A program made the translations under genes and the position numbers. 64,000 nucleotides of DNA from Isoetes taiwanensis. Its lineage: Eukaryota; Streptophyta; Lycopodiopsida; Isoetales; Isoetaceae. Position 1 is the stretch's first letter. Each line of letters starts with the position of its first letter. The notes below the pieces were generated by a model. That model made no database searches. It saw nothing but the letters and a program-made list of their open reading frames with translations, and was not told the DNA's origin. This document shows positions 1 through 64,000 of the stretch, piece after piece. The stretch is taken from assembly GCA_021234155.1 (NCBI GenBank), contig JAJEKV010000003.1:16724386-16788385 (forward strand), read 5' to 3'.

Positions 1-575
1 CTTATGGATTCAAACATGTACTTTGAAGAATTTTTGCAAAATTTAGAATTTCAATGTAGTGACACGTGCATGATATGACATGGCAAAAATGGGTGATGTG
101 TATGGTGACTTGGCCCCTCAGAGGTGTGCATAAATGCATGAAATTTGCATTTCCTAGGCAAATTTGACTTTGGGTGTTTTTCCCTTGGGAATTTTTGCAT
201 TCTCTCTCCTCCTTTGCCTTATAGGAAGAAGAAGTTGACCTTTGACATTATGTATGACCACGTCAAGTGGAGTTTTGTGCTTTGAAAGACATGGCAATGG
301 CATGGTAGGTGTGTGGAATGTGAATGATATGTAAAGGGGAAGTTTTGACTAGAAAAACAAGGCCAAATTTGACTTGGGAGATCAAATGTAGGCATGGAAC
401 TAGAGATCTCATGGGCATTTCTTTATGGCAAAGGGTAAGGAGGATGTAGGATGGGAATCAAGGGTGTAATCATGCCAAGAACTCAAATGATAGCATCACA
501 TACCAAGAACTCTTCAAGGGGTTTTCAATTCTTCAAACTTTGCTTGATTCTCCTTCATGCCTTGCTTGTGTGACC

Positions 576-875
576 TTAGTCAAATGTCCTCACCTTGTTC
601 TTCAAGTCTTCAAAGTACACAGACACCCTATTCCAAGCTTGGATAATTCTTCTCATGATAGTAGAAGTACCTGACCTTGGATTGAGTTGATAAAAAGCTG
701 AATCAGGTAAGTGATGAGGGGTCGATGGACTTCCCACTAAAGTACTCTTTCCAATCCAATACCTAGTGAAAACAAGGGCAGGAGATTTAGAAGCTGGGTC
801 AAGAGCACTCCAAACTAACTTTGCTACCAAAGCTTGAGCCTGAAGGAACAAAATTCCCTGAAGGCTCAAGCTCAT
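576..875 (-). mobile_element. LINE-like RT C-terminal remnant
   Basis: This is an open reading frame of about 99 residues on the minus strand. It contains a block of the form QALVAKLVW-ALDP followed by a Trp/Arg-rich stretch. That layout is typical of the region between the RT domain and the C-terminus of plant LINE ORF2 proteins (the usual ALLAKW-RxLDP block). Only this fragment is visible: no endonuclease, no YADD box and no poly-A tail were found nearby. The adjoining sequence on its right is a plus-strand Gypsy remnant, so the LINE piece is probably an old truncated copy. The assignment rests on motif resemblance alone. Confidence 0.45.
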
Positions 876-2523
876 TCAAGTCCCTGAATGCACCTCAAAA
901 TGATTCCCTGTGTTCGTGTGTTAGAGCAGAACAGATTAGGGCACCTGGCCGTTTGCAGCCATTACCCATTCCTGGGAATCTATTAGCATGGATCTTATAG
1001 TGGGATTGCCAAGAACACAAACAGGAAAGGGTGCACTATTCTTGTGGCGATTGACAGGTTAACTATTTCCAGTTAGAAAAACAATAACAACGAAGGAAAC
1101 TGCTAATATCTTTATTCATGATATCTTTCGTTTACATGTCATTCCTACAAGTATTGTTTTTTAATATGTAGCAAATTAACAGGGAGTTCCAGGGGGATTT
1201 GATATGGATGTGAAAATAACAATTCCTGAAACCATAGACCATATATCCCTAAAACAATTGAATGGATTGTTATAAAAAAAACATAGATTCAAGATAAAAA
1301 AATAATCACATTTACTCACTGGGTACAGTCTTATTAAAACATTGAGTTATTTTGGTAGAGGTTCAAGCCCCCGTATTTCATATCCTAAAATTTTAGGCAA
1401 AGTCGTATAGAGGTTTGATATTCCCTCAAAACCTTAGGCGAAATCGTATTTCATATTTCAAAATCATAGGCGCCTCAAATCATAAATGATTATAAGCAAA
1501 TCGAGAGGTTCCCAGAGGCCCCAGCATACGATCTGAGTCATAGGATCGATGAATCCGACGTCTGTGGTAGTCCAGGGTGCACCTCGTTTAGAATATGTAA
1601 CAAGGTTTACTAGTAACTTTTGGACTTCGTTTTTCAAGAGAGTTGGAACTCAATTGCAGATGAGCACAGCCTATCACAAAAAACCGATGGGCCAACAGAA
1701 GGGTAAACAGGGTCCTCAAGGACATGTTGCAGATGTATTGTCAAGACCAGCCAAAGAAATGGCAAGGTTTGCTACCCTTAGCAGTGTTTGCTTACAATAA
1801 TTCTAAATAGGAATCTATAGGGATGACACCTTTTGAAGCACTTTACGGATAAGATTGTTATGCTCCAATAAATTGGTATGATCCCATGGTTAAATTTGAA
1901 ATTTCTAGACAGATGTTGGAAGAATATGCAGATAAGGTGCAGTTTATAAAAAACAGGCTACATAAGCACAACTAGACAGAAGCAAATTGCAGATAAGCAT
2001 AGAATACCTCGAGAATTTAAGGTTGAAGACTTTGTATATCTCCATGTGAAACCAAAGAAAAGTCAGCTCAGAATTGGAAAATGTAGTAAACTTGCCCTAA
2101 GATATGCTGGTCCTTTCAAAATCATTACAAGAATGGGGAACCTAGCCCATCAATTAGAGTTGCCACCACATGTAAAGATTTATGATTTTTTTCATGTTAG
2201 TTTGTTAAAACCTTCTTTACATGACGGAGATCAATTGCTTCCTGATTTGCAATTAATCCAGGAGAACAATACCTTTGAAGTAATGTCATCCCAAATATTG
2301 CAGTATCGGGAACGAAAGTTGTGCAAAACATGCTAAGGATTTTTCAAAACTTTTTCAATCTATATCATGTCATAGGATAAAACTATCTAAAAGATGTATC
2401 AAACTTGTTAAGTATAAACAATACATGAAGTTGTGAAGGAGTATAACTTGCAACAATGTAGATGTGATGTGAATTGATTGTACTTCTATCTTTAGATTAT
2501 ATTAAATAATAATAAAGAGGAGA

Positions 2524-2979
2524 TGACATGGCATAAGGATGACGTGGCAATAAAACAATTCAAAAGAAGTTAGAATTTACGGAACAGAACGTGAAAAAGG
2601 GGAAGGAAGGAAGGAAGGAAGGAAGGAGAGGCAACGAATTATAGGAGAGACAATTAGGAATTTAGAGAAGCGATTGAGAGTAAGATAGTATTTGATGTTT
2701 TAAAGAGAATAATCCTCCTGATACAAATTATAGAAGAGAAGGAAACAATCAATCTGTTTCAAGAGTTTTTGGGTCGGCACTGAATCCGTTTCCAAGAGTT
2801 TATGGGTCAACAATATCTGAGTCCGACAGCCCAACACCCTGTATCCGCCTTCTAAGAACTTCTAAGTCAACAAAAAACCTGATTCTGACAACCTTTCCTC
2901 AGTTGGATTCGATTGGGCAACCCTGATGCCGCTCCTGATTCAACAGTCTCCAGATAACCGTGATTCCTGTGCCACGTCA
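2524..2979 (+). repeat. Probable 3' LTR of the Gypsy remnant
   Basis: It begins TGACATGGCA directly after the purine tract AAAGAGGAGA and ends TGCCACGTCA, so the two ends are near-perfect inverted repeats with TG...CA termini. It follows the integrase tail by about 190 bp. No matching 5' LTR is in the window, so the end point is inferred from the terminal inverted repeat only. Confidence 0.5.
2600..2628. repeat. (GGAA)n microsatellite
   Basis: A short run of about six GGAA units lies inside the probable LTR. Confidence 0.9.
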
Positions 2980-3054
2980 CTTCCTAATTGTTCATTGTTG
3001 CTTCAAATGTTCTAATGTCAAAGGTTGAATGAAGAATTGTGTTAGCATGATAAT

Positions 3055-3122
3055 ATTTTGGTTGATGTTTAGAGCGTTTTATCTTTCATATAGATGGTGA
3101 GGATTCAATCCTCGCTATAGGC
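3055..3122 (+). other. tRNA-like fragment (anticodon and T arms)
   Basis: The stretch contains TTAGAGCG, as at the end of a D-arm. It continues with a 5-bp anticodon-type stem around a 7-nt loop TTCATAT, which would place CAT as anticodon. A T-arm-like hairpin with loop ATTCAAT and a 5-bp stem follows. No matching acceptor stem is visible at the 5' side. It is more likely the head of a tRNA-derived SINE, or a decayed tRNA copy, than a working tRNA gene. Confidence 0.4.
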
Positions 3123-3300
3123 GAAACAGACGTGGGCTTTTATTAGCAAATCGCTATAAATATGAATATCTAGCATTATAACAGGGGGTTTTTTGTGATT
3201 TTATACGCTTTTTGGCATGGTTTTCATATGATTTCATGGGCGTATTGCACGAGGCATACTAATCAGTATATCTAGAGTGCACTAAGTTTTTGCATGCAAT

Positions 3301-4166
3301 TTGTGCAATTTTTGTTTCATGCTCCTCAATAGTGAAGATCAGAGGGCTTACAAAGAAAGCCCTCTTTTAATCCAAAAAGATCCAACGGCTTATAATGAAA
3401 GCCCTTTTCTCATGAAATTCGGCAATGTACCGAATCGGGCACCGGTTAGGGTTTGTGGAATCGATGATGGAGCAGCTTATACTTACAAAGAAAGGTGTGC
3501 GCACTCACTGGTGACAAATATGGGAAATTTGGTTCTCAGACTCTCCGATTTAATGATACTATTTGGGAGAACTTTGACGAGCCGACCGACACGCTTTATG
3601 GTGGGCGTGGTTTTGAAGCCGCAAAAAGAACTTAACCAGCTTGGGCTTCCACTACGCATACCGCCTACGGGTTATAGCTTGTTATGGAGCCCTGGGGCTG
3701 GTCCTTTATTCAAGCATTGGTGATCAAAAGCTGCCTTATTGATATGGAGTCCTTCCGACAACAAGACCGATGCTATCAAAACACCGCAAACAAGATGTTT
3801 GCTGCCTTCTGCATCGACTCTTACTCCGACTGTGATTTCCTAGGTAATCTTCAACTAGGATCTAATTTTTCTGCAGTCGATAACACGAATATACTGAATG
3901 ATTTTGCATGTAAGCATATTGATTCCAATGGTCAGAGGCAGAATTTTGGCCATTTTAATAGTACTAGTACATTTCTCAAGATTCTTCCTGATGGTAATCT
4001 TAAGGTGTATTCTTGGAATAACACAGCGTCTAGTTGGAATGAGTTGTTCTCCCTTTTTGATGATCACAATTCGTGCTCCCTTCCAAACAAATGTGGCAGT
4101 TATCGACTTTGCCGAAATGGCTGCTGCATAAAAATTTGCAAATGCAGCTCGATTTTCAACTTCTAA
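3301..4166 (+). pseudogene. G-type lectin S-receptor-like kinase, N-terminal pseudogene
   Basis: This is a broken host gene. Reading frames 1 and 3 alternate across the region but carry B-lectin and S-domain landmarks in the right order. NRAPVRVCG appears near 3,440 and GNLVLRLSD near 3,525. TIWENFDEPTDTLYGG near 3,560 corresponds to the family's TIWQSFDYPTDTLLPG. Next come GYSLLWSPGAGPLFKHW, then ILPDGNLKVYSW near 3,990 and CSLPNKCGSYRLC near 4,075, the start of the EGF-like Cys motif. At least two frame changes and one stop interrupt it, and no PAN, transmembrane or kinase domain follows. In intact relatives the protein is a plasma-membrane receptor kinase with an extracellular mannose-lectin-like domain. 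Here only the ectodomain half survives. Confidence 0.8.
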
Positions 4167-7100
4167 CTTCGATTTTTCGTTCAGACCTGGGGTTTTGTGG
4201 ATCATAACAAGTGTACCTGGGCATTGCTCTTTCGTCTTCGGCAGCCGCTTCGATCCGCGGATTTATCGCCACGCCGAGCTTAAGTCGTGTTTTGTGATTC
4301 GGGCTTCATTGCAAAGGGCTGTGCACTTCGCCTTTTCCTCGAACTATGGAGTTGAGCTCGTTTTCCTATGTTGCATAAAAAATCAGGAAGATCTTATCAA
4401 TTTCGAGAATGGATGTCTTGTTTGCTGTTTGAAATCTAAAGTATGTAGAAAGTTAGCCAGAAGGTTGTTTTAATGGTGGACTTTGAAATTTTTATAAAAT
4501 CTCATTTTTTTGCTAGATTCAGTGTCATCATGATTTGTGACAAGAATTCATATTTCCTGCGTGTATGCTTTAACAAAGGCATTTTATGCTGCATTTTGCT
4601 TGACATTCTTTTCAATATTTGATGTGCCCGTGTTCGCCAATTCTTCTTCTATTTGATTGTACTTTGTCCCCCGACAATGAAACGCCAAATCAAACATATG
4701 ATAAAGTATCGATATGTGCCTATCACCTTTGGGAAGGTGTAATTGTGTTTTACAGCTTGTGAGATATTTCTCGCAATTGTGTCAGATTTTATTGTTCTTT
4801 GTTTACAAATAAGCTACACAGAAAGAAACTGGTAAGTGACCGAGCAAGCTCCTCAAAAGACTAGAGAAGCTTCCCAACAGATCAGGCTTGATACATGATC
4901 TGTACAAATGGTTTCCTTTGCCATGTACATCCTTTTTATTTTTTCTCCTTTCCGAGATTATCCATGAAAGTTTAATCTTGCTATCCGGTTATGCCATGTC
5001 GTTATTCACATGTTGGGAGGCTGTCCATCATTTTTATCCTGACCCTGATGGTAACATATGCATATGCATATGCATGGATATTAGAAAGTGAAGGTTACGT
5101 ATTTGCACGTTCAAAAGGCACAGATTATTTCATGCTTTTAGAAAGAAGATCATAGGAGTTTTCAAACAGATCTAGGTGTGACTATAGAGAACATTTGGAG
5201 GCTTTTCAAAAGATATGTTAACCAATATTTTGTCATACACTCATAGCTCAATGTTAAATATATTCTTACTATCTTTATATCTGGACAAATTGCATGTTCC
5301 TCTTGAAACTAATCCATGTTCTAGCATGAACCATGCCCTCTTATACATGTGTTCAACTAGAATATCCAAGCTTCTTAGTGATTAATATAACACATAACTA
5401 CCATTAACATTAATTAACACAAACCATTAGGTCCAACACATTTAAATTAAAATCCCCCGTAAACCCCCTTTGGTTTGGGTGCATATTCACACGGGGGGTG
5501 ACTCCGGGCAACGAGAGCTGTTGGATAGGCATATTCATCCCTTATTCCTTAATCTACACCGTACACAAAGTTCCTCGTTTGTGGGGTATGGATGTATAGA
5601 ATTTGCTATACTGTATAACAAGATTTACAAAATACTATAAGATTTCAGGCAATATACTATATGGTGTTGATTTTGTACGTGCAAAACATAATTATAAGGC
5701 ATATTGCTAGTTTTATACGATTTTGCTTTAAACATGAATGGATCTTATTCTAGCTAAGCTATATTAAATTTAAGCATAGACAAGCTAAACCAAAGACAAT
5801 ATTTTCTCGATTGTAGTAGATTGTCGAACGTCTCAAAGATCTTTAGCAAGTGGTGTGTTTTATTACAACTGATCTTACCAACATCGCAATATCGATTCGT
5901 CTAAATTGTTGCTAGCCTAGCTGCATCTTGGTCTGCCCATAACTCTTTGAGGAGAATAAGCAAAAAACTGAGGCCACGAGGGTTAAGCACTCAACACTAG
6001 TGAGTGCGAACTGATGAAGCTCACTAGTGCGGACTCGACGCTGGTCACGTCGAGTTGCTTCTAGGTGAAGGTTTTTCCCTTAGCTAGAGACCCCTAGCTT
6101 AGGGGGACCGCAACATATTATTTGGGGTTGGGGACGACGTGTAGGTTCTGCACCCGTGGGATCTTGAGCATTGTGTGAAGAATTTCAGTAACATCAAGTG
6201 TCGGGCGAAGGACCGTCACACCATGACCCATTTTCCATGTAGTTCCATTGCAACATTTTCTAAGTATGGAGTTTGTGTTATATAGAATTACCCTTAGGCC
6301 CCGAAGGGGCCAAAAAAAAAAATTGGACCCATGCACGTCCCTATGCCATCTTTGTTTTTTTTTTTTGATGGCAATTTCGTTGGCTGTGCAAGGCATGTTT
6401 GGCTGAGTAACTCAACAATATTTGGGTGCATTCACTATTGGGTGCATTCAATAAGATAATTACCTTGGAGTGCAAGTTCACATCGTGGTCTTTGACATGA
6501 AATTGAATGATAAAGCTAAATTTTGCTAATATTATACTAAAATGTATGCATGCATTTGTTTTAAATGCATGTTGGACATGTGGAGGTTAACATGCAAATG
6601 TTGCATGTAACTTTTTACTAAGGCAAAAAGTTCTTTTGGAAATGCCTATGGGGTTTGTAAGACGTGCATTTCCTACTATTACCATGATTTTGGATTTTGG
6701 TATGGATTTTCCAAATGGATTTTCTGTAATAAGGAAAAAGCATCTCTCTAACAAAATAGGGCATCCAGATGCAAGTGTTGTGGTCGAATACCCTAATGCC
6801 CGCTTGATAGCGGCAAATGCAGAAGGCAAGGCGGATATGTTCCAGAAGGCCCTAATATGCATGCTCTTGTGTGGCTACCTCTGACTGCAGCTATGGGAAT
6901 ACTAAGGAAATGCTCTATTGAGAATCATCCGGAGCTAAGAAGCGACTGTCAACTCGAAACCGCTTAGACAAGAGCTAAAGGCTATATCAATCGGTGAGTT
7001 TTGGCTAGTGCAATAGTATAGAATCTAGAAGCTCGTAAGAGCCGCTTAAGGTGAAAACGAGCCAAATACCAAAAAGTGAACTTCGCTTTCTATGAAGCTC

Positions 7101-7622
7101 GACATTTGGAGCAGAGAAGAGAAAGAATTTAACCCGCAAGTGCTCGTAAATATCAAAGGGACTCTATTGCATTTGGCGCGTAAGACATGAAGATCATCTC
7201 TCGACGAAGTTGTAATGACCGACATTTGGCGCAAAATGAGGAAATGGACTCATATGATAAACAGGTTTGCACAAGATGTTGCTTTTGGTTTTTGTAACAG
7301 TTATAAGCAAGCATACAAAATGTACTACTGAAGATCTTAGATCTTATGTTTACTCATGAAATACATTCAGAAGAATAGTCTTTCTCTGCATGTTTCTAAT
7401 TAATGCAGTATGCTAGAAGCTAGGGCGTAAAATTACAGATAGGTGCTAAGTTTAACAGGATGGCCATGCTCTGGGATATTTCAGCTCTGGGATATTTCTA
7501 AATAGATTGTACTGGATTGGCTTTCTGCTTATATCCATCTTTGCATGACTTGTTATACACGACCAGGAGCTAATGCATATTGCCCTTGTGGAAGTGGAGG
7601 CAGATTCTTGAATGTTTCTACA
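4167..7622. other. Unassigned spacer between lectin pseudogene and solo LTR
   Basis: I recognise no gene family here. The stretch holds several short ORFs on both strands (for example 4,195-4,473, 6,636-6,884 plus and 6,118-6,396 minus) without motifs I can name. It also has A/T homopolymer runs near 6,310-6,365 and a cluster of hairpins near 6,000-6,105. The last 200 bases include the target region of the solo LTR. Confidence 0.5.
5997..6105. other. Three consecutive inverted repeats
   Basis: Three stems occur in tandem. CTAGTGAG (5,997-6,004) pairs with CTCACTAG (6,020-6,027). ACTCGACG (6,033-6,040) pairs with CGTCGAGT (6,048-6,055). CCCTTAGCTAG (6,077-6,087) pairs imperfectly with CCTAGCTTAGGGG (6,093-6,105). 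The first two are perfect 8-bp stems. The role is unknown; they may be part of an unrecognised repeat. Confidence 0.6.
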
Positions 7623-7627
7623 TAATG

Positions 7628-9226
7628 TGTGACGTTCCAAGTATTTATACGGTATACGTATAAATATAATGACACGTCACCCAGTAAAGGTACGCCACCA
7701 TGGGGTATTGTAACCTAGGGGGTTGACCTAAAAGGGATTAAATTAGCTATAGCTATGCTAATTTAATTATTAAGGATAATAACCTATAATTAAGGAATTA
7801 ATATCTAAGTGGTTTAATTAAGTTAATTAATGAATTGGGAAGGCGCCTCCTGGCCAAACTTGATTGGCCAGCATGAGAATGCTAACTTGGGCCATCAAGT
7901 GGGATCACTATCCCATTTGACCCAAAAATCGAGTCAAGAGAAGGAACAGCTGAGCGCCCAAGTTCCTGGAACTATTGCTGAACACCGCAGTGGTTGCTGA
8001 ACACCCAGATTCTGAGAGATGGAGGCGCCTCATGACAATGGATCAAGCTGGAACTCGGGTTAGTAGATAAGCTAGTTGATATCTTTAAGGCTAGCGCTTT
8101 AGTTAAGTTCTTTGAGTCTTCCTTGGTTGTTCTTACTTAGGATTAACCCTTCTTTGATATTTAGGATTTACATTTCAATTATGGATTATGTTATTATGGA
8201 TGGATGGATGTGTTTAGGAAAGTAGCTCTGTTAAACTTCCATAAAGCAGGGATTAGAGGGGGGTAGAGACCTCGGTGCCATATGCTTTAGTATGCTCCTA
8301 GTAGCTCCTTTAATTCCCAATTAAAGCGGCCCGTGCACAAGAGACCATCGAGTCGTGGATGCTATGGAATGGCTTAGCACCAGAGAAGGGACGCAGTGGT
8401 GAAGTGGGAGGTGGGGTCTTGCACGAACATACAAGGCTCTTGGGACTCCTACAGTGGGCTAGGCCTGATAGCCGGTCACATAGAGGGTCGGGTATGGGTC
8501 TGACACTCCCTGGGTGCCGAGGTATGACCCGTGATGGGGCACCCCGTGACTTTGAGTAGATTTAGGTGAGTAAGCTCTGCATGGATGTGGGGGTCGCCGA
8601 TGCGCACGTATTCTCTAGCTCACCCATGGAACCACCGCGGATCCCCGAAGGGGACACTTCCCCGACCGCCTCATCTGACCGGCCATGAACCCCGGAGTAG
8701 GCTCAAAGGGTGATACCTTGAGTCCGGCCTCCTAAGGCTATAGTGATGCCATAGCATGATTCGACTCATCCGCAAAGTGTGCACGGTGAGGGGCGGATGG
8801 AGTGGACAACCCTAGCCGATGTTCTATGCCGCCTAACGCCATGCCAAGATCTCGGCCGGCCGACCTCTTGAGACCTAGCCGCCGGTCCGATCCTCACCGA
8901 GTCCGAGCCGGGTAGTACCAGGGGTTTGGGTGTTTTCCTAGTATTCAATGCATCTTCTTTGTTGTTACCAGCTGATGGATGTGCCGCCCTTCGTGGTGGT
9001 ATTTATGATATGATTATGATGTATGCTAACCTTGTATTCACGCTTCCGACATAGGAGCCCCATTGAAGGCGTAATGAATGACCCTCTCAGGTCCTTCACT
9101 GAGCATCTCTATAGATGGCCCGAAGTTAGACTGGAGGGCCCCGCCATGGCAAGATAGATGCCACGGAGGGGGAAAGTCCCCGCGACGATACGCCTCGAAA
9201 GGCCGATATGTTCGGGAGGAGCCACA
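7628..9226 (+). mobile_element. T3: solo LTR of the TGTGACGTTCC family
   Basis: This is a single LTR of about 1.6 kb with TG...CA ends (TGTGACGTTCC...GGAGCCACA). It is flanked by the 5-bp target duplication TAATG at 7,623-7,627 and 9,227-9,231. No internal region is present, which is the product expected from recombination between two LTRs. It matches the reverse complement of the T2 LTRs over most of its length, including the block near 8,770-8,815 with GCAAAGTGTGCAC and GGGCGGATGGAGTGG. It contains a short (GGAT)n run near 8,195. It lies about 200 bp upstream of the first repeat block linked to copy A. Confidence 0.85.
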
Positions 9227-9432
9227 TAATGCATGTATGTAGAGTCTTTTAATATTTCGAGTGAGGCATATGCCTGATGCTTTAACAAGATGCATTATGC
9301 CCTCAGACTTAGATATGATGCTGGCATGAATCCTCGGACTAGTTTATGGAAGATGATTTTATATGATATTATGTGATTCAAATGAATTAATATAAGCCTA
9401 CATAGTGGGCCAATCATGTAAAATGTGCATTA

Positions 9433-9986
9433 ATGGCAGACTCTGGCCATGGTTCCTATACATGAAAAAGGTATGCAGGTCTCATATGAAACCTTCCAAT
9501 TTACTTGATATGGCTAAACTTGCCTATCATATATTATAGTAGTTCTATAAGGTGAAAGTTCTTTCAATGATTAAATGCAAGGAAGCCTTGTGTGTGTAAA
9601 AACAACTAGTCTATAATAGTAGATTTAATGGCTGGGTTTTTGGATAAAACAATTTTTTTTTAAAAAAAGGGGAAGGACTCGTCCCAAAAGGACTTTGGAA
9701 AATATACATCTGGTTCATATAGACTATATGTTTAGAGTCTTTAGACCTATGACAAGAGATATTCTACAGGTTTTCAGATGAGACAAAATAGTACTGTGTA
9801 ATATGATTTTGATCAGACATATTGAAATATAAACATATTGAAATATAAACGTATGTTCACGTCAAGGGTTTAAGTGATACTATGTTTAATGTGGCTCAGT
9901 ATTAAATATAGGGTGATAATACTGCTAAGGGATTGACCAAGGCAGATGTCTGGTCTAGATGTTCTAGTTCAGGCTGGGTGTTTTTT
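9433..9986 (+). repeat. Dispersed ~550-bp segment, copy 1 (copy 2 at 48,126)
   Basis: It is nearly identical to 48,126-48,668, starting at GCAGACTCTGGCC and ending at CAGGCTGGGT. Its first about 36 bases look like the end of an exon, running into AAAAAG|GTATGC, a plausible splice donor. The rest resembles AT-rich intron. It sits about 190 bp before the first visible coding exon of RT copy A. I found no terminal inverted repeats or target duplication. Confidence 0.75.
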
Positions 9987-10178
9987 AGATACTTCACCAC
10001 GGTGGTACATCCACGGTTGTCCTTTACCTTTAAGATAATTGATTGAGCAGAATAGTTATCCTGGGTTAACACCTTGATATTTGAGAATTAAAAAACACAT
10101 GAGGTGTTCGTTTTTAACTATTACATTGGTATTGATTAACATAAGTTTCTAACAAATGCTGCATCTTGCATACTACAG

Positions 10179-10288
10179 GATACTAATGAGGAAGACGAGG
10201 AATATGAAGTTATTCCTCCAGCATGGAACGATCAGTTGATAAACATGGGGTACAACAAAAGCAGAATAGAATGTCCTAACGCTGCGGT
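10179..10288 (+). pseudogene. RT gene copy A, 5' exon piece before T1
   Basis: The exon opens after the acceptor TACTACAG and reads DTNEEDEEYEVIPPAWND, then GYNKSRIECPNAA. It is cut by LTR element T1 in the codon following NAA. The same reading frame resumes after T1 at 23,708 with no net shift once the target duplication is counted once. Copy C has the matching exon at 50,803 (EQGDEEPDIYN, then LDYDKCMIFSPN, then AIQTILGCI). This match supports the exon call and the acceptor. The function of this region is unknown; it is acidic and lies N-terminal to the Cys-cluster block. Confidence 0.7.
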
Positions 10289-11905
10289 TGTGACGTTTCC
10301 CAAAGACAAAGATACCTGGTCCTAAGACGATATCAGATCGTTGCCACGCGCAGACACGCCATCTCGATTGACGGGTAATGACGTAGCCGAGGAAGTAGCA
10401 CCCTAGGGGGCAACTTGCAAGGTGTGTGCATTTAATTATGGGCACATTTGCTCATGTGCACACTTATCCATGTGTGTGTCAATGTGTACATATTTATCCA
10501 TGTGTACACATTTATCCATGTGGATATCCTAGGCCACTTATTCAATATAAGTGGGGCCACATTCAATTATCCCACATGCCTAGATGGGATAATGGAACCC
10601 TAACCTAACCCTTTGTCTATATAGGTTAAGGAAACCCTAACTTGCCATTTTTCGTCCATAGGGTTTTAGAGCTCTGTTTTGCTTGCTCCAGGAGTCAAAA
10701 CCGCCTCCCAGACTCTGTGTGAGCGATTTGACTCATTAGTTTTCCCTTCTAGCTCCATCTTCGAGCAATTCAAATAGATGGTCGAAGTTCGTAAGGTGAG
10801 GAGCGAGCCAAGGATCAGATTTAGTCAATTTAATAGCCTAAACCATCTTCCGGGTCATTGTACCAAATGGTTTAGCCTATTAAATTGCCCATAGCAGCCC
10901 ATTTAGATTCCTGTGATACTGTGACTCTAACTAAAGAACCTAACTCTATGATATAGATTAGATCTAGTTCTTTAGTTCTTCCGTGATGTATATGGATGAT
11001 GTATCTCCTCGTGAACTCATTGTATTGGGAAGGGGGTAGAGACCCTAAGCCCGGTAGTTGATGCTCCTAGTTAACCTCTAGCACACCGTAGATTCGCCCG
11101 GGTACAAGAACCCCACCTGGTTGTGGGTGAAGGGGCCGACCGGCTTATAAGGAGGTTCGTGTTCGACCCTTGAACCATCCCTCCGGGTGTGTAAGGCCTA
11201 CCGGGATCATTGTGGACTAGGGTTCAATGGCTTGCCACCGAAAGTGTGGGCAAGGCATGGGCTTGACACCGTGGGTGATGCGCCACCCTCCATTGGGTTC
11301 AAGTCGGTCAAGGGCAAAAGGCCCTCTAGTCACCTTAATGAGTCAAAGATGTAGATCTCGAGGGAGTGATCCCTACCTGCCCCATCGGAACTGGGGAGAT
11401 GCAACCCAGGAATAGCCCCTTTGGCTATGCATCCGGCGGGCTACAGTTAGGTCCCAACACTTTTCAACCTACTCTGCAAAGTGTGCATAGGAGGGGCGGA
11501 TGGAGTGGACAACCCTAAGCCATGTTCTTATGCCAGCCAAATCCATTGCCATGAATTCTGTCTGCAATGAACTCTGGAGACCCAAGCCGTCAGTCACCCC
11601 TTGAGTCTGAGCCTTGGATAGGATTTCCCATGTGATGTACTGATCATTGTCTATGCAGATGTGTGATGAGCCACCCTACGAGGTGGTATGTGATATTGAT
11701 GTTGTATACTGACATGTATGTTTACGCTTCCGCAGCTAGGTCGACCCTGAGGGAGACAGGGTAAATGACCCCTTCATTCTTCCCATTAGAACTCATCAAG
11801 GTTGCAGTGATACGCGGAGGGCCGCGTATCGCTGTGGAGCCGGTATGGGGATGAACTCGCTTGTATAATGATGAGTGCACCGTGATATGAGTAGGGGACG
11901 CCACA
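10289..11905 (+). repeat. T1 5' LTR
   Basis: It starts TGTGACGTTTCC and ends GGGGACGCCACA. It includes a short-period repeat around CATTTATCCATGTG (10,430-10,530) and the family block near 11,473-11,525. It is homologous to 22,141-23,702, but its first about 100 bp are clearly different from the 3' LTR. Confidence 0.8.
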
Positions 11906-11907
11906 AA

Positions 11908-11922
11908 GGGTATCGTGAGCAA
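11908..11922 (+). other. T1 primer-binding site (tRNA-Met type)
   Basis: Two bases after the 5' LTR the sequence GGTATC..GAGCAATG resembles the common plant primer site TGGTATCAGAGC. It is read with one small difference at the central CAG. Confidence 0.6.
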
Positions 11923-12114
11923 TGTTCTCTGAGACCAAGAGCAAAGCACCGCCATGCTCCCAAAGAGTACTAACTTGATAGGATTCTCAAACCTCGAAAA
12001 GTGGGAAATTTTTTTCTCATTTTTGTAGTATATGCTAAGCTAGTAACAGTTAAGCAAATTGGAACATAAAAAGACTAAAAACAGTTGAGCCGAATCTTTC
12101 TAAGGCAAGAATGT

Positions 12115-12900
12115 CTCACACGTCGTGCCAGAGCATAAACTAAACTCTAGGTCTTGCCCTGGGTGCATCGTGCGAGACATTAGGCCATAATCACCTTAAT
12201 ACTTGATGAATTTTAAAAAAAGGTAACATGCTAGATCGAGTTTTAGGTAAGAGTTAGTTAATATTAGACCCAAGAAGTGTACGAGCAGATAGAGCGAGAA
12301 ATACAAGAAGAGGAGAGGGCAGAACGAGAGCAGGAGACCAAGGTTCAAGAAGCAGCAGAGCAGAAGCTGGTCCAACATTTTGAAGACTCAACAGCCTGCA
12401 CAATACACGCCAAGAGAGTAACTCTAATGAAGAAAGATATGCATTTAGCCAGTCATATCAAAGGAGAGCCTTATTAATTTCGTAAATGATAAAATTTTGT
12501 TTAATACAAAGTGTTTTTTGTAAATTATAAGTGTATGAAGTTACTTAATTAAGTTGAGTTAGTAAGTTCCAGCTTTTGTCTTAGTCAAAACAGACATTTT
12601 AGACCAATTTGAGAGGATGTCTCACACGTCGCACCAGGACTAAAAACAAAACTTCAGTTTTTGATCTGGGTGCAACGTGTGAGACCTTCATACCTAGACC
12701 ATGTCCAAACTAGACCAAAACACCTCCAAATTGACCAAGTAAGGGGTCCATTCTGCCTAATTCGATGAGACTAGCATGATTTGACCCTTAGATCATCCAA
12801 ATTGGACAAGTTTAACCCAATTAGAGTCAATGTCTCACACGTCGCGCCAGGAGCAAAAACAAAACTTCAGTTTTTGATCTGGGCGCAATGTGTGAGACCT
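12115..12900. repeat. Three copies of a GTCTCACACGTCG inverted-repeat unit
   Basis: Units at about 12,115-12,181, 12,617-12,688 and 12,831-12,900 each begin GTCTCACACGTCG and end with an imperfect inverse ending TGTGAGAC or TGCGAGAC. Each could fold into a hairpin of about 70 nt. Spacing is about 500 and 215 bp. They lie on the 3' side of the minus-strand Gypsy pol, so they may come from that element's LTR or leader. Confidence 0.6.
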
Positions 12901-13495
12901 CCAAACTTTGAACCTCCATAACTTGAGCTACAGAGCTCCAAATCGCCTGAAATTTGTTGCAATAGGACCGTTAGACAGCCTAGAATCCATTTATGACCTC
13001 AAACTAGGCTAGAAATGTCAAACCCCAGCTCAAAATGACCAAAATTGCTCAAACCCTTGAATTGTTTTTCCAAACTGTGGTTTGTTTGTAAATAGAAGCA
13101 TACCCCATTAGTACCTCGCAAGTATTGCTCTCGGCTCAAAGCTGATGCCTTACTCCTAGATAGAAGTGCCCAAGAACACCCCTTTGTTATAGTCATCTAG
13201 ACCTCAGCATAGCAACCCAAGTCCAATTGTTGGTACATCACCTCTGCTCATGCCAAAGGCATAAACCTTGACCTAATTTTGTGTCCTTCTAATAGAGTTT
13301 GGCTTATACAGCCGCCACATTGACACTCCATATTGCCAGGATACCTAGAAAGGAGCTAGAGTCTAGAGCTGCCCAAGTCACTCCATGTGTAGAGATTGGA
13401 CTCCCCCAAACCAACTTTGTTAGGACCTTAGAATATGCCTCAAACATCATGGAGGTTTTGCAAAACAACCCTCATGTCATGCCATACCACACGTC

Positions 13496-15843
13496 CTAAT
13501 GTCCATAGACTTGTAGATTATAGATATGTCTCCAGTAATGCTGCAGACATGCTTCGACATATTTTCTTACATCCCTTTCAAGCTTCGGCCAAAAGAAACG
13601 TCTTTTAACGGTTGCCAAAGTAGCTTGAATTCCTCTATGACCAGAATATGGAGGTTCATGACATTCCTGTATAACCCTCAACCTGTATGCTTGTGTAACA
13701 CAAGTACGATTTCGGTAGAGTAATAACCCATTATGAATCCTGTACTCTGCCAAAGGATCTCTTCCATCCTTTTGTACCTGAGCATATGGAGTAGCAAAGG
13801 AGGGATCACTTAGATATTCTTTTTTCATAGGTTCCAAATCAACAAATTCTGCTACAGAAATAGCTTGAATACTTATCCGACTTAATGCATCTGCAACCTG
13901 GTTCTCCTTCCCAGGCTTATATTCAAGCTGCATCCCTTCAAAATCTTTTATAGTGTCGATGAGCTTTAATTGCCGCGCATTGATAATATCCTGTGTTTGT
14001 ATATGTTTCAAGCTTTGCTGATCGAATCGAGCCACAAATTTAGATCCTATAAGATAATGTCTCCACTTCTTAAGGGCATGAACTAAGGCAATTAATTCTT
14101 TTTCATAAGCACTATACTTTTGCTCTAAAGGTTTGAGCATTCGGCTGACATAAGCTAATGGATGTCCATCTTGCACCAGTACTGCACCAATAGCATTTCC
14201 ACTTGCATCGGAACAAACTGTAAAAGGCTTATTCCAGTCAGGCAGTACCAACACTGGTTCAGTTGCCATACTCTCTTTTAAAATTCGGAAAGCTTCCTCG
14301 GCTTCCGAATTCCAAACAAAGGGAGTATCTTTCTTTAAAAACCTGCTAAGGGGAAGGGTTATTTTTGCAAAATCCTTCACAAATCTGCGATAGTAACTGC
14401 ATAGCTGTACAAAAGATCGTAAGTCCTTCAGGTTTTCAGGCCGAGGCCAATCAATAATAACCCTAATCTTTTCGGGATCCATCCGTATGCCTTCTTTGGA
14501 TATGATATGACCTAAATATCCAACTTCTTGCATAAAGAACCTGCTTTTGGACTCGTTAACAAACAACTTATTTTGCCTTAGAAGGTCAAAAACCTGTTGA
14601 AGATGCTTCTTATGCTCCTCAATAGTTCCACTATATATAAGTATGTCATCAAAGAAGACTACAACACTTTTCCCTAAGACAGGTGCTAGAACTCTCCCCA
14701 TGAGGCGGCAGAAAGTTGCCGGGGCGTTGGTCAGACCAAAAGGCATTACGCGAAACTCATAATGACCAAAAGTTGTTCTGAATGCCGTTTTACCAATGTC
14801 TTCTTCCCTAATTCGGATTTGATGATATCCTGATTTTAAATCAATTTTGCTAAATATGCAAGCTCCTCGTAATTCATCAAATAGGTCATCTGCTCTGGGC
14901 ACTGGAAATTTACCCTTAATAGTCAACTTATTGAGAGCTCTATAATCCACACACATTCTATATCCCTTTTTTTGATAAGAATAACAGGTGCACCAAAAGG
15001 GGAACAGCTTGGCCGTATTAGCTGTCATTCTAACATCTCTGCTATCTGTTTCTCGAGCTCTAATTTCTCAAAATGGCTGACTCTATAAGGTGCCATGTTT
15101 GGAGGTTGAGCGTTTTCTTGCAACTGTATAGCATGATCTTCAGGACGATGAGGAGGCAGATCTAAAGTTTCCTCATCTTTGAAGAGATCGTCAAATTGTC
15201 TCAGGAAACTGTACAGCTCGAGAGGCACCTGTGATGGCGGATCAGAATTTCTCAAGTATATAAAGTATGATTCAACTTCACCCTGTATTAACTTCTTAGT
15301 TTCAGAGTATGTCAGTAGGGGTTCTGCTTGAGATGTGGAATCTGTACACAACTTCAAAGGTTGCCCTTCAACCATTATAGTTACTGTCTTTTCCCTGTAA
15401 TTAGGTCGGGCATCATACTGTTCTCGCCATCCAATTCCTAATATCACATCCATAGTACCTAGAGGAGCCATAATCAAGACTCTTTCTTCAGAGTACTGCC
15501 CTATTTGAATGGGAGCTACCACATATTTGTCACACTGGTTCCTAGGGCCTTTCAAACCTTGAACAACTGTGATCTTTGTTTGCAAATCACAGATAGGTAA
15601 TCCTAACTTATACACCAAGTTCTGCGAGATAAAGTCATGTGTTGACCCATCATCAAGTAAAACAGTCACATCTTGACCTTTTACTGAACCTTTCATCTTA
15701 AACAACCATGCTTCCGAAGACCCTGTATCATCATCTGACATATTCTTTAGGTATGCGATTTGCAGTCTCCCTTTTTCCTGTTCAATAGCTGCAAGCTTTC
15801 CTTTATTCCTCTCTTCTCCTTCCCTGGAAGTTTCGGGTACCAT
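13496..15843 (-). mobile_element. Truncated Ty3/Gypsy pol nested in T1
   Basis: This is a fossil pol segment read on the minus strand, in two long frames. From 15,843 downward it shows a retropepsin (VLLDDGSTHDFIS, near 15,650). An RT follows (YRALNKLTIKGKFPVPRADD; RVMPFGLTNAPATF; VVFFDDILIYS). Then come RNase H (FTVCSDASGNAIGAVLVQDG...YSAYEKELIALVHAL) and the beginning of an integrase zinc-finger region (GHRGIQATLATVKRRFFWP), where it ends. Gag, the integrase core and LTRs are absent, so it is truncated at both ends. The frames are long, so it is fairly young compared with the 1-3 kb remnant. The Ty3/Gypsy assignment is secure; its exact borders within T1 are not. Confidence 0.9.
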
Positions 15844-15859
15844 CTTGCTTGCTTATAGA

Positions 15860-18800
15860 GCCCAAAATGTTGTACGAGAGCCCTTCAAGTAGACCCTTAG
15901 ACTCTAGAATATACGAGCATTGCTTTCGAAGTACAGGGCCAGAGCCACAGAAGAGCTAGAGGCGCAACTTCTTGAAGACATCAAGGTCCCAGCCGATGTA
16001 CAGACAGATAAGGAGAGGAGACCGAAAAGGCAGACTCAAGAGAGGGAAGCACAACGACAAACACCTCAACTGACAAACGAGTAGAACAGGACACCACCGG
16101 CCTATCATCAATCTTCATCAAATGGGAAGAATATTTGGTAACCAACGGCATCAAGAATTTTCTAGATGTCAACCTCCTGGCTACCGCGTCCACGAGTTCA
16201 CATCAGAAAGAGGATCTCGACACCTTCACCAACTCGACGCACACGAGTTTCAAATGGAAGAATACAAGGCAGCAAAATACAGATGCAGGAAGACGTTAGA
16301 CATCGATGCCGCGTTAGCATCACGAGCTAGGGCCAAAGGGCATAACCTTCCGTCGAGGAGATAAGTCATAGCGACACAGGAGCGTATAGAAACCGGAGGG
16401 AAGACAACCACGACCTTGCTGCCAGCAGCTCAAGCGAATGTCATGCAACGTCAACAAAAGGAGCAACCAAGCTAGGCAACCACAAAGCACCTAAGGCTGA
16501 CCCGGACGAGCTTCCAGCTCCCTTGCACTAGCAGGAGAACTTTCATCGGTTCCAAAAAGTAGGAGACCATGAGGGGGAGGAGACACATATCAGGGAACAT
16601 CCCCGACTTGAAGGCCTATATCAGCATTAGGGGCAAGATCAAGGAGGAGAATATTCCGCTCGAACAAGAATTCCGGACCCAGAAACATCGAGAAACCAAA
16701 GGAAGGACGACCTTACTACGTTAGCCAAGGAGTGCAAGACTCGAATGGATAGGACCCAAGGGACAGAGGAGACGACCTAGCCAGCAGGTACAAATCATGC
16801 AAAGGTGACCAGAAGGGGCCATGGTAGGGGCAACGGAGATGACCACACTTCCAGGCACAGGAGAGGCACTTCGGAATGAAACAAAGCCCAAGCAACAGGA
16901 GTCGCACTCAGAAATTCAACCTGCGGAGGAATGACAATGCCTGCCTACCGACCATGATCTCAGAGCTTCGAAGACATTCAAGAATGCTCGACTGCAATAG
17001 CCAGGTGACCCTATTCAAGCGACCAATGGCACCGCACATCGGCAACCTTGCAACGACACACCGCATGTAGGGACGTTGAGCGGTCACCGCATTCCTTACG
17101 ACGGACATACACATTAAGGAGGAGCATTTTTTTCAAGGGATCACATCGATGAACACTCTTCGCAACTTGGGGTGACGAGCTCGGATCAGACATGAAGCTC
17201 AACAATAGTAACAGCATCTCAAGGAATCCCGGAGTCAACCAGAACGAAGAAGATGCAGCAAAACCGAAGAATTAAACGCGATAGGAGGAGGGGAAGCCCT
17301 AAAGGAGTATAAACATTTAAGTAGATCTTCATAGTTGTTTTGGAAAAGTGGATGAATTAAAATCCCAAGGTAAATGCGTATACGCCTATTGTATATCTCG
17401 GGCGTTCACACATATAGTGGAGAAACATGAGTTTAGAGTCATGTTTTACGGATTTAGCGCTTAGATCAGGAAGCTCCTTCACTTCGACTACCAAATAAGG
17501 AAGTAAGGAAGCACAACGATAGCCCAAGATCAAAATGGAAGAGCAAGTACGAGGGAGAAACGACCAGAGCCCAAGCAAACCTTCGACTCCCAACACTTCC
17601 GGAAGTGCCTTCAAGTAGAAGACCGCTCGTCCACCCAATGTCAGAATAAGAGACAACACCGAAGATCATCAGCGCTGCACCAGGACATCGTCAGGGCGCA
17701 ACACTACCTCTTGTGGCAGCAGCATCACTTGACAAACTTATGACACGAGTGGCCTCAACAATAGAAGGAGGAATGACCCGACATCAACGAGCCAACTAAG
17801 AAGGCAACATCTCGACGATCATAATTCCACCTTGTGGTAATATAGGGTGATGCGCTATGACACGTGTATTAGATGGAGATGCACTTACGAAAGGCACTGC
17901 GACGAGGAGATATGCCTTCAACAACTAGGTGATGGCTTCGTCAGGTACTCCTACCAGTAATTAGAAGAGAAGAAGCCGATCATATCTCCGACATGTGGCA
18001 CGTCAAACGCCCAAGGTAGAAGCATTCGACACCTTAACGACAAGGATAGCAACTGAAGCACCTTCGGCAAAAAGAGAGTTCAAGATAATAGCCAGGCTAT
18101 TCAACGACAAGAGTATATCTAAGGCAGGTACTTCTTCAAGTCAAAGGTCAAGCTGCGCAGATATAAGGATCCATCACCCCGACAATATAGCCAGCAGGGA
18201 GGAGAGCCATGATGCTTTACTTGACAGAGAGACCGACATGTATGGAGGGATAAAGGTCAGGAACTGAAAGCTGGAGAAGTGCTAGCAACCGACTTCTTCC
18301 ACGAGCTCCCTAGAGGCAACAGGAGGATCAAAACTGACGAGCACAATCAAAACCACCGGAAGGTACCTCAAGACAAGAAGACGACATAGCACTGAGGAAT
18401 GTGACAATGTCCAAGCCATGTGACCGAGGGGATCAAACAAGGAAGATTGGAAGCTCGATGGAGAAGCAACTAGGTGAGACAAGGCGAGACTTGCATGCAA
18501 CTTGGTGAACCCAAGGATGGACGATTCAAAGAACAACTGCAGAAGAGAACAACTCCAGAAGAGTATAGCCAAAGGAATCGCGCATAGCCTCAAGAGACGC
18601 CTCCAAATAGCTTCAAGTATCATGAAGGGGGGAACAATTACCGCCCGAGAATAGGATCAGGAAGCAGACCGAAATTGTCGAAGCAGCAACGACCAGCACA
18701 CCTTTAGTTAGAATGTGATGCAAAGCGTATTGTGCCATAGCCGACAAGCATCGGAGGGCCCAAGTATATCAAGAAGTTACCCCGGAGTACGAGCTGACGT

Positions 18801-21800
18801 ACAAATAGGAGGATACAGATCGTCAACACCATTGCACCGGGAAGAACACCGATGACATTACTAAGGAGTAGGTGTGCAACTCGAAGGGATGCACAAGGGG
18901 GACCTAATAGCTCTAGTAGTAATTGTAATTATGTAAGCTATATGCTTTGCATATATAGTTCCCTTGTTATTCCTTCCCTCCCATAGCGTAACCGATCAAA
19001 GGAAGAGATGTCAGGCAATTTGCAGGGGTGAAGCAATCAACATCCTCAACACTCTTCAGGCAACAAGGGGACTCGACGTATGAGACGTCGATGGAGTCGA
19101 AGAAACAATATCGGATACAGAGTCGTCCTTTAGCTGCCAAGACAAAGAGTTCAAGATGAAAGATCTCTTTCAACGGCGCCACCTTCAGGCTTTTGAAAAG
19201 CGGCATGGAAGATTTCAAGTGATCAACTACACCATCAAAGCCACCAGCAATGAGAGGCAACCCCTACATCAAGGAAGACCCACCGTCAAGGAGACTGAAG
19301 TATCGAGAGACTCGGAAGAACATTACCTTACTACTTCAAGCAGGCAACGAGTGGATAAGCTTCTAGCAAGCTCAAGGATCTAAGGCCATGGGGCCTAGTA
19401 GGTTAAATGTATGGACGGTAACATCCATATTGGGATTAGAAGGCATTTCCAGATATTCTCCCTGAAAGGATCGCCCCAATATTGAGCTAAGCATCAAGGA
19501 TTGGGAAGGAAATGCATAGGAGTAACTATAATTATACACGATTGTTAACAGACATCCAACATATTGAAACCACTTGGTGAGATTGATCACCTCGCTAAGA
19601 AGGATTCATTGCTAGGATAATTGTTGACCATGTATAAATCTAGTACCTCCAAAAGAATAATCCAACCGAAAGAAAAGAAGTAATCTAGCAAGTCCGGCCA
19701 ACTTGTTACGATGGCATCAATTCGATTGGTAGGAATATTCCAAGAGTTTAAATAACTAAGAAAGGGGGAATCTCTAGAATATAAAAGAATAGTACATGCA
19801 AGGTACATCTAAAATAAAAATTATAGTAATCAAATAGTCTTTTGAGACAAAAGGAATTGTCATGATGACAAAACCTTGTGGTTTAGAATCGTTCTAACTA
19901 AGTAGGTAACCCATAACTATATTGAAATAAATGACAACATAATATGTGCATCCATCTTAGATGGTTATATATGCTAGCTAAGGCTAGTAAATTAATGCGC
20001 TAAGTAAGAAGCGTATAACCTCTTAAGGGGAGAGAATAGATATGACATTGTGTAGAACGTCATTGAAGGGGTGCAGGACCATTTTCTTTTCGAAGAAATT
20101 GGGAGGGCTCAATATTATGATTGAACGTACTTGCATCGAATTGACCGACCCGTAGAATAGAGTTCACTCCGGCAATGGGCGAAGCGAACAGAGCGTAAGA
20201 TAGATAGATACCTTAGTGCTCAGGAGGCCTTCAACGTGCGAGACTGACGTAGTAGCTATCTACACCAATGAAGTGGAGCAAAACTATGGGAGCAATGCAA
20301 CGACCAAGTCATCTCCAAATTACTCGACGCCAGCTTAATGGGTGGATGCGTTCTAGCCTTAGGTAAGGTGTGCGCATGTATTATAAGCTTTAATGTGTCT
20401 TATTGATAAGTTAAATATACACCCTAATAACTGCATAGAAATTGCTGTACGTATATGTATCATAGGGAAAGAAGATAAATAACAACGATAATATGAGGTA
20501 GCATGTTAATTAATCCTTCGCAAGGATGCAATTCCTTCCAAGGATAGCTATATGACCTCGGGGTCCTTATAAATATAAATAGAAAATAGAATTCAGATAT
20601 ACTTAAGTGCATCTTAGGGATATACTTCCAAGGGTAATGCAGGACCCAAGGAAGAGAATAAGAAGCACATATAATTCTTGTGTATGATAATTAAAATCTT
20701 GTTTATGTAACAATAGGTCTAAATCAGGATTATTGTTTAAATAATCGCGATCTAAAAGTCGTTAAATATTGAAAAGCTTAGAGTAAATATAATTGTACTA
20801 TTGGAAGCAATATATCCAATACTACTATAATGTTAATAAAAAAAAAATTACCATAAGGTAATTAATATAATTGCATGCATCAAGGGAAGTTCAGCAGGAT
20901 CATGCAGGGGTCCAAGACTGTAATGTTTACTTAAGACGTTAACAGATGCTAGCCGACATGCAACAGTTAGTGGAGGAAGTACGAAGACATCCCCTAGCAG
21001 CAAGAGGCCGGCAGAAGAACATAGCGACAAGCTCTGCATCGACAAGGTCAAATATGCAGATATGCTCGGCAAGGTCATCTCCGAAGTAATTGGCTCAGGC
21101 ATGTCGATTTATGTCTAGATTAATTTCATGTGTAGTTAAGATTAATCTACGCATGCAGCCTATGCTAGGTATGGGCTGCATGCGTATTTACCGATGATGG
21201 GACCACTACGGTGATCTCTAGGACGTGGTGTAATGTCATTGTAGGCATGACCGCGGTTTTGCTTGAATGAGTTGGAAGGTAGATTAAAAAGTCTACTTCC
21301 GTCCCACGGAAGTAGACGACCTCGAGAGATAAGAGGTCATTCAGGAATGCATTGATAGGAAAGCACCTCTAGTCAATGCCTACGGGGAGGACCCTATCCT
21401 TCACGCCCAAATACGGGAAGGACCCTATCCTCCACGTTTCAGGCAACTAAAGGTGTAGGCATGAGCGTCATATATGCATTATAGGGCGCTGTCTCCCCGG
21501 CCACGATGGAAGAAGCATCCTCTTCCTACGCCGGGAGATTAGTCATGCATTCATGTAGATAGATGGGGTGGTTCCCTTATAACCAACTTTACATTAATAT
21601 TCTAGCGTGTTGTGAATTCAGGAGGCCAATGAGAACGAAGAACCGGCGGGGAGCTGCACCACGAGCACTTGTATAGATAGTTCTAGAGTAGTTGTGATTT
21701 CTACCATTGAAACTAATCGCTTAAATCTTGTGTAAGCTAGTAAATATGTAATTATAGATATTGTAAAATTAATGCAGGATTTCAAGGTGCAAAGACTTGC

Positions 21801-22127
21801 AACACGAATTTTGTTATAACGTGTTGCAAGGCATGAAGAGTACCTTGGAAGTGTAAATTTTGTATGAAATTGATAAACTTTGATAAACTTTGATAAATTT
21901 AAATGTTGTATTAAGTAAGGTTGGTAATTACCTTGCGTTGATGAAGTTACGAATTGATAAGTTATTTGATAATGTAATGACGTAGTAATCCTTTAAAAAT
22001 ATTACCTTAAGGTAATCCTAATAATTGTGTAAGTATAATAGTAATATGTATGAATGCATCAAGTTGATTGCAGGTTAGGAAGATTCCAAGGTGGGGAGAC
22101 CCACGATGCTGCGGACAGCATCATTTC
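15860..22127 (+). other. T1 interior without recognisable genes
   Basis: This is purine-rich on the plus strand up to about 19.4 kb and AT-rich after that. Short fragments look like gag-type charged sequence, but I can name no protease, RT or integrase. The right part (from 20,422) is duplicated at 39,541-41,140. A small tandem repeat GATAAACTTT lies near 21,870-21,900. Confidence 0.5.
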
Positions 22128-22140
22128 AAGGTGGGGAGAA
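22105..22140 (+). other. T1 hairpin and polypurine tract
   Basis: A perfect hairpin GATGCTG/CAGCATC (22,105-22,111 and 22,116-22,122, 4-nt loop) precedes the purine tract AAGGTGGGGAGAA that abuts the 3' LTR. A second copy of the purine tract lies just upstream at 22,088-22,099. T2 has the same hairpin and tract beside its own 3' LTR. Confidence 0.7.
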
Positions 22141-23702
22141 TGTGACGTTCCAGCACAGTATACGGTCCTAAGACGTATACTGTACTGCCTCGTCACGCGT
22201 ACACACCATCTCGATTGACGTGTACGCCGACGTGTAGCCGAGCAAGTAGCACCATAGGGGGCAACTTGCAAGGTGTGTGCATTTAATTATGGGCACATTT
22301 GCTCATGTGCACACTCATCCATGTGTGTGTCAATGTGTATACATTTATCCATGTGTACACATTTATCCATGTGGATATCCTAGGCCACTTATTTAATATA
22401 AGTGGGGCCACATTCAATTATCCCACATGCCTAGATGGGATAATGGAACCCTAGCCTAACCCTTTGTCTATATAGGTTAAGGAAACCCTAACTTGCCATT
22501 TTTCGTCCATAGGGTTTTAGAGCTCTGTTTTGCTTGCTCCAGGAGTCAAAAACCGCCTCCCAGACTCTGTCTGAGTGATTTGACTCATTAGTTTTCCCTT
22601 CTAGCTCCATCTTCGAGCAGTTCAGCAGGATGGTCAAGTTCAGGGCAGGAGGAGCGAGCCAAGGATCAGGTATTTAGTCAATTTAATAGCCTAAACCGTC
22701 TTCCAGTCATTGTACCAGTAGGTTTAGCCAATTAAATTGCCCATAGCAGCCATTTAGATTCCCAGATACCAGACTCTAACTAAAGAACCTAACTCTATGA
22801 TATAGATTAGATCTAGTTCTTTAGTTCTTCTGTGATGTATATGGATGATGTATCTCTGTGAACTCATTGTATTGGGAAGGGGGGTAGAGACCCTAAGCCT
22901 GGTAGTTGATGCTCCTAGTTAACCTCTCTAGCACACTGTAGATTCGGCCTGTGTACAAGAACCCCACCTGGTTGTGGGTGAAGGGGCCAGACTGGCTTAT
23001 AAGGATGTTCGTGTTCTGACTCTTGAACGATCCCTCTGGTGTGTAAGGCCTACCGGGGATCATTGTGGACTAGGTCTAATGGCTTGCCACTGAGTGTGGG
23101 CAAGGCATGGGCTCGACACCCGTGGGGTGATGCGTCACCCTCCATTGGGTTCAAGTCGAATAAGGGCAGTGGCCCTCTAGTCACCTTGAGTCAGCATGTA
23201 GATCTCCTGCCCCATCGGAACTGGGGAGATGCAACCCAGGAATAGCCCCTTTGGCTATGCACACTTTTCAACCTACTCTGCAAAGTGTGCACAGGAGGGG
23301 CGGATGGAGTGGACAACCCTAAGCCATGTTCTTATGCCAGCCAAATCCATTGCCATGAATTCTGTCTGCAATGAACTCTGGAGACCCAAGCCGTCCTTGA
23401 GTCTGAGCCTTGGGTAGGATTTCCCATATGATGTACTGATCATTGTCTATGCAGATGTGTGATGAGCCACCCTACGAGGTGGTATGTGATATTGATGTTG
23501 TATACTGACATGTATATTTACCCTTCCGCAGCTAGGTCGACCCTGAGGGAGACAGGGTAAATGACCCCTTCATTCTTCCCACTGGAACTCATCAAGGTTG
23601 CAGTGATACGTGGAGGGCCCTGTATCAGTGTGGAGCTGGTATGGGGGATGAACTCTTGTTTGTATACGGTGAGTGCACCGTATATGAGTAGGGGACGTCA
23701 TA
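22141..23702 (+). repeat. T1 3' LTR
   Basis: It starts TGTGACGTTCC immediately after the purine tract. Near its start lies a perfect hairpin CAGTATACG/CGTATACTG. Near its end lies another, TATACGGTG/CACCGTATA. It is followed directly by the GCGGT duplication and the resumed copy A exon. Confidence 0.85.
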
Positions 23703-23707
23703 GCGGT

Positions 23708-24830
23708 TCAAACCGTTCTATGTTGTATCAGAAATGGGAAAGTACATGAGTTTATTCTGGAAAGGGTGGCCATTAGAAGGACTGATCAGCTTTCCTTGGT
23801 ATCACACCTTGGCTTTAGCGGATGGCTACTATTACTGCCTCACATTAACAAGCTATCCGACAAGGAGGAAGATGTTTTTCCATTCATGGCTAGTGCATAT
23901 GGTAGCCTGGCCAAGAAAGTATACAATTGGACCAACATGGAAGATGAATGCACTAGAGACTTTGTACTTGGTGTTAATGCACTAGAAGAGGTCAATGACA
24001 TGAAATGCACACATGCCAAAGATGAGGAGCAGATTCGCCTCAACAAACCTGCTGTCAATAATTACAGCACACAAGGTAATGATGATCTGTTTGGTGATGA
24101 TATTCTAACAGAAGAAGACAAAGCTATTTTACAGCCAAAAGCCTCACACGCTGATGGGGGACAGGATATAGACTTTAAATTCACATTGAGAAACTGTCTG
24201 AGGTTTCCAATTATTCCTGAACGCCTGGTAGAAAGCCATGGCTTACTATGTAATCAAGCCTTATGGCGTAAAAAATTTTGGTGCATTGGCACCAATCGGT
24301 GAAGAGGCATGGATGCTACTTGGGGACGTGTCAAAAGAAATGGTAATTGAAGCCGCTAATGCTGCTTACAGAATGATAAGGATGAAGAAAACCAAGATCA
24401 AAATAGAAGTCAACTCACGGTTCTTTGACAAAAAATGCACCAAAAGTGATTTATTAGTGCTGGCACAGAAGGGCCATATGGCTTACACTAATATAAGGCG
24501 AGACGATTTCTATCTGAAATGGATCTGGCGAACTATGTGTCCCTACTTCAAATGCATATGTGATGATAAGGGAAAGGGAAGGTCTCCCAACCATTGTAAC
24601 GAGAATATGATTTGGTTCGACCATGGCGTATCATATATGCTCAATAACCTGAATAAGATTTATCCTAACATGTCTATTGCTGGGCAGATGGTTGCTTTTA
24701 GAAACCATTTGAAGACCACACTCAAAGAAGGGATTGTCAACTTCATTGCTTATCTGGAAGTTAGACGGATATTAATCGGCATGACTATGAAAATATCTGA
24801 AAACCCTGATGTTGATTTAAAGATTGGATT
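23708..24830 (+). pseudogene. RT gene copy A, Cys-cluster exon (first part)
   Basis: This continues the exon cut by T1 (QTVLCCIRNGKVHEFIL, then LVSHLGFSGWLLLL). The region is conserved between copies A, B and C but I do not recognise it. Key conserved blocks are NFGALAPI-E-W, LAQKGHMAYTNIRRDD, and a Cys cluster CPYFKCIC...HC leading into MIWFDHG. A possible metal-binding knuckle is suggested by Cys spacing only. Relative to copy B there is a short deletion near 24,270 that shifts the frame, so this copy is probably not translated through. Copy A keeps four residues in the Cys loop that copy B lacks. The exon is cut at 24,830 by the 11.1-kb LTR element and resumes at 35,934. Confidence 0.75.
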
Positions 24831-25426
24831 TGTTAGTCCTGTGCCTCCTGGTTCAGGACTATTCATGCATACGACGGACCAGGTTAAGCTCAAGGATCCA
24901 CAGACAGGCATGGGTCAGCCATCAAAGGCTCAGCAGAAGACCAAGCAGCAGACCACGCAGTCAAAGCCTGCGTCCGTCAACAAGAGGCGCCGCTCAGACA
25001 AGTGATGACCCGTCACCGCCCTTGTCAGCGTCAGCGTGATTCTAGGCATTTCAAGAGGCACCGCCAACATTACTGCAAATCAGGCCTCCTTCCAGGAGTC
25101 GGCACCGAGATCAGTCCGAGTGTCTATATTGGGCCAGAGGCCATTGTACTATATATATGAGTAGAGCTAGCATATGAGGGCTAGATGAGTTTTGAGTCTT
25201 GTCTCTTTTCAGTCTTCTCTCAATTGCGAGAGCTCATATATGTTCATCAGTGATATCAAGGAAGCATATCATTTTCCTCTCATTGTTCTTTTTTTGTTCG
25301 CTTTTCTTCTTCTTGTTCTTTTCTTGCAAATCCCGCGTGACATAGTCCCCCCGGATTCTCCTGTTAGATCCAAGGGTCCTCACAGAGGGCTGTCTTGCAG
25401 GAGTTCCCGAACCCAGACCCCAAACA
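24831..25426 (+). repeat. 5' LTR of the 11.1-kb element
   Basis: It begins TGTTAGTCC and ends CCCAAACA. It carries a TATATATGAGTAG stretch near 25,150 that could be a promoter TATA region. It matches 35,326-35,928 closely. Confidence 0.92.
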
Positions 25427-25427
25427 C

Positions 25428-25443
25428 TGTCGCCGCTGCCGGG
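25428..25443 (+). other. Primer-binding site (tRNA-Asp-like)
   Basis: TGTCGCCGCTGCCGGG, one base after the LTR, resembles the tRNA-Asp-type primer site TGGCGCCGTTGCCGGG known from plant Ty3 elements. It differs at two positions. Confidence 0.65.
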
Positions 25444-25473
25444 TCTGATTCGTTTTTCCCTTCTTCTGTCGCC

Positions 25474-27300
25474 ATGTCTGTCCGAAACTTCACGCCAGAA
25501 GAACTTCTTTCCTGCATCGGCGTCGATTGGAGCGCCATCATCGGCCAGAAGCTGTTAAGTGACATGTATGGATCTGCGCTATGACATTGAGGGAGGCCAC
25601 ATTCGGTCTAGGGCTCGGTCGGGCCCACCCACCCCTCGTGTCATGTCGTCCAAATTCTCCACCTCAAAGCGTGCAAACATTGCTCCCGGCCTCGGTCTCC
25701 TCATCACTGCTCGAGCCCTATCCGGCTCCACCCGCTCAACCTTACTTTCATACCCCGAACATGCCTTCATCCATCACTCTTACGGCCATACCGCCTTCAC
25801 AACCATCATCTCCCTACGGGTAGACGGGGATATCCACATGTCTCTTTTGCTCCTCCCCGTGATTTTCCCTTCCCTACCTTTCCACACCGCTCTTCCTGCT
25901 TACAATCTTACAGACCTCAAACCCAATGATCGTGCACCTCCAAGCCCCCCACCTCACCACCCCTTCGCCAGGTCTTTCCAAAGACCATACCCCTCCAACT
26001 CCACCTCAATATCCTCACTATCATGTTCCGTCCAGCCCATCACTTTTACCTCTACCTTCCGGACCCTTAAAAGTCGACTTATCCCACCTTTGGCAACACG
26101 AAAGGCAAATCTTTAGACCAAAGTGCTCAGGCCCACATGGAAGAATTTGAGGCTCGCTGTCCCTAATGGTCATGCGCAACCTCAACTGAAATTCCACATC
26201 TTTTCCACCACATTGCGTGGCTCCCCTCATCAATGGCTCATGTCCAACAAAAGCCACCGGAAACAAGATTGGTCCCAAATGAAAACCTTTTCTTTCTCAC
26301 TATGGGACCACGGATGATGATCAACTTCATCTCAAGCAACTCAATGACCTTCAACAAGAGCCCACAGAGTGCCGCCGGATTTTGCGTGGCCGCCTTCACA
26401 TTCTCGCCAAAGAAAACTCAAGGAGTACCCCACACGTAGCCGATCTTGGTCCGTTTTCTCCAAGGACTTCCTCCAGCTATCGACTCATGATCAATACCGC
26501 GCCAAGACTTTGGAGCAAAGCTATCGATCTTGTCAATCACTTTCCAATGTTTCCTCCCGTGGCGTGGCTCTTCAGAGATCCTTTCATTCCACCTGGCCAT
26601 GGTTCCCCGTGACCGCCGCTCAACCTCAACACGCCAATCCACAAGCAATGATCTGGTGCCATATCTGCAAATATCAAGGCCACTTGGCGAATGAGTGCAA
26701 CTCCACCAATGGCCCGCCTCATTGTAAACGCCAGAACATGTGCAATCATGCCACCTAAGAATGCACTCGCACTCATCCTACACCTTTCCGCAACAAGATG
26801 GTTTATCAAGTGCAAACAACACCTCAAAGCACCAATCGCCATATCAGCAGCCACCACTACAGGCGCAACCCAATCAACTCTATCAAGAATAGGAGCAACA
26901 ACGGGGACCCAACACACGTTCTCCTTTTGATCCTTCGAAAGCTCAGTGTTATCACTGTCAAGAATGGGGTCATACCACCACGGCGTGTCCTCAACTCCCC
27001 CAAGTTCAGGTGCGGCTTCCCGGCACCAATCGTATCCACATCAGTCCACCTCACGGCTTACCAACTCGATTGCTAATGGCAAACAAGGCCCGGCCCAGCT
27101 TCTTCTGAAGCCACCTCGCGCCTCGGAATCACGCTTATCAACCAGCTCCTCGCCAATCAACCTCGATGGATCAACAAGCACAGAAGAAATTTTTCGTGCT
27201 CTTAATCCTCCAAATCCAAACCATCAAATTGGGTTGGTTTGGTTTCACGCCGCACTGGGCGCCACGCCCCTTAACCATTATTCCTAATGGCACGCAACCC
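25474..27300 (+). mobile_element. gag region of the 11.1-kb element
   Basis: A start near 25,474 gives MSVRNFTPEELLSCIGVDW. Nucleocapsid is recognised by two CX2CX4HX4C knuckles, CHICKYQGHLANEC (about 26,657) and CYHCQEWGHTTTAC (about 26,947). The region is broken. The plus strand is strikingly C-rich. Confidence 0.75.
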
Positions 27301-27399
27301 CGCCTTTTACAACCGACGCCATTCCTCATGCGAGAAGACAAAAAGGTCCATTTTGCACCGACTTGAGAAACTCATGCCAATGTCATGCCTAAAGTTCGC

Positions 27400-30300
27400 C
27401 AAAGCATTTTGAACCTCATGCAAGCCGGCTTTGAAGGCCGCGACGTTGGCTAATGTCCATGCCACCACGAGCTCAACAACGACAAGACGCACCTTCCACG
27501 CCTCAACCTCCACGCCTCGACATATCCCAATATCGCGGAGGTTGACCTACTCAAAGAAGTTGCCGCTTCCTTACCACGCACGCCACTTTTTGGGATCCAG
27601 CCGATCCTTTTTCTCATGTGCCTCGAACTCCAAGAGGAGCTAGCCAAAATCAAAATTCCTTTAAGCTTGGCTACAATTTTGAAACTCGTCCTCGCTTCTC
27701 AAGGACCGCTTACCACCACCCCGACTGCTTTTGGTTGGGGCTGTTGCTACCTCTACTCCCACGGGTCCATGCCACGGTGGGCAATCAACAAGTCAATCAT
27801 GTTCAAATTGACGGAGGTAGCGCTCAATCTCATTACGGATAAACTCCGCAAAACAAATGGGCATCAAACAACTCTATCGTGCCCCATATGACATCAAATT
27901 GGCCAATGGCCATATCACGAGACCTCAAGGCGCCACGCCTCTTCTTCACATCAACATAGGTGATCTCGTATTCCCCTTGGAATTTGGTGTTTGGAAGGCC
28001 GGAGAAGATCCGGTGATTATGAAATGTTGGTCGGCAGACCTTTTCTCCGCCAGCCAAGAGCATTCATTACCGGGCCACGGATCGCTTAGTCATCACCGAT
28101 GGTCACCTCAATGCCACCATGGACTTGGAAACAGCAAAATCATTTCCGCCGACAATGCCGAACCCTCTCTCTCCCGACCCCCACGGGGGGACGCCTAATA
28201 TTTATCAAGTTCGGGCTCCATCTCAAGGAAGTGCGCCTCTCGTCATCCTACCCCCGAGTATGCCGATCCTTGGGGAGAAATGACTCTTGATCGTGACCAG
28301 CCGCGGGTGCTTTGCTTGACCCTTACCGGCTCCTTGCAATCGAATCCAACGTGTTGATCACTTTTCGACGCCAACCTCCCCGCAGCCCCCCCGTGGAAGT
28401 ACACGCCATGAAGCAACCTCCGCTTGAGGAAACTCAAAGAACCTCTTTTTTTCACCACGCAGCCACGCATCCTGTTATGCTTCAACCTCCTGCCATATTG
28501 TCCGTGACATGGAAGTTATCCCCATATTCATAATTCTCGACGTAGATTGTGGACGAGGGCAACAATCACCGTCCGGATTGTCGCCAATCTTCCCACACCC
28601 TATCGTAATAGGGGCCGCCACGCTTTTCAAAAGTTCAAACACATTTTCGCCTAGAGCTACAGAGATCTTCTGGGATCAACAAAACCTTGGGGAACTCACC
28701 ATTCCTACCAAGTCCGATGCACGCCCCAGCCTAGCAACGACATAGCATCGCTCAACCCCACTTACCGCGGATCGCCAAGGCGAAATTGACAAACTCCTTG
28801 CCGCAGTTTGATCTATGAGGTCAAACATTCTCGAGTGGGTGAGCCCCATCGCCATTGCACTCAAACACAATGGTAAGATCCGCTTTTGTGTGGACTACAA
28901 CAAAACTCAATCGCCACGGAGCGTGATCATTTTCCCCTTCCCTTCACGCACTGTGTTCGAAGAGGTTGCCGGACATGAGATGTACTCCTTCATGGATGGT
29001 TTTTTCGCTACAATCAGATCTCAATCAAAGAATCTGATCAACTCAAGACTACCTTCACCACCCCGTAAGGCACTTTTTGCCTACAAGGTGGTTCCTTTTG
29101 GATTATCAAACTCTCCATCCACGCTTTCAACGTATCATGCTCTCGCTTTTTCATGATTTTATGAAGGAAAATCCCTTCTTGCAAATTTTTCAAGATGACT
29201 TCTCTCGCCTACAGCCCCATGGCTGACCATTTGGATAAATTGGAACTTGTCTTTCGTGAAATGTGATGAGTCCCAAGATTAGTCTCAATCCCGAGAAATG
29301 CACCTTTTTGCGCCACTTCGTGTGTTCTGGGGGACATGTAGTCAAGAAAGCGGTATCACCACGGATCCTCGCCAAAATCAGCTGTGTGCTCAAGGCTCAA
29401 GCACCAGCCAATATAAAGGAAACACGCTCTTTCTTGGGTAAGGTCAATTATTACTCCACCTTCATTTCTGGACTCGCAGCCATTGCAGATCCTATTCATA
29501 AACTCACGGGTGATGAATCCACCTGGGCTTGGAATTCCCAGGCGGATGCTGCTTTCCAACAGTTGAAGCTCTTGCTTACTCAGGCCCCGGTTCTTGTTCC
29601 TCCTCAATGGAACAAGCCCTTTCATGCCCATGTCGATGTCTCGGCCTTTGCTATTGGAGCTGTTCTTTCTCAAGAATATGATGCGCATTAATCGACAAAC
29701 CAAACCGCCACGCCAAATTTAAAACTCAATTCTCACTGAACGCAACTACTCGCCACGTGAGGCGAAGCCTTGGGTTTAATTTTACTGCGTCCAACGCTCA
29801 CACTATCTTTTGGGCAGTCAAATCAAATTCTTTGTTGACCACCAGGCACTTCTTTACTTGATCAACAAGTCCACGCCCACGGGCCGCATTGCTCGTTGGG
29901 TCCTCCTTCTGCAAGAATTTGCACCTTTTGAAATTATTCACAAGGCCGGCAAATCTCATGTTGTCCCGGATTATCTTTCACGCATCCACACAGATGATCC
30001 CTCCACCGGAGTCTCGACGCCTTTCCCCGACGCCAACTCTTTTCCGTCACGGCAACACCTCATTGGTTTCATGACTTTCAGCCAGATCTCCTCACAGCGC
30101 TCTTCCACCAGAGGACGCCACGCTCTCTCAGCCAGCGACAATCCGCCGCCATCAATTTCTCCGCGAGGTCCGCGACTACACCATGGTTGCAGGCCATCTT
30201 TACAAAAAGGGTAAGGATACAATCCTTCGACGCTGTTTCTCCCTCATGAGGTCCCGTGATATTGTTCGAGAAGCCCATGAAGGGCTCTGGTGGTGGTCAT

Positions 30301-31300
30301 TTTCATGGAGACACCACGCACGCAAAAATCCTTCTTGCTTGGTTATTTTGGCCCACGCTTTTCAAAGACGCCACGCCCACGCCTCAAGACGTGATGCTTG
30401 CCCGGTGGGACGGCCCACGGCGGACGCTCTTCCTTTGACGCCGGGTTGCCACGCCACTTCCCTTCAAAGAAATGGGGAATGGATTTTGTGGGACCCATCG
30501 ATCCTCCCCGCTACGCACACCCGCGTCCGCTACATTCGTTCTCACCGACTACGCTACCAAATGGGCTGGAAGCTTGCGCACTTCCGCATAACACCGCGGC
30601 CAAAGACGGTAAAGTCATCTATCAACAAATCATCACGCGATTCGGCTGCCCCACCTGAGTCTGGTCGCTGATCGTGGTGTCCATTTTATCAATCACACCA
30701 TCAAGGAGCCGACGGATTATCTCCTCGATACATCATCACAAGAGCACACCTTACTATCCTCGAGGGAATGGTTTGGCTGAAAGCACCAACAAAACTCGGG
30801 TCACAATTCTCAAGAAAATTTGTGACGCTTCGTGACCGACCGGCAAAACAAGCTTCCTACTGTTCTTTGGGCTTACAATACTTGTTTCAAAAATAGCTAC
30901 GTGTCACACCCCTTTCAAATTGGTTTATGGTCAAGAAGCTCTCATGCCATTTGAATACATACTTCCAACACTGCTTTCAACCAAGCTCGCCCCATAATCC
31001 GCCAAATGCACTCAAAGAAAGGGTTTATCAATTGGAACAGTTGGATGAACTTAGAAGAGATGCTTATATTCGTGTTCTTCATGGACAACAGCTTGCAAAA
31101 AATCCTTACATGACAAACGGCCAAAGACAAAAACATTCAACGAAGGAGATTTGGTTCTTCTTTATGATTCTCTTTAAAAACTTTTCCCGTAAACTTAAGT
31201 TTCGTTGGCTTGGCCCTTATCAAATTGTTCAAGTGGTTCGACCTAAATTTTTTCAACCGGCCGAAGTTAGATGGCACTCCATTACCTACATCGGTTAATG
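27400..31300 (+). mobile_element. pol region (PR-RT-RNase H-IN) of the 11.1-kb element
   Basis: Domain order follows the Ty3 type. RT signatures lie at 28,815-29,150 (WVSPIAIALKHNGKIRFCVD; VVPFGLSNSPST). A connection and RNase H region follows (ARSFLGKVNYYS-type block near 29,420; HAHVDVSAFAIGAVLSQ near 29,630; FFVDHQALLYLINK near 29,830). The integrase core starts with GMDFVGPI near 30,475 and includes ITRFGCP near 30,630. An integrase tail (FRWLGPYQIVQV) lies near 31,200. Protease lies somewhere in 27.6-28.3 kb but is weak. Several breaks are present. Confidence 0.8.
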
Positions 31301-33795
31301 GCTTTCGCCTCAAAACATTTCATACAAATGTAAAGTGCACATCCACAAAACGATCTTTGTTCCGCACACGCACACAACAGATAGTGACTAAACCAAATGC
31401 ATATTTATATTATAGGTGGAATTTTTTACAAAATGTGGGCGCAGCCCAGCTATTTCCGCTATGGGCACTGCCCTATATACAAAAACGGGCTCAGAGCCCT
31501 ATCTACTAAGTCCTAAGAAGAAAAACCCTCTACTCCGGGTTTGGAGCAGAGGTGATGCGCAGGATGTGGTAGAGGTTCTTTCCAGATCCCAAATAAGGTG
31601 CGTAACCACCTCCATCCCGTTGGTCTTCGGTCGGATGTTCAGCCATCCCGGCACACCACCGCCCATTCTCACGCCACGATTGTGGCAGCCGAGGTCCGCA
31701 CAATTCATCTTTTCGGGTAATCCACTCCCCGACAATTCGTGGGCATAGTGCAGTCCTCGTTCAAACCAGCAGCAGCCATGCTGAGCGCCATCGGATGCCT
31801 TCGTTTACTCCCGGTTCGTCTTATATAGCCAACTGAGGAACTCCTTGTCGACGTGGACCAATCACATAAATCGCCAACGTGTTTGCAATGCAAGGCTGTT
31901 TCTAAAATGAGAATATTTTCTCCTCCGCGCATATCTAGCCATGGTACCTTCCGACACATTCCTTTTAATGATATCCCACTTCGAAGTTGCCCGCATTGAA
32001 TGCCATTTCTTCTTTTCACATCCCGTCGGACATTAATGTGTGTCCTTTGCCCACCTGTCACATCCCATCATTCTCTCACGCCTCATCTCCACCGTTCATT
32101 CCTTCTCCATTTGTTGTTTGGGGACTTAGCCACATTTTTGCCTCTCAAATCGCCTCCTTGGCATCTTTCGACACCTGGCACCATCAACGGTTGCGGCTTT
32201 TATCATGCCCCCTTCGCTTCACCTTTGCCGCGCCTAAACCTTTTCGCTCTGCGCCTTCCAAGGTTTTTGTTCTCTGCTCTCACCTTCTTCAAACAGTTCC
32301 TTCTATTCCGACGCTTTTTAAGCCATGGCTGCCCCAAACTTTCTACACTTCAAGCTTCGCTCCAAGGGATGCGACTCTTTTCGGTTCCAGTGTCTTTCTC
32401 GACGCCCACCTTTGAGAGGCCCTTGTTGGTCCGAAGTGGAAGTGGCGGAACGCCACAAGCTTTACAATTTTCACAAATGGAGCTCCCGCCCCAAATCCAA
32501 ATAATTGCGCTAGCTCATCGCACACATCGTCAAACAGCCGGGAAGGATTTGCTACGGTGGTCGATGGCACCACCATTTTACTTACTCAAAGATTTGATTT
32601 CTCTCGGTATTCCACATCCCTTTGCAAAACCTTCATCTCTTGGGCTGCTTTTACAGACATGGACGCCACTTTCGCTTTAGGCGCTATTGCTTATCAAGCC
32701 AACCAAAGACGCTCACAAATATTGCCAAACCTCATGAGACTTTTGTGAAGTTTCTGTGGCGAAAATTGCTTGGGCATTCCATTAAGAACACCCACCTCAA
32801 TAAGCCGTTTTATAATATGGTCATCACTGCCATTCACTCCACTCTGCATGTCGATTGGCCTCAGCTTTTATTCTACCGTCTTCTTCAAGAAGTAGACCGC
32901 ATTCGGGCTACCCCCTCCTCTGTCTCTGAAATTTCCGTGGGTGGCCATCTTCAGGCCCTCATTCGTCATTATCTTCCAGTTCTTGAGAGCCCTTCCACTT
33001 CCCATACCTCCACTCAGCGCTCTCTGCATTCCCAGCGTCCAACTCAACAAGCTGTACCTTCACGCCACACCTCCCCTCGTCCTGTTCAACATCAGACCAC
33101 GCATGTCACTGTCTCCTCTTCTTCCTCTGAGGCCACGCCTTCCAATTCCCGTCATGCCTCTCAACAATCTCAGACAAGGCAGCAACAGGGCCCTGCGCCT
33201 CCCCATCCTCGACAGCTCCTGTACAAATTCCAGCAAGATGTTCAAGCCGCTGCCTTGCAGCTCCATGCATCCCAGGAGGCTCTCATGACTGGTGTTCAGG
33301 CATCCCCGAGGCTTCCGATGTCGTTCAAAGAGACCTTCAAGCCGCCACGCCCATGTTCAAACCCCCGGAAGCCCAACTTCAAGAAAAGCACGCCGCTCTA
33401 TTACAGGCCCGTATAGATCTCACCAAAGCTCGATCGACCCCCTTACTTACGGACAAAGAAGCGCAGCCCAAACTGAAATTCAGGACTTATTGGAACGTAA
33501 CAAGTCCAAAGATACCCTTCTAAGTGACAAGGAAAAACACATTGCTAAGCTAGACACCTTGTACTTTCGAAGCTTTGTGCCAATTACAAGACTCAAGTTC
33601 AAAATCTCACCGAGCGTGAAGCTCGACTCACCTCCCCTTGAAGCTCGCTTTTCCACGCCACCAATCGCTTAACGCCCCTCCGTTTCGGCTTTTGAGGCTC
33701 GGAAACAAAAGGTCATCGATGACGCTGAGATTGCCACGCCGCCTCCCATACCCCCGGCAATCCTCTTCACATGCCACGCTTCGAAAAACGGGTCC

Positions 33796-35169
33796 GTGGA
33801 TCGGTCCCCGCTTTTGTTAGAAAAAGAGCATCGGATCCGTGACCTTGAACATCAGCTCCAGCAAGCGCCTCAATCTGCTGAGGAGGCCCAAACCAAACAG
33901 GAGGGATATCTTGACATTGCCACCAACATCCCGGTGGACTTCTCTACTCCTTCCAGCTATCTTGACTATGTGGTGGCCCGACGGCACCTCTTTCTTTTGA
34001 AATGGTACGCGGCCAATGGCAATGTTCATCAACAGCCCCTCAAAAGTATGGATTTCCTTCGAATCTGGCCGGGTCTTTCTATAGAAGACAAGGGTTTATT
34101 TTGTGCACTCTTCGTCTTTGATCAGCTCACGGTTGAAGATCCTGAATTAGTCATCTTCCGAGTTGTTCAGCCCATGGCTTATGTTTTTCATGACTTCTAC
34201 CTGGCGGATCTCCAGGATAAATTCCGGGATGAGGCCCATCGTGTTTTTCAAGGCAACTCAAATGCTGCTTGGTTATTATCCCCAACCAACAAATATTTCC
34301 AGGATCCTGCTCAGTCTCAGACTTTTGAACAAGAGTACATGCCTGAATTGGCTCAGCACTTACCTCTGTGGCAGGTTGAAACGTTGGAACAGGTAAACAA
34401 AAATCTGAAGCACCCCGATGATCTTGAGTTTGCTCAGGATATATATGCAAAGACTTGGGAGGCTACAATCAACTCCGTGGCCTTCGAAAGCAAGACCATT
34501 CCACGGGTTGGGTCAATCCTCCCCGCCTATCAATTACTCTCTACTTCAGAATGGGACCATTGGTGTCGTGCTCTTGATCAAAATCTTGTTCAAGCATTCA
34601 GGGACATGGCTCTGCAACCCACGCACACGGGCATGATTCCCTCTCCATATGCTTCCTTAGGAGCCCCTCCCCGCCCACGGTTCCTTTCTTCCTCGATTGG
34701 CGTCTTCCCTTTTGGGCCTTGGTCATGGATGGCCACGCCGGGTCGACTCATACCTCGATCTCCACGGATCTCCTGGTGGGATCCCCCGATTTGTCGACGC
34801 CTCAATTGGGAGGATAATGCCACTTTGGACACTAACGAAAAATGGATTTACATCGGTAATGGCGTGGCTGGTAAAAGCCTGGCGATGCTCTTAATGGTCT
34901 TGACACCTTCTTGCGAGAATGCCGCCACCTCACCGAGATCCTTGATTCTGCCGTCAAAGCGGGTGTTTACGTGCTGCTCTCAAATGCATCCCGGTCAGCT
35001 CTTTAAATGGCGCGTCAATCTTTCCACCGCAATCCGAATGCCCGTCGGTGCCTTCGGTCTTCAAACTTGCCTTCTCATGGAGTGCCGGTTTGTTCCTTCC
35101 ACGCCCATCCATGCCACCTCGAAGACATGGTGCGCTCTCACTTCCTCATTGAGGCCCATCCTGCCCTAG
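33796..35169 (+). mobile_element. Extra 3' ORF of the 11.1-kb element
   Basis: This is a 457-residue open frame downstream of integrase and before the 3' LTR. It opens with a coiled-coil-like stretch (KEHRIRDLEHQLQQ) and continues with an aromatic-rich globular-looking region (SYLDYVVARRHLFLLKWYA; FLRIWPGLSIEDKGLF). Additional ORFs in this position are known from Tat and Athila lineages. I see no convincing signal peptide or membrane segment, so an envelope assignment is not supported. The function is unknown. The preceding 31.9-33.7 kb is low-complexity, Ser/Pro/His-rich sequence that may belong to the same extra region. Confidence 0.6.
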
Positions 35170-35325
35170 GGCTCAACACCCCGGCGCTCTTCAAACACGC
35201 CAGGACCTCATTGCTCATTACCATAATGGCGCCGACCTCATTCCCTGAGGATCACTTTCCATTCTTTGGTTTCCGCCTTCTAAGCACTTCCTCCTTTTCT
35301 TCGGTGAGTGTCATTTGGTGGGGAG

Positions 35326-35928
35326 TGTTAGTCCCGTGCCTCCTCGGTTCGGGACTATTCATGCATACGACGGACCCGAGGTCAAGCTCAAGGATCCACA
35401 GAGCGGACATGGGTCAGCCATCAAAGGCTCGCCAGAAGACCAAGCGGCCGGACCACGCGATCAAAGCTGCGTCCCCCTCAACAAGAGGCCTTCCGGACAA
35501 GTGATGACCCGTCACCGCCCTTGTCAGCGTCAGCGTGATTCTAGGCATTTCAAGAGGCACCGGTGGCCAACATTACTGCAAATCAGGCCTCCTTCCAGGA
35601 GTCGGCACTGAGATCAGTCCGAGTGTCTATATTGGGCCAGAGGCCATTGTACTATATATATGAGTAGAGCTAGCATATGAGGGCTAGATGAGTTTTGAGT
35701 CTTGTCTCTTTTCAGTCTTCTCTCAATTGCGAGAGCTCATGTATGTTCATCAGTGATATCAAGGAAGCATATCATTTTCCTCTCATTGTTCTTTTCTGTT
35801 CCGTTTTCTTCTTCTTGTTCTTTTCTTGCAAATCCCGCGTGACATAGTCCCCCCGGATTCTCCTGTTAGATCCAAGGGTCCTCACAGAGGGCTGTCTTGC
35901 AGGAGTTCCCGAACCCAGACCCCAAACA
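35326..35928 (+). repeat. 3' LTR of the 11.1-kb element
   Basis: It begins TGTTAGTCCC directly after a purine tract GGTGGGGAG (35,317-35,325) and ends CCCAAACA before the GGATT duplication. It differs from the 5' LTR mainly at CAG/CTG positions near its start. Confidence 0.92.
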
Positions 35929-35933
35929 GGATT

Positions 35934-36261
35934 CCCCAAGGGATTAATGACCGAGGTTTGTGAGAAGACCATAAAATAAATCGACTTCCTCAAAGGCACT
36001 GCTGTTACAGTGAGCACCAGCAGCAACAAGGTACCGAAGCAAGGCAAGTCTTCAAAATCCAGTGGATCACGGATCACCATTAATGCTCCACCCAGAGTCA
36101 CAATGTTACCTTCAATGGAGAACAATGACAATTCTGAGAGTTTCTCAGTTGAGGAATTACAAACTCCCGGCAACATAGGTCACTCTGTTACAAAAGGGAA
36201 CAACATCAAAGTGCAAACTCTCATGGGGGATACTGCACAGCAACTTCTGTATGATAAATGA
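35934..36261 (+). pseudogene. RT gene copy A, Cys-cluster exon (end)
   Basis: The exon resumes after the LTR element (PKGLMTEVCEKTIK). It meets an in-frame TAA, then reads on as IDFLKGTAVTVSTSSNK to TGA at 36,259-36,261. The TAA is shared with copy B, so it existed before the duplication. Copy C has a sense codon at the matching place (ICEKMIKHVSFLKD). A plausible splice donor (AATGAG|GTATTT) lies next to the final TGA. The tail is Ser/Lys-rich and probably disordered. Confidence 0.7.
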
Positions 36262-36399
36262 GGTATTTATGTCTTTATATGAAGCTCCTTTAGCAATAAA
36301 GTATGCATTTATATTTTAAGTGTCATATAAACTTCTGATACATGTCGATTATGTATACATAAATGACTGATAACTAAGATTCTTTATCAAAACAACAAG

Positions 36400-38040
36400 G
36401 GTCTTACAACAGACCTTGGGATTGTGAAAAATAAGCAATTGAGAAAGATGTTCCAACATGGACTGAACCATATCCCTGACAAAAGTCTGGAGCTAGACGC
36501 CTTCAAAAAAATGTTGGGTGAGTCTGTTGAGCACATCTTTGAACTCAACAGATATACATATCCTAATATAGACACTGCAGACAAAGAAAAAGTTAAGGCA
36601 TTGGTAATACAAACTGCTGTTCAGGATCTTAAAAGAGCTTTTAAATTGGACAGGACTAGGAAGTTTCCACTCAATGACACTAAGGTTGTCAAAAGTATCG
36701 AATGGATGAGCAAATACCTGTATATTGCCGGTGTTGATAAGGCTACTAACAACCCTGCCTTTATCTGTCCAAAACACATGAGAGATATGACCCATATAAG
36801 ATTAAAAAGCACAGATTTCAGGGAAATAGGAACAGATTAGATTGCCATTATTTAGAAAGTTAAAAAAGAAATGAATGACATTCTACCTTATACGGATTGT
36901 AACAGTGAGAGACTGCCATATTTATTGGGCATTTATAAAGCTCATAAACAAGATTATAGGTGGATTACAAATGCTCACGGAACTCTCTATACTCCATTTG
37001 CAAATGCCATTACTGCCGTTCTTAACATGATCACAAAAATGTGGCCTGATATTGCCAAAGACCTTTGTGAAAACTTCTATAATCTGTTTCCAGGAAGAAT
37101 AAACCCTAACTGGATGGTACACAGGCATTTGCCAAGTTATTACAAAAGTTATTAATGCTACATGGAGATACATGGAAAAGAGACATCATAACAATAAATT
37201 GTGGATTAAGAAGGTTGGGGAAGATGACTTTACGACCAAATGGATTAAAGTTGACCCTAAAGGAAAATGTTGGTCACTGATCACTAAAGAAACATGTATC
37301 CTGGCTAATATTTGGCTGATCACCAACTGTTTCATTATGAAAGGTGTTAAAACATGGGTACAGACCTGCGGTATACCCATGGGCTTTGCATGCAGCCCAT
37401 GTTGGTGTAACCTATACCTAGCGTGGTTCGAGGTTATGTTCATTAAAGATCTAGCCACCCAAGGAAGATATAAAGAAATAGAAGGGTTTAAATCCACTTT
37501 CAGGTATATGGATGGCCTTCTAGCCTTAAATTGTGGAAGCATTAAAATGTTTCTAGGTTCCACGTTTCCTGGGTACCATGATGATTTAAAAATCTATGAT
37601 ATGAACTTTCTGGGAATAAAAGAAGAAACCGTCATGGCATTTGAAAATGATCCCTTGGCTGCATATGGTACCAAAGGAAACTTCCTAAACATGTGTATTG
37701 AAGTCATCAAAGAGCAAATGGCATATTTAGAACTCGTAAAATATGACAAGAGAGACAAATCCCATTTAAAGCACTCAAGTATGTGCACGCCAAAGAAATT
37801 GTAGACCATACTTTCAAGCCGTAAAACGCCATCATATCTCAAATTTTACCACATTTGTATATCAATTCTAGTCCAAACGGGGCTGCTAATGATATCAGGG
37901 CCTTAATTCAAAGCTTTATTGATAACGGCTTCGACTCCAAAGGACTCCATTATAGAGTACACAAGTATGTGCAAGAAAATGAGTTCCCGGGACTGCCATA
38001 TGACAAAACAATACTGGAGCAACTCTTAATATCAAACTGA
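36400..38040 (+). pseudogene. RT gene copy A, reverse transcriptase exon
   Basis: This exon follows an acceptor ending CAACAAG and encodes a Penelope-like RT. Motifs in order are GLNHIPD (N-terminal block), VDKATNNPAFICPKHM, YLLGIYKAHKQDYRWITNA (the LPKLHK-type block), QTCGIPMGFACSPCWCNLYL and FRYMDGLLAL. In place of the catalytic YMDD this copy reads YMDG. Frame changes separate it into about three readable parts, and two stops interrupt it. Several of the differences from copy B fall at CAG/CTG sites, so part of the damage could be sequence error. The usual block around RT motif A is not visible. The ordinary reading is a pseudogene of a PLE-like retroelement. Confidence 0.75.
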
Positions 38041-38690
38041 TACAGGTATGACTTAAATTTTAGAAGATGTTTGCTTATGTATTTCATCTTATGGGATATG
38101 CTTTAGCCCCTACTGTTATTGTGGGGGCTAGCATTCCTCATGATCACAGAACAATTGTGAATAGGTGAGTTAAACCATTTCCCATGGTAGGAGGAAGGGT
38201 TTTTTTTATTTAATTATTAGAGATTGTTCATAGAGTGAACATATGCAATGAAAAAATGCATCTCTAATAACTATAAGGTTGGTATTGGTCCACTCGTTTA
38301 TGAATATTTTACCTTGATTGGCCAAACAATGAATCATGACATAGTGATTATATAGATATAAGTCCAGGCTATTCACTTCTATTATTAGTAAGACAGTTCC
38401 AACATTGGGACGTTGCTCTGAATTTCTGAATAGACAGTTTATAAAATAAACATCTTCTCCAGCATAAAAATTTGGAGCCTTTCAAATGAGTATAAATACG
38501 GAGTATAAGGAACCATTGGAATGTGTTCAAATGTCTTTCATATTTCTTATATTAGGTTTATATTTTTTATTACACCATGACCCTAAGATACGTGGTCCAT
38601 TGATCCTTGGAATACAATCTGCAATAAGTTTTATGCATTTAACTTAAGCATGAGAACTACCAACTACTGGCTTTAATTGCGGGCCAGCAA
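38041..38690. other. Intron-like spacer after the RT exon
   Basis: This is AT-rich and gene-free. It starts at a plausible donor (ATACAG|GTATGA) and ends near an acceptor-like TTAATTGC(A/G)G. It is repeated at 45,952-46,590 in unit 2. Confidence 0.5.
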
Positions 38691-38746
38691 GAGTTAAGTC
38701 CCTAGACTGAAATAAAATCTCCAGCGGATAGTGGGCTACGATTCCT

Positions 38747-39070
38747 TTGGGACCTGCTCCCCAAAAAATGGGCTTTGATTCAGACGGAGGGGAAACTTCC
38801 CGCAGTGAGGAGGACAAGCTTGAAGCGGAAACATTTAGAAAAGAGTTTGAAGCTTGCTGCTGTGAGCAAGAGCGCAACCTAGAGGCAGTCATGGACCCTA
38901 AACAGAACAGGGGCGGCTATGGCCAGAAAAGAGCATTCTATGGCAGGGATGAGAGAAGCGGCTACCAAAAAGGCTACAAGTCTTCTTATATTAAGAACCA
39001 AGTTGATCATCTAACTGCACAAAATGTCAAAATGACGCAAGAGTATAATGATGACATGGACGACTTACAG
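38747..39070 (+). pseudogene. Small Gly/Tyr-rich ORF, unit 1 copy (3' truncated)
   Basis: It reads MGFDSDGGETSRSEEDKLEA, then FEACCCEQERNLEAVMDPKQ, NRGGYGQKRAFYGRDERSGY, and ends DDMDDLQ at the donor CAG|GTTTTG. It has an acidic N-terminal half and a Gly/Tyr/Arg-rich centre, with no recognised domain. The terminal exon seen in unit 2 is missing here, because the duplication junction at 39,541 cut it off. See 46,630-46,953. Confidence 0.5.
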
Positions 39071-39540
39071 GTTTTGTAACTTAGAATATCTGAAATTTCT
39101 TTAGTCTGAGTTACATTCTATTATCCATGTATCTAATAAGTTTTTCGACATTAGTGTAATGAACCAGTTCATGATGTTCGTGCTGTGGATAATACTATCA
39201 GATCCTATTTTCTGAATCCCATAGAACATCCAAAATACCTTCATAAATCCATCTTATTACTGTATATAATTATTGTTTGTTCTAGATGGAAACAAAACCT
39301 GTACATCTGAATTTGGGTGCGTTTGTAAATGCCACATAGATGCACAATGACAGATTGAAAAACTGAGAATGCTTTAACAGATGAGAACAAATGATCTGGT
39401 ATAAATCCTGATTTGATCATCATGTTAAACATTTTTCTTATAGTAACTTTGTATTGGCAATAGGCCATATGATTCTTGTAGTTCATTACATACTAGTAGG
39501 GGCAAAAGGAACAATGGGTGACAGGCGATAAGCTGATAAT

Positions 39541-42500
39541 CCCTAATAACTGCATAGAAATTGCTGTACGTATATGTATCATAGGGAAAGAAGATAAATA
39601 ACAACGATAATGTGAGGTAGCATGTTAATTAATCCTTCGCAAGGATGCAATTCCTTCCAAGGATAGCTATATGACCTCGGGGTCCTTATAAATATAAATA
39701 GAAAATAGAATTCAGATATACTTAAGTGCATCTTAGGGATATACTTCCAAGGGTAATGCAGGACCCAAGGAAGAGAATAAGAAGCACATCTAATTCTTGT
39801 GTATGATAATTAAAATCTTGTTTATGTAACAATAGGTCTAAATCAGGATTATTGTTTAAATAATCGCGATCTAAAAGTCGTTAAATATTGAAAAGCTTAG
39901 AGTAAATATAATTGTACTATTGGAAGCAATATATCCAATACTACTATAATGTTAATTAAAAAAAAAAAAAAATTACCATAAGGTAATTAATATAATTGCA
40001 TGCATCAAGGGAAGTTCAGCAGGATCATGCAGGGGTCCAAGACTGTAATGTTTACTTAAGACGTTAACAGATGCTAGCCGACATGCAACAGTTAGTGGAG
40101 GAAGTACGAAGACATCCCCTAGCAGCAAGAGGCCGGCAGAAGAACATAGCGACAAGCTCTGCATCGACAAGGTCAAATATGCAGATATGCTCGGCAAGGT
40201 CATCTCCGAAGTAATTGGCTCAGGCATGTCGATTTATGTCTAGATTAATTTCATGTGTAGTTAAGATTAATCTACGCATGCAGCCTATGCTAGGTATGGG
40301 CTGCATGCGTATTTACCGATGATGGGACCACTACGGTGATCTCTAGGGCGTGGTGTAATGTCATTGTAGGCATGACCGCTGGGTTTTGCTTGAATGAGTT
40401 GGAAGGTAGATTAAAAGTCTACTTCCGTCCCACGGAAGTAGACGCGACCTCGAGATAAGAGGTCATTCAGAATGCATTGATAGGAAAGCACCTCTAGTCA
40501 ATGCCTACGGGGAGGACCCTATCCTTCACGCCCAAATACGGGAAGGACCCTATCCTCCACGTTTCAGGCAACTAAAGGTGTAGGCATGAGCGTCATATAG
40601 GCATTATAGGGCGCTGTCTCCCCGGCCACGATGGAAGAAGCATCCTCTTCCTACGCCGGGAGATTAGTCATGCATTCATGTAGATAGATGGGGTGGTTCC
40701 CTTATAACCAACTTTACATTAATATTCTAGCGTGGTGTGAATTCAGGAGGCCAATGAGAACGAAGAACCGGCGGGGAGCTGCACCACGAGCACTTGTATA
40801 GATAGTTCTAGAGTAGTTGTGATTTCTACCATTGAAACTAATCGCTTAAATCTTGTGTAAGCTAGTAATAGTAAATATGTAATTATAGATATTGTAAAAT
40901 TAATGCAGGATTTCAAGGTGCAAAGACTTGCAACACGAATTTTGTTATAACGTGTTGCAAGGCATGAAGAGTACCTTGGAAGTGTAAATTTTGTATGAAA
41001 TTGATAAACTTTGATAAACTTTGATAAATTTAAATGTTGTATTAAGTAAGGTTTGTAATTACCTTGCGTTGATGTATGTATGAATGCATCAAGTTGATTG
41101 CAGGTTAGGAAGATTCCAAGGTGGGGAGACCCACGATGCTACGGTCCTAAAACGTATACTGTACTGCCTCGTCACGCGTACACGCCATCTCGATTGACGT
41201 GTACGCCGATGTGTAGCCGAGCAAGTAGCACATAGGGGGCAACTTGCAAGGTGTGTGCATTTAATTATGGGCACATGTGCTCATGTGCACACTTATCCAT
41301 GTGTGTGTCAATGTGTACACATTTATCCATGTGTACACATTTATCCATGTGGATATCCTAGGCCACTTATTTAATATAAGTGGGGCCACATTCAATTATC
41401 CCACATGCCTAGATGGGATAATGGAACCCTAGCCTAACCCTTTGTCTATATAGGTTAAGGAAACCCTAACTTGCCATTTTTCGTCCATAGGATTTTAGAG
41501 CTCTGTTTTGCTTGCTCCAGGAGTCAAAACCGCCTCCCAGACTCTGTCTGAGCGATTTGACTCATTAGTTTTCCCTTCTAGCTCCATCTTCGAGCAGTTC
41601 AGCATGATGGTCGAGTTCAGGGCAGGAGGAGCGAGCCAAGGATCAGGTATTTAGTCAATTTAATAGCCTAAACCGTCTTCCAGTCATTGTACCAGTAGGT
41701 TTAGCCTATTAAATTGCCCATAGCAGCCATTTAGATTTCCAGATACCAGACTCTAACTAAAGAACCTAACTCTATGATATAGATTAGATCTAGTTCTTTA
41801 GTTCTTCTGTGATGTATATGGATGATGTATCTCTATGAACTCATTGTATTGGGAAGGGGGGTAGAGACCCTAAGCCTGGTAGTTGATGCTCCTCCTCTCT
41901 AGCACACTGTAGATTCGGCCTGTGTACAAGAACCCCACCTGGTTGTGGGTGAAGGGGCCAGACTGGCTTATAAGGAGGTTCGTGTTCTGACCCTTGAACG
42001 ATCCCTCTGGTGTGTAAGGCCTACCGGGGATCATTGTGGACTAGGTCTAATGGCTTGCCACTGAGTGTGGGCAAGGCATGGGCTCGACACCCATGGGGTG
42101 ATGCGTCACCCTCCATTGGGTTCAAGTCGAATAAGGGCAGTGGCCCTCTAGTCACCTTGAGTCAGCATGTAGATCTCTGGAGGGAGTGATCCCTACCTGC
42201 ACCCCATCGGAACTGGGGAGATGCAACCCAGGAATAGCCCCTTTGGCTATGCATCCGGCGGGCTACAGTCAGGTCCCAACACTTTTCAACCTACTCTGCA
42301 AAGTATGCACAGGAGGGGCGGATGGAGTGGACAACCCTAAGCCATGTTCTTATGCCAGCCAAATCCATTGCCATGAATTCTGTCTGCAATGAACTCTGGA
42401 GACCCAAGCCGTCAGTCACCCCTTGAGTCTCAGCCTTGGGTAGGATTTCCCATGTGATGTACTGATCATTGTCTATGCAGATGTGTGATGAGCCACCCTA

Positions 42501-42728
42501 CGAGGTGGTATGTGATATTGATGTTGTATACTGACATGTATGTTTACGCTTCCGCAGCTAGGTCGACCCTGAGGGAGACAGGGTAAATGACCCCTTCATT
42601 CTTCCCACTGGAACTCATCAAGGTTGCAGTGATACGTGGAGGGCCCTGTATCAGTGTGGAGCTGGTATGGGGGATGAACTCCTGTTTGTATACGGTGAGT
42701 GCACCGTATATGAGTAGGGGACGTCACA
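39541..42728 (+). mobile_element. Duplicated 3' part of T1 (interior end and LTR)
   Basis: This is a copy of 20,422-23,702. The LTR portion spans about 41,141-42,728 and lacks its first bases. It ends ...GACGTCACA, followed by GCGGT (42,729-42,733) and the RT exon of copy B. It is a by-product of the tandem duplication, not a separate insertion. Confidence 0.9.
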
Positions 42729-42733
42729 GCGGT

Positions 42734-44174
42734 TCAAACCGTTCTATGTTGTATCAGAAATGGGAAAGTACATGAGTTTATTCTGGAAAGGGAGGCCATT
42801 AGAAGGACTGATCAGCTTTCCTTGGTATCACACCTTGGCTTTAGCGGATGGCTACTATTACTGCCTCACATTAACAAGCTATCCGACAAGGAGGAAGATG
42901 TTTTTCCATTCATGGCTAGTGCATATGATAGCCTGGCCAAGAAAGTATACAATTGGACCAACATGGAAGATGAATGCACTAGAGACTTTGTACTTGGTGT
43001 TAATGCACTGGAAGAGGTCAATGACATGAAATGCACACATGCCAAAGATGAGGAGCAGATTCGCCTCAACAAACCTGCTGTCAATAATTACAGCACACAA
43101 GGTAATGATGATCTGTTTGGTGATGATATTCTAACAGAAGAAGACAAAGCTATTTTACAGCCAAAAGCCTCACAAACTGATGGGGGACAGGATATAGACT
43201 TTAAATTCACATTGAGAAACTGTCTGAGGTTTCCAATTATTCCTGAACGCCTGGTAGAAAGCCATGGCTTACTATGTAATCAAGCCTTATGGCGTACAAA
43301 AAATTTTGGTGCATTGGCACCAATCGGTGAAGAGGCATGGATGCTACTTGGGGACGTGTCAAAAGAAATGGTAATTGAAGCCACTAATGCTGCTTACAGA
43401 ATGATAAGGATGAAGAAAACCAAGATCAAAATAGAAGTCAACTCACGGTTCTTTGACAAAAAATGCACCAAAAGTGATTTATTAGTGCTGGCACAGAAGG
43501 GCCATATGGCGTACACTAATATAAGGCGAGACGATTTCTATCTGGGATGGATTTGGCGAACTATGTGTCCCTACTTCAAATGTAAGGGAAAGGGAAGGTC
43601 TCCAAACCATTGTAACGAGAATATGATTTGGTTCGACCATGGCATATGGTATATGCTCAATAACCTGAATAAGATTTATCCTAGCATGTCTATTGCTGGG
43701 CAGATGGTTGCTTTTAGAAACCGTTTGAAGACCACACTCAAAGAAGGGATTGTCAACTTCGTTGCTTATCTGGAAGTTAGACGGATATTAATCGGCATGA
43801 CTATGAAAATATCTGAAAACCCTGATGCTGATTTAAAGATTGGATTCCCCAAGGGATTAATGACCGAGGTTTGTGAGAAGACCATAAAATAAATCGACTT
43901 CCTCAAAGGCACTGCTGTTACAGTGAGCACCAGCAGCAACAAGGTACCGAAGCAAGGCAAGTCTTCAAAATCTAGTGGATCACGGATCACCATCAATGCT
44001 CCACCCAGAGTCACAATGTTACCTTCAATGGAGAACAATGACAATTCTGAGAGTTTCTCAGTTGAGGAATTACAAACTCCCGGCAACATAGGTCACTCTT
44101 TTACAAAAGGGAACAACATCAAAGTGCAAACTTTCATGGGGGATACTGCACAGCAACTTCTGTATGATAAATGA
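42734..44174 (+). pseudogene. RT gene copy B, Cys-cluster exon
   Basis: This is the best-preserved copy of the unassigned N-terminal region. One frame runs from the T1 border through 356 residues (from LVSHLGFSGW) to a TAA at 43,890-43,892. It then continues in frame (IDFLKGTAVTVSTSSNK) to a TGA at 44,172. Conserved blocks are LVSHLGFSGWLLLL, NFGALAPIGEEAW, LAQKGHMAYTNIRRDDFYL, CPYFKCKGKG...HCNENMIWFDHG and FVAYLEVRRILIGMTMKISE. The exon lacks the upstream piece, because the duplication began inside T1. The donor AATGAG|GTATTT lies right after the stop. Either the TAA is an old inactivating stop or this is a natural ORF border; copy C favours the first. Confidence 0.75.
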
Positions 44175-44312
44175 GGTATTTATGTCTTTATATGAAGCTC
44201 CTTTAGCAATAAAGTATGCATTTATATTTTAAGTGTCATATAAACTTCTGATACATGTCGATTATGTATACATAAATGACTGATAACTAAGATTCTTTAT
44301 CAAAACAACAAG

Positions 44313-45951
44313 GGTCTTACAACAGACCTTGGGATTGTGAAAAATAAGCAATTGAGAAAGATGTTCCAACATGGATTGAACCATATCCCTGACAAAAGTC
44401 TGGAGCTAGACGCCTTCAAAAAAATGTTGGGTGAGTCTGTTGAGCACATCTTTGAACTCAGCAGATATACATATCCTAATATAGACACTGCAGACAAAGA
44501 AAAAGTTAAGGCATTGGTAATACAAACTGCTGTTCAGGATGTTAAAAGAGCTTTTAAATTGGACAGGACTAGGAAGTTTCCACTCAATGACACTAAGGTT
44601 GTCAAAAGTATCGAATGGATGAGCAAATACCTGTATATTGCCGGTGTTGATAAGGCTACTAACAACCCTGCCTTTATCTGTCCAAAACACATGAGAGATA
44701 TGACCCATATCAGATTAAAAAGCAAAGATTTCAGGGAAATAGAAACAGATCAGATTGCCATTATTTGGAAAGTTAAAAAAGAAATGAATGACATTCTACC
44801 TTATACGGATTGTAACAGTGAGAGACTGCCATATTTATTGGGCATTTATAAAGCTCATAAACAAGATTATAGGTGGATTACAAATGCTCATGGAACTCTC
44901 TATACTCCATTTGCAAATGCCATTACTGCCGTTCTTAACATGATCACAGAAATGTGGCCTGATATTGCCAAAGACCTTTGTGAAAACTTCTGTAATCTGT
45001 TTCCAGGAAGAATAAACCCTAACTGGATGGTACACAGGCATTTGCCAAGTTATTACAAAAGTTATTAATGCTACATGGAGATACATGGAAAAGAGACATC
45101 ATAACAATAAATTGTGGATTAAGAAGGTTGGGGAAGATGACTTTACAACCAAATGGTTTAAAGTTGACCCTAAAGGAAAATGTTGGTCACTGATTACTAA
45201 AGAAACATGTATCCTGGCTAATATTTGGCTGATCACCAACTGTTTCATTATGAAAGGTGTTAAAACATGGGTACAGACCTGCGGTATACCCATGGGCTTT
45301 GCATGCAGCCCATGTTGGTGTAACCTATACCTAGCGTGGTTCGAGGTTATGTTCATTAAAGATCTAGCCACCCAAGGAAGATATAAAGAAATAGAAGGGT
45401 TTAAATCCACTTTCAGGTATATGGATGACCTTCTAGCCTTAAATTGTGGAAGCATTAAAATGTTTCTAGGTTCCACGTTTCCTGGGTACCATGATGATTT
45501 AAAAATCTATGATATGAACTTTCTGGGAATAAAAGAAGAAACCGTCATGGCATTTGAAAATGATCCCTTGGCTGCATATGGTACCAAAGGAAACTTCCTA
45601 AACATGTGTATTGAAGTCATCAGCAGAGCAAATGGCATATTTAGAACTGTAAAATATGACAAGAGAGACAGCCTTCCATTTAAAGCACTCAAGTATGTGC
45701 ACGCCAGCAGCTGTAGGCCATACTTTCAAGCCAGAAACGTCATCATATCTCAAATTTTACCACATTTGTATATCAATTCTAGTCCAAACGGGGCTGCTAA
45801 TGATATCAGGGCCTTAATTCAAAGCTTTATTGATAATGGCTTCGACTCCAAAGGACTCCATTATAGAGTACACAAGTATGTGCAAGAAAATGAGTTCCCA
45901 GGACTGCCATATGACAAAACAATACTGGAGCAACTCTTAATATCAAACTGA
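44313..45951 (+). pseudogene. RT gene copy B, reverse transcriptase exon
   Basis: The exon carries two long frames (44,337-45,068 and 45,085-45,951) with one frame change between them. Residue blocks in order are KMFQHGLNHIPDKSLEL, VDKATNNPAFICPKHMRD, RLPYLLGIYKAHKQDYRWIT, TWVQTCGIPMGFACSPCWC, FRYMDDLLALNCGSIKMFLG and a thumb-like region (LKYVHASSCRPYFQARNVII ... SFIDNGFDSKGLHYRVHKY) ending LLISN. The layout matches Penelope-like RTs: the LPKLHK block, G-IPMG-SP and the Y-DD box. No GIY-YIG domain follows. The segment that should hold RT motif A (D-x-x-SxYTNIP type) seems to be missing near 45,030, compared with the length of copy C and the family. YMDD is intact. Confidence 0.8.
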
Positions 45952-46590
45952 TACAGGTATGACTTAAATTTTAGAAGATGTTTGCATATGTATTTCATCT
46001 TATGGGATATGCTTTAGCCCCTACTGTTATTGTGGGGGCTAGCATTCCTCATGATCACAGAACAATTGTGAATAGGTGAGTTAAACCATTTCCCATGGTA
46101 GGAGGAAGGGTTTTTTTTATTTAATTATTAGAGATTGTTCATAGAGTGAACATATGCAATGAAAAAATGCATCTCTAATAACTATAAGGTTGGTATTGGT
46201 CCACTCGTTTATGAATATTTTACCTTGATTGGCCAAACAATGAATCATGACATATTCACTTCTATTATTAGTAAGACAGTTCCAACATTGGGACGTTGCT
46301 CTGAATTTCTGAATAGACAGTTTATAAAATAAACATCTTCTCCAGCATAAAAATTTGGAGCCTTTCAAATGAGTATAAATACGGAGTATAAGGAACCATT
46401 GGAATGTGTTCAAATGTCTTCCATATTTCTTATATTAGGTTTATATTTTTTATTACACCATGACCCTAAGATACGTGGTCCATTGATCCTTGGAATACAA
46501 TCTGCAATAAATTTTATGCATTTAACTTAAGCATGAGAACTACCAATTACTGGCTTTAATTGCAGGCCAACAAGAGTTAAGTCCCTAGAC
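45952..46590. other. Intron-like spacer after copy B RT exon
   Basis: It is AT-rich with a T-run near 46,111 and no coding signal. It begins CAG|GTATGA and ends at the acceptor TTAATTGCAG. Confidence 0.5.
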
Positions 46591-46629
46591 TGAAATAAAA
46601 TCTCCAGCGGATAGTGGGCTACGATTCCT

Positions 46630-46953
46630 TTGGGACCTGCTCCCCAAAAAATGGGCTTTGATTCAGACAGAGGGGAAACTTCCCGCAGTGAGGAGGACAA
46701 GCTTGAAGCGGAAACACTTAGAAAAGAGTTTGAAGCTTGCTGCTGTGAGCAAGAGTGCAACCTAGAGGCAGTCATGGACCCTAAACAGAACAGGGGCGGC
46801 TATGGCCAGAAAAGAGCATTCTATGGCAGGGATGAGAGAAGCGGCTACCAAAAAGGCTACAAGTCTTCTTATATTAAGAACCAAGATGATCATCTAACTG
46901 CACAAAATGTCAAAATGACGCAAGAGTATAATGATGACATGGACGACTTACAC
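46630..46953 (+). CDS. Small Gly/Tyr-rich protein, exon 1 (unit 2)
   Basis: Unknown protein. From the ATG at 46,651 the frame reads MGFDSDRGETSRSEEDKLEA, then FEACCCEQECNLEAVMDPKQ, NRGGYGQKRAFYGRDERSGY, QKGYKSSYIKNQDDHLTAQN and ends DDMDDL. It is charged, likely disordered, and has a CCC cluster and a Gly/Tyr/Arg stretch that could bind nucleic acid. The frame joins in phase to a short exon at 47,493-47,564, giving the end RDFTLIASFASRNEWFTSIM-EQ. In unit 1 the donor reads CAG|GTTTTG, but here CAC|GTTTTG, which weakens splicing. It could be the 3' end of the RT gene or a separate gene. The surviving frame in both units suggests past selection. Confidence 0.45.
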
Positions 46954-47492
46954 GTTTTGTAACTTAGAATATCTGAAATTTCTTTAGTCTGAGTTACATT
47001 CTATTAATCCATGTATCTAATAAGTTTTTCGACATTAGTGTAATGAACCAGTTCATGATGTTCGTGCTGTGGATAATACTATCAGATCCTATTTTCTGAA
47101 TCCCATAGAACATCCAAAATACCTTCATAAATCCATCTTATTACTGTATATAATTACTGTTTGTTCTAGATGGAAACAAAACCTGTACATCTGAATTTGG
47201 GTGCGTTTGTAAATGCCACATAGATGCACAATGACAGATTGAAAAACTGAGAATGCTTTAACAGATGAGAACAAATGATCTGGTATAAATCCTGCTGTGA
47301 TCATCATGTTAAACATTTTTCTTATAGTAACTTTGTATTGGCAATAGGCCATATGATTCTTGTAGTTCATTACATACTAGTAGGGGCAAAAGGAACAATG
47401 GGTGACAGGCGATAAGCCGAAAATCCCAATGTACCTTTTGGCCCTTGTAGTATTACCAAGATTATTGCTAATATCTACTTGTTTGGCTGCAG

Positions 47493-47564
47493 GTACGGGA
47501 TTTTACTCTCATTGCTTCTTTTGCTTCTAGGAATGAATGGTTTACAAGTATCATGGAGCAGTGA
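47493..47564 (+). CDS. Predicted terminal exon of the small protein
   Basis: It follows a good acceptor (TTTGGCTGCAG) and reads VRDFTLIASFASRNEWFTSI then MEQ and TGA. It is in phase with the exon ending at 46,953. Only unit 2 retains it. Short length limits confidence. Confidence 0.4.
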   Translation, partial: VRDFTLIASFASRNEWFTSIMEQ

Positions 47565-48125
47565 CTCACTTCTTGTTGATGATGTTTTCAAAATGGTTTT
47601 CCAAAAAAGACTTACTGCACACCAACAGGGTTTTGTATCGCTGTCCCCCTGTTTTGGATGTGATTTTTGGGCAGTTTGTAATATTAGAAACAGCTGTCAT
47701 TGATACACAAAGTATTTCAGTTTAGTTTGCTATCTTAACACAGATCTAAACTTGGAAACGAAGCCATGTAATTGATTTACATATGGCACAAAGGTTTTCT
47801 TACATCTCTAATCCTCAGTATGCTCAGATGAGGTATCTTGAGGTGTTTCGTACTGATACATATAAACATATTCTAATTTCTGGAAATATAAGTGAAGTTA
47901 ATGAATAGGGTTTGTTAATAGATGATTCATCTCCATAATGCAGCATGATACTTGTTCTTTCTGATTAATTGCTGTTTGCAATGATTGGCTGTGATTTCCA
48001 TCATATTCTAGCCTCATAAATAAATACATTACTGAAAAGAGTGCCCTGATTAGAATTTTGAGCACTGCAATAGTATGGCTTACCCAATGTAGTAGTAATA
48101 AAATCAAATACGACTTTAGACTGAC
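47565..48125. other. Spacer without recognised genes
   Basis: This is AT-rich sequence. Two overlapping short ORFs (47,479-47,703 and 47,537-47,725) have no recognisable motif. Confidence 0.5.
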
Positions 48126-48668
48126 AGCAGACTCTGGCCATGGTTCCTATACATGAAAAAGGTATGTAGGTCTCATATGAAACCTTCCAATTTACTTGAT
48201 AATGGCTAAACTTGCCTATCATATATTATAGTAATTCTATAAGGTGAAAGTTCTTTCAATGATTAAATGCAAGGAAGCCTTGTGTGTGTAAAAACAGCTA
48301 GTCTATAATAGTAGATTTAATGGCTGGGTTTTTGGATAAAACAATTTTTTTAAAAAAAGGGGAAGGACTCGTCCCAAAAGGACTTTGGAAAATATACATC
48401 TGGTTCATATAGACTATATGTTTAGAGTCTTTAGACCTATGACAAGAGATATTCTACAGGTTTTCAGATGAGACAAAATAGTACTGTGTAATATGATTTT
48501 GATCAGACATATTGAAATATAAACATATTGAAATATAAACGTATGTTCACGTCAAGGGTTTATGTGATACTATGTTTAATGTGGCTCAGTATTAAATATA
48601 GGGTGATAATATTGCTAAGGGATTGACCAAGGCAGATGTCTGATCTAGATGTTCTAGTTCAGGCTGGG
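48126..48668 (+). repeat. Dispersed ~550-bp segment, copy 2
   Basis: This is a near-identical partner of 9,433-9,986, including the exon-like start and donor AAAAAG|GTATG. It ends at a T-run of about 17 bases (48,669 on), where similarity stops abruptly. Confidence 0.75.
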
Positions 48669-48863
48669 TTTTTTTTTTTTTTTTTTAATTATAGGATTGC
48701 TTACAATTTTAATATTGTTTAAATGAGAAGCTGAAGGTTGACAAATAGAAAAAAAGAGGAACAATAGGGGAGCCCATCTAATGGTTATGGTAAAGATATT
48801 GGACCGGTATAACATTAGAAATAATACATTATTTAGAAAGAAAAATACTAACTAAATTTACAG

Positions 48864-48986
48864 GAATTTTGTGACGAACACATTTAGGGCAAAATGTAAT
48901 GCTGGCTTATCGAACAGTGAAGAAACACAACAGAAGACATCATGATGATCCGGCAATCCCACAGATGGTTGCAACTGCTTGATAAG
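48864..48986 (+). other. Possible non-coding or 5' exon
   Basis: It is bounded by an acceptor (TTTACAG) and a donor (GATAAG|GTATGA). It has no long frame and may be a leader exon of copy C. It is supported by splice signals only. Confidence 0.25.
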
Positions 48987-49128
48987 GTATGAAGCGAAAC
49001 CCTGTAGGACTGTTGGTACTAAGGGTTGGTGCCATCGAGTCTATAAAAGATAGAATAGACTGCCGTTTTTTTCAATGTATCCATGAATCAGTAGGGTATG
49101 ATCCAAGTTTAGGCCTCTTAGCCGAAGC

Positions 49129-49474
49129 ATGGCTAGGAAGAAGGGGGGTTTGAATCGTGCCACACGCAAAAGGATTGCTGATGAGAAGCAAAATGCTGGT
49201 TCCAGCAAGAAGATATACCAGTATCATAGATCAGTGAGAGATCCGGCTCTAAAGGCATGCCAAAATGAGAAGAATGTCAAGAATGACATGGGCAGTGGTA
49301 AAAGCATTATGCGGGCTGCTGATGGGGCAGAAATGCCTGAATCATGCAAGGAGCAAGTAGCTCAAGATTGGAGAGGCCACCATTGAAGAAGCATGTGAGC
49401 TAATGTACAAGAATGATGAAGCTATCAGATCTGAAGGAAGCACTAAGGCCACTGGCAGCATACGAATTTCTAAG
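49129..49474 (+). pseudogene. Putative N-terminal exon of copy C
   Basis: An ATG-initiated frame reads MARKKGGLNRATRKRIADEK and continues basic and lysine-rich for 85 residues to a stop at 49,386. Another frame then reads KIGEATIEEACELMYKNDEA up to the donor CTAAG|GTTTGA at 49,474, so a single frame change probably lies near 49,360. The start is strongly basic and could be a nuclear or nucleic-acid-binding tail. No counterpart was found near copies A and B. Its link to copy C rests on position and orientation. Confidence 0.4.
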
Positions 49475-50802
49475 GTTTGATAGCTTATATAAAAAAAGAA
49501 GATAGCTATATGTAGAGATCCATAATGTTTTATATGATTACATTAAGTTTAGACCATGGTCTATTAATACTGATGGAAGGCTCTACACTTAAACACAGGA
49601 AGTAGCAGAAATTGTATTGTTATATATGTTTGCTTAACATGTGATGCTTAAGAAAATCATTACCAGGCTGTTGCATGTTGCAGTAAGAATATATTTAGGC
49701 TGCATTTAAGCTAAGGCATTCCTAGGAAAATAATATGGTGTACCTGATGTAAATTAGATAGCATCTTCTAACCCTCTGTAAATGCTGGACAGAAGTACAA
49801 GAGTAGGATATTTTACATATCCATCATGATAAAAGGGGACACAATGTCTGGGATTCCAAACAGTCTATTTAGGCAGCTACTAAATACAATTTCAGCTTGC
49901 TTTTGTTTGGATTATTCTGAAATATTTTATGTTTGCTTTGATGCGGGAATATTAGCAGGGTTAAATGTGATAACCTCAAGGAAACCCATGACACCTGCTA
50001 CCCAGTGCATGACAACCATGACTAATGCTTGTTTTTGCTCTTGTGGTGCAGGTAACAACTTTCCTTGCTCTCTGTTTGATATTTTCTTTTGAAATAAAGG
50101 ACGATCTACATGATTCCAAGTAATGGAGATGAATAATTTCAAGAACATTCAGTATTTCTAGCGTTAACTCTTGTAATTTTACATGGAGACTGGGTAAAAT
50201 TTCTGAAACCATTTATTACAATTCTGGTTATTAGGAAACAGTTGTAAATCCATTTGATAAGAGAAGGAAAAAAATTTCTGATCCTTGGGGCTTCATCTTA
50301 GTTTGTACAAGAAATAGGCCAGGCCATGAAATACGTGTATGGCTAGGATGATTTATCGGATTATGCCTAATATTGCAGTTTGATCATTATAATCTTTTGG
50401 GAATTATAAGAGTTTCAGGTTTTTTCAAGGAATACAAACTGAATGATTCTGGTAGATCTAGTATTTGATGTTCATATGGATTGTATGTCTTCTTTGACAT
50501 ATTTTTCTAAAGATGAAAACATGTAATTATTGTTTGATGTATCTGAATAAGACATGACTTCGAAATTTGAAGGAAACCAGATCTATGGCCTGAACATAAG
50601 TTAGCCTGCTTATGTTTAGGACTGTTAATGTAATTGTCTTTGTTTAGACAGTTAAAAATTGTTCTAGTTGTCTAGAACAGTTTAAAAGGTTTTTTTTCTA
50701 TCATCTCAGTTTGTTGGTTATACCAACTAACATAGGTTCTGGTTCTAATGTTCAGGCTTTGAGAATTTTCTTACTAGTGTTATCACCTTTATGATGATAT
50801 AG
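49475..50802. other. Intron-like stretch before copy C
   Basis: This is AT-rich with several weak splice-like sites and no recognisable gene. Short ORFs near 49,826-50,092 lack motifs. Confidence 0.45.
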
Positions 50803-51910
50803 GAACAAGGGGATGAGGAACCTGATATATACAATTGATGGATAAATGAGCTTGTCAAGCTTGACTATGACAAATGCATGATTTTCAGCCCAAATTTCGC
50901 AATTCAGACAATTCTGGGATGCATAAAGAGCAAGGACATACACTCCTTCATAACATTCAAAGAGATGAATCTCTGCAACAAAGCGTTGTCCCCTGTTTCT
51001 TACCTGGGCTTTAGTGGTTGGTTTAGACTCTTTCAAAGCATGAAAAAGGTAAATTTTGAATTTGCTAAATGTAAGAACATCATGCTACCATATATAGTGA
51101 TATGAACGGCATCATGTTCAAAAGAACGTGTATGGAAGATGAAGCAGCATTAATGTTTGTATCAGGCATCTCTGCTTTGGAAACAGCCAATGAGATTGCT
51201 GCAACCTTTGAAAAAGATGAAGAAAATATTTCCAATATCAGTACCACTGATGTAGAGGAGAATAATGATTGTTTATTTTCAGATTGGGATCTTACTGAAG
51301 AAGATTTAGCAGGGGTCAATTACAAAAAGGAAAAAATGCCAATAAATGTAGAAACATCCAAGAAAGAGCAGTTCTCGGAGGAGAATGTTCCAGAATTAAC
51401 TCTATCCAACTCAACCTGCTTTCCAGTCATTATCGAGCAGACCGTTGAAGGGTATGCAGCAGTACACGACCATGCAATATGGTTAAGTCAGAATTTTGGG
51501 GCTTTAGCCCCCATAGATTTGGACACATGGATTGCACTTGCAGGGATATCCAATGAAGACATCAAGCAAGCAAAGGTTGCGGCTAATAAATTGGATAAAA
51601 CCTTTTCCACAATGGAGTCTGACCTAAATTTCAAAATGGATTTCTTTGGGCTCAATTGTATCAAAGATGCGCCTGTCGTGATCAGTCAAAAAGGCCATAT
51701 GGCCTTCACCAACATAGTAAGAGATGACTATTATCTCAAACGAGTTTGGAGGGCACATTGTCCGTATTTCAGATGCAAGTGTGAGAAAGAGAAGTTCAGC
51801 TTCAAAAAGAGTAATGATGACAAATGTAAATGCACCATTGTTTGGTTTGATGAAGGGATATGGTTCTTATTGAATCATATGGAAATATTATACCCAGGCT
51901 CTACTCCTAT
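50803..51910 (+). pseudogene. RT gene copy C, Cys-cluster exon (first part)
   Basis: This is a divergent relative of copies A and B. After the acceptor GATATAG it reads EQGDEEPDIYN and PVSYLGFSGWFRLF. A long frame follows with LSQNFGALAPIDLDTWIALA, ISQKGHMAFTNIVRDDYYLK, and a fuller Cys cluster CPYFRCKCEKEKF...DKCKC ending in TIVWFDEGIWFLL. A stop near 50,845 and a small frame change near 51,050 interrupt it. T2 cuts the exon after GST-P at 51,910, and the frame resumes at 61,758. The conserved Cys pattern C-x4-C-x-C...C-x-C is clearer here than in A or B and may bind a metal. No known family was recognised. Confidence 0.75.
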
Positions 51911-53521
51911 TGTGACGCTCCCTGAATATATACGGCGCTCCGGACGTATACATACAGGGACTTCCCCCTCCCATGGCAATCAGCTCACCATGAGCAGGGC
52001 CCTCCGTCTAACTCGGGCCATCTATGGAAAGATGCTCGAGTGAAGGACACAGAGGGGTCATTCGGCCCACGCCTTCAATGGGACTCCTAAGTTGCGGAAG
52101 CGTGAATACATGTTAGCACACAACATAAATCATATATAAATAAATAACCACCACGAAGGGTGGCGCATCCATCCAAGTACCAACGGCAAAGAATATGCAT
52201 CTAAACCTAAGAAAACACCCCAAACCCCAGGTTCTACCCCGGTTCAGACTCCTGTGAGGATGGACTGATGGCTCGTTCTCAAGAGATCAGCAGACAGAGG
52301 TATAACCTGGCGTTGGCTGGCATAGAACATCGGCTAGGGTTGTCCACTCCATCCGCCCCTCCTGTGCACACTTTGCAGATGAGTCCAATCATGCTATGGC
52401 GTCACTATAGCCTTCCGGACATGCAGACTCAAGGTATCACCCTTCGAGCCTACTACAGGGTTCATGAAGCCCCGTCCGATGAGGCAGGTCAGGGAAGCGT
52501 CCCCTTCCAGGATCACAGTGGTTCCATGGGTGAGCTAGAGAATAGTGCCGCATCAGCGACCCCCGCATCCGTACCCGCGACTTACTCACCCTAAATCTAC
52601 TCAAAGTGCAAGATGCTCCATACGGATCACACCTCTACACCCAGGGAGTGTCAGACCCATACCCGGCCCTCTACGTGACCGGCTATCAGGCCTAGCCCAC
52701 TGTAGGAGTCTCAGGAGCCTTTTATGTTCGTGCAAGACCCCACCCCCACTTCACCACTGTGTCCCTTGTTTGGTGCTAAGTCACCCCATAGCATCCACGA
52801 CTCGGTGGTCTCTTGTACACAGGCCGCAATTAACGGGTACTATGGAAGATACTAGGAGCATACTAATAACATGGGCCACAGAGGTCTCTACCCCCCTTAA
52901 TCCCTGCTTTCTGGAAGACTAACAGCGATACTACCAAAGATACATCCATCCATCCATCCATCACAGAGCATAATCAATAGTTGAGAACAGTTCTAACTAT
53001 CAAACAAGGGTTAATAATCATCAGAGATAAGCAAAGAAGCCTGACAGAGGCGCTAACCTACTAGAATCACAACTAAGCTAACTATGTACTAACCGGAACC
53101 ATAGCTAGCTCCACCATCCCTCCGGGTCGCCATCCTTCTGGCTGGAACAGGGTCGAACAGCTTCTCAGGGTTGGGCAGCACCTCCTCCTCCATCTCCAAT
53201 TGCCCCAAATCGAATTGGGGCAAATGGGGGTACAAAATTCCAATTTGGGTCCCAAGTTAGTAACTCTCCCTTGCCCAATCGATTTGGGCCAGGTGGCAGC
53301 TCCGGGTTGGCTAATATTAACTAATTTGGTATTTTAGCCCTTTTTAATATTAGGTTAAGCTCTAAATTCGAATTAGGGTTTAAGGTTAGGTTTCCACTTT
53401 AATGATTAATTATTAACATAGCTAACCTTAGCTTATGAATAATTAATGTGCCATTAATTATTCATAGTGACGTGTCACGTATTTATACTTAAAAAGGCAT
53501 ATAAATATGTGGAACGTCACA
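51911..53521 (-). repeat. T2 3' LTR
   Basis: Its ends read TGTGACGCTCC...GGAACGTCACA on the plus strand. It contains (CATC)n near 52,946 and the family block near 52,335-52,380 (minus orientation). Confidence 0.92.
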
Positions 53522-53558
53522 TTCTCCCCACCTTAAAAGTGATGCTGTCCTCAGCATC
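53522..53558 (-). other. T2 polypurine tract and hairpin
   Basis: On the minus strand AAGGTGGGGAGAA abuts the LTR. It is preceded by the 7-bp hairpin GATGCTG/CAGCATC, exactly as in T1. Confidence 0.7.
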
Positions 53559-56500
53559 AAGACTACTCTTGTTGCAGGGCAACACATCGTACATTGGAAG
53601 GAAGTCTCCCCTCCTTAAAGAGATAGCGTGAGATTATAAGTCACACAGACGTTGTCATGTTCAAAGTCAACAGGCAAGGTTTGTGAAAGTCTAACTGTTT
53701 CATTCGTGGTGAGGAGTTCAGAGTTTATCTAATTTAGAAATCATTCTTTTTATACATATAGGTAACTGATTATATATTAAAGACAGGTATAGATATAAAG
53801 AACTTCTATTTGTTGTTATATTATAATACAGAGTTATTAACGTCGCACTCTTCTGTGTATATATCTATTATATTCTCCCTTTACTTTGCAAGTGATTTTA
53901 TTACAGCCAGGCTTAATGTAATTTACGTCTAAATTTTGTTTTCCTATTTTGTTACAATTTTAACAACTCATATATTGCTATCGTGAGTGTTTAGATGCCC
54001 CTGACATTTATAGTTACCCTTTAATAGAATTATATATTGTACTGTATTTGCCATTTTGACCTATATACTTTAATATTAATTACAGACAGACGTTCTTCAT
54101 TTATTATTCATAACGTTGTTATAACATTATCTAAGTCTCGTTATTCCCTTAGGAGTTTGTGTAAGACATACATAACTATATCCTTCTATTATATCTGACT
54201 ATTTGTTTAAATAGCTTTCCCCTTTTGAGTATCTTTAATGTTGCCACACTCAGACTCGCGATCTATAGTTTACACTTAGTCAGAATCGATAGCCGACCAC
54301 GATATCACGAGGGTAAAGACCCTTAGAAAGTGAGACTACATTGTTGGTTTAAATGTTGGTTTAATTTCAAATAAAGTTCTAAGGTGTAAAACTCCAATTG
54401 CTATATTGTTGGCTTTAAGTAACCATGGGTAAACCCTTTGTGGAGTTAAATCTAAAATCATGGATCTAAGGCTTGTATCTGATAATGCTGCAAAATATTA
54501 GATGGTTCCTTAGGTTAATTGACCAACGGAATTTCGAGGCGAACTAATACTAAAACGAGTTTTACCTCACATGAGCACACCTATTAATTCATTAGCTATA
54601 TCTATACATTTATTAGAGATACGGAAGCATCAAAAGCATGTCCGGTGCTTCTTGAGGCTATCCTTATTTTGGATGGTTACTCGAGAAATTGGTCTTTGGT
54701 ATCTGATTGAAACACTGGACCTAATAATTACGAGGATTGATTTATCATGCAGCATATATCGCCATTCAACGTAGAAGGAGACTGGATATGGCACCATAGA
54801 TTTGAGAGGTAATGTACTAAGGTGGAAACTGGATTATAAGTACCCAGCTTTTGAAAGAGAGATCACTTTAGAAGTGTAGGTTTCGACAATGGTGGTGAAG
54901 GTATAGAATGTCGACCCGACATTGTATAGCTATTGCTACTTGAAGCGAGGTATGATTCGCGGAACGGTAGAGAATAATGTTGTATGAGGATGTTAATCCA
55001 TAAAGTATGGATTATAAAACTACACATACATTGTGTTTCGAAAGGAGATTGATGTTCGTAGCCACGTGAATACGCTTAATGACGTTGGTCAAATGCATGA
55101 CCATTATGCATGGTATAAATTAAGGGAAATGGACACATCTTATGTCTGTTGGGAGCATCAAGATGCGAAATAAAAGACTGGACAATCGTGTGGAACGTAG
55201 GTTCCATACAAGGTCAAGAGAGTCGAGGTCGAACTAAACGAAGGTAGGAATAAGCATTCTGTAAGACTGCTGGAATGGAAGATGCAATTGGTAGCAGAAG
55301 GTGCAACCGTCTGAAAGTTACAAAGTATGTTGGAGCTTTGCCGAAGCTAAACTATGAAGGAAAGTTGACCTTCAACTAATGATACACTAGGGAGGCAAGT
55401 AATGGACCCACAAGGCCAGTGTTTGACAAGAGGTACTTGAAAGTTGTAAACAACGTTTCAAATATAGAGAGTTTGGAGGGACACTTTGAATAGACCAAAG
55501 TCTGGAGTATGAACAAGGTAGGTGCCCTATGAACATCTCACCAAGGAGAATGTGCTGTAGACTCGGTAGCGTGTGTGTATCCCGAGGAGTAGCTCCGCGT
55601 TGGTATCCGCGTACTAGGACCATTTAATGGTAAAACATAAGGCTAAAAAAAGATAGGATGTGTAATAGAACTTTTAGTTCACATATATGAATACGGAAGT
55701 AATGAAGATAAGAATTCCTATAGTAGACATTAAGTATGTCCACTAGGGACTTAGGGTGGCATGTGCCCCTGTGGAATTTATGACTAGAGCTTGAGGACCA
55801 AGGCAAACTAAGGCTAGAGAGTCTAGAAGGTGTGGTGTGAAAACCACAGCATATATAGTACAAGCTAAACGAGTTGAGGAAATACAATTGCGGGAAGTAT
55901 GAACATAGCTAGGTGGCTATGTCAACGAATTACATATGAGTCTAGACTTAGGGTTGGTGCACACATGTTACTATATCGCATAATAACAACGTAGTGGTTT
56001 CGGATGTTTGAATGTCGATTGTGAGATGCAGATGTATGTTATATTGGAAGATGGTAGAATATTCGTACAAGGCTCGTGAAATATTACTTGACAATGTTTA
56101 AAGAAGGAGGATAATAATATGCTTAAGGTATGATCCACCAGAGATAAGCATTCAAGCTATCCCAATGGTTGGAGTTGACTGTCTTAGATACGTCGTACTA
56201 AGGGATATGGAAAGAGTTTAAAGCAGTGAAAATAGCTAGAGTAAGTCTAGCATATACGATGATGTTACATTCAAAAACATCCCGAGGATGGTTGGAACAG
56301 TGTTGGAATAACCGATAATAAGAGCTTAACTACTGAAAGGTTCGAGATACCAATGAATGACCTCAGTGTTATAAGCTGAGGGCATCTATTCAGTTTTGGG
56401 ACTAAAAAGATGTTTAAAATATGGCGTCTCCCTAATGGAAGAAAAGAAGGAGTACGATGACTTTGGCGATTATACCTTTAGGGATAACCGAGTCGAGGCC

Positions 56501-59490
56501 AATACATAGGAATTCCAAGTCCCGATAAAAATCAAGACGAGGTGCATAGATTAAGGGAGTGAGATTATATATAGACCAATAGTCCATATATCCTAAGAGT
56601 TACCCTACTCGTGGGGACCAATTGTAGGTACTGAAGTAGAAGGTGGAGGATCCGTTGCCTTGGGGCATAGACCCCTTAGAACTTATGACTTTGGAACTCT
56701 TAATACGGTAAGAACTAGGAGAACCATATGGCGGTTACTAACAAAGATTGAAACATTGGGTTTTCCTATTAAGAGACGAAGAGGTTGTAGTGCCTCTACT
56801 TCATTATAAGGGAGCCAAGGATGACAACATTTGAAACTGATCAAAAACTGAAGTCCACATGATAACTTAAGAAAAATAGATTAATTGTGACTAAGCATAG
56901 TTGATATTGAGGACACAAAGGATCCTTAGCGAAAGAAGCCTTTAGGAAAGCTCCTCATGTGGGGTAGTAGCTTTCGGAATTATGGCATAATCCTGTGGGG
57001 GAAATATAGTTTATGTACGGGGTTAAAGTACCATGAGGCACTAAGAGAATGGTTGAAATAGCTAGAGACCCTGTCAAAATATAGGCAACATATACAAGTC
57101 CAACATAAAGTTGGCCCCTGTCCATTTGGGAAGTAGGTGGCGAAGCCACATCATAAAGGTACATAGGCAATGGGTTTGTTTGAGAGAACTACCACGGTTA
57201 TAGTTTAGCTAAGTTAGAGCAGAGCTCTAGCATTGTGGGATGTGGAGATATGTTTATCATGTACATACCATGTACACATACGATAAACATCTTAGGGAGG
57301 TCATCTAGGTGGCGACATAAGGAGAGAAAGACGAGCGTATCCTAAAGTTACTGATGAAGAGTCTGGAGATACGTTCAAAATGTGCAAAGGACCGTCAATC
57401 CATTGCATGCTAGGGTATGATGTGGTAGTTGGCACTTGGAATAAATGTCAACGGCCACTAGAATCAAGCTTAAGATAAGGGGGTTGAATAGTACAATAGT
57501 ACAATTCCAGGATAGGTATCAGATAGCAGTTACCTGCTAAATGTTCGAATGTGTCTTGCATAGACACCTAAGACTCGCTTTTCCCGATGGATCAGGCAGA
57601 GCTAACGCCATGGGTTACCTGGGGGTTCAAGTTAACATATACAGGACTCGAACATTGATACAAGTCCGGGTTATATTAAATGTAGGTAATGGTAGAAAGG
57701 CTGACAGAATACAAGGCAGACACCTTGATGACTGCAGGTAACTTACGATTCCTACAAAGGCTCAGTCGCTCTTAGGCCATGACTATGGCTTAAATGAGGA
57801 TGCCAAGTCATTTGGAATGCCACAACAATGTGATAGCATCATGACAGAGAAATGTAATGACTAACATTTCCAGGATGTAGGACAATATTGAATCATAACC
57901 CCCAATGATAGGTGGGTTGAAAACATAAGGGCCATATAATAGTGGTTTAGAGGCCACAAGACGGTTAACAAAGACGTGAAGGAGTAAATGGATTGGTGAC
58001 TCTACTGAATAAAGGTCGCAACAAAAGGGTGATTTGTATACGTTGTGGCAGACGTAAGTGCCAAGATATTGAAATTCGGTCATAGACGTAGAAAACATAT
58101 TGAAGAAGAGAAGGAATGAAGGACCCTTATTAACGATATTTAGCAATCTGGATAGAAAGGTTATTTCCTAATGAAGGGTAGTCTTTGCTAACATGCAAAG
58201 ATATACGTGCGGCTTGAAAGGCAGCAAGAGCTGAAAAACTCTTTAAAGATTTGGTGTATGGCTTAGGGAAGAAGACTTCCATGTCCTAGGAGAACATGGT
58301 GGATTCAATTCACCAAGAACCTTTTTAATGGATAGATAGGTGGATAGGATTTTTTTACGTCATGCCACATTGGCAGCGTCCATGAGGACATATGACGGAC
58401 CCCCAGAGACTTGAACACAAGATCTCTTAATAGAGGAGGCCTATCTTGAGAGGTATGGGGATGGCATTATCCTTTGGAATATTCACATAATCCCTTGGAA
58501 TATGTAAATACATTGCCCCAACCATATCTAGATACCCTAGAAGGAGGCGAGTAGTCAACAATGGTTGGAGGCCATTGGAATGTACGGGAGAACAACTCCA
58601 AAAGAGGGTAGACCATTGTCACTTTGCCAGGTGCGTGGCGCAGATAATTAATCACAGCCATATAGGCGGTGAAGTTTGACACTAAATAATACTAGAGTTT
58701 GTAGCCGGGACTAATTAGAATAAAGTGCTGACATTGTTGTGGGGGTGCTAACACAAGCACTCACTACGTGTTACAGAGTATGTATCACGATGTGGGGAAA
58801 TGGTGCATAAAAAGAACACGACCAGTGAGAAGAAGAAGAAGAAGAAGAGATTTTAACGTCACGCCATGGACCCAAAGAAATCAAAACCCATGGTCTAGAG
58901 GGGTGCTGCATGGCAGTCCCTAGTTGGTTGGACGAAAAGAGATCCTTTCTCTGGGAAATGAGACGAGTCAAGGCTTAGACACTAGAGAGAAACAACGTTA
59001 ATTATAATTATGTCTATAAAATATTACTTATATAACGTCGAATAAGGTCTAATATAAAGCATATGAATGAAGTATAGATTGAATTATGGCAAGGCCCGAA
59101 GAGATTTTGTTATCAAGGCATTTACCACAGGAAAAAATATTTAAAGCTATAGGTCGAAGAATGACGATAACTGGACATTATTATGGTCGCGTAAAGAATA
59201 TCCAGGGTAAATAGTGGATTAAAATTCAACTTAGAAGTTTCTATCTTACTCCGAGGAATTCCCTTCCATCGCTCAATGTGAACGTATGTCGATATGGTTG
59301 CGGGAGACATTCCACATTAATGACAAGAACCCTTAGGGTATTCCTACCCCACCATGGTTGCACAAGTCCGACGGAGTTGTTACCACCACCGCGTTGGTTT
59401 AGGGAAGAGTGATGGTAGACAGGAGTGTCTCTAGAGAAACAGAAGTACTATTGGTTAAGTACAACAAGAGACTATTACATGAACTAAAAA

Positions 59491-59562
59491 GAGGCTTACC
59501 CTGTTGGTAAAGGGTTTGGCTGGGCTGTGTGAGGTCAAGGGTTCAATCCCACCATGTGCCTC
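59491..59562 (+). other. 72-nt tRNA-like block
   Basis: The 5' GAGGC pairs with the 3' GCCTC. The D-arm is perfect (CCCT, loop, AGGG, with GTTGGTAA in the loop). A B-box GGTTCAATCCC sits at the T-arm position. Overall length is 72 nt. The anticodon arm does not fold well and the outer acceptor pairs are imperfect. The best reading is a tRNA-derived SINE head or a decayed tRNA, opposite in strand to T2. Confidence 0.45.
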
Positions 59563-59573
59563 TTTCTTTTAAA

Positions 59574-59716
59574 AGGAGTTGTGGTCTAGCAATAGAATAT
59601 TAGATATGTATAAGAAATACATAAAACAATATATCCATCAAAAGGAAAGATGGCATGCCGGTAAGGGACCTAAAGTTGGAATTAGGAGATCATGGGTTCA
59701 AAACGTGGACAGTCAA
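59574..59716 (+). other. Second possible Pol III-type block
   Basis: GTGGTCTAGCAATAGAA resembles an A box and ATGGGTTCAAAACG about 110 bases later resembles a B box. Together with the preceding block it may be one composite SINE. The evidence is weak. Confidence 0.25.
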
Positions 59717-60126
59717 CGGTCAAAACCGGCGGACTTGGAGATTTTTGAGTTTAGAATCGAAAAAAGAAAACCCTTTTTACCCAAGTGCGCCAATTTTGGA
59801 TTTTCTCTCTGGTTTTAACCATTTTGGGTCGGCCAACGAGTGTTCTAAGCTATTTCAAGGGTCCCCGACGCAATGGAACAAAAATTTTTCGAATCCGAGC
59901 TTCCTAGAGAAAGTTATGGCCTATCTAAACCTGGGTCCTCCCGTCACACCTTTTTCCCTCCAAAATCGCCCTAACTTCCTAAATCTCAACAATTTCTTAC
60001 ATCAACCCAGCACGAGACTAAATCACCGAAAGGTTAGGCAGTCCAACTAGCTTAACTCCCACTAAACCACCGAACTAACGGGTTAGAGATTTGGTCAGTG
60101 CTATGATTCCGGTCAACCAGAATCAT

Positions 60127-60139
60127 GGCTCTGATACCA
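60127..60139 (-). other. T2 primer-binding site (tRNA-Met)
   Basis: On the minus strand it reads TGGTATCAGAGCC, a perfect match to the usual plant initiator-Met primer site, one base from the LTR. It fixes the element's orientation. Confidence 0.9.
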
Positions 60140-60140
60140 C

Positions 60141-61752
60141 TGTGACGCTCCTTGAATATATACGGCGCTCCGGACGTATACATACAGGGACTTCCCCCTC
60201 CCATGGCAATCAGCTCACCATGAGCAGGGCCCTCCGTCTAACTCGGGCCATCTATGGAAAGATGCTCGAGTGAAGGACACAGAGGGGTCATTCGGCCCAC
60301 GCCTTCAATGGGACTCCTAAGTTGCGGAAGCGTGAATACATGTTAGCACACAACATAAATCATATATAAATAAATAACCACCACGAAGGGTGGCGCATCC
60401 ATCCAAGTACCAACGGCAAAGAATATGCATCTAAACCTAAGAAAACACCCCAAACCCCAGGTTCTACCCCGGTTCAGACTCATGTGAGGATGGACTGACG
60501 GCTCGTTCTCAAGAGATCGTGACAGAGGTATAACTTTGGCGTTATCGGCATAGAACATCGGCTAGGGTTGTCCACTCCATCCGCCCCTCCTGTGCACACT
60601 TTGCAGATGAGTCCAATCATGCTATAGCGTCACTATAGCCTTCCGGACACGCAGACTCAAGGTATCACCCTTCGAGCCTACTACAGGGTTCATGAAGCCC
60701 CGTCCGATGAGGCAGGTCAGGGAAGCGTCCCCTTCCAGGATCACAGTGGTTCCATGGGTGAGCTAGAGAATACGTCTTGCATCGGCGACCCCGCATCCGT
60801 GCCCGCGACTTACTCACCCTAAATCTACTCAAAGTGCAAGATGCTCCATACGGATCACACCTCTACACCCGTGGAGTGTCGGACCCATACCCGCCCCCCT
60901 CTCGTGACCGGCTGCTCGGGCCTAGCCCATTGTAGGAGTCTCGGGGCCTTTTATGTTCGGTGCAAGACCCCACCCCCACTTCACCACCGTGTCCCTTGTT
61001 TGGTGCTAAGTCACCCCATAGCATCCACGACTCGGTGGTCTCTTGTACACAAAGCCGCAATTAACGGGTACTATGGAAGATACTAGGAGCATACTAATAA
61101 CATGGGCCCACGAGGTCTCTACCCCCTTAATCCCTCGCTTTCACGAAGACTAACAAATGATACTACCAAAGATACATCCATCCATCCATCCATCACGAGC
61201 ATAATCAATAGTTGAGAACAGTTCTAACTATCAAACAAGGGTTAATAATCATCGAGATAAGCAAAGAAGCCCCGACAGAGGCGCTAACCTACTAGAATCA
61301 CAACTAAGCTAACTATGTACTAACCGGAACCATAGCTAGCTCCACCATCCCTTCGGGTCGCCATCCTTCTGGCTGGAACAGGGTCGAACAGCTTCTCAAG
61401 GTTGGGCAACACCTCCTCCTCCATCTCCAATTGCCCCAAATCGAATTGGGGCAAATGGGGGTACAAAATTCCAATTTGGGTCCCAAGTTAGTAACTCTCC
61501 CTTGCCCAATCGATTTGGGCCAGGTGGCAGCTCCGGGTTGGCTAATATTAACTAATTTGGTATTTTAGCCCTTTTTAATATTAGGTTAAGCTCTAAATTC
61601 GAATTAGGGTTTAAGGTTAGGTTTCCACTTTAATGATTAATTATTAACATAGCTAACCTTAGCTTATGAATAATTAATGTGCCATTAATTATTCATAGTG
61701 ACGTGTCACGTATTTATACTTAAAAAGGCGTATAAATATGTGGAACGTCACA
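60141..61752 (-). repeat. T2 5' LTR
   Basis: It matches 51,911-53,521 almost throughout. Differences cluster at CAG/CTG sites. Confidence 0.92.
61177..61196. repeat. (CATC)n run in T2 LTR
   Basis: A short tetranucleotide repeat, also found at 52,946-52,965 and, as (GGAT)n, in the solo LTR near 8,195. It is a family feature. Confidence 0.8.
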
Positions 61753-61757
61753 CCTAT

Positions 61758-62230
61758 GCTGAAAATGGTGATATTGACCAAACTCCTGAACAAGACTATG
61801 AGACATGTTGTATTAGCCTTCATTTCATATCTGGAGGTTAGGAAAACACTATTTAGTATGACAATGGCAGAAAACTCTGAAGCTAATCTAAAGGAAGCAT
61901 TTGGCAATAACAAAATGGCAGATATTTGTGAGAAAATGATTAAACACGTGTCCTTTCTGAAGGATAAAATTACTGCAAACAGGAAACAGTCTTATGATAA
62001 ACCTTATGTGAGCAGCTTCTCTAGCAAGCCCATGCAGAAGACTACTGTCACTCCCAGATTACCACCTAGGATTACAAGTGATCCAAAGGCCAACATGGTG
62101 AATACTATGCAATCTTATAACACTACTGCTGGCAGTGTCTCTAAAAGCCTATGGCTAATTCTGTGACTGGAATGGAGGAAAAAATCATTTCCCTGGAAGA
62201 CAATACGCTAATGAAAGTGGACTATGTAGA
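61758..62230 (+). pseudogene. RT gene copy C, Cys-cluster exon (end)
   Basis: The frame resumes after T2 with MLKMVILTKLL, FISYLEVRKTLFSMTMAE and ICEKMIKHVSFLKD, aligning with copy B (FVAYLEVRRILIGMTMKISE; VCEKTIK). It then runs into a Ser/Pro/Lys-rich tail ending at a stop near 62,166. A second frame (GMEEKIISLEDNTLMKVDYV) continues to about 62,230. The position of the final stop before the intron mirrors copies A and B. Confidence 0.65.
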
Positions 62231-62433
62231 AGACTCAGTATAATAACTTCTTGACTAGAAGTTCAAGGTTGTTAGTACCATAAAAAAAGAATTAGCCTGA
62301 CCCTTAGGGACAGGCAGTTTTTGAAAAATTCCAAAAATTTGACAATACTTTTGTCTTAACCTTACAATTAATACAAGCTGCTTTTAATGTTGGAAAAATT
62401 TGATCAAATAGCTAACTCTACATATTTGTGTAG

Positions 62434-63550
62434 GACAAAACCATGAAGACCAGGATTGTTACGAAAGATATCAACAAAAAGAAACATATGACAAGCAAAG
62501 AAAAGGACAAAGAGAAACGAATAGTTCATATGACATTTCTATCCAAGGCTTTGGATGGCTTTGATATCAGGCAAATCTTCCATGATGTAATGTTTGAAAT
62601 ATTTCAGGATAGAGGTTCAGACATTGTGCAAAAAACCACCTTTGCTTGGAGGTATATCAATCAAATTAGGGATAAGGTTTACAAACCCTACCTTATTTTT
62701 GCTGAGGAAGCAGCCAAAAAGTGCCCTTACAAAAACCCTAACTTGGCAAGGTTTATAGATAAGGAAATTGGCCATATTAGAACCACTAATTTGGAGATTG
62801 TTCATTCTGTTAAACTCAGAAAAGCAATGGGTTATGGCTTGAATCATATACCTGACAATGCACTTAGCATTCAGGAGTTTATGTCAGAATTCGAAAAATT
62901 ATGTATGCAATTCTTTATGGTGCATAAGTATGACTTGCTGGATATCACAGAAGAGGACAAGCTGAACATATGCAACTTGCTTCAAAAGTTGGCTCATACA
63001 GAGATTGTGGAGCTAAAAAACAAGTTACCACTCAAAAGTTTCCTATGGAAGGATCTAGAGGTACACAAAAATGTTGAATGGTTAAACAAAAACATGTTTG
63101 TGGCAGGTTTAGACAAAACAGCGAACAATGCAGTGTTTATCTGCCCTTGGCATGTTGTCCAGATGGCAAAAATGAGGCTTCAAAGTGCTTTTCCACAAAG
63201 AAGAAACATCCCCTGACGAGGTAAAAAACAGTTGCATATCTGACATTTCTAACCTTTTAGGGTTGGAACAAATTCTCAGCAAAAAGCTATCATATCTTAT
63301 GGCCACATACAAGGAGCACAAAAAGGAATACAGGTGGCTTACAAATGCACATGACACCATCTCAGAAACAACGAACATTATAACTGGTATTCTGAGCAAT
63401 TTCTTAGATATTTGGCCTAAAGTTTGTTTTAAAATGACTGCCAAATACAGGTTTTGGAACCCGAAAATGATTAATGCATGCTGGATTATTAATTCCATAT
63501 ACGATGTAGTTCTCAACCTACCTTACAGAATCCACAATGTGTTTGCAGCC
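62434..63550 (+). pseudogene. RT gene copy C, reverse transcriptase exon (cut by T4)
   Basis: After the acceptor TTGTGTAG a 257-residue frame begins MKTRIVTKDINKKKH. It includes FLSKALDGFDIRQIFHDVMF, RKAMGYGLNHIPDNALSIQ and GLDKTANNAVFICPWHVV, then changes frame near 63,190. The second frame holds SKKLSYLMATYKEHKKEYRW, LTNAHDTISETTNIITGI and INSIYDVVLNLPYRIHNVF. It carries about 115 residues at its start (to RTTNLEIVHSV) that copies A and B have lost. T4 cuts it just where RT motif A is expected, so the catalytic half lies outside the window or is lost. Similarity to copies A and B is moderate, so the subfamilies separated long ago. Confidence 0.75.
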
Positions 63551-64000
63551 TGTGACGTTCCAAGTATTTATACGGTACACGTATAAATATACAGACACGT
63601 CACCCAGTAAAGGTACGCCACCATGGGGTATTTTGACATTGACCTAAAAGGGATTAATTTAGCTATGCTAAATTAACCATTAAAGGATAATTATCCAATT
63701 AATTGAATAATACTAATTGGCTATTTAGGGGAGCGCCACCTGGCCTAACTTGATTGGCCAGCATGGGAAGTTCCAATTTGGGTCATCAACTTGACCCCTA
63801 GCCCTGATTGACTCCCAAAATCGATCAAGAGGAGCAGCAGCTGAGCGCCCACCTTGCCAAGCACCTTTACCTGTGTGTCCAGAGCTGAGCGCCAAGTCCA
63901 AGGAAGATGGAAGCACCAAATGACAACGGATCCAGCAGGAACTCAGATGGGTGGTTAGTGTAGCTTGATATTCCTAGAGTAGCGCCCCTGTTGGGCCCTT
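63551..64000 (+). mobile_element. T4: start of an LTR of the TGTGACGTTCC family
   Basis: It begins TGTGACGTTCCAAGTATTTA and stays closely similar to the solo LTR at 7,628 over the readable length. It runs off the window, so it may be a 5' LTR or a solo LTR; the target duplication cannot be checked. It interrupts the RT exon of copy C. Confidence 0.8.

What the first reader, a model, noticed from the sequence alone, without database searches (positions are those of the whole stretch)
10179..63550. Cluster of multi-exon Penelope-like RT genes in a plant
Seen: three copies of a spliced gene share an RT exon with GLNHIPD, DKAxNN-FICP, a YLxxYKxHK-YRW block, GIPMG-CSP and YMDD. Known: this order fits Penelope-like elements, which are unusual among retroelements in keeping introns and are little described in land plants. 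Inference: this is an undescribed PLE lineage, or a host-adopted RT family, with two old subfamilies side by side (A/B and C). No GIY-YIG domain is visible.
Basis: partly seen in the sequence, partly recalled or inferred. Interest (0 to 1): 0.85.

Follow-up and report, generated by a model that had tools for sequence, protein, structure and literature searches.

The report
Telomerase-like jumping genes in a quillwort
The window holds dead copies of a large, recently active family of retrotransposons in a quillwort whose copying enzyme resembles telomerase, whose genes keep introns, and which insert at simple repeats although no DNA-cutting domain can be seen.

Summary
Three degraded copies (B1 and B2, a head-to-tail duplication; C, an older relative) lie at about 9436-63550. 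The host is very probably Isoetes taiwanensis (assembly-size match). The RT is telomerase-like and Penelope-like (PLE): the model of an intact relative matches TERTs best, and the family groups with PLEs that carry an N-terminal endonuclease (support 100). It is not host-adopted: 65 of 65 scored hits in this genome have E<1e-106, 52 without a stop. Three B relatives with open ORF1 and RT share one plan: T-tract, terminal repeat, body, terminal repeat, T-tract (repeats 99%, 97%, and 81-95% alike). Alignment shows three exons: exon 1 (ATG, inside the repeat), exon 2 (ORF1, its stop one base before a conserved GT) and exon 3 (RT, after a conserved CAG), all under purifying selection. A G-rich box precedes a T-run or (CA)n after the RT. 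No GIY-YIG was found in any exon. I infer RT expression by skipping exon 2 and priming at simple repeats; neither is shown. New variant of a known kind.

The parts
9436..9986 (+). 3' end of a terminal repeat R (copy B1), ending CTAGTTCAGGCTGGG plus T-rich run, followed by the start of the element body
   Evidence: 98% to 48127-48676; same junction in intact elements
10179..10288 (+). B1 exon 2 (ORF1), first part, after 3' splice site ATACTACAG|
   Evidence: same acceptor in three elements with open ORF1
10289..23702 (.). LTR retrotransposon inserted in B1 exon 2 (LTRs 10289-11905 and 22141-23702, 89% alike, TSD GCGGT); not part of the PLE
23703..24830 (+). B1 exon 2 (ORF1), continued
24831..35928 (+). 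second insert in B1 exon 2, with about 0.6-kb terminal repeats (TSD GGATT, my reading of the sequence)
35929..36262 (+). B1 exon 2 end; 5' splice site TGAG|GT after 36262
36406..38037 (+). B1 RT exon 3 remnant (stops, frameshifts, YMDG, motif A region deleted)
38186..38207 (+). B1 G-rich box plus T8 after the RT stop
38200..39543 (+). B1 3' terminal repeat R, first half (also lies 5' of B2)
38768..39070 (+). exon 1 (ATG; 101 codons; CAG|GTT donor) inside R
39541..42728 (.). duplicated LTR-retrotransposon remnant (internal piece and LTR) ahead of B2 exon 2
42729..44175 (+). B2 exon 2 (ORF1) with one internal stop; 5' splice site TGAG|GTATTT
44319..45948 (+). B2 RT exon 3 remnant; 5' deletion of about 500 bp at 44318, 95-bp deletion near 45034 removing motif A
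46097..46118 (+). B2 G-rich box plus T8
46111..48668 (+). B2 3' terminal repeat R, followed by a T18 tract (48669-48686)
46651..46953 (+). exon 1 copy inside the 3' R of B2 (donor CAC|GTT, degraded)
50803..51910 (+). C exon 2 (ORF1), first part, after acceptor GATATAG|; one frameshift
51911..61752 (.). LTR retrotransposon splitting C (LTRs 96% alike, TSD CCTAT); not part of the PLE
61753..62166 (+). C exon 2 (ORF1), continued
62434..63550 (+). C RT exon 3 after acceptor CTAAC..GTGTAG|, one frameshift near 63185, cut off before motif A by an LTR starting at 63551

Best explanation
The copies are fossils of a Penelope-like retrotransposon family of Isoetes. An element is R-body-R between simple-repeat tracts (T-tracts in 3 of 3 B relatives examined). 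The terminal repeat R holds exon 1 with the only conserved start codon and presumably the promoter (inferred). Exon 2 encodes ORF1p (about 520 aa, with a Cys cluster); exon 3 encodes a TERT-like RT with no endonuclease seen. Exons 2 and 3 both begin in phase 0 and lack a conserved ATG, and exon 2 ends in a stop codon one base before its 5' splice site. So exon 1+2 would give ORF1p and exon 1+3 (exon 2 skipped) RT (inferred). Unspliced RNA is the template, as introns stay in genomic copies (inferred). Reverse transcription starts next to a G-rich box, at a U-run or (CA)n, primed by a matching A/T or CA/TG tract in the target; reading from one unit into the next leaves R-body-R (inferred). Shown: anatomy, splice signals, selection, TERT-like fold, clade. 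Not shown: the splicing choice, the priming, the source of the DNA break.
Against: No transcript was seen. The full splice pattern was seen only in T-type loci (14): the RT-start block was found in 24 of 41 loci, and in L036 the ORF1 stop is not followed by GT. The 5' exon 1 of E49 and the exon 1 copy of B2 have damaged donors. Two non-TERT rows (a spliceosome protein and a viral polymerase) also begin before residue 101. ORF1 gave no fold (pLDDT 34.7) and no Pfam match, so a diverged endonuclease there is not excluded. The search of this genome for GIY-YIG did not complete. Chlamys sequences were not held. The simple-repeat junctions had no shuffled control.
Confidence: 0.8

Rival explanations
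1. RT is made as an ORF1-RT fusion by +1 frameshifting or stop readthrough at the ORF1 stop after exons 2 and 3 are joined, like Gag-Pol.
For: The RT frame is +1 to ORF1 across the spliced junction, and the stop lies one base from it.
Against: The codon before the stop varies (AAA, ACT, GCA, ATT) and the stop is TGA or TAA, so no slippery site is kept; exon 3 fits exon 1 in phase 0.
Confidence: 0.15
2. The elements are EN-bearing Chlamys-type PLEs whose endonuclease is too diverged to be seen, perhaps in ORF1, and it chooses the simple-repeat targets.
For: RT clade and CxC block as in N-terminal-EN PLEs. From recall, Chlamys occurs in spike mosses, lacks the CCHH motif of other PLE endonucleases, and its clade favours microsatellites.
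Against: No Pfam match at E<=10 in three ORF1 frames and two frames with exon 1, though HMMER's filters drop most weak matches. The longest RT open frame is 768 aa, against 862-1004 aa for the four proteins with N-terminal GIY-YIG.
Confidence: 0.25
3. A host-adopted, non-mobile RT gene family.
For: Purifying selection on all exons and conserved introns.
Against: Many dispersed copies, 99.3% identical terminal repeats in E50, T-tract and (CA)n junctions; L032 and L034 stop matching their sisters near the ORF1/RT boundary, as 5'-truncated copies would.
Confidence: 0.03
4. An endonuclease-lacking, telomere-associated PLE of the known Athena/Coprina kind.
For: No endonuclease seen and two main coding units; EN-lacking PLEs are reported in Selaginella.
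Against: Junctions examined are at T, CA or TA tracts, and there is no TTTAGGG array in the window; RT kinship to N-terminal-EN PLEs.
Confidence: 0.2

Closest known systems
N-terminal-endonuclease PLEs of invertebrates (the Naiad type, by my recall of Craig et al. 2021, which is not held; here P0189, P0195, P0202, P0206, and P0124 with a sub-threshold GIY-YIG)
   Same: RT homologous (190.6 bits on P0189; over profile positions 7-683 of 703 on a recalled relative, CxC and GHV-TxD-I-LR blocks included); sister group in the tree
   Different: those proteins carry GIY-YIG before the RT; none was found here
Chlamys PLEs of green algae, spike mosses, slime moulds (recalled) and Ectocarpus (PMC12477816, passages)
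   Same: green-lineage hosts and, by recall, the same RT clade and microsatellite bias
   Different: by recall a GIY-YIG lies in the RT ORF; no sequence was at hand, so membership is untested
EN-lacking PLEs (Athena, Coprina, Selaginella, conifers)
   Same: no GIY-YIG; two main ORFs (PMC6431247, passages)
   Different: here R-body-R at simple repeats, and no telomere repeats in the window
Canonical C-terminal-EN PLEs (Penelope/Poseidon; P0197 is taken as one by eye and recall, Pfam reported only RVT_1 for it)
   Same: tandem units giving terminal repeats and internal initiation in Poseidon (PMC11167929, parts 1-2 of 4); an intron in one Penelope copy of Adineta vaga (PMC3846280, passages)
   Different: only about 8 bits between the family profile and a recalled relative; no GIY-YIG after the RT; no hammerhead ribozyme match
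Telomerase (TERT)
   Same: best structural match over TRBD, RT and thumb
   Different: mobile and multi-copy here

Membership tests
Penelope-like elements (broad) | TERT-like RT | tested here: met
   TERTs head both lists for an intact relative (P0003)
Penelope-like elements (broad) | tandem or partial-tandem units giving pseudo-LTRs | tested here: met
   R-body-R in 3 of 3 B relatives fetched at length and in L036
Penelope-like elements (broad) | introns kept in genomic copies | tested here: met
   by sequence comparison only, no transcripts
Penelope-like elements with N-terminal endonuclease (Naiad/Chlamys) | RT of that clade with CxC block | tested here: met
   against Naiad-type proteins only
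Penelope-like elements with N-terminal endonuclease (Naiad/Chlamys) | GIY-YIG domain before the RT | tested here: not met
   exon 1, ORF1 and RT frames scanned; longest open RT frame 768 aa. A diverged nuclease in ORF1 is not excluded; the genome-wide GIY-YIG search did not complete
Penelope-like elements with N-terminal endonuclease (Naiad/Chlamys) | bias for microsatellites (recalled) | tested here: met
   T-tracts in 3 of 3, (CA)n in 9 of 11 CA-lineage loci; no shuffled control
EN-lacking PLEs (Athena/Coprina) | no GIY-YIG | tested here: met
EN-lacking PLEs (Athena/Coprina) | telomeric position and repeats | tested here: inconclusive
   no TTTAGGG array in the window; position on chromosomes was not tested
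Canonical C-terminal-EN PLEs | GIY-YIG after the RT | tested here: not met
Canonical C-terminal-EN PLEs | hammerhead ribozyme | tested here: not met
   (window, and eight loci of three lineages)
LINE or LTR RT | closest RT kin among LINE or LTR elements | tested here: inconclusive
   fold favours TERT over L1, R2 and group II; no LINE or LTR rows were in the tree

The most novel reading that the evidence does not exclude
A plant retrotransposon with no endonuclease of its own that enters simple repeats by pairing a U-run or CA stretch beside a conserved G-rich box with broken repeat DNA, much as telomerase pairs with telomere ends, and that makes its Gag-like protein and its RT from one start exon by including or skipping exon 2.
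Probability: 0.35. Interest if true: 0.8.

Novelty: new variant of a known kind. Interest (0 to 1): 0.62.

Why it matters
PLEs are the mobile sisters of telomerase, and it is open how an element without an endonuclease can live inside chromosomes. This family has many copies with open frames, some recent, in a sequenced plant. It shows a TRBD-like N-terminal part, a conserved G-rich box at the start of a simple repeat, and a gene layout in which a terminal repeat supplies the start exon. That makes priming at simple repeats and a splicing switch between ORF1p and RT directly testable.

Tried and rejected
Coordinates at 10289-11905, 22141-23702 and 41.1-42.7 kb first looked like shared 5' exons; they are LTRs of unrelated retrotransposons. 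My first view that ORF1 and RT are two unspliced ORFs (notes) was dropped. Telomere repeats and hammerhead ribozymes: none found. Viral contigs gave no relative. The PDB sequence search gave only two GAPDH matches at E about 0.07. The ORF1 model is too poor to use. The first tree had part of B2 in the wrong frame; one search replaces it. No PLE structure stood in the listed fold rows (50 of each list). Papers on Chlamys/Naiad (Craig 2021), Dryad (Lin 2016), Gladyshev 2007 and Terminons (2017) are not held; what I say of them is recall or another paper's words. Papers listed that hold both Penelope-like and Selaginella were not all opened (two of nine were).

Full report
What is in the window. 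Six-frame reading and self-comparison show RT-coding stretches at 36.4-38.0 (B1), 44.3-45.9 (B2) and 62.4-63.6 kb (C), each behind a second coding region (ORF1). tblastn with 122 relatives finds RT at these three places only. B1 and B2 are a head-to-tail duplication (20422-39543 ~ 39541-47427). C is split by another (51911-61752, TSD CCTAT) and cut at 63551.

The copies are dead. Against relatives, B1/B2 lack about 500 bp of the RT 5' part and 95 bp holding motif A (VADITKCYESIP in L040); B1 has YMDG; B2 has a stop in ORF1 and a frameshift at the deletion; C has frameshifts in ORF1 and near 63185.

Host. The own assembly has 1,658,258,908 bases in 1110 contigs. Isoetes taiwanensis is reported as 1658.30 Mb in 204 scaffolds plus 909 contigs (PMC8566536, passages). 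The match is very good but is an inference. That paper's text has no occurrence of 'Penelope', and of two held papers with both words Isoetes and Penelope neither title is on this subject (listing only).

Relatives. A search with read-through B2 RT found 23 proteins (best E 4e-83), three of them named Selaginella moellendorffii, the other 20 unnamed and mostly on contigs of a few kb. A profile search found 156, with Selaginella and the moss Ceratodon among the 120 listed. Pfam matches the family weakly, as RVT_1 (17 of 18 members, best E 1e-5). In the own genome P0003 gave 65 scored matches of 3916 first-look candidates, all E<1e-106, 52 of 65 without a stop inside the match, longest open frame 768 aa. 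B2's RT C-half gave 130 matches (129 of 3233 candidates scored). These are best-scoring sets, so intact copies are over-represented.

Anatomy of elements with open frames. Three relatives of B (E49, E50, E51) have terminal repeats R around ORF1 (530-536 aa open) and RT (736-751 aa open). R is 2.6 kb in E50 (14 mismatches in 2613 aligned bases) and E51 (72 in 2621); in E49 it is 3.2 and 3.6 kb, with one block of 2.6 kb at 95% and further blocks of 81-86%. In 3 of 3, R starts at a T-run 156-162 nt after the last RT codon and ends GGG-T; T-tracts of 10-27 bases border the 5' R and of 15-17 the 3' R. Window B2 ends the same way in T18. L036, of another lineage, has 1.2-kb repeats ending in (TA)n. 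Nine of eleven CA-lineage loci have (CA)n after the RT, 95-206 nt after the last codon in the seven whose frame is open to the end; L010 and L018 have none. L031 and L032, 97.9% alike, part right after it. A G-rich box (such as ACGGTAGGAGGTAGGG or CTGTGGGTTGGAGGTGGGC) precedes the repeat in T-type and CA-type copies.

Exons. In 14 of 14 T-type loci with a recognisable RT start a CAG lies exactly 30 nt before the GR codon, in phase 0; 10 of 14 have an in-frame stop within the 25 codons before that block, and 11 of 14 have CTAAC upstream (my reading). The automatic count, which chose other AGs in some loci, gave CTAAC in 9 of 23 loci with 1.2 expected from shuffles; one further locus had no phase-0 YAG, and 17 of 41 loci gave no RT-start block. 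The ORF1 stop (TGA or TAA) plus G precedes GTA in 8 of 8 aligned sequences. A pattern that itself asks for stop-G-GT found 12 places (10 loci of 41 searched, B1 and B2), all going on to GTA, the codon before the stop being free. ORF1 begins after AATACAG in E49, E50 and E51, after TTGCTTAG in L036 and after GATATAG in C. Exon 1 lies in R: 17 of 17 aligned sequences (14 distinct copies, as L040, L045 and L047 are E49-E51 again) start ATGGG and 13 of 17 keep CAG|GTT; the 5' exon 1 of E49, L041, L044 and window B2 do not. Between E49, E50 and E51, pN is 0.10-0.36 and pS 0.64-0.91 in exon 1 (from the 3' R copies), ORF1 and RT; dS is saturated in six of nine comparisons.

How it may work. Exon 1 ends and exons 2 and 3 begin in phase 0, and only exon 1 has a conserved ATG. 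Including exon 2 gives ORF1p; skipping it gives RT. A stop one base before the junction would also spare the full mRNA from nonsense-mediated decay (inference). Frameshifting is the rival, but the codon before the stop varies. In Poseidon, reverse transcription starts inside the RNA at an AC-rich stem loop, and tandem units give pseudo-LTRs (PMC11167929, parts 1-2 of 4). The G-rich box with a U-run or (CA)n would be the matching start site here, primed by the target tract; reading on into the next unit would give R-body-R. The break could come from another element, the host, or an endonuclease not recognised.

Novelty. EN-lacking PLEs are listed for Selaginella, Pinus and Picea (PMC9033089, passages), and Chlamys PLEs for Ectocarpus (PMC12477816, passages). 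Searches of held papers (listings) showed no title or abstract start on a three-exon, terminal-repeat PLE of this kind in Isoetes; subscription papers are missing. I call it a new variant of a known kind.

Noticed in passing
window 3678-4166: Remnant of a lectin-domain (S-locus type) receptor gene, judged by eye from the translation.
   Followed up: no
window 24831-35928: Insert in B1 with about 0.6-kb terminal repeats (94% alike) and a GGATT duplication, carrying gag-pol-like remnants by eye: a second LTR element.
   Followed up: partly
window 13496-15852, minus strand: Gag-pol reading frames of a Ty3-type element (by eye) inside the LTR pair 10289-23702, on the strand opposite to the PLE copies; it may be nested.
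   Followed up: no
L001-L008, L019: One lineage of this RT family ends at (CA)n in the sense strand in 9 of 11 loci, another at T-tracts, L036 at (TA)n: lineages differ in simple-repeat type.
   Followed up: partly
P0019, P0104: Selaginella gene models carry an ORF1-like part or a long N-terminal part before the RT; named hypothetical or RT-domain proteins, they are probably PLEs.
   Followed up: partly
P0001-P0122: Many relatives sit on short contigs of unnamed organisms, so the clade probably reaches beyond plants with known genomes.
   Followed up: no
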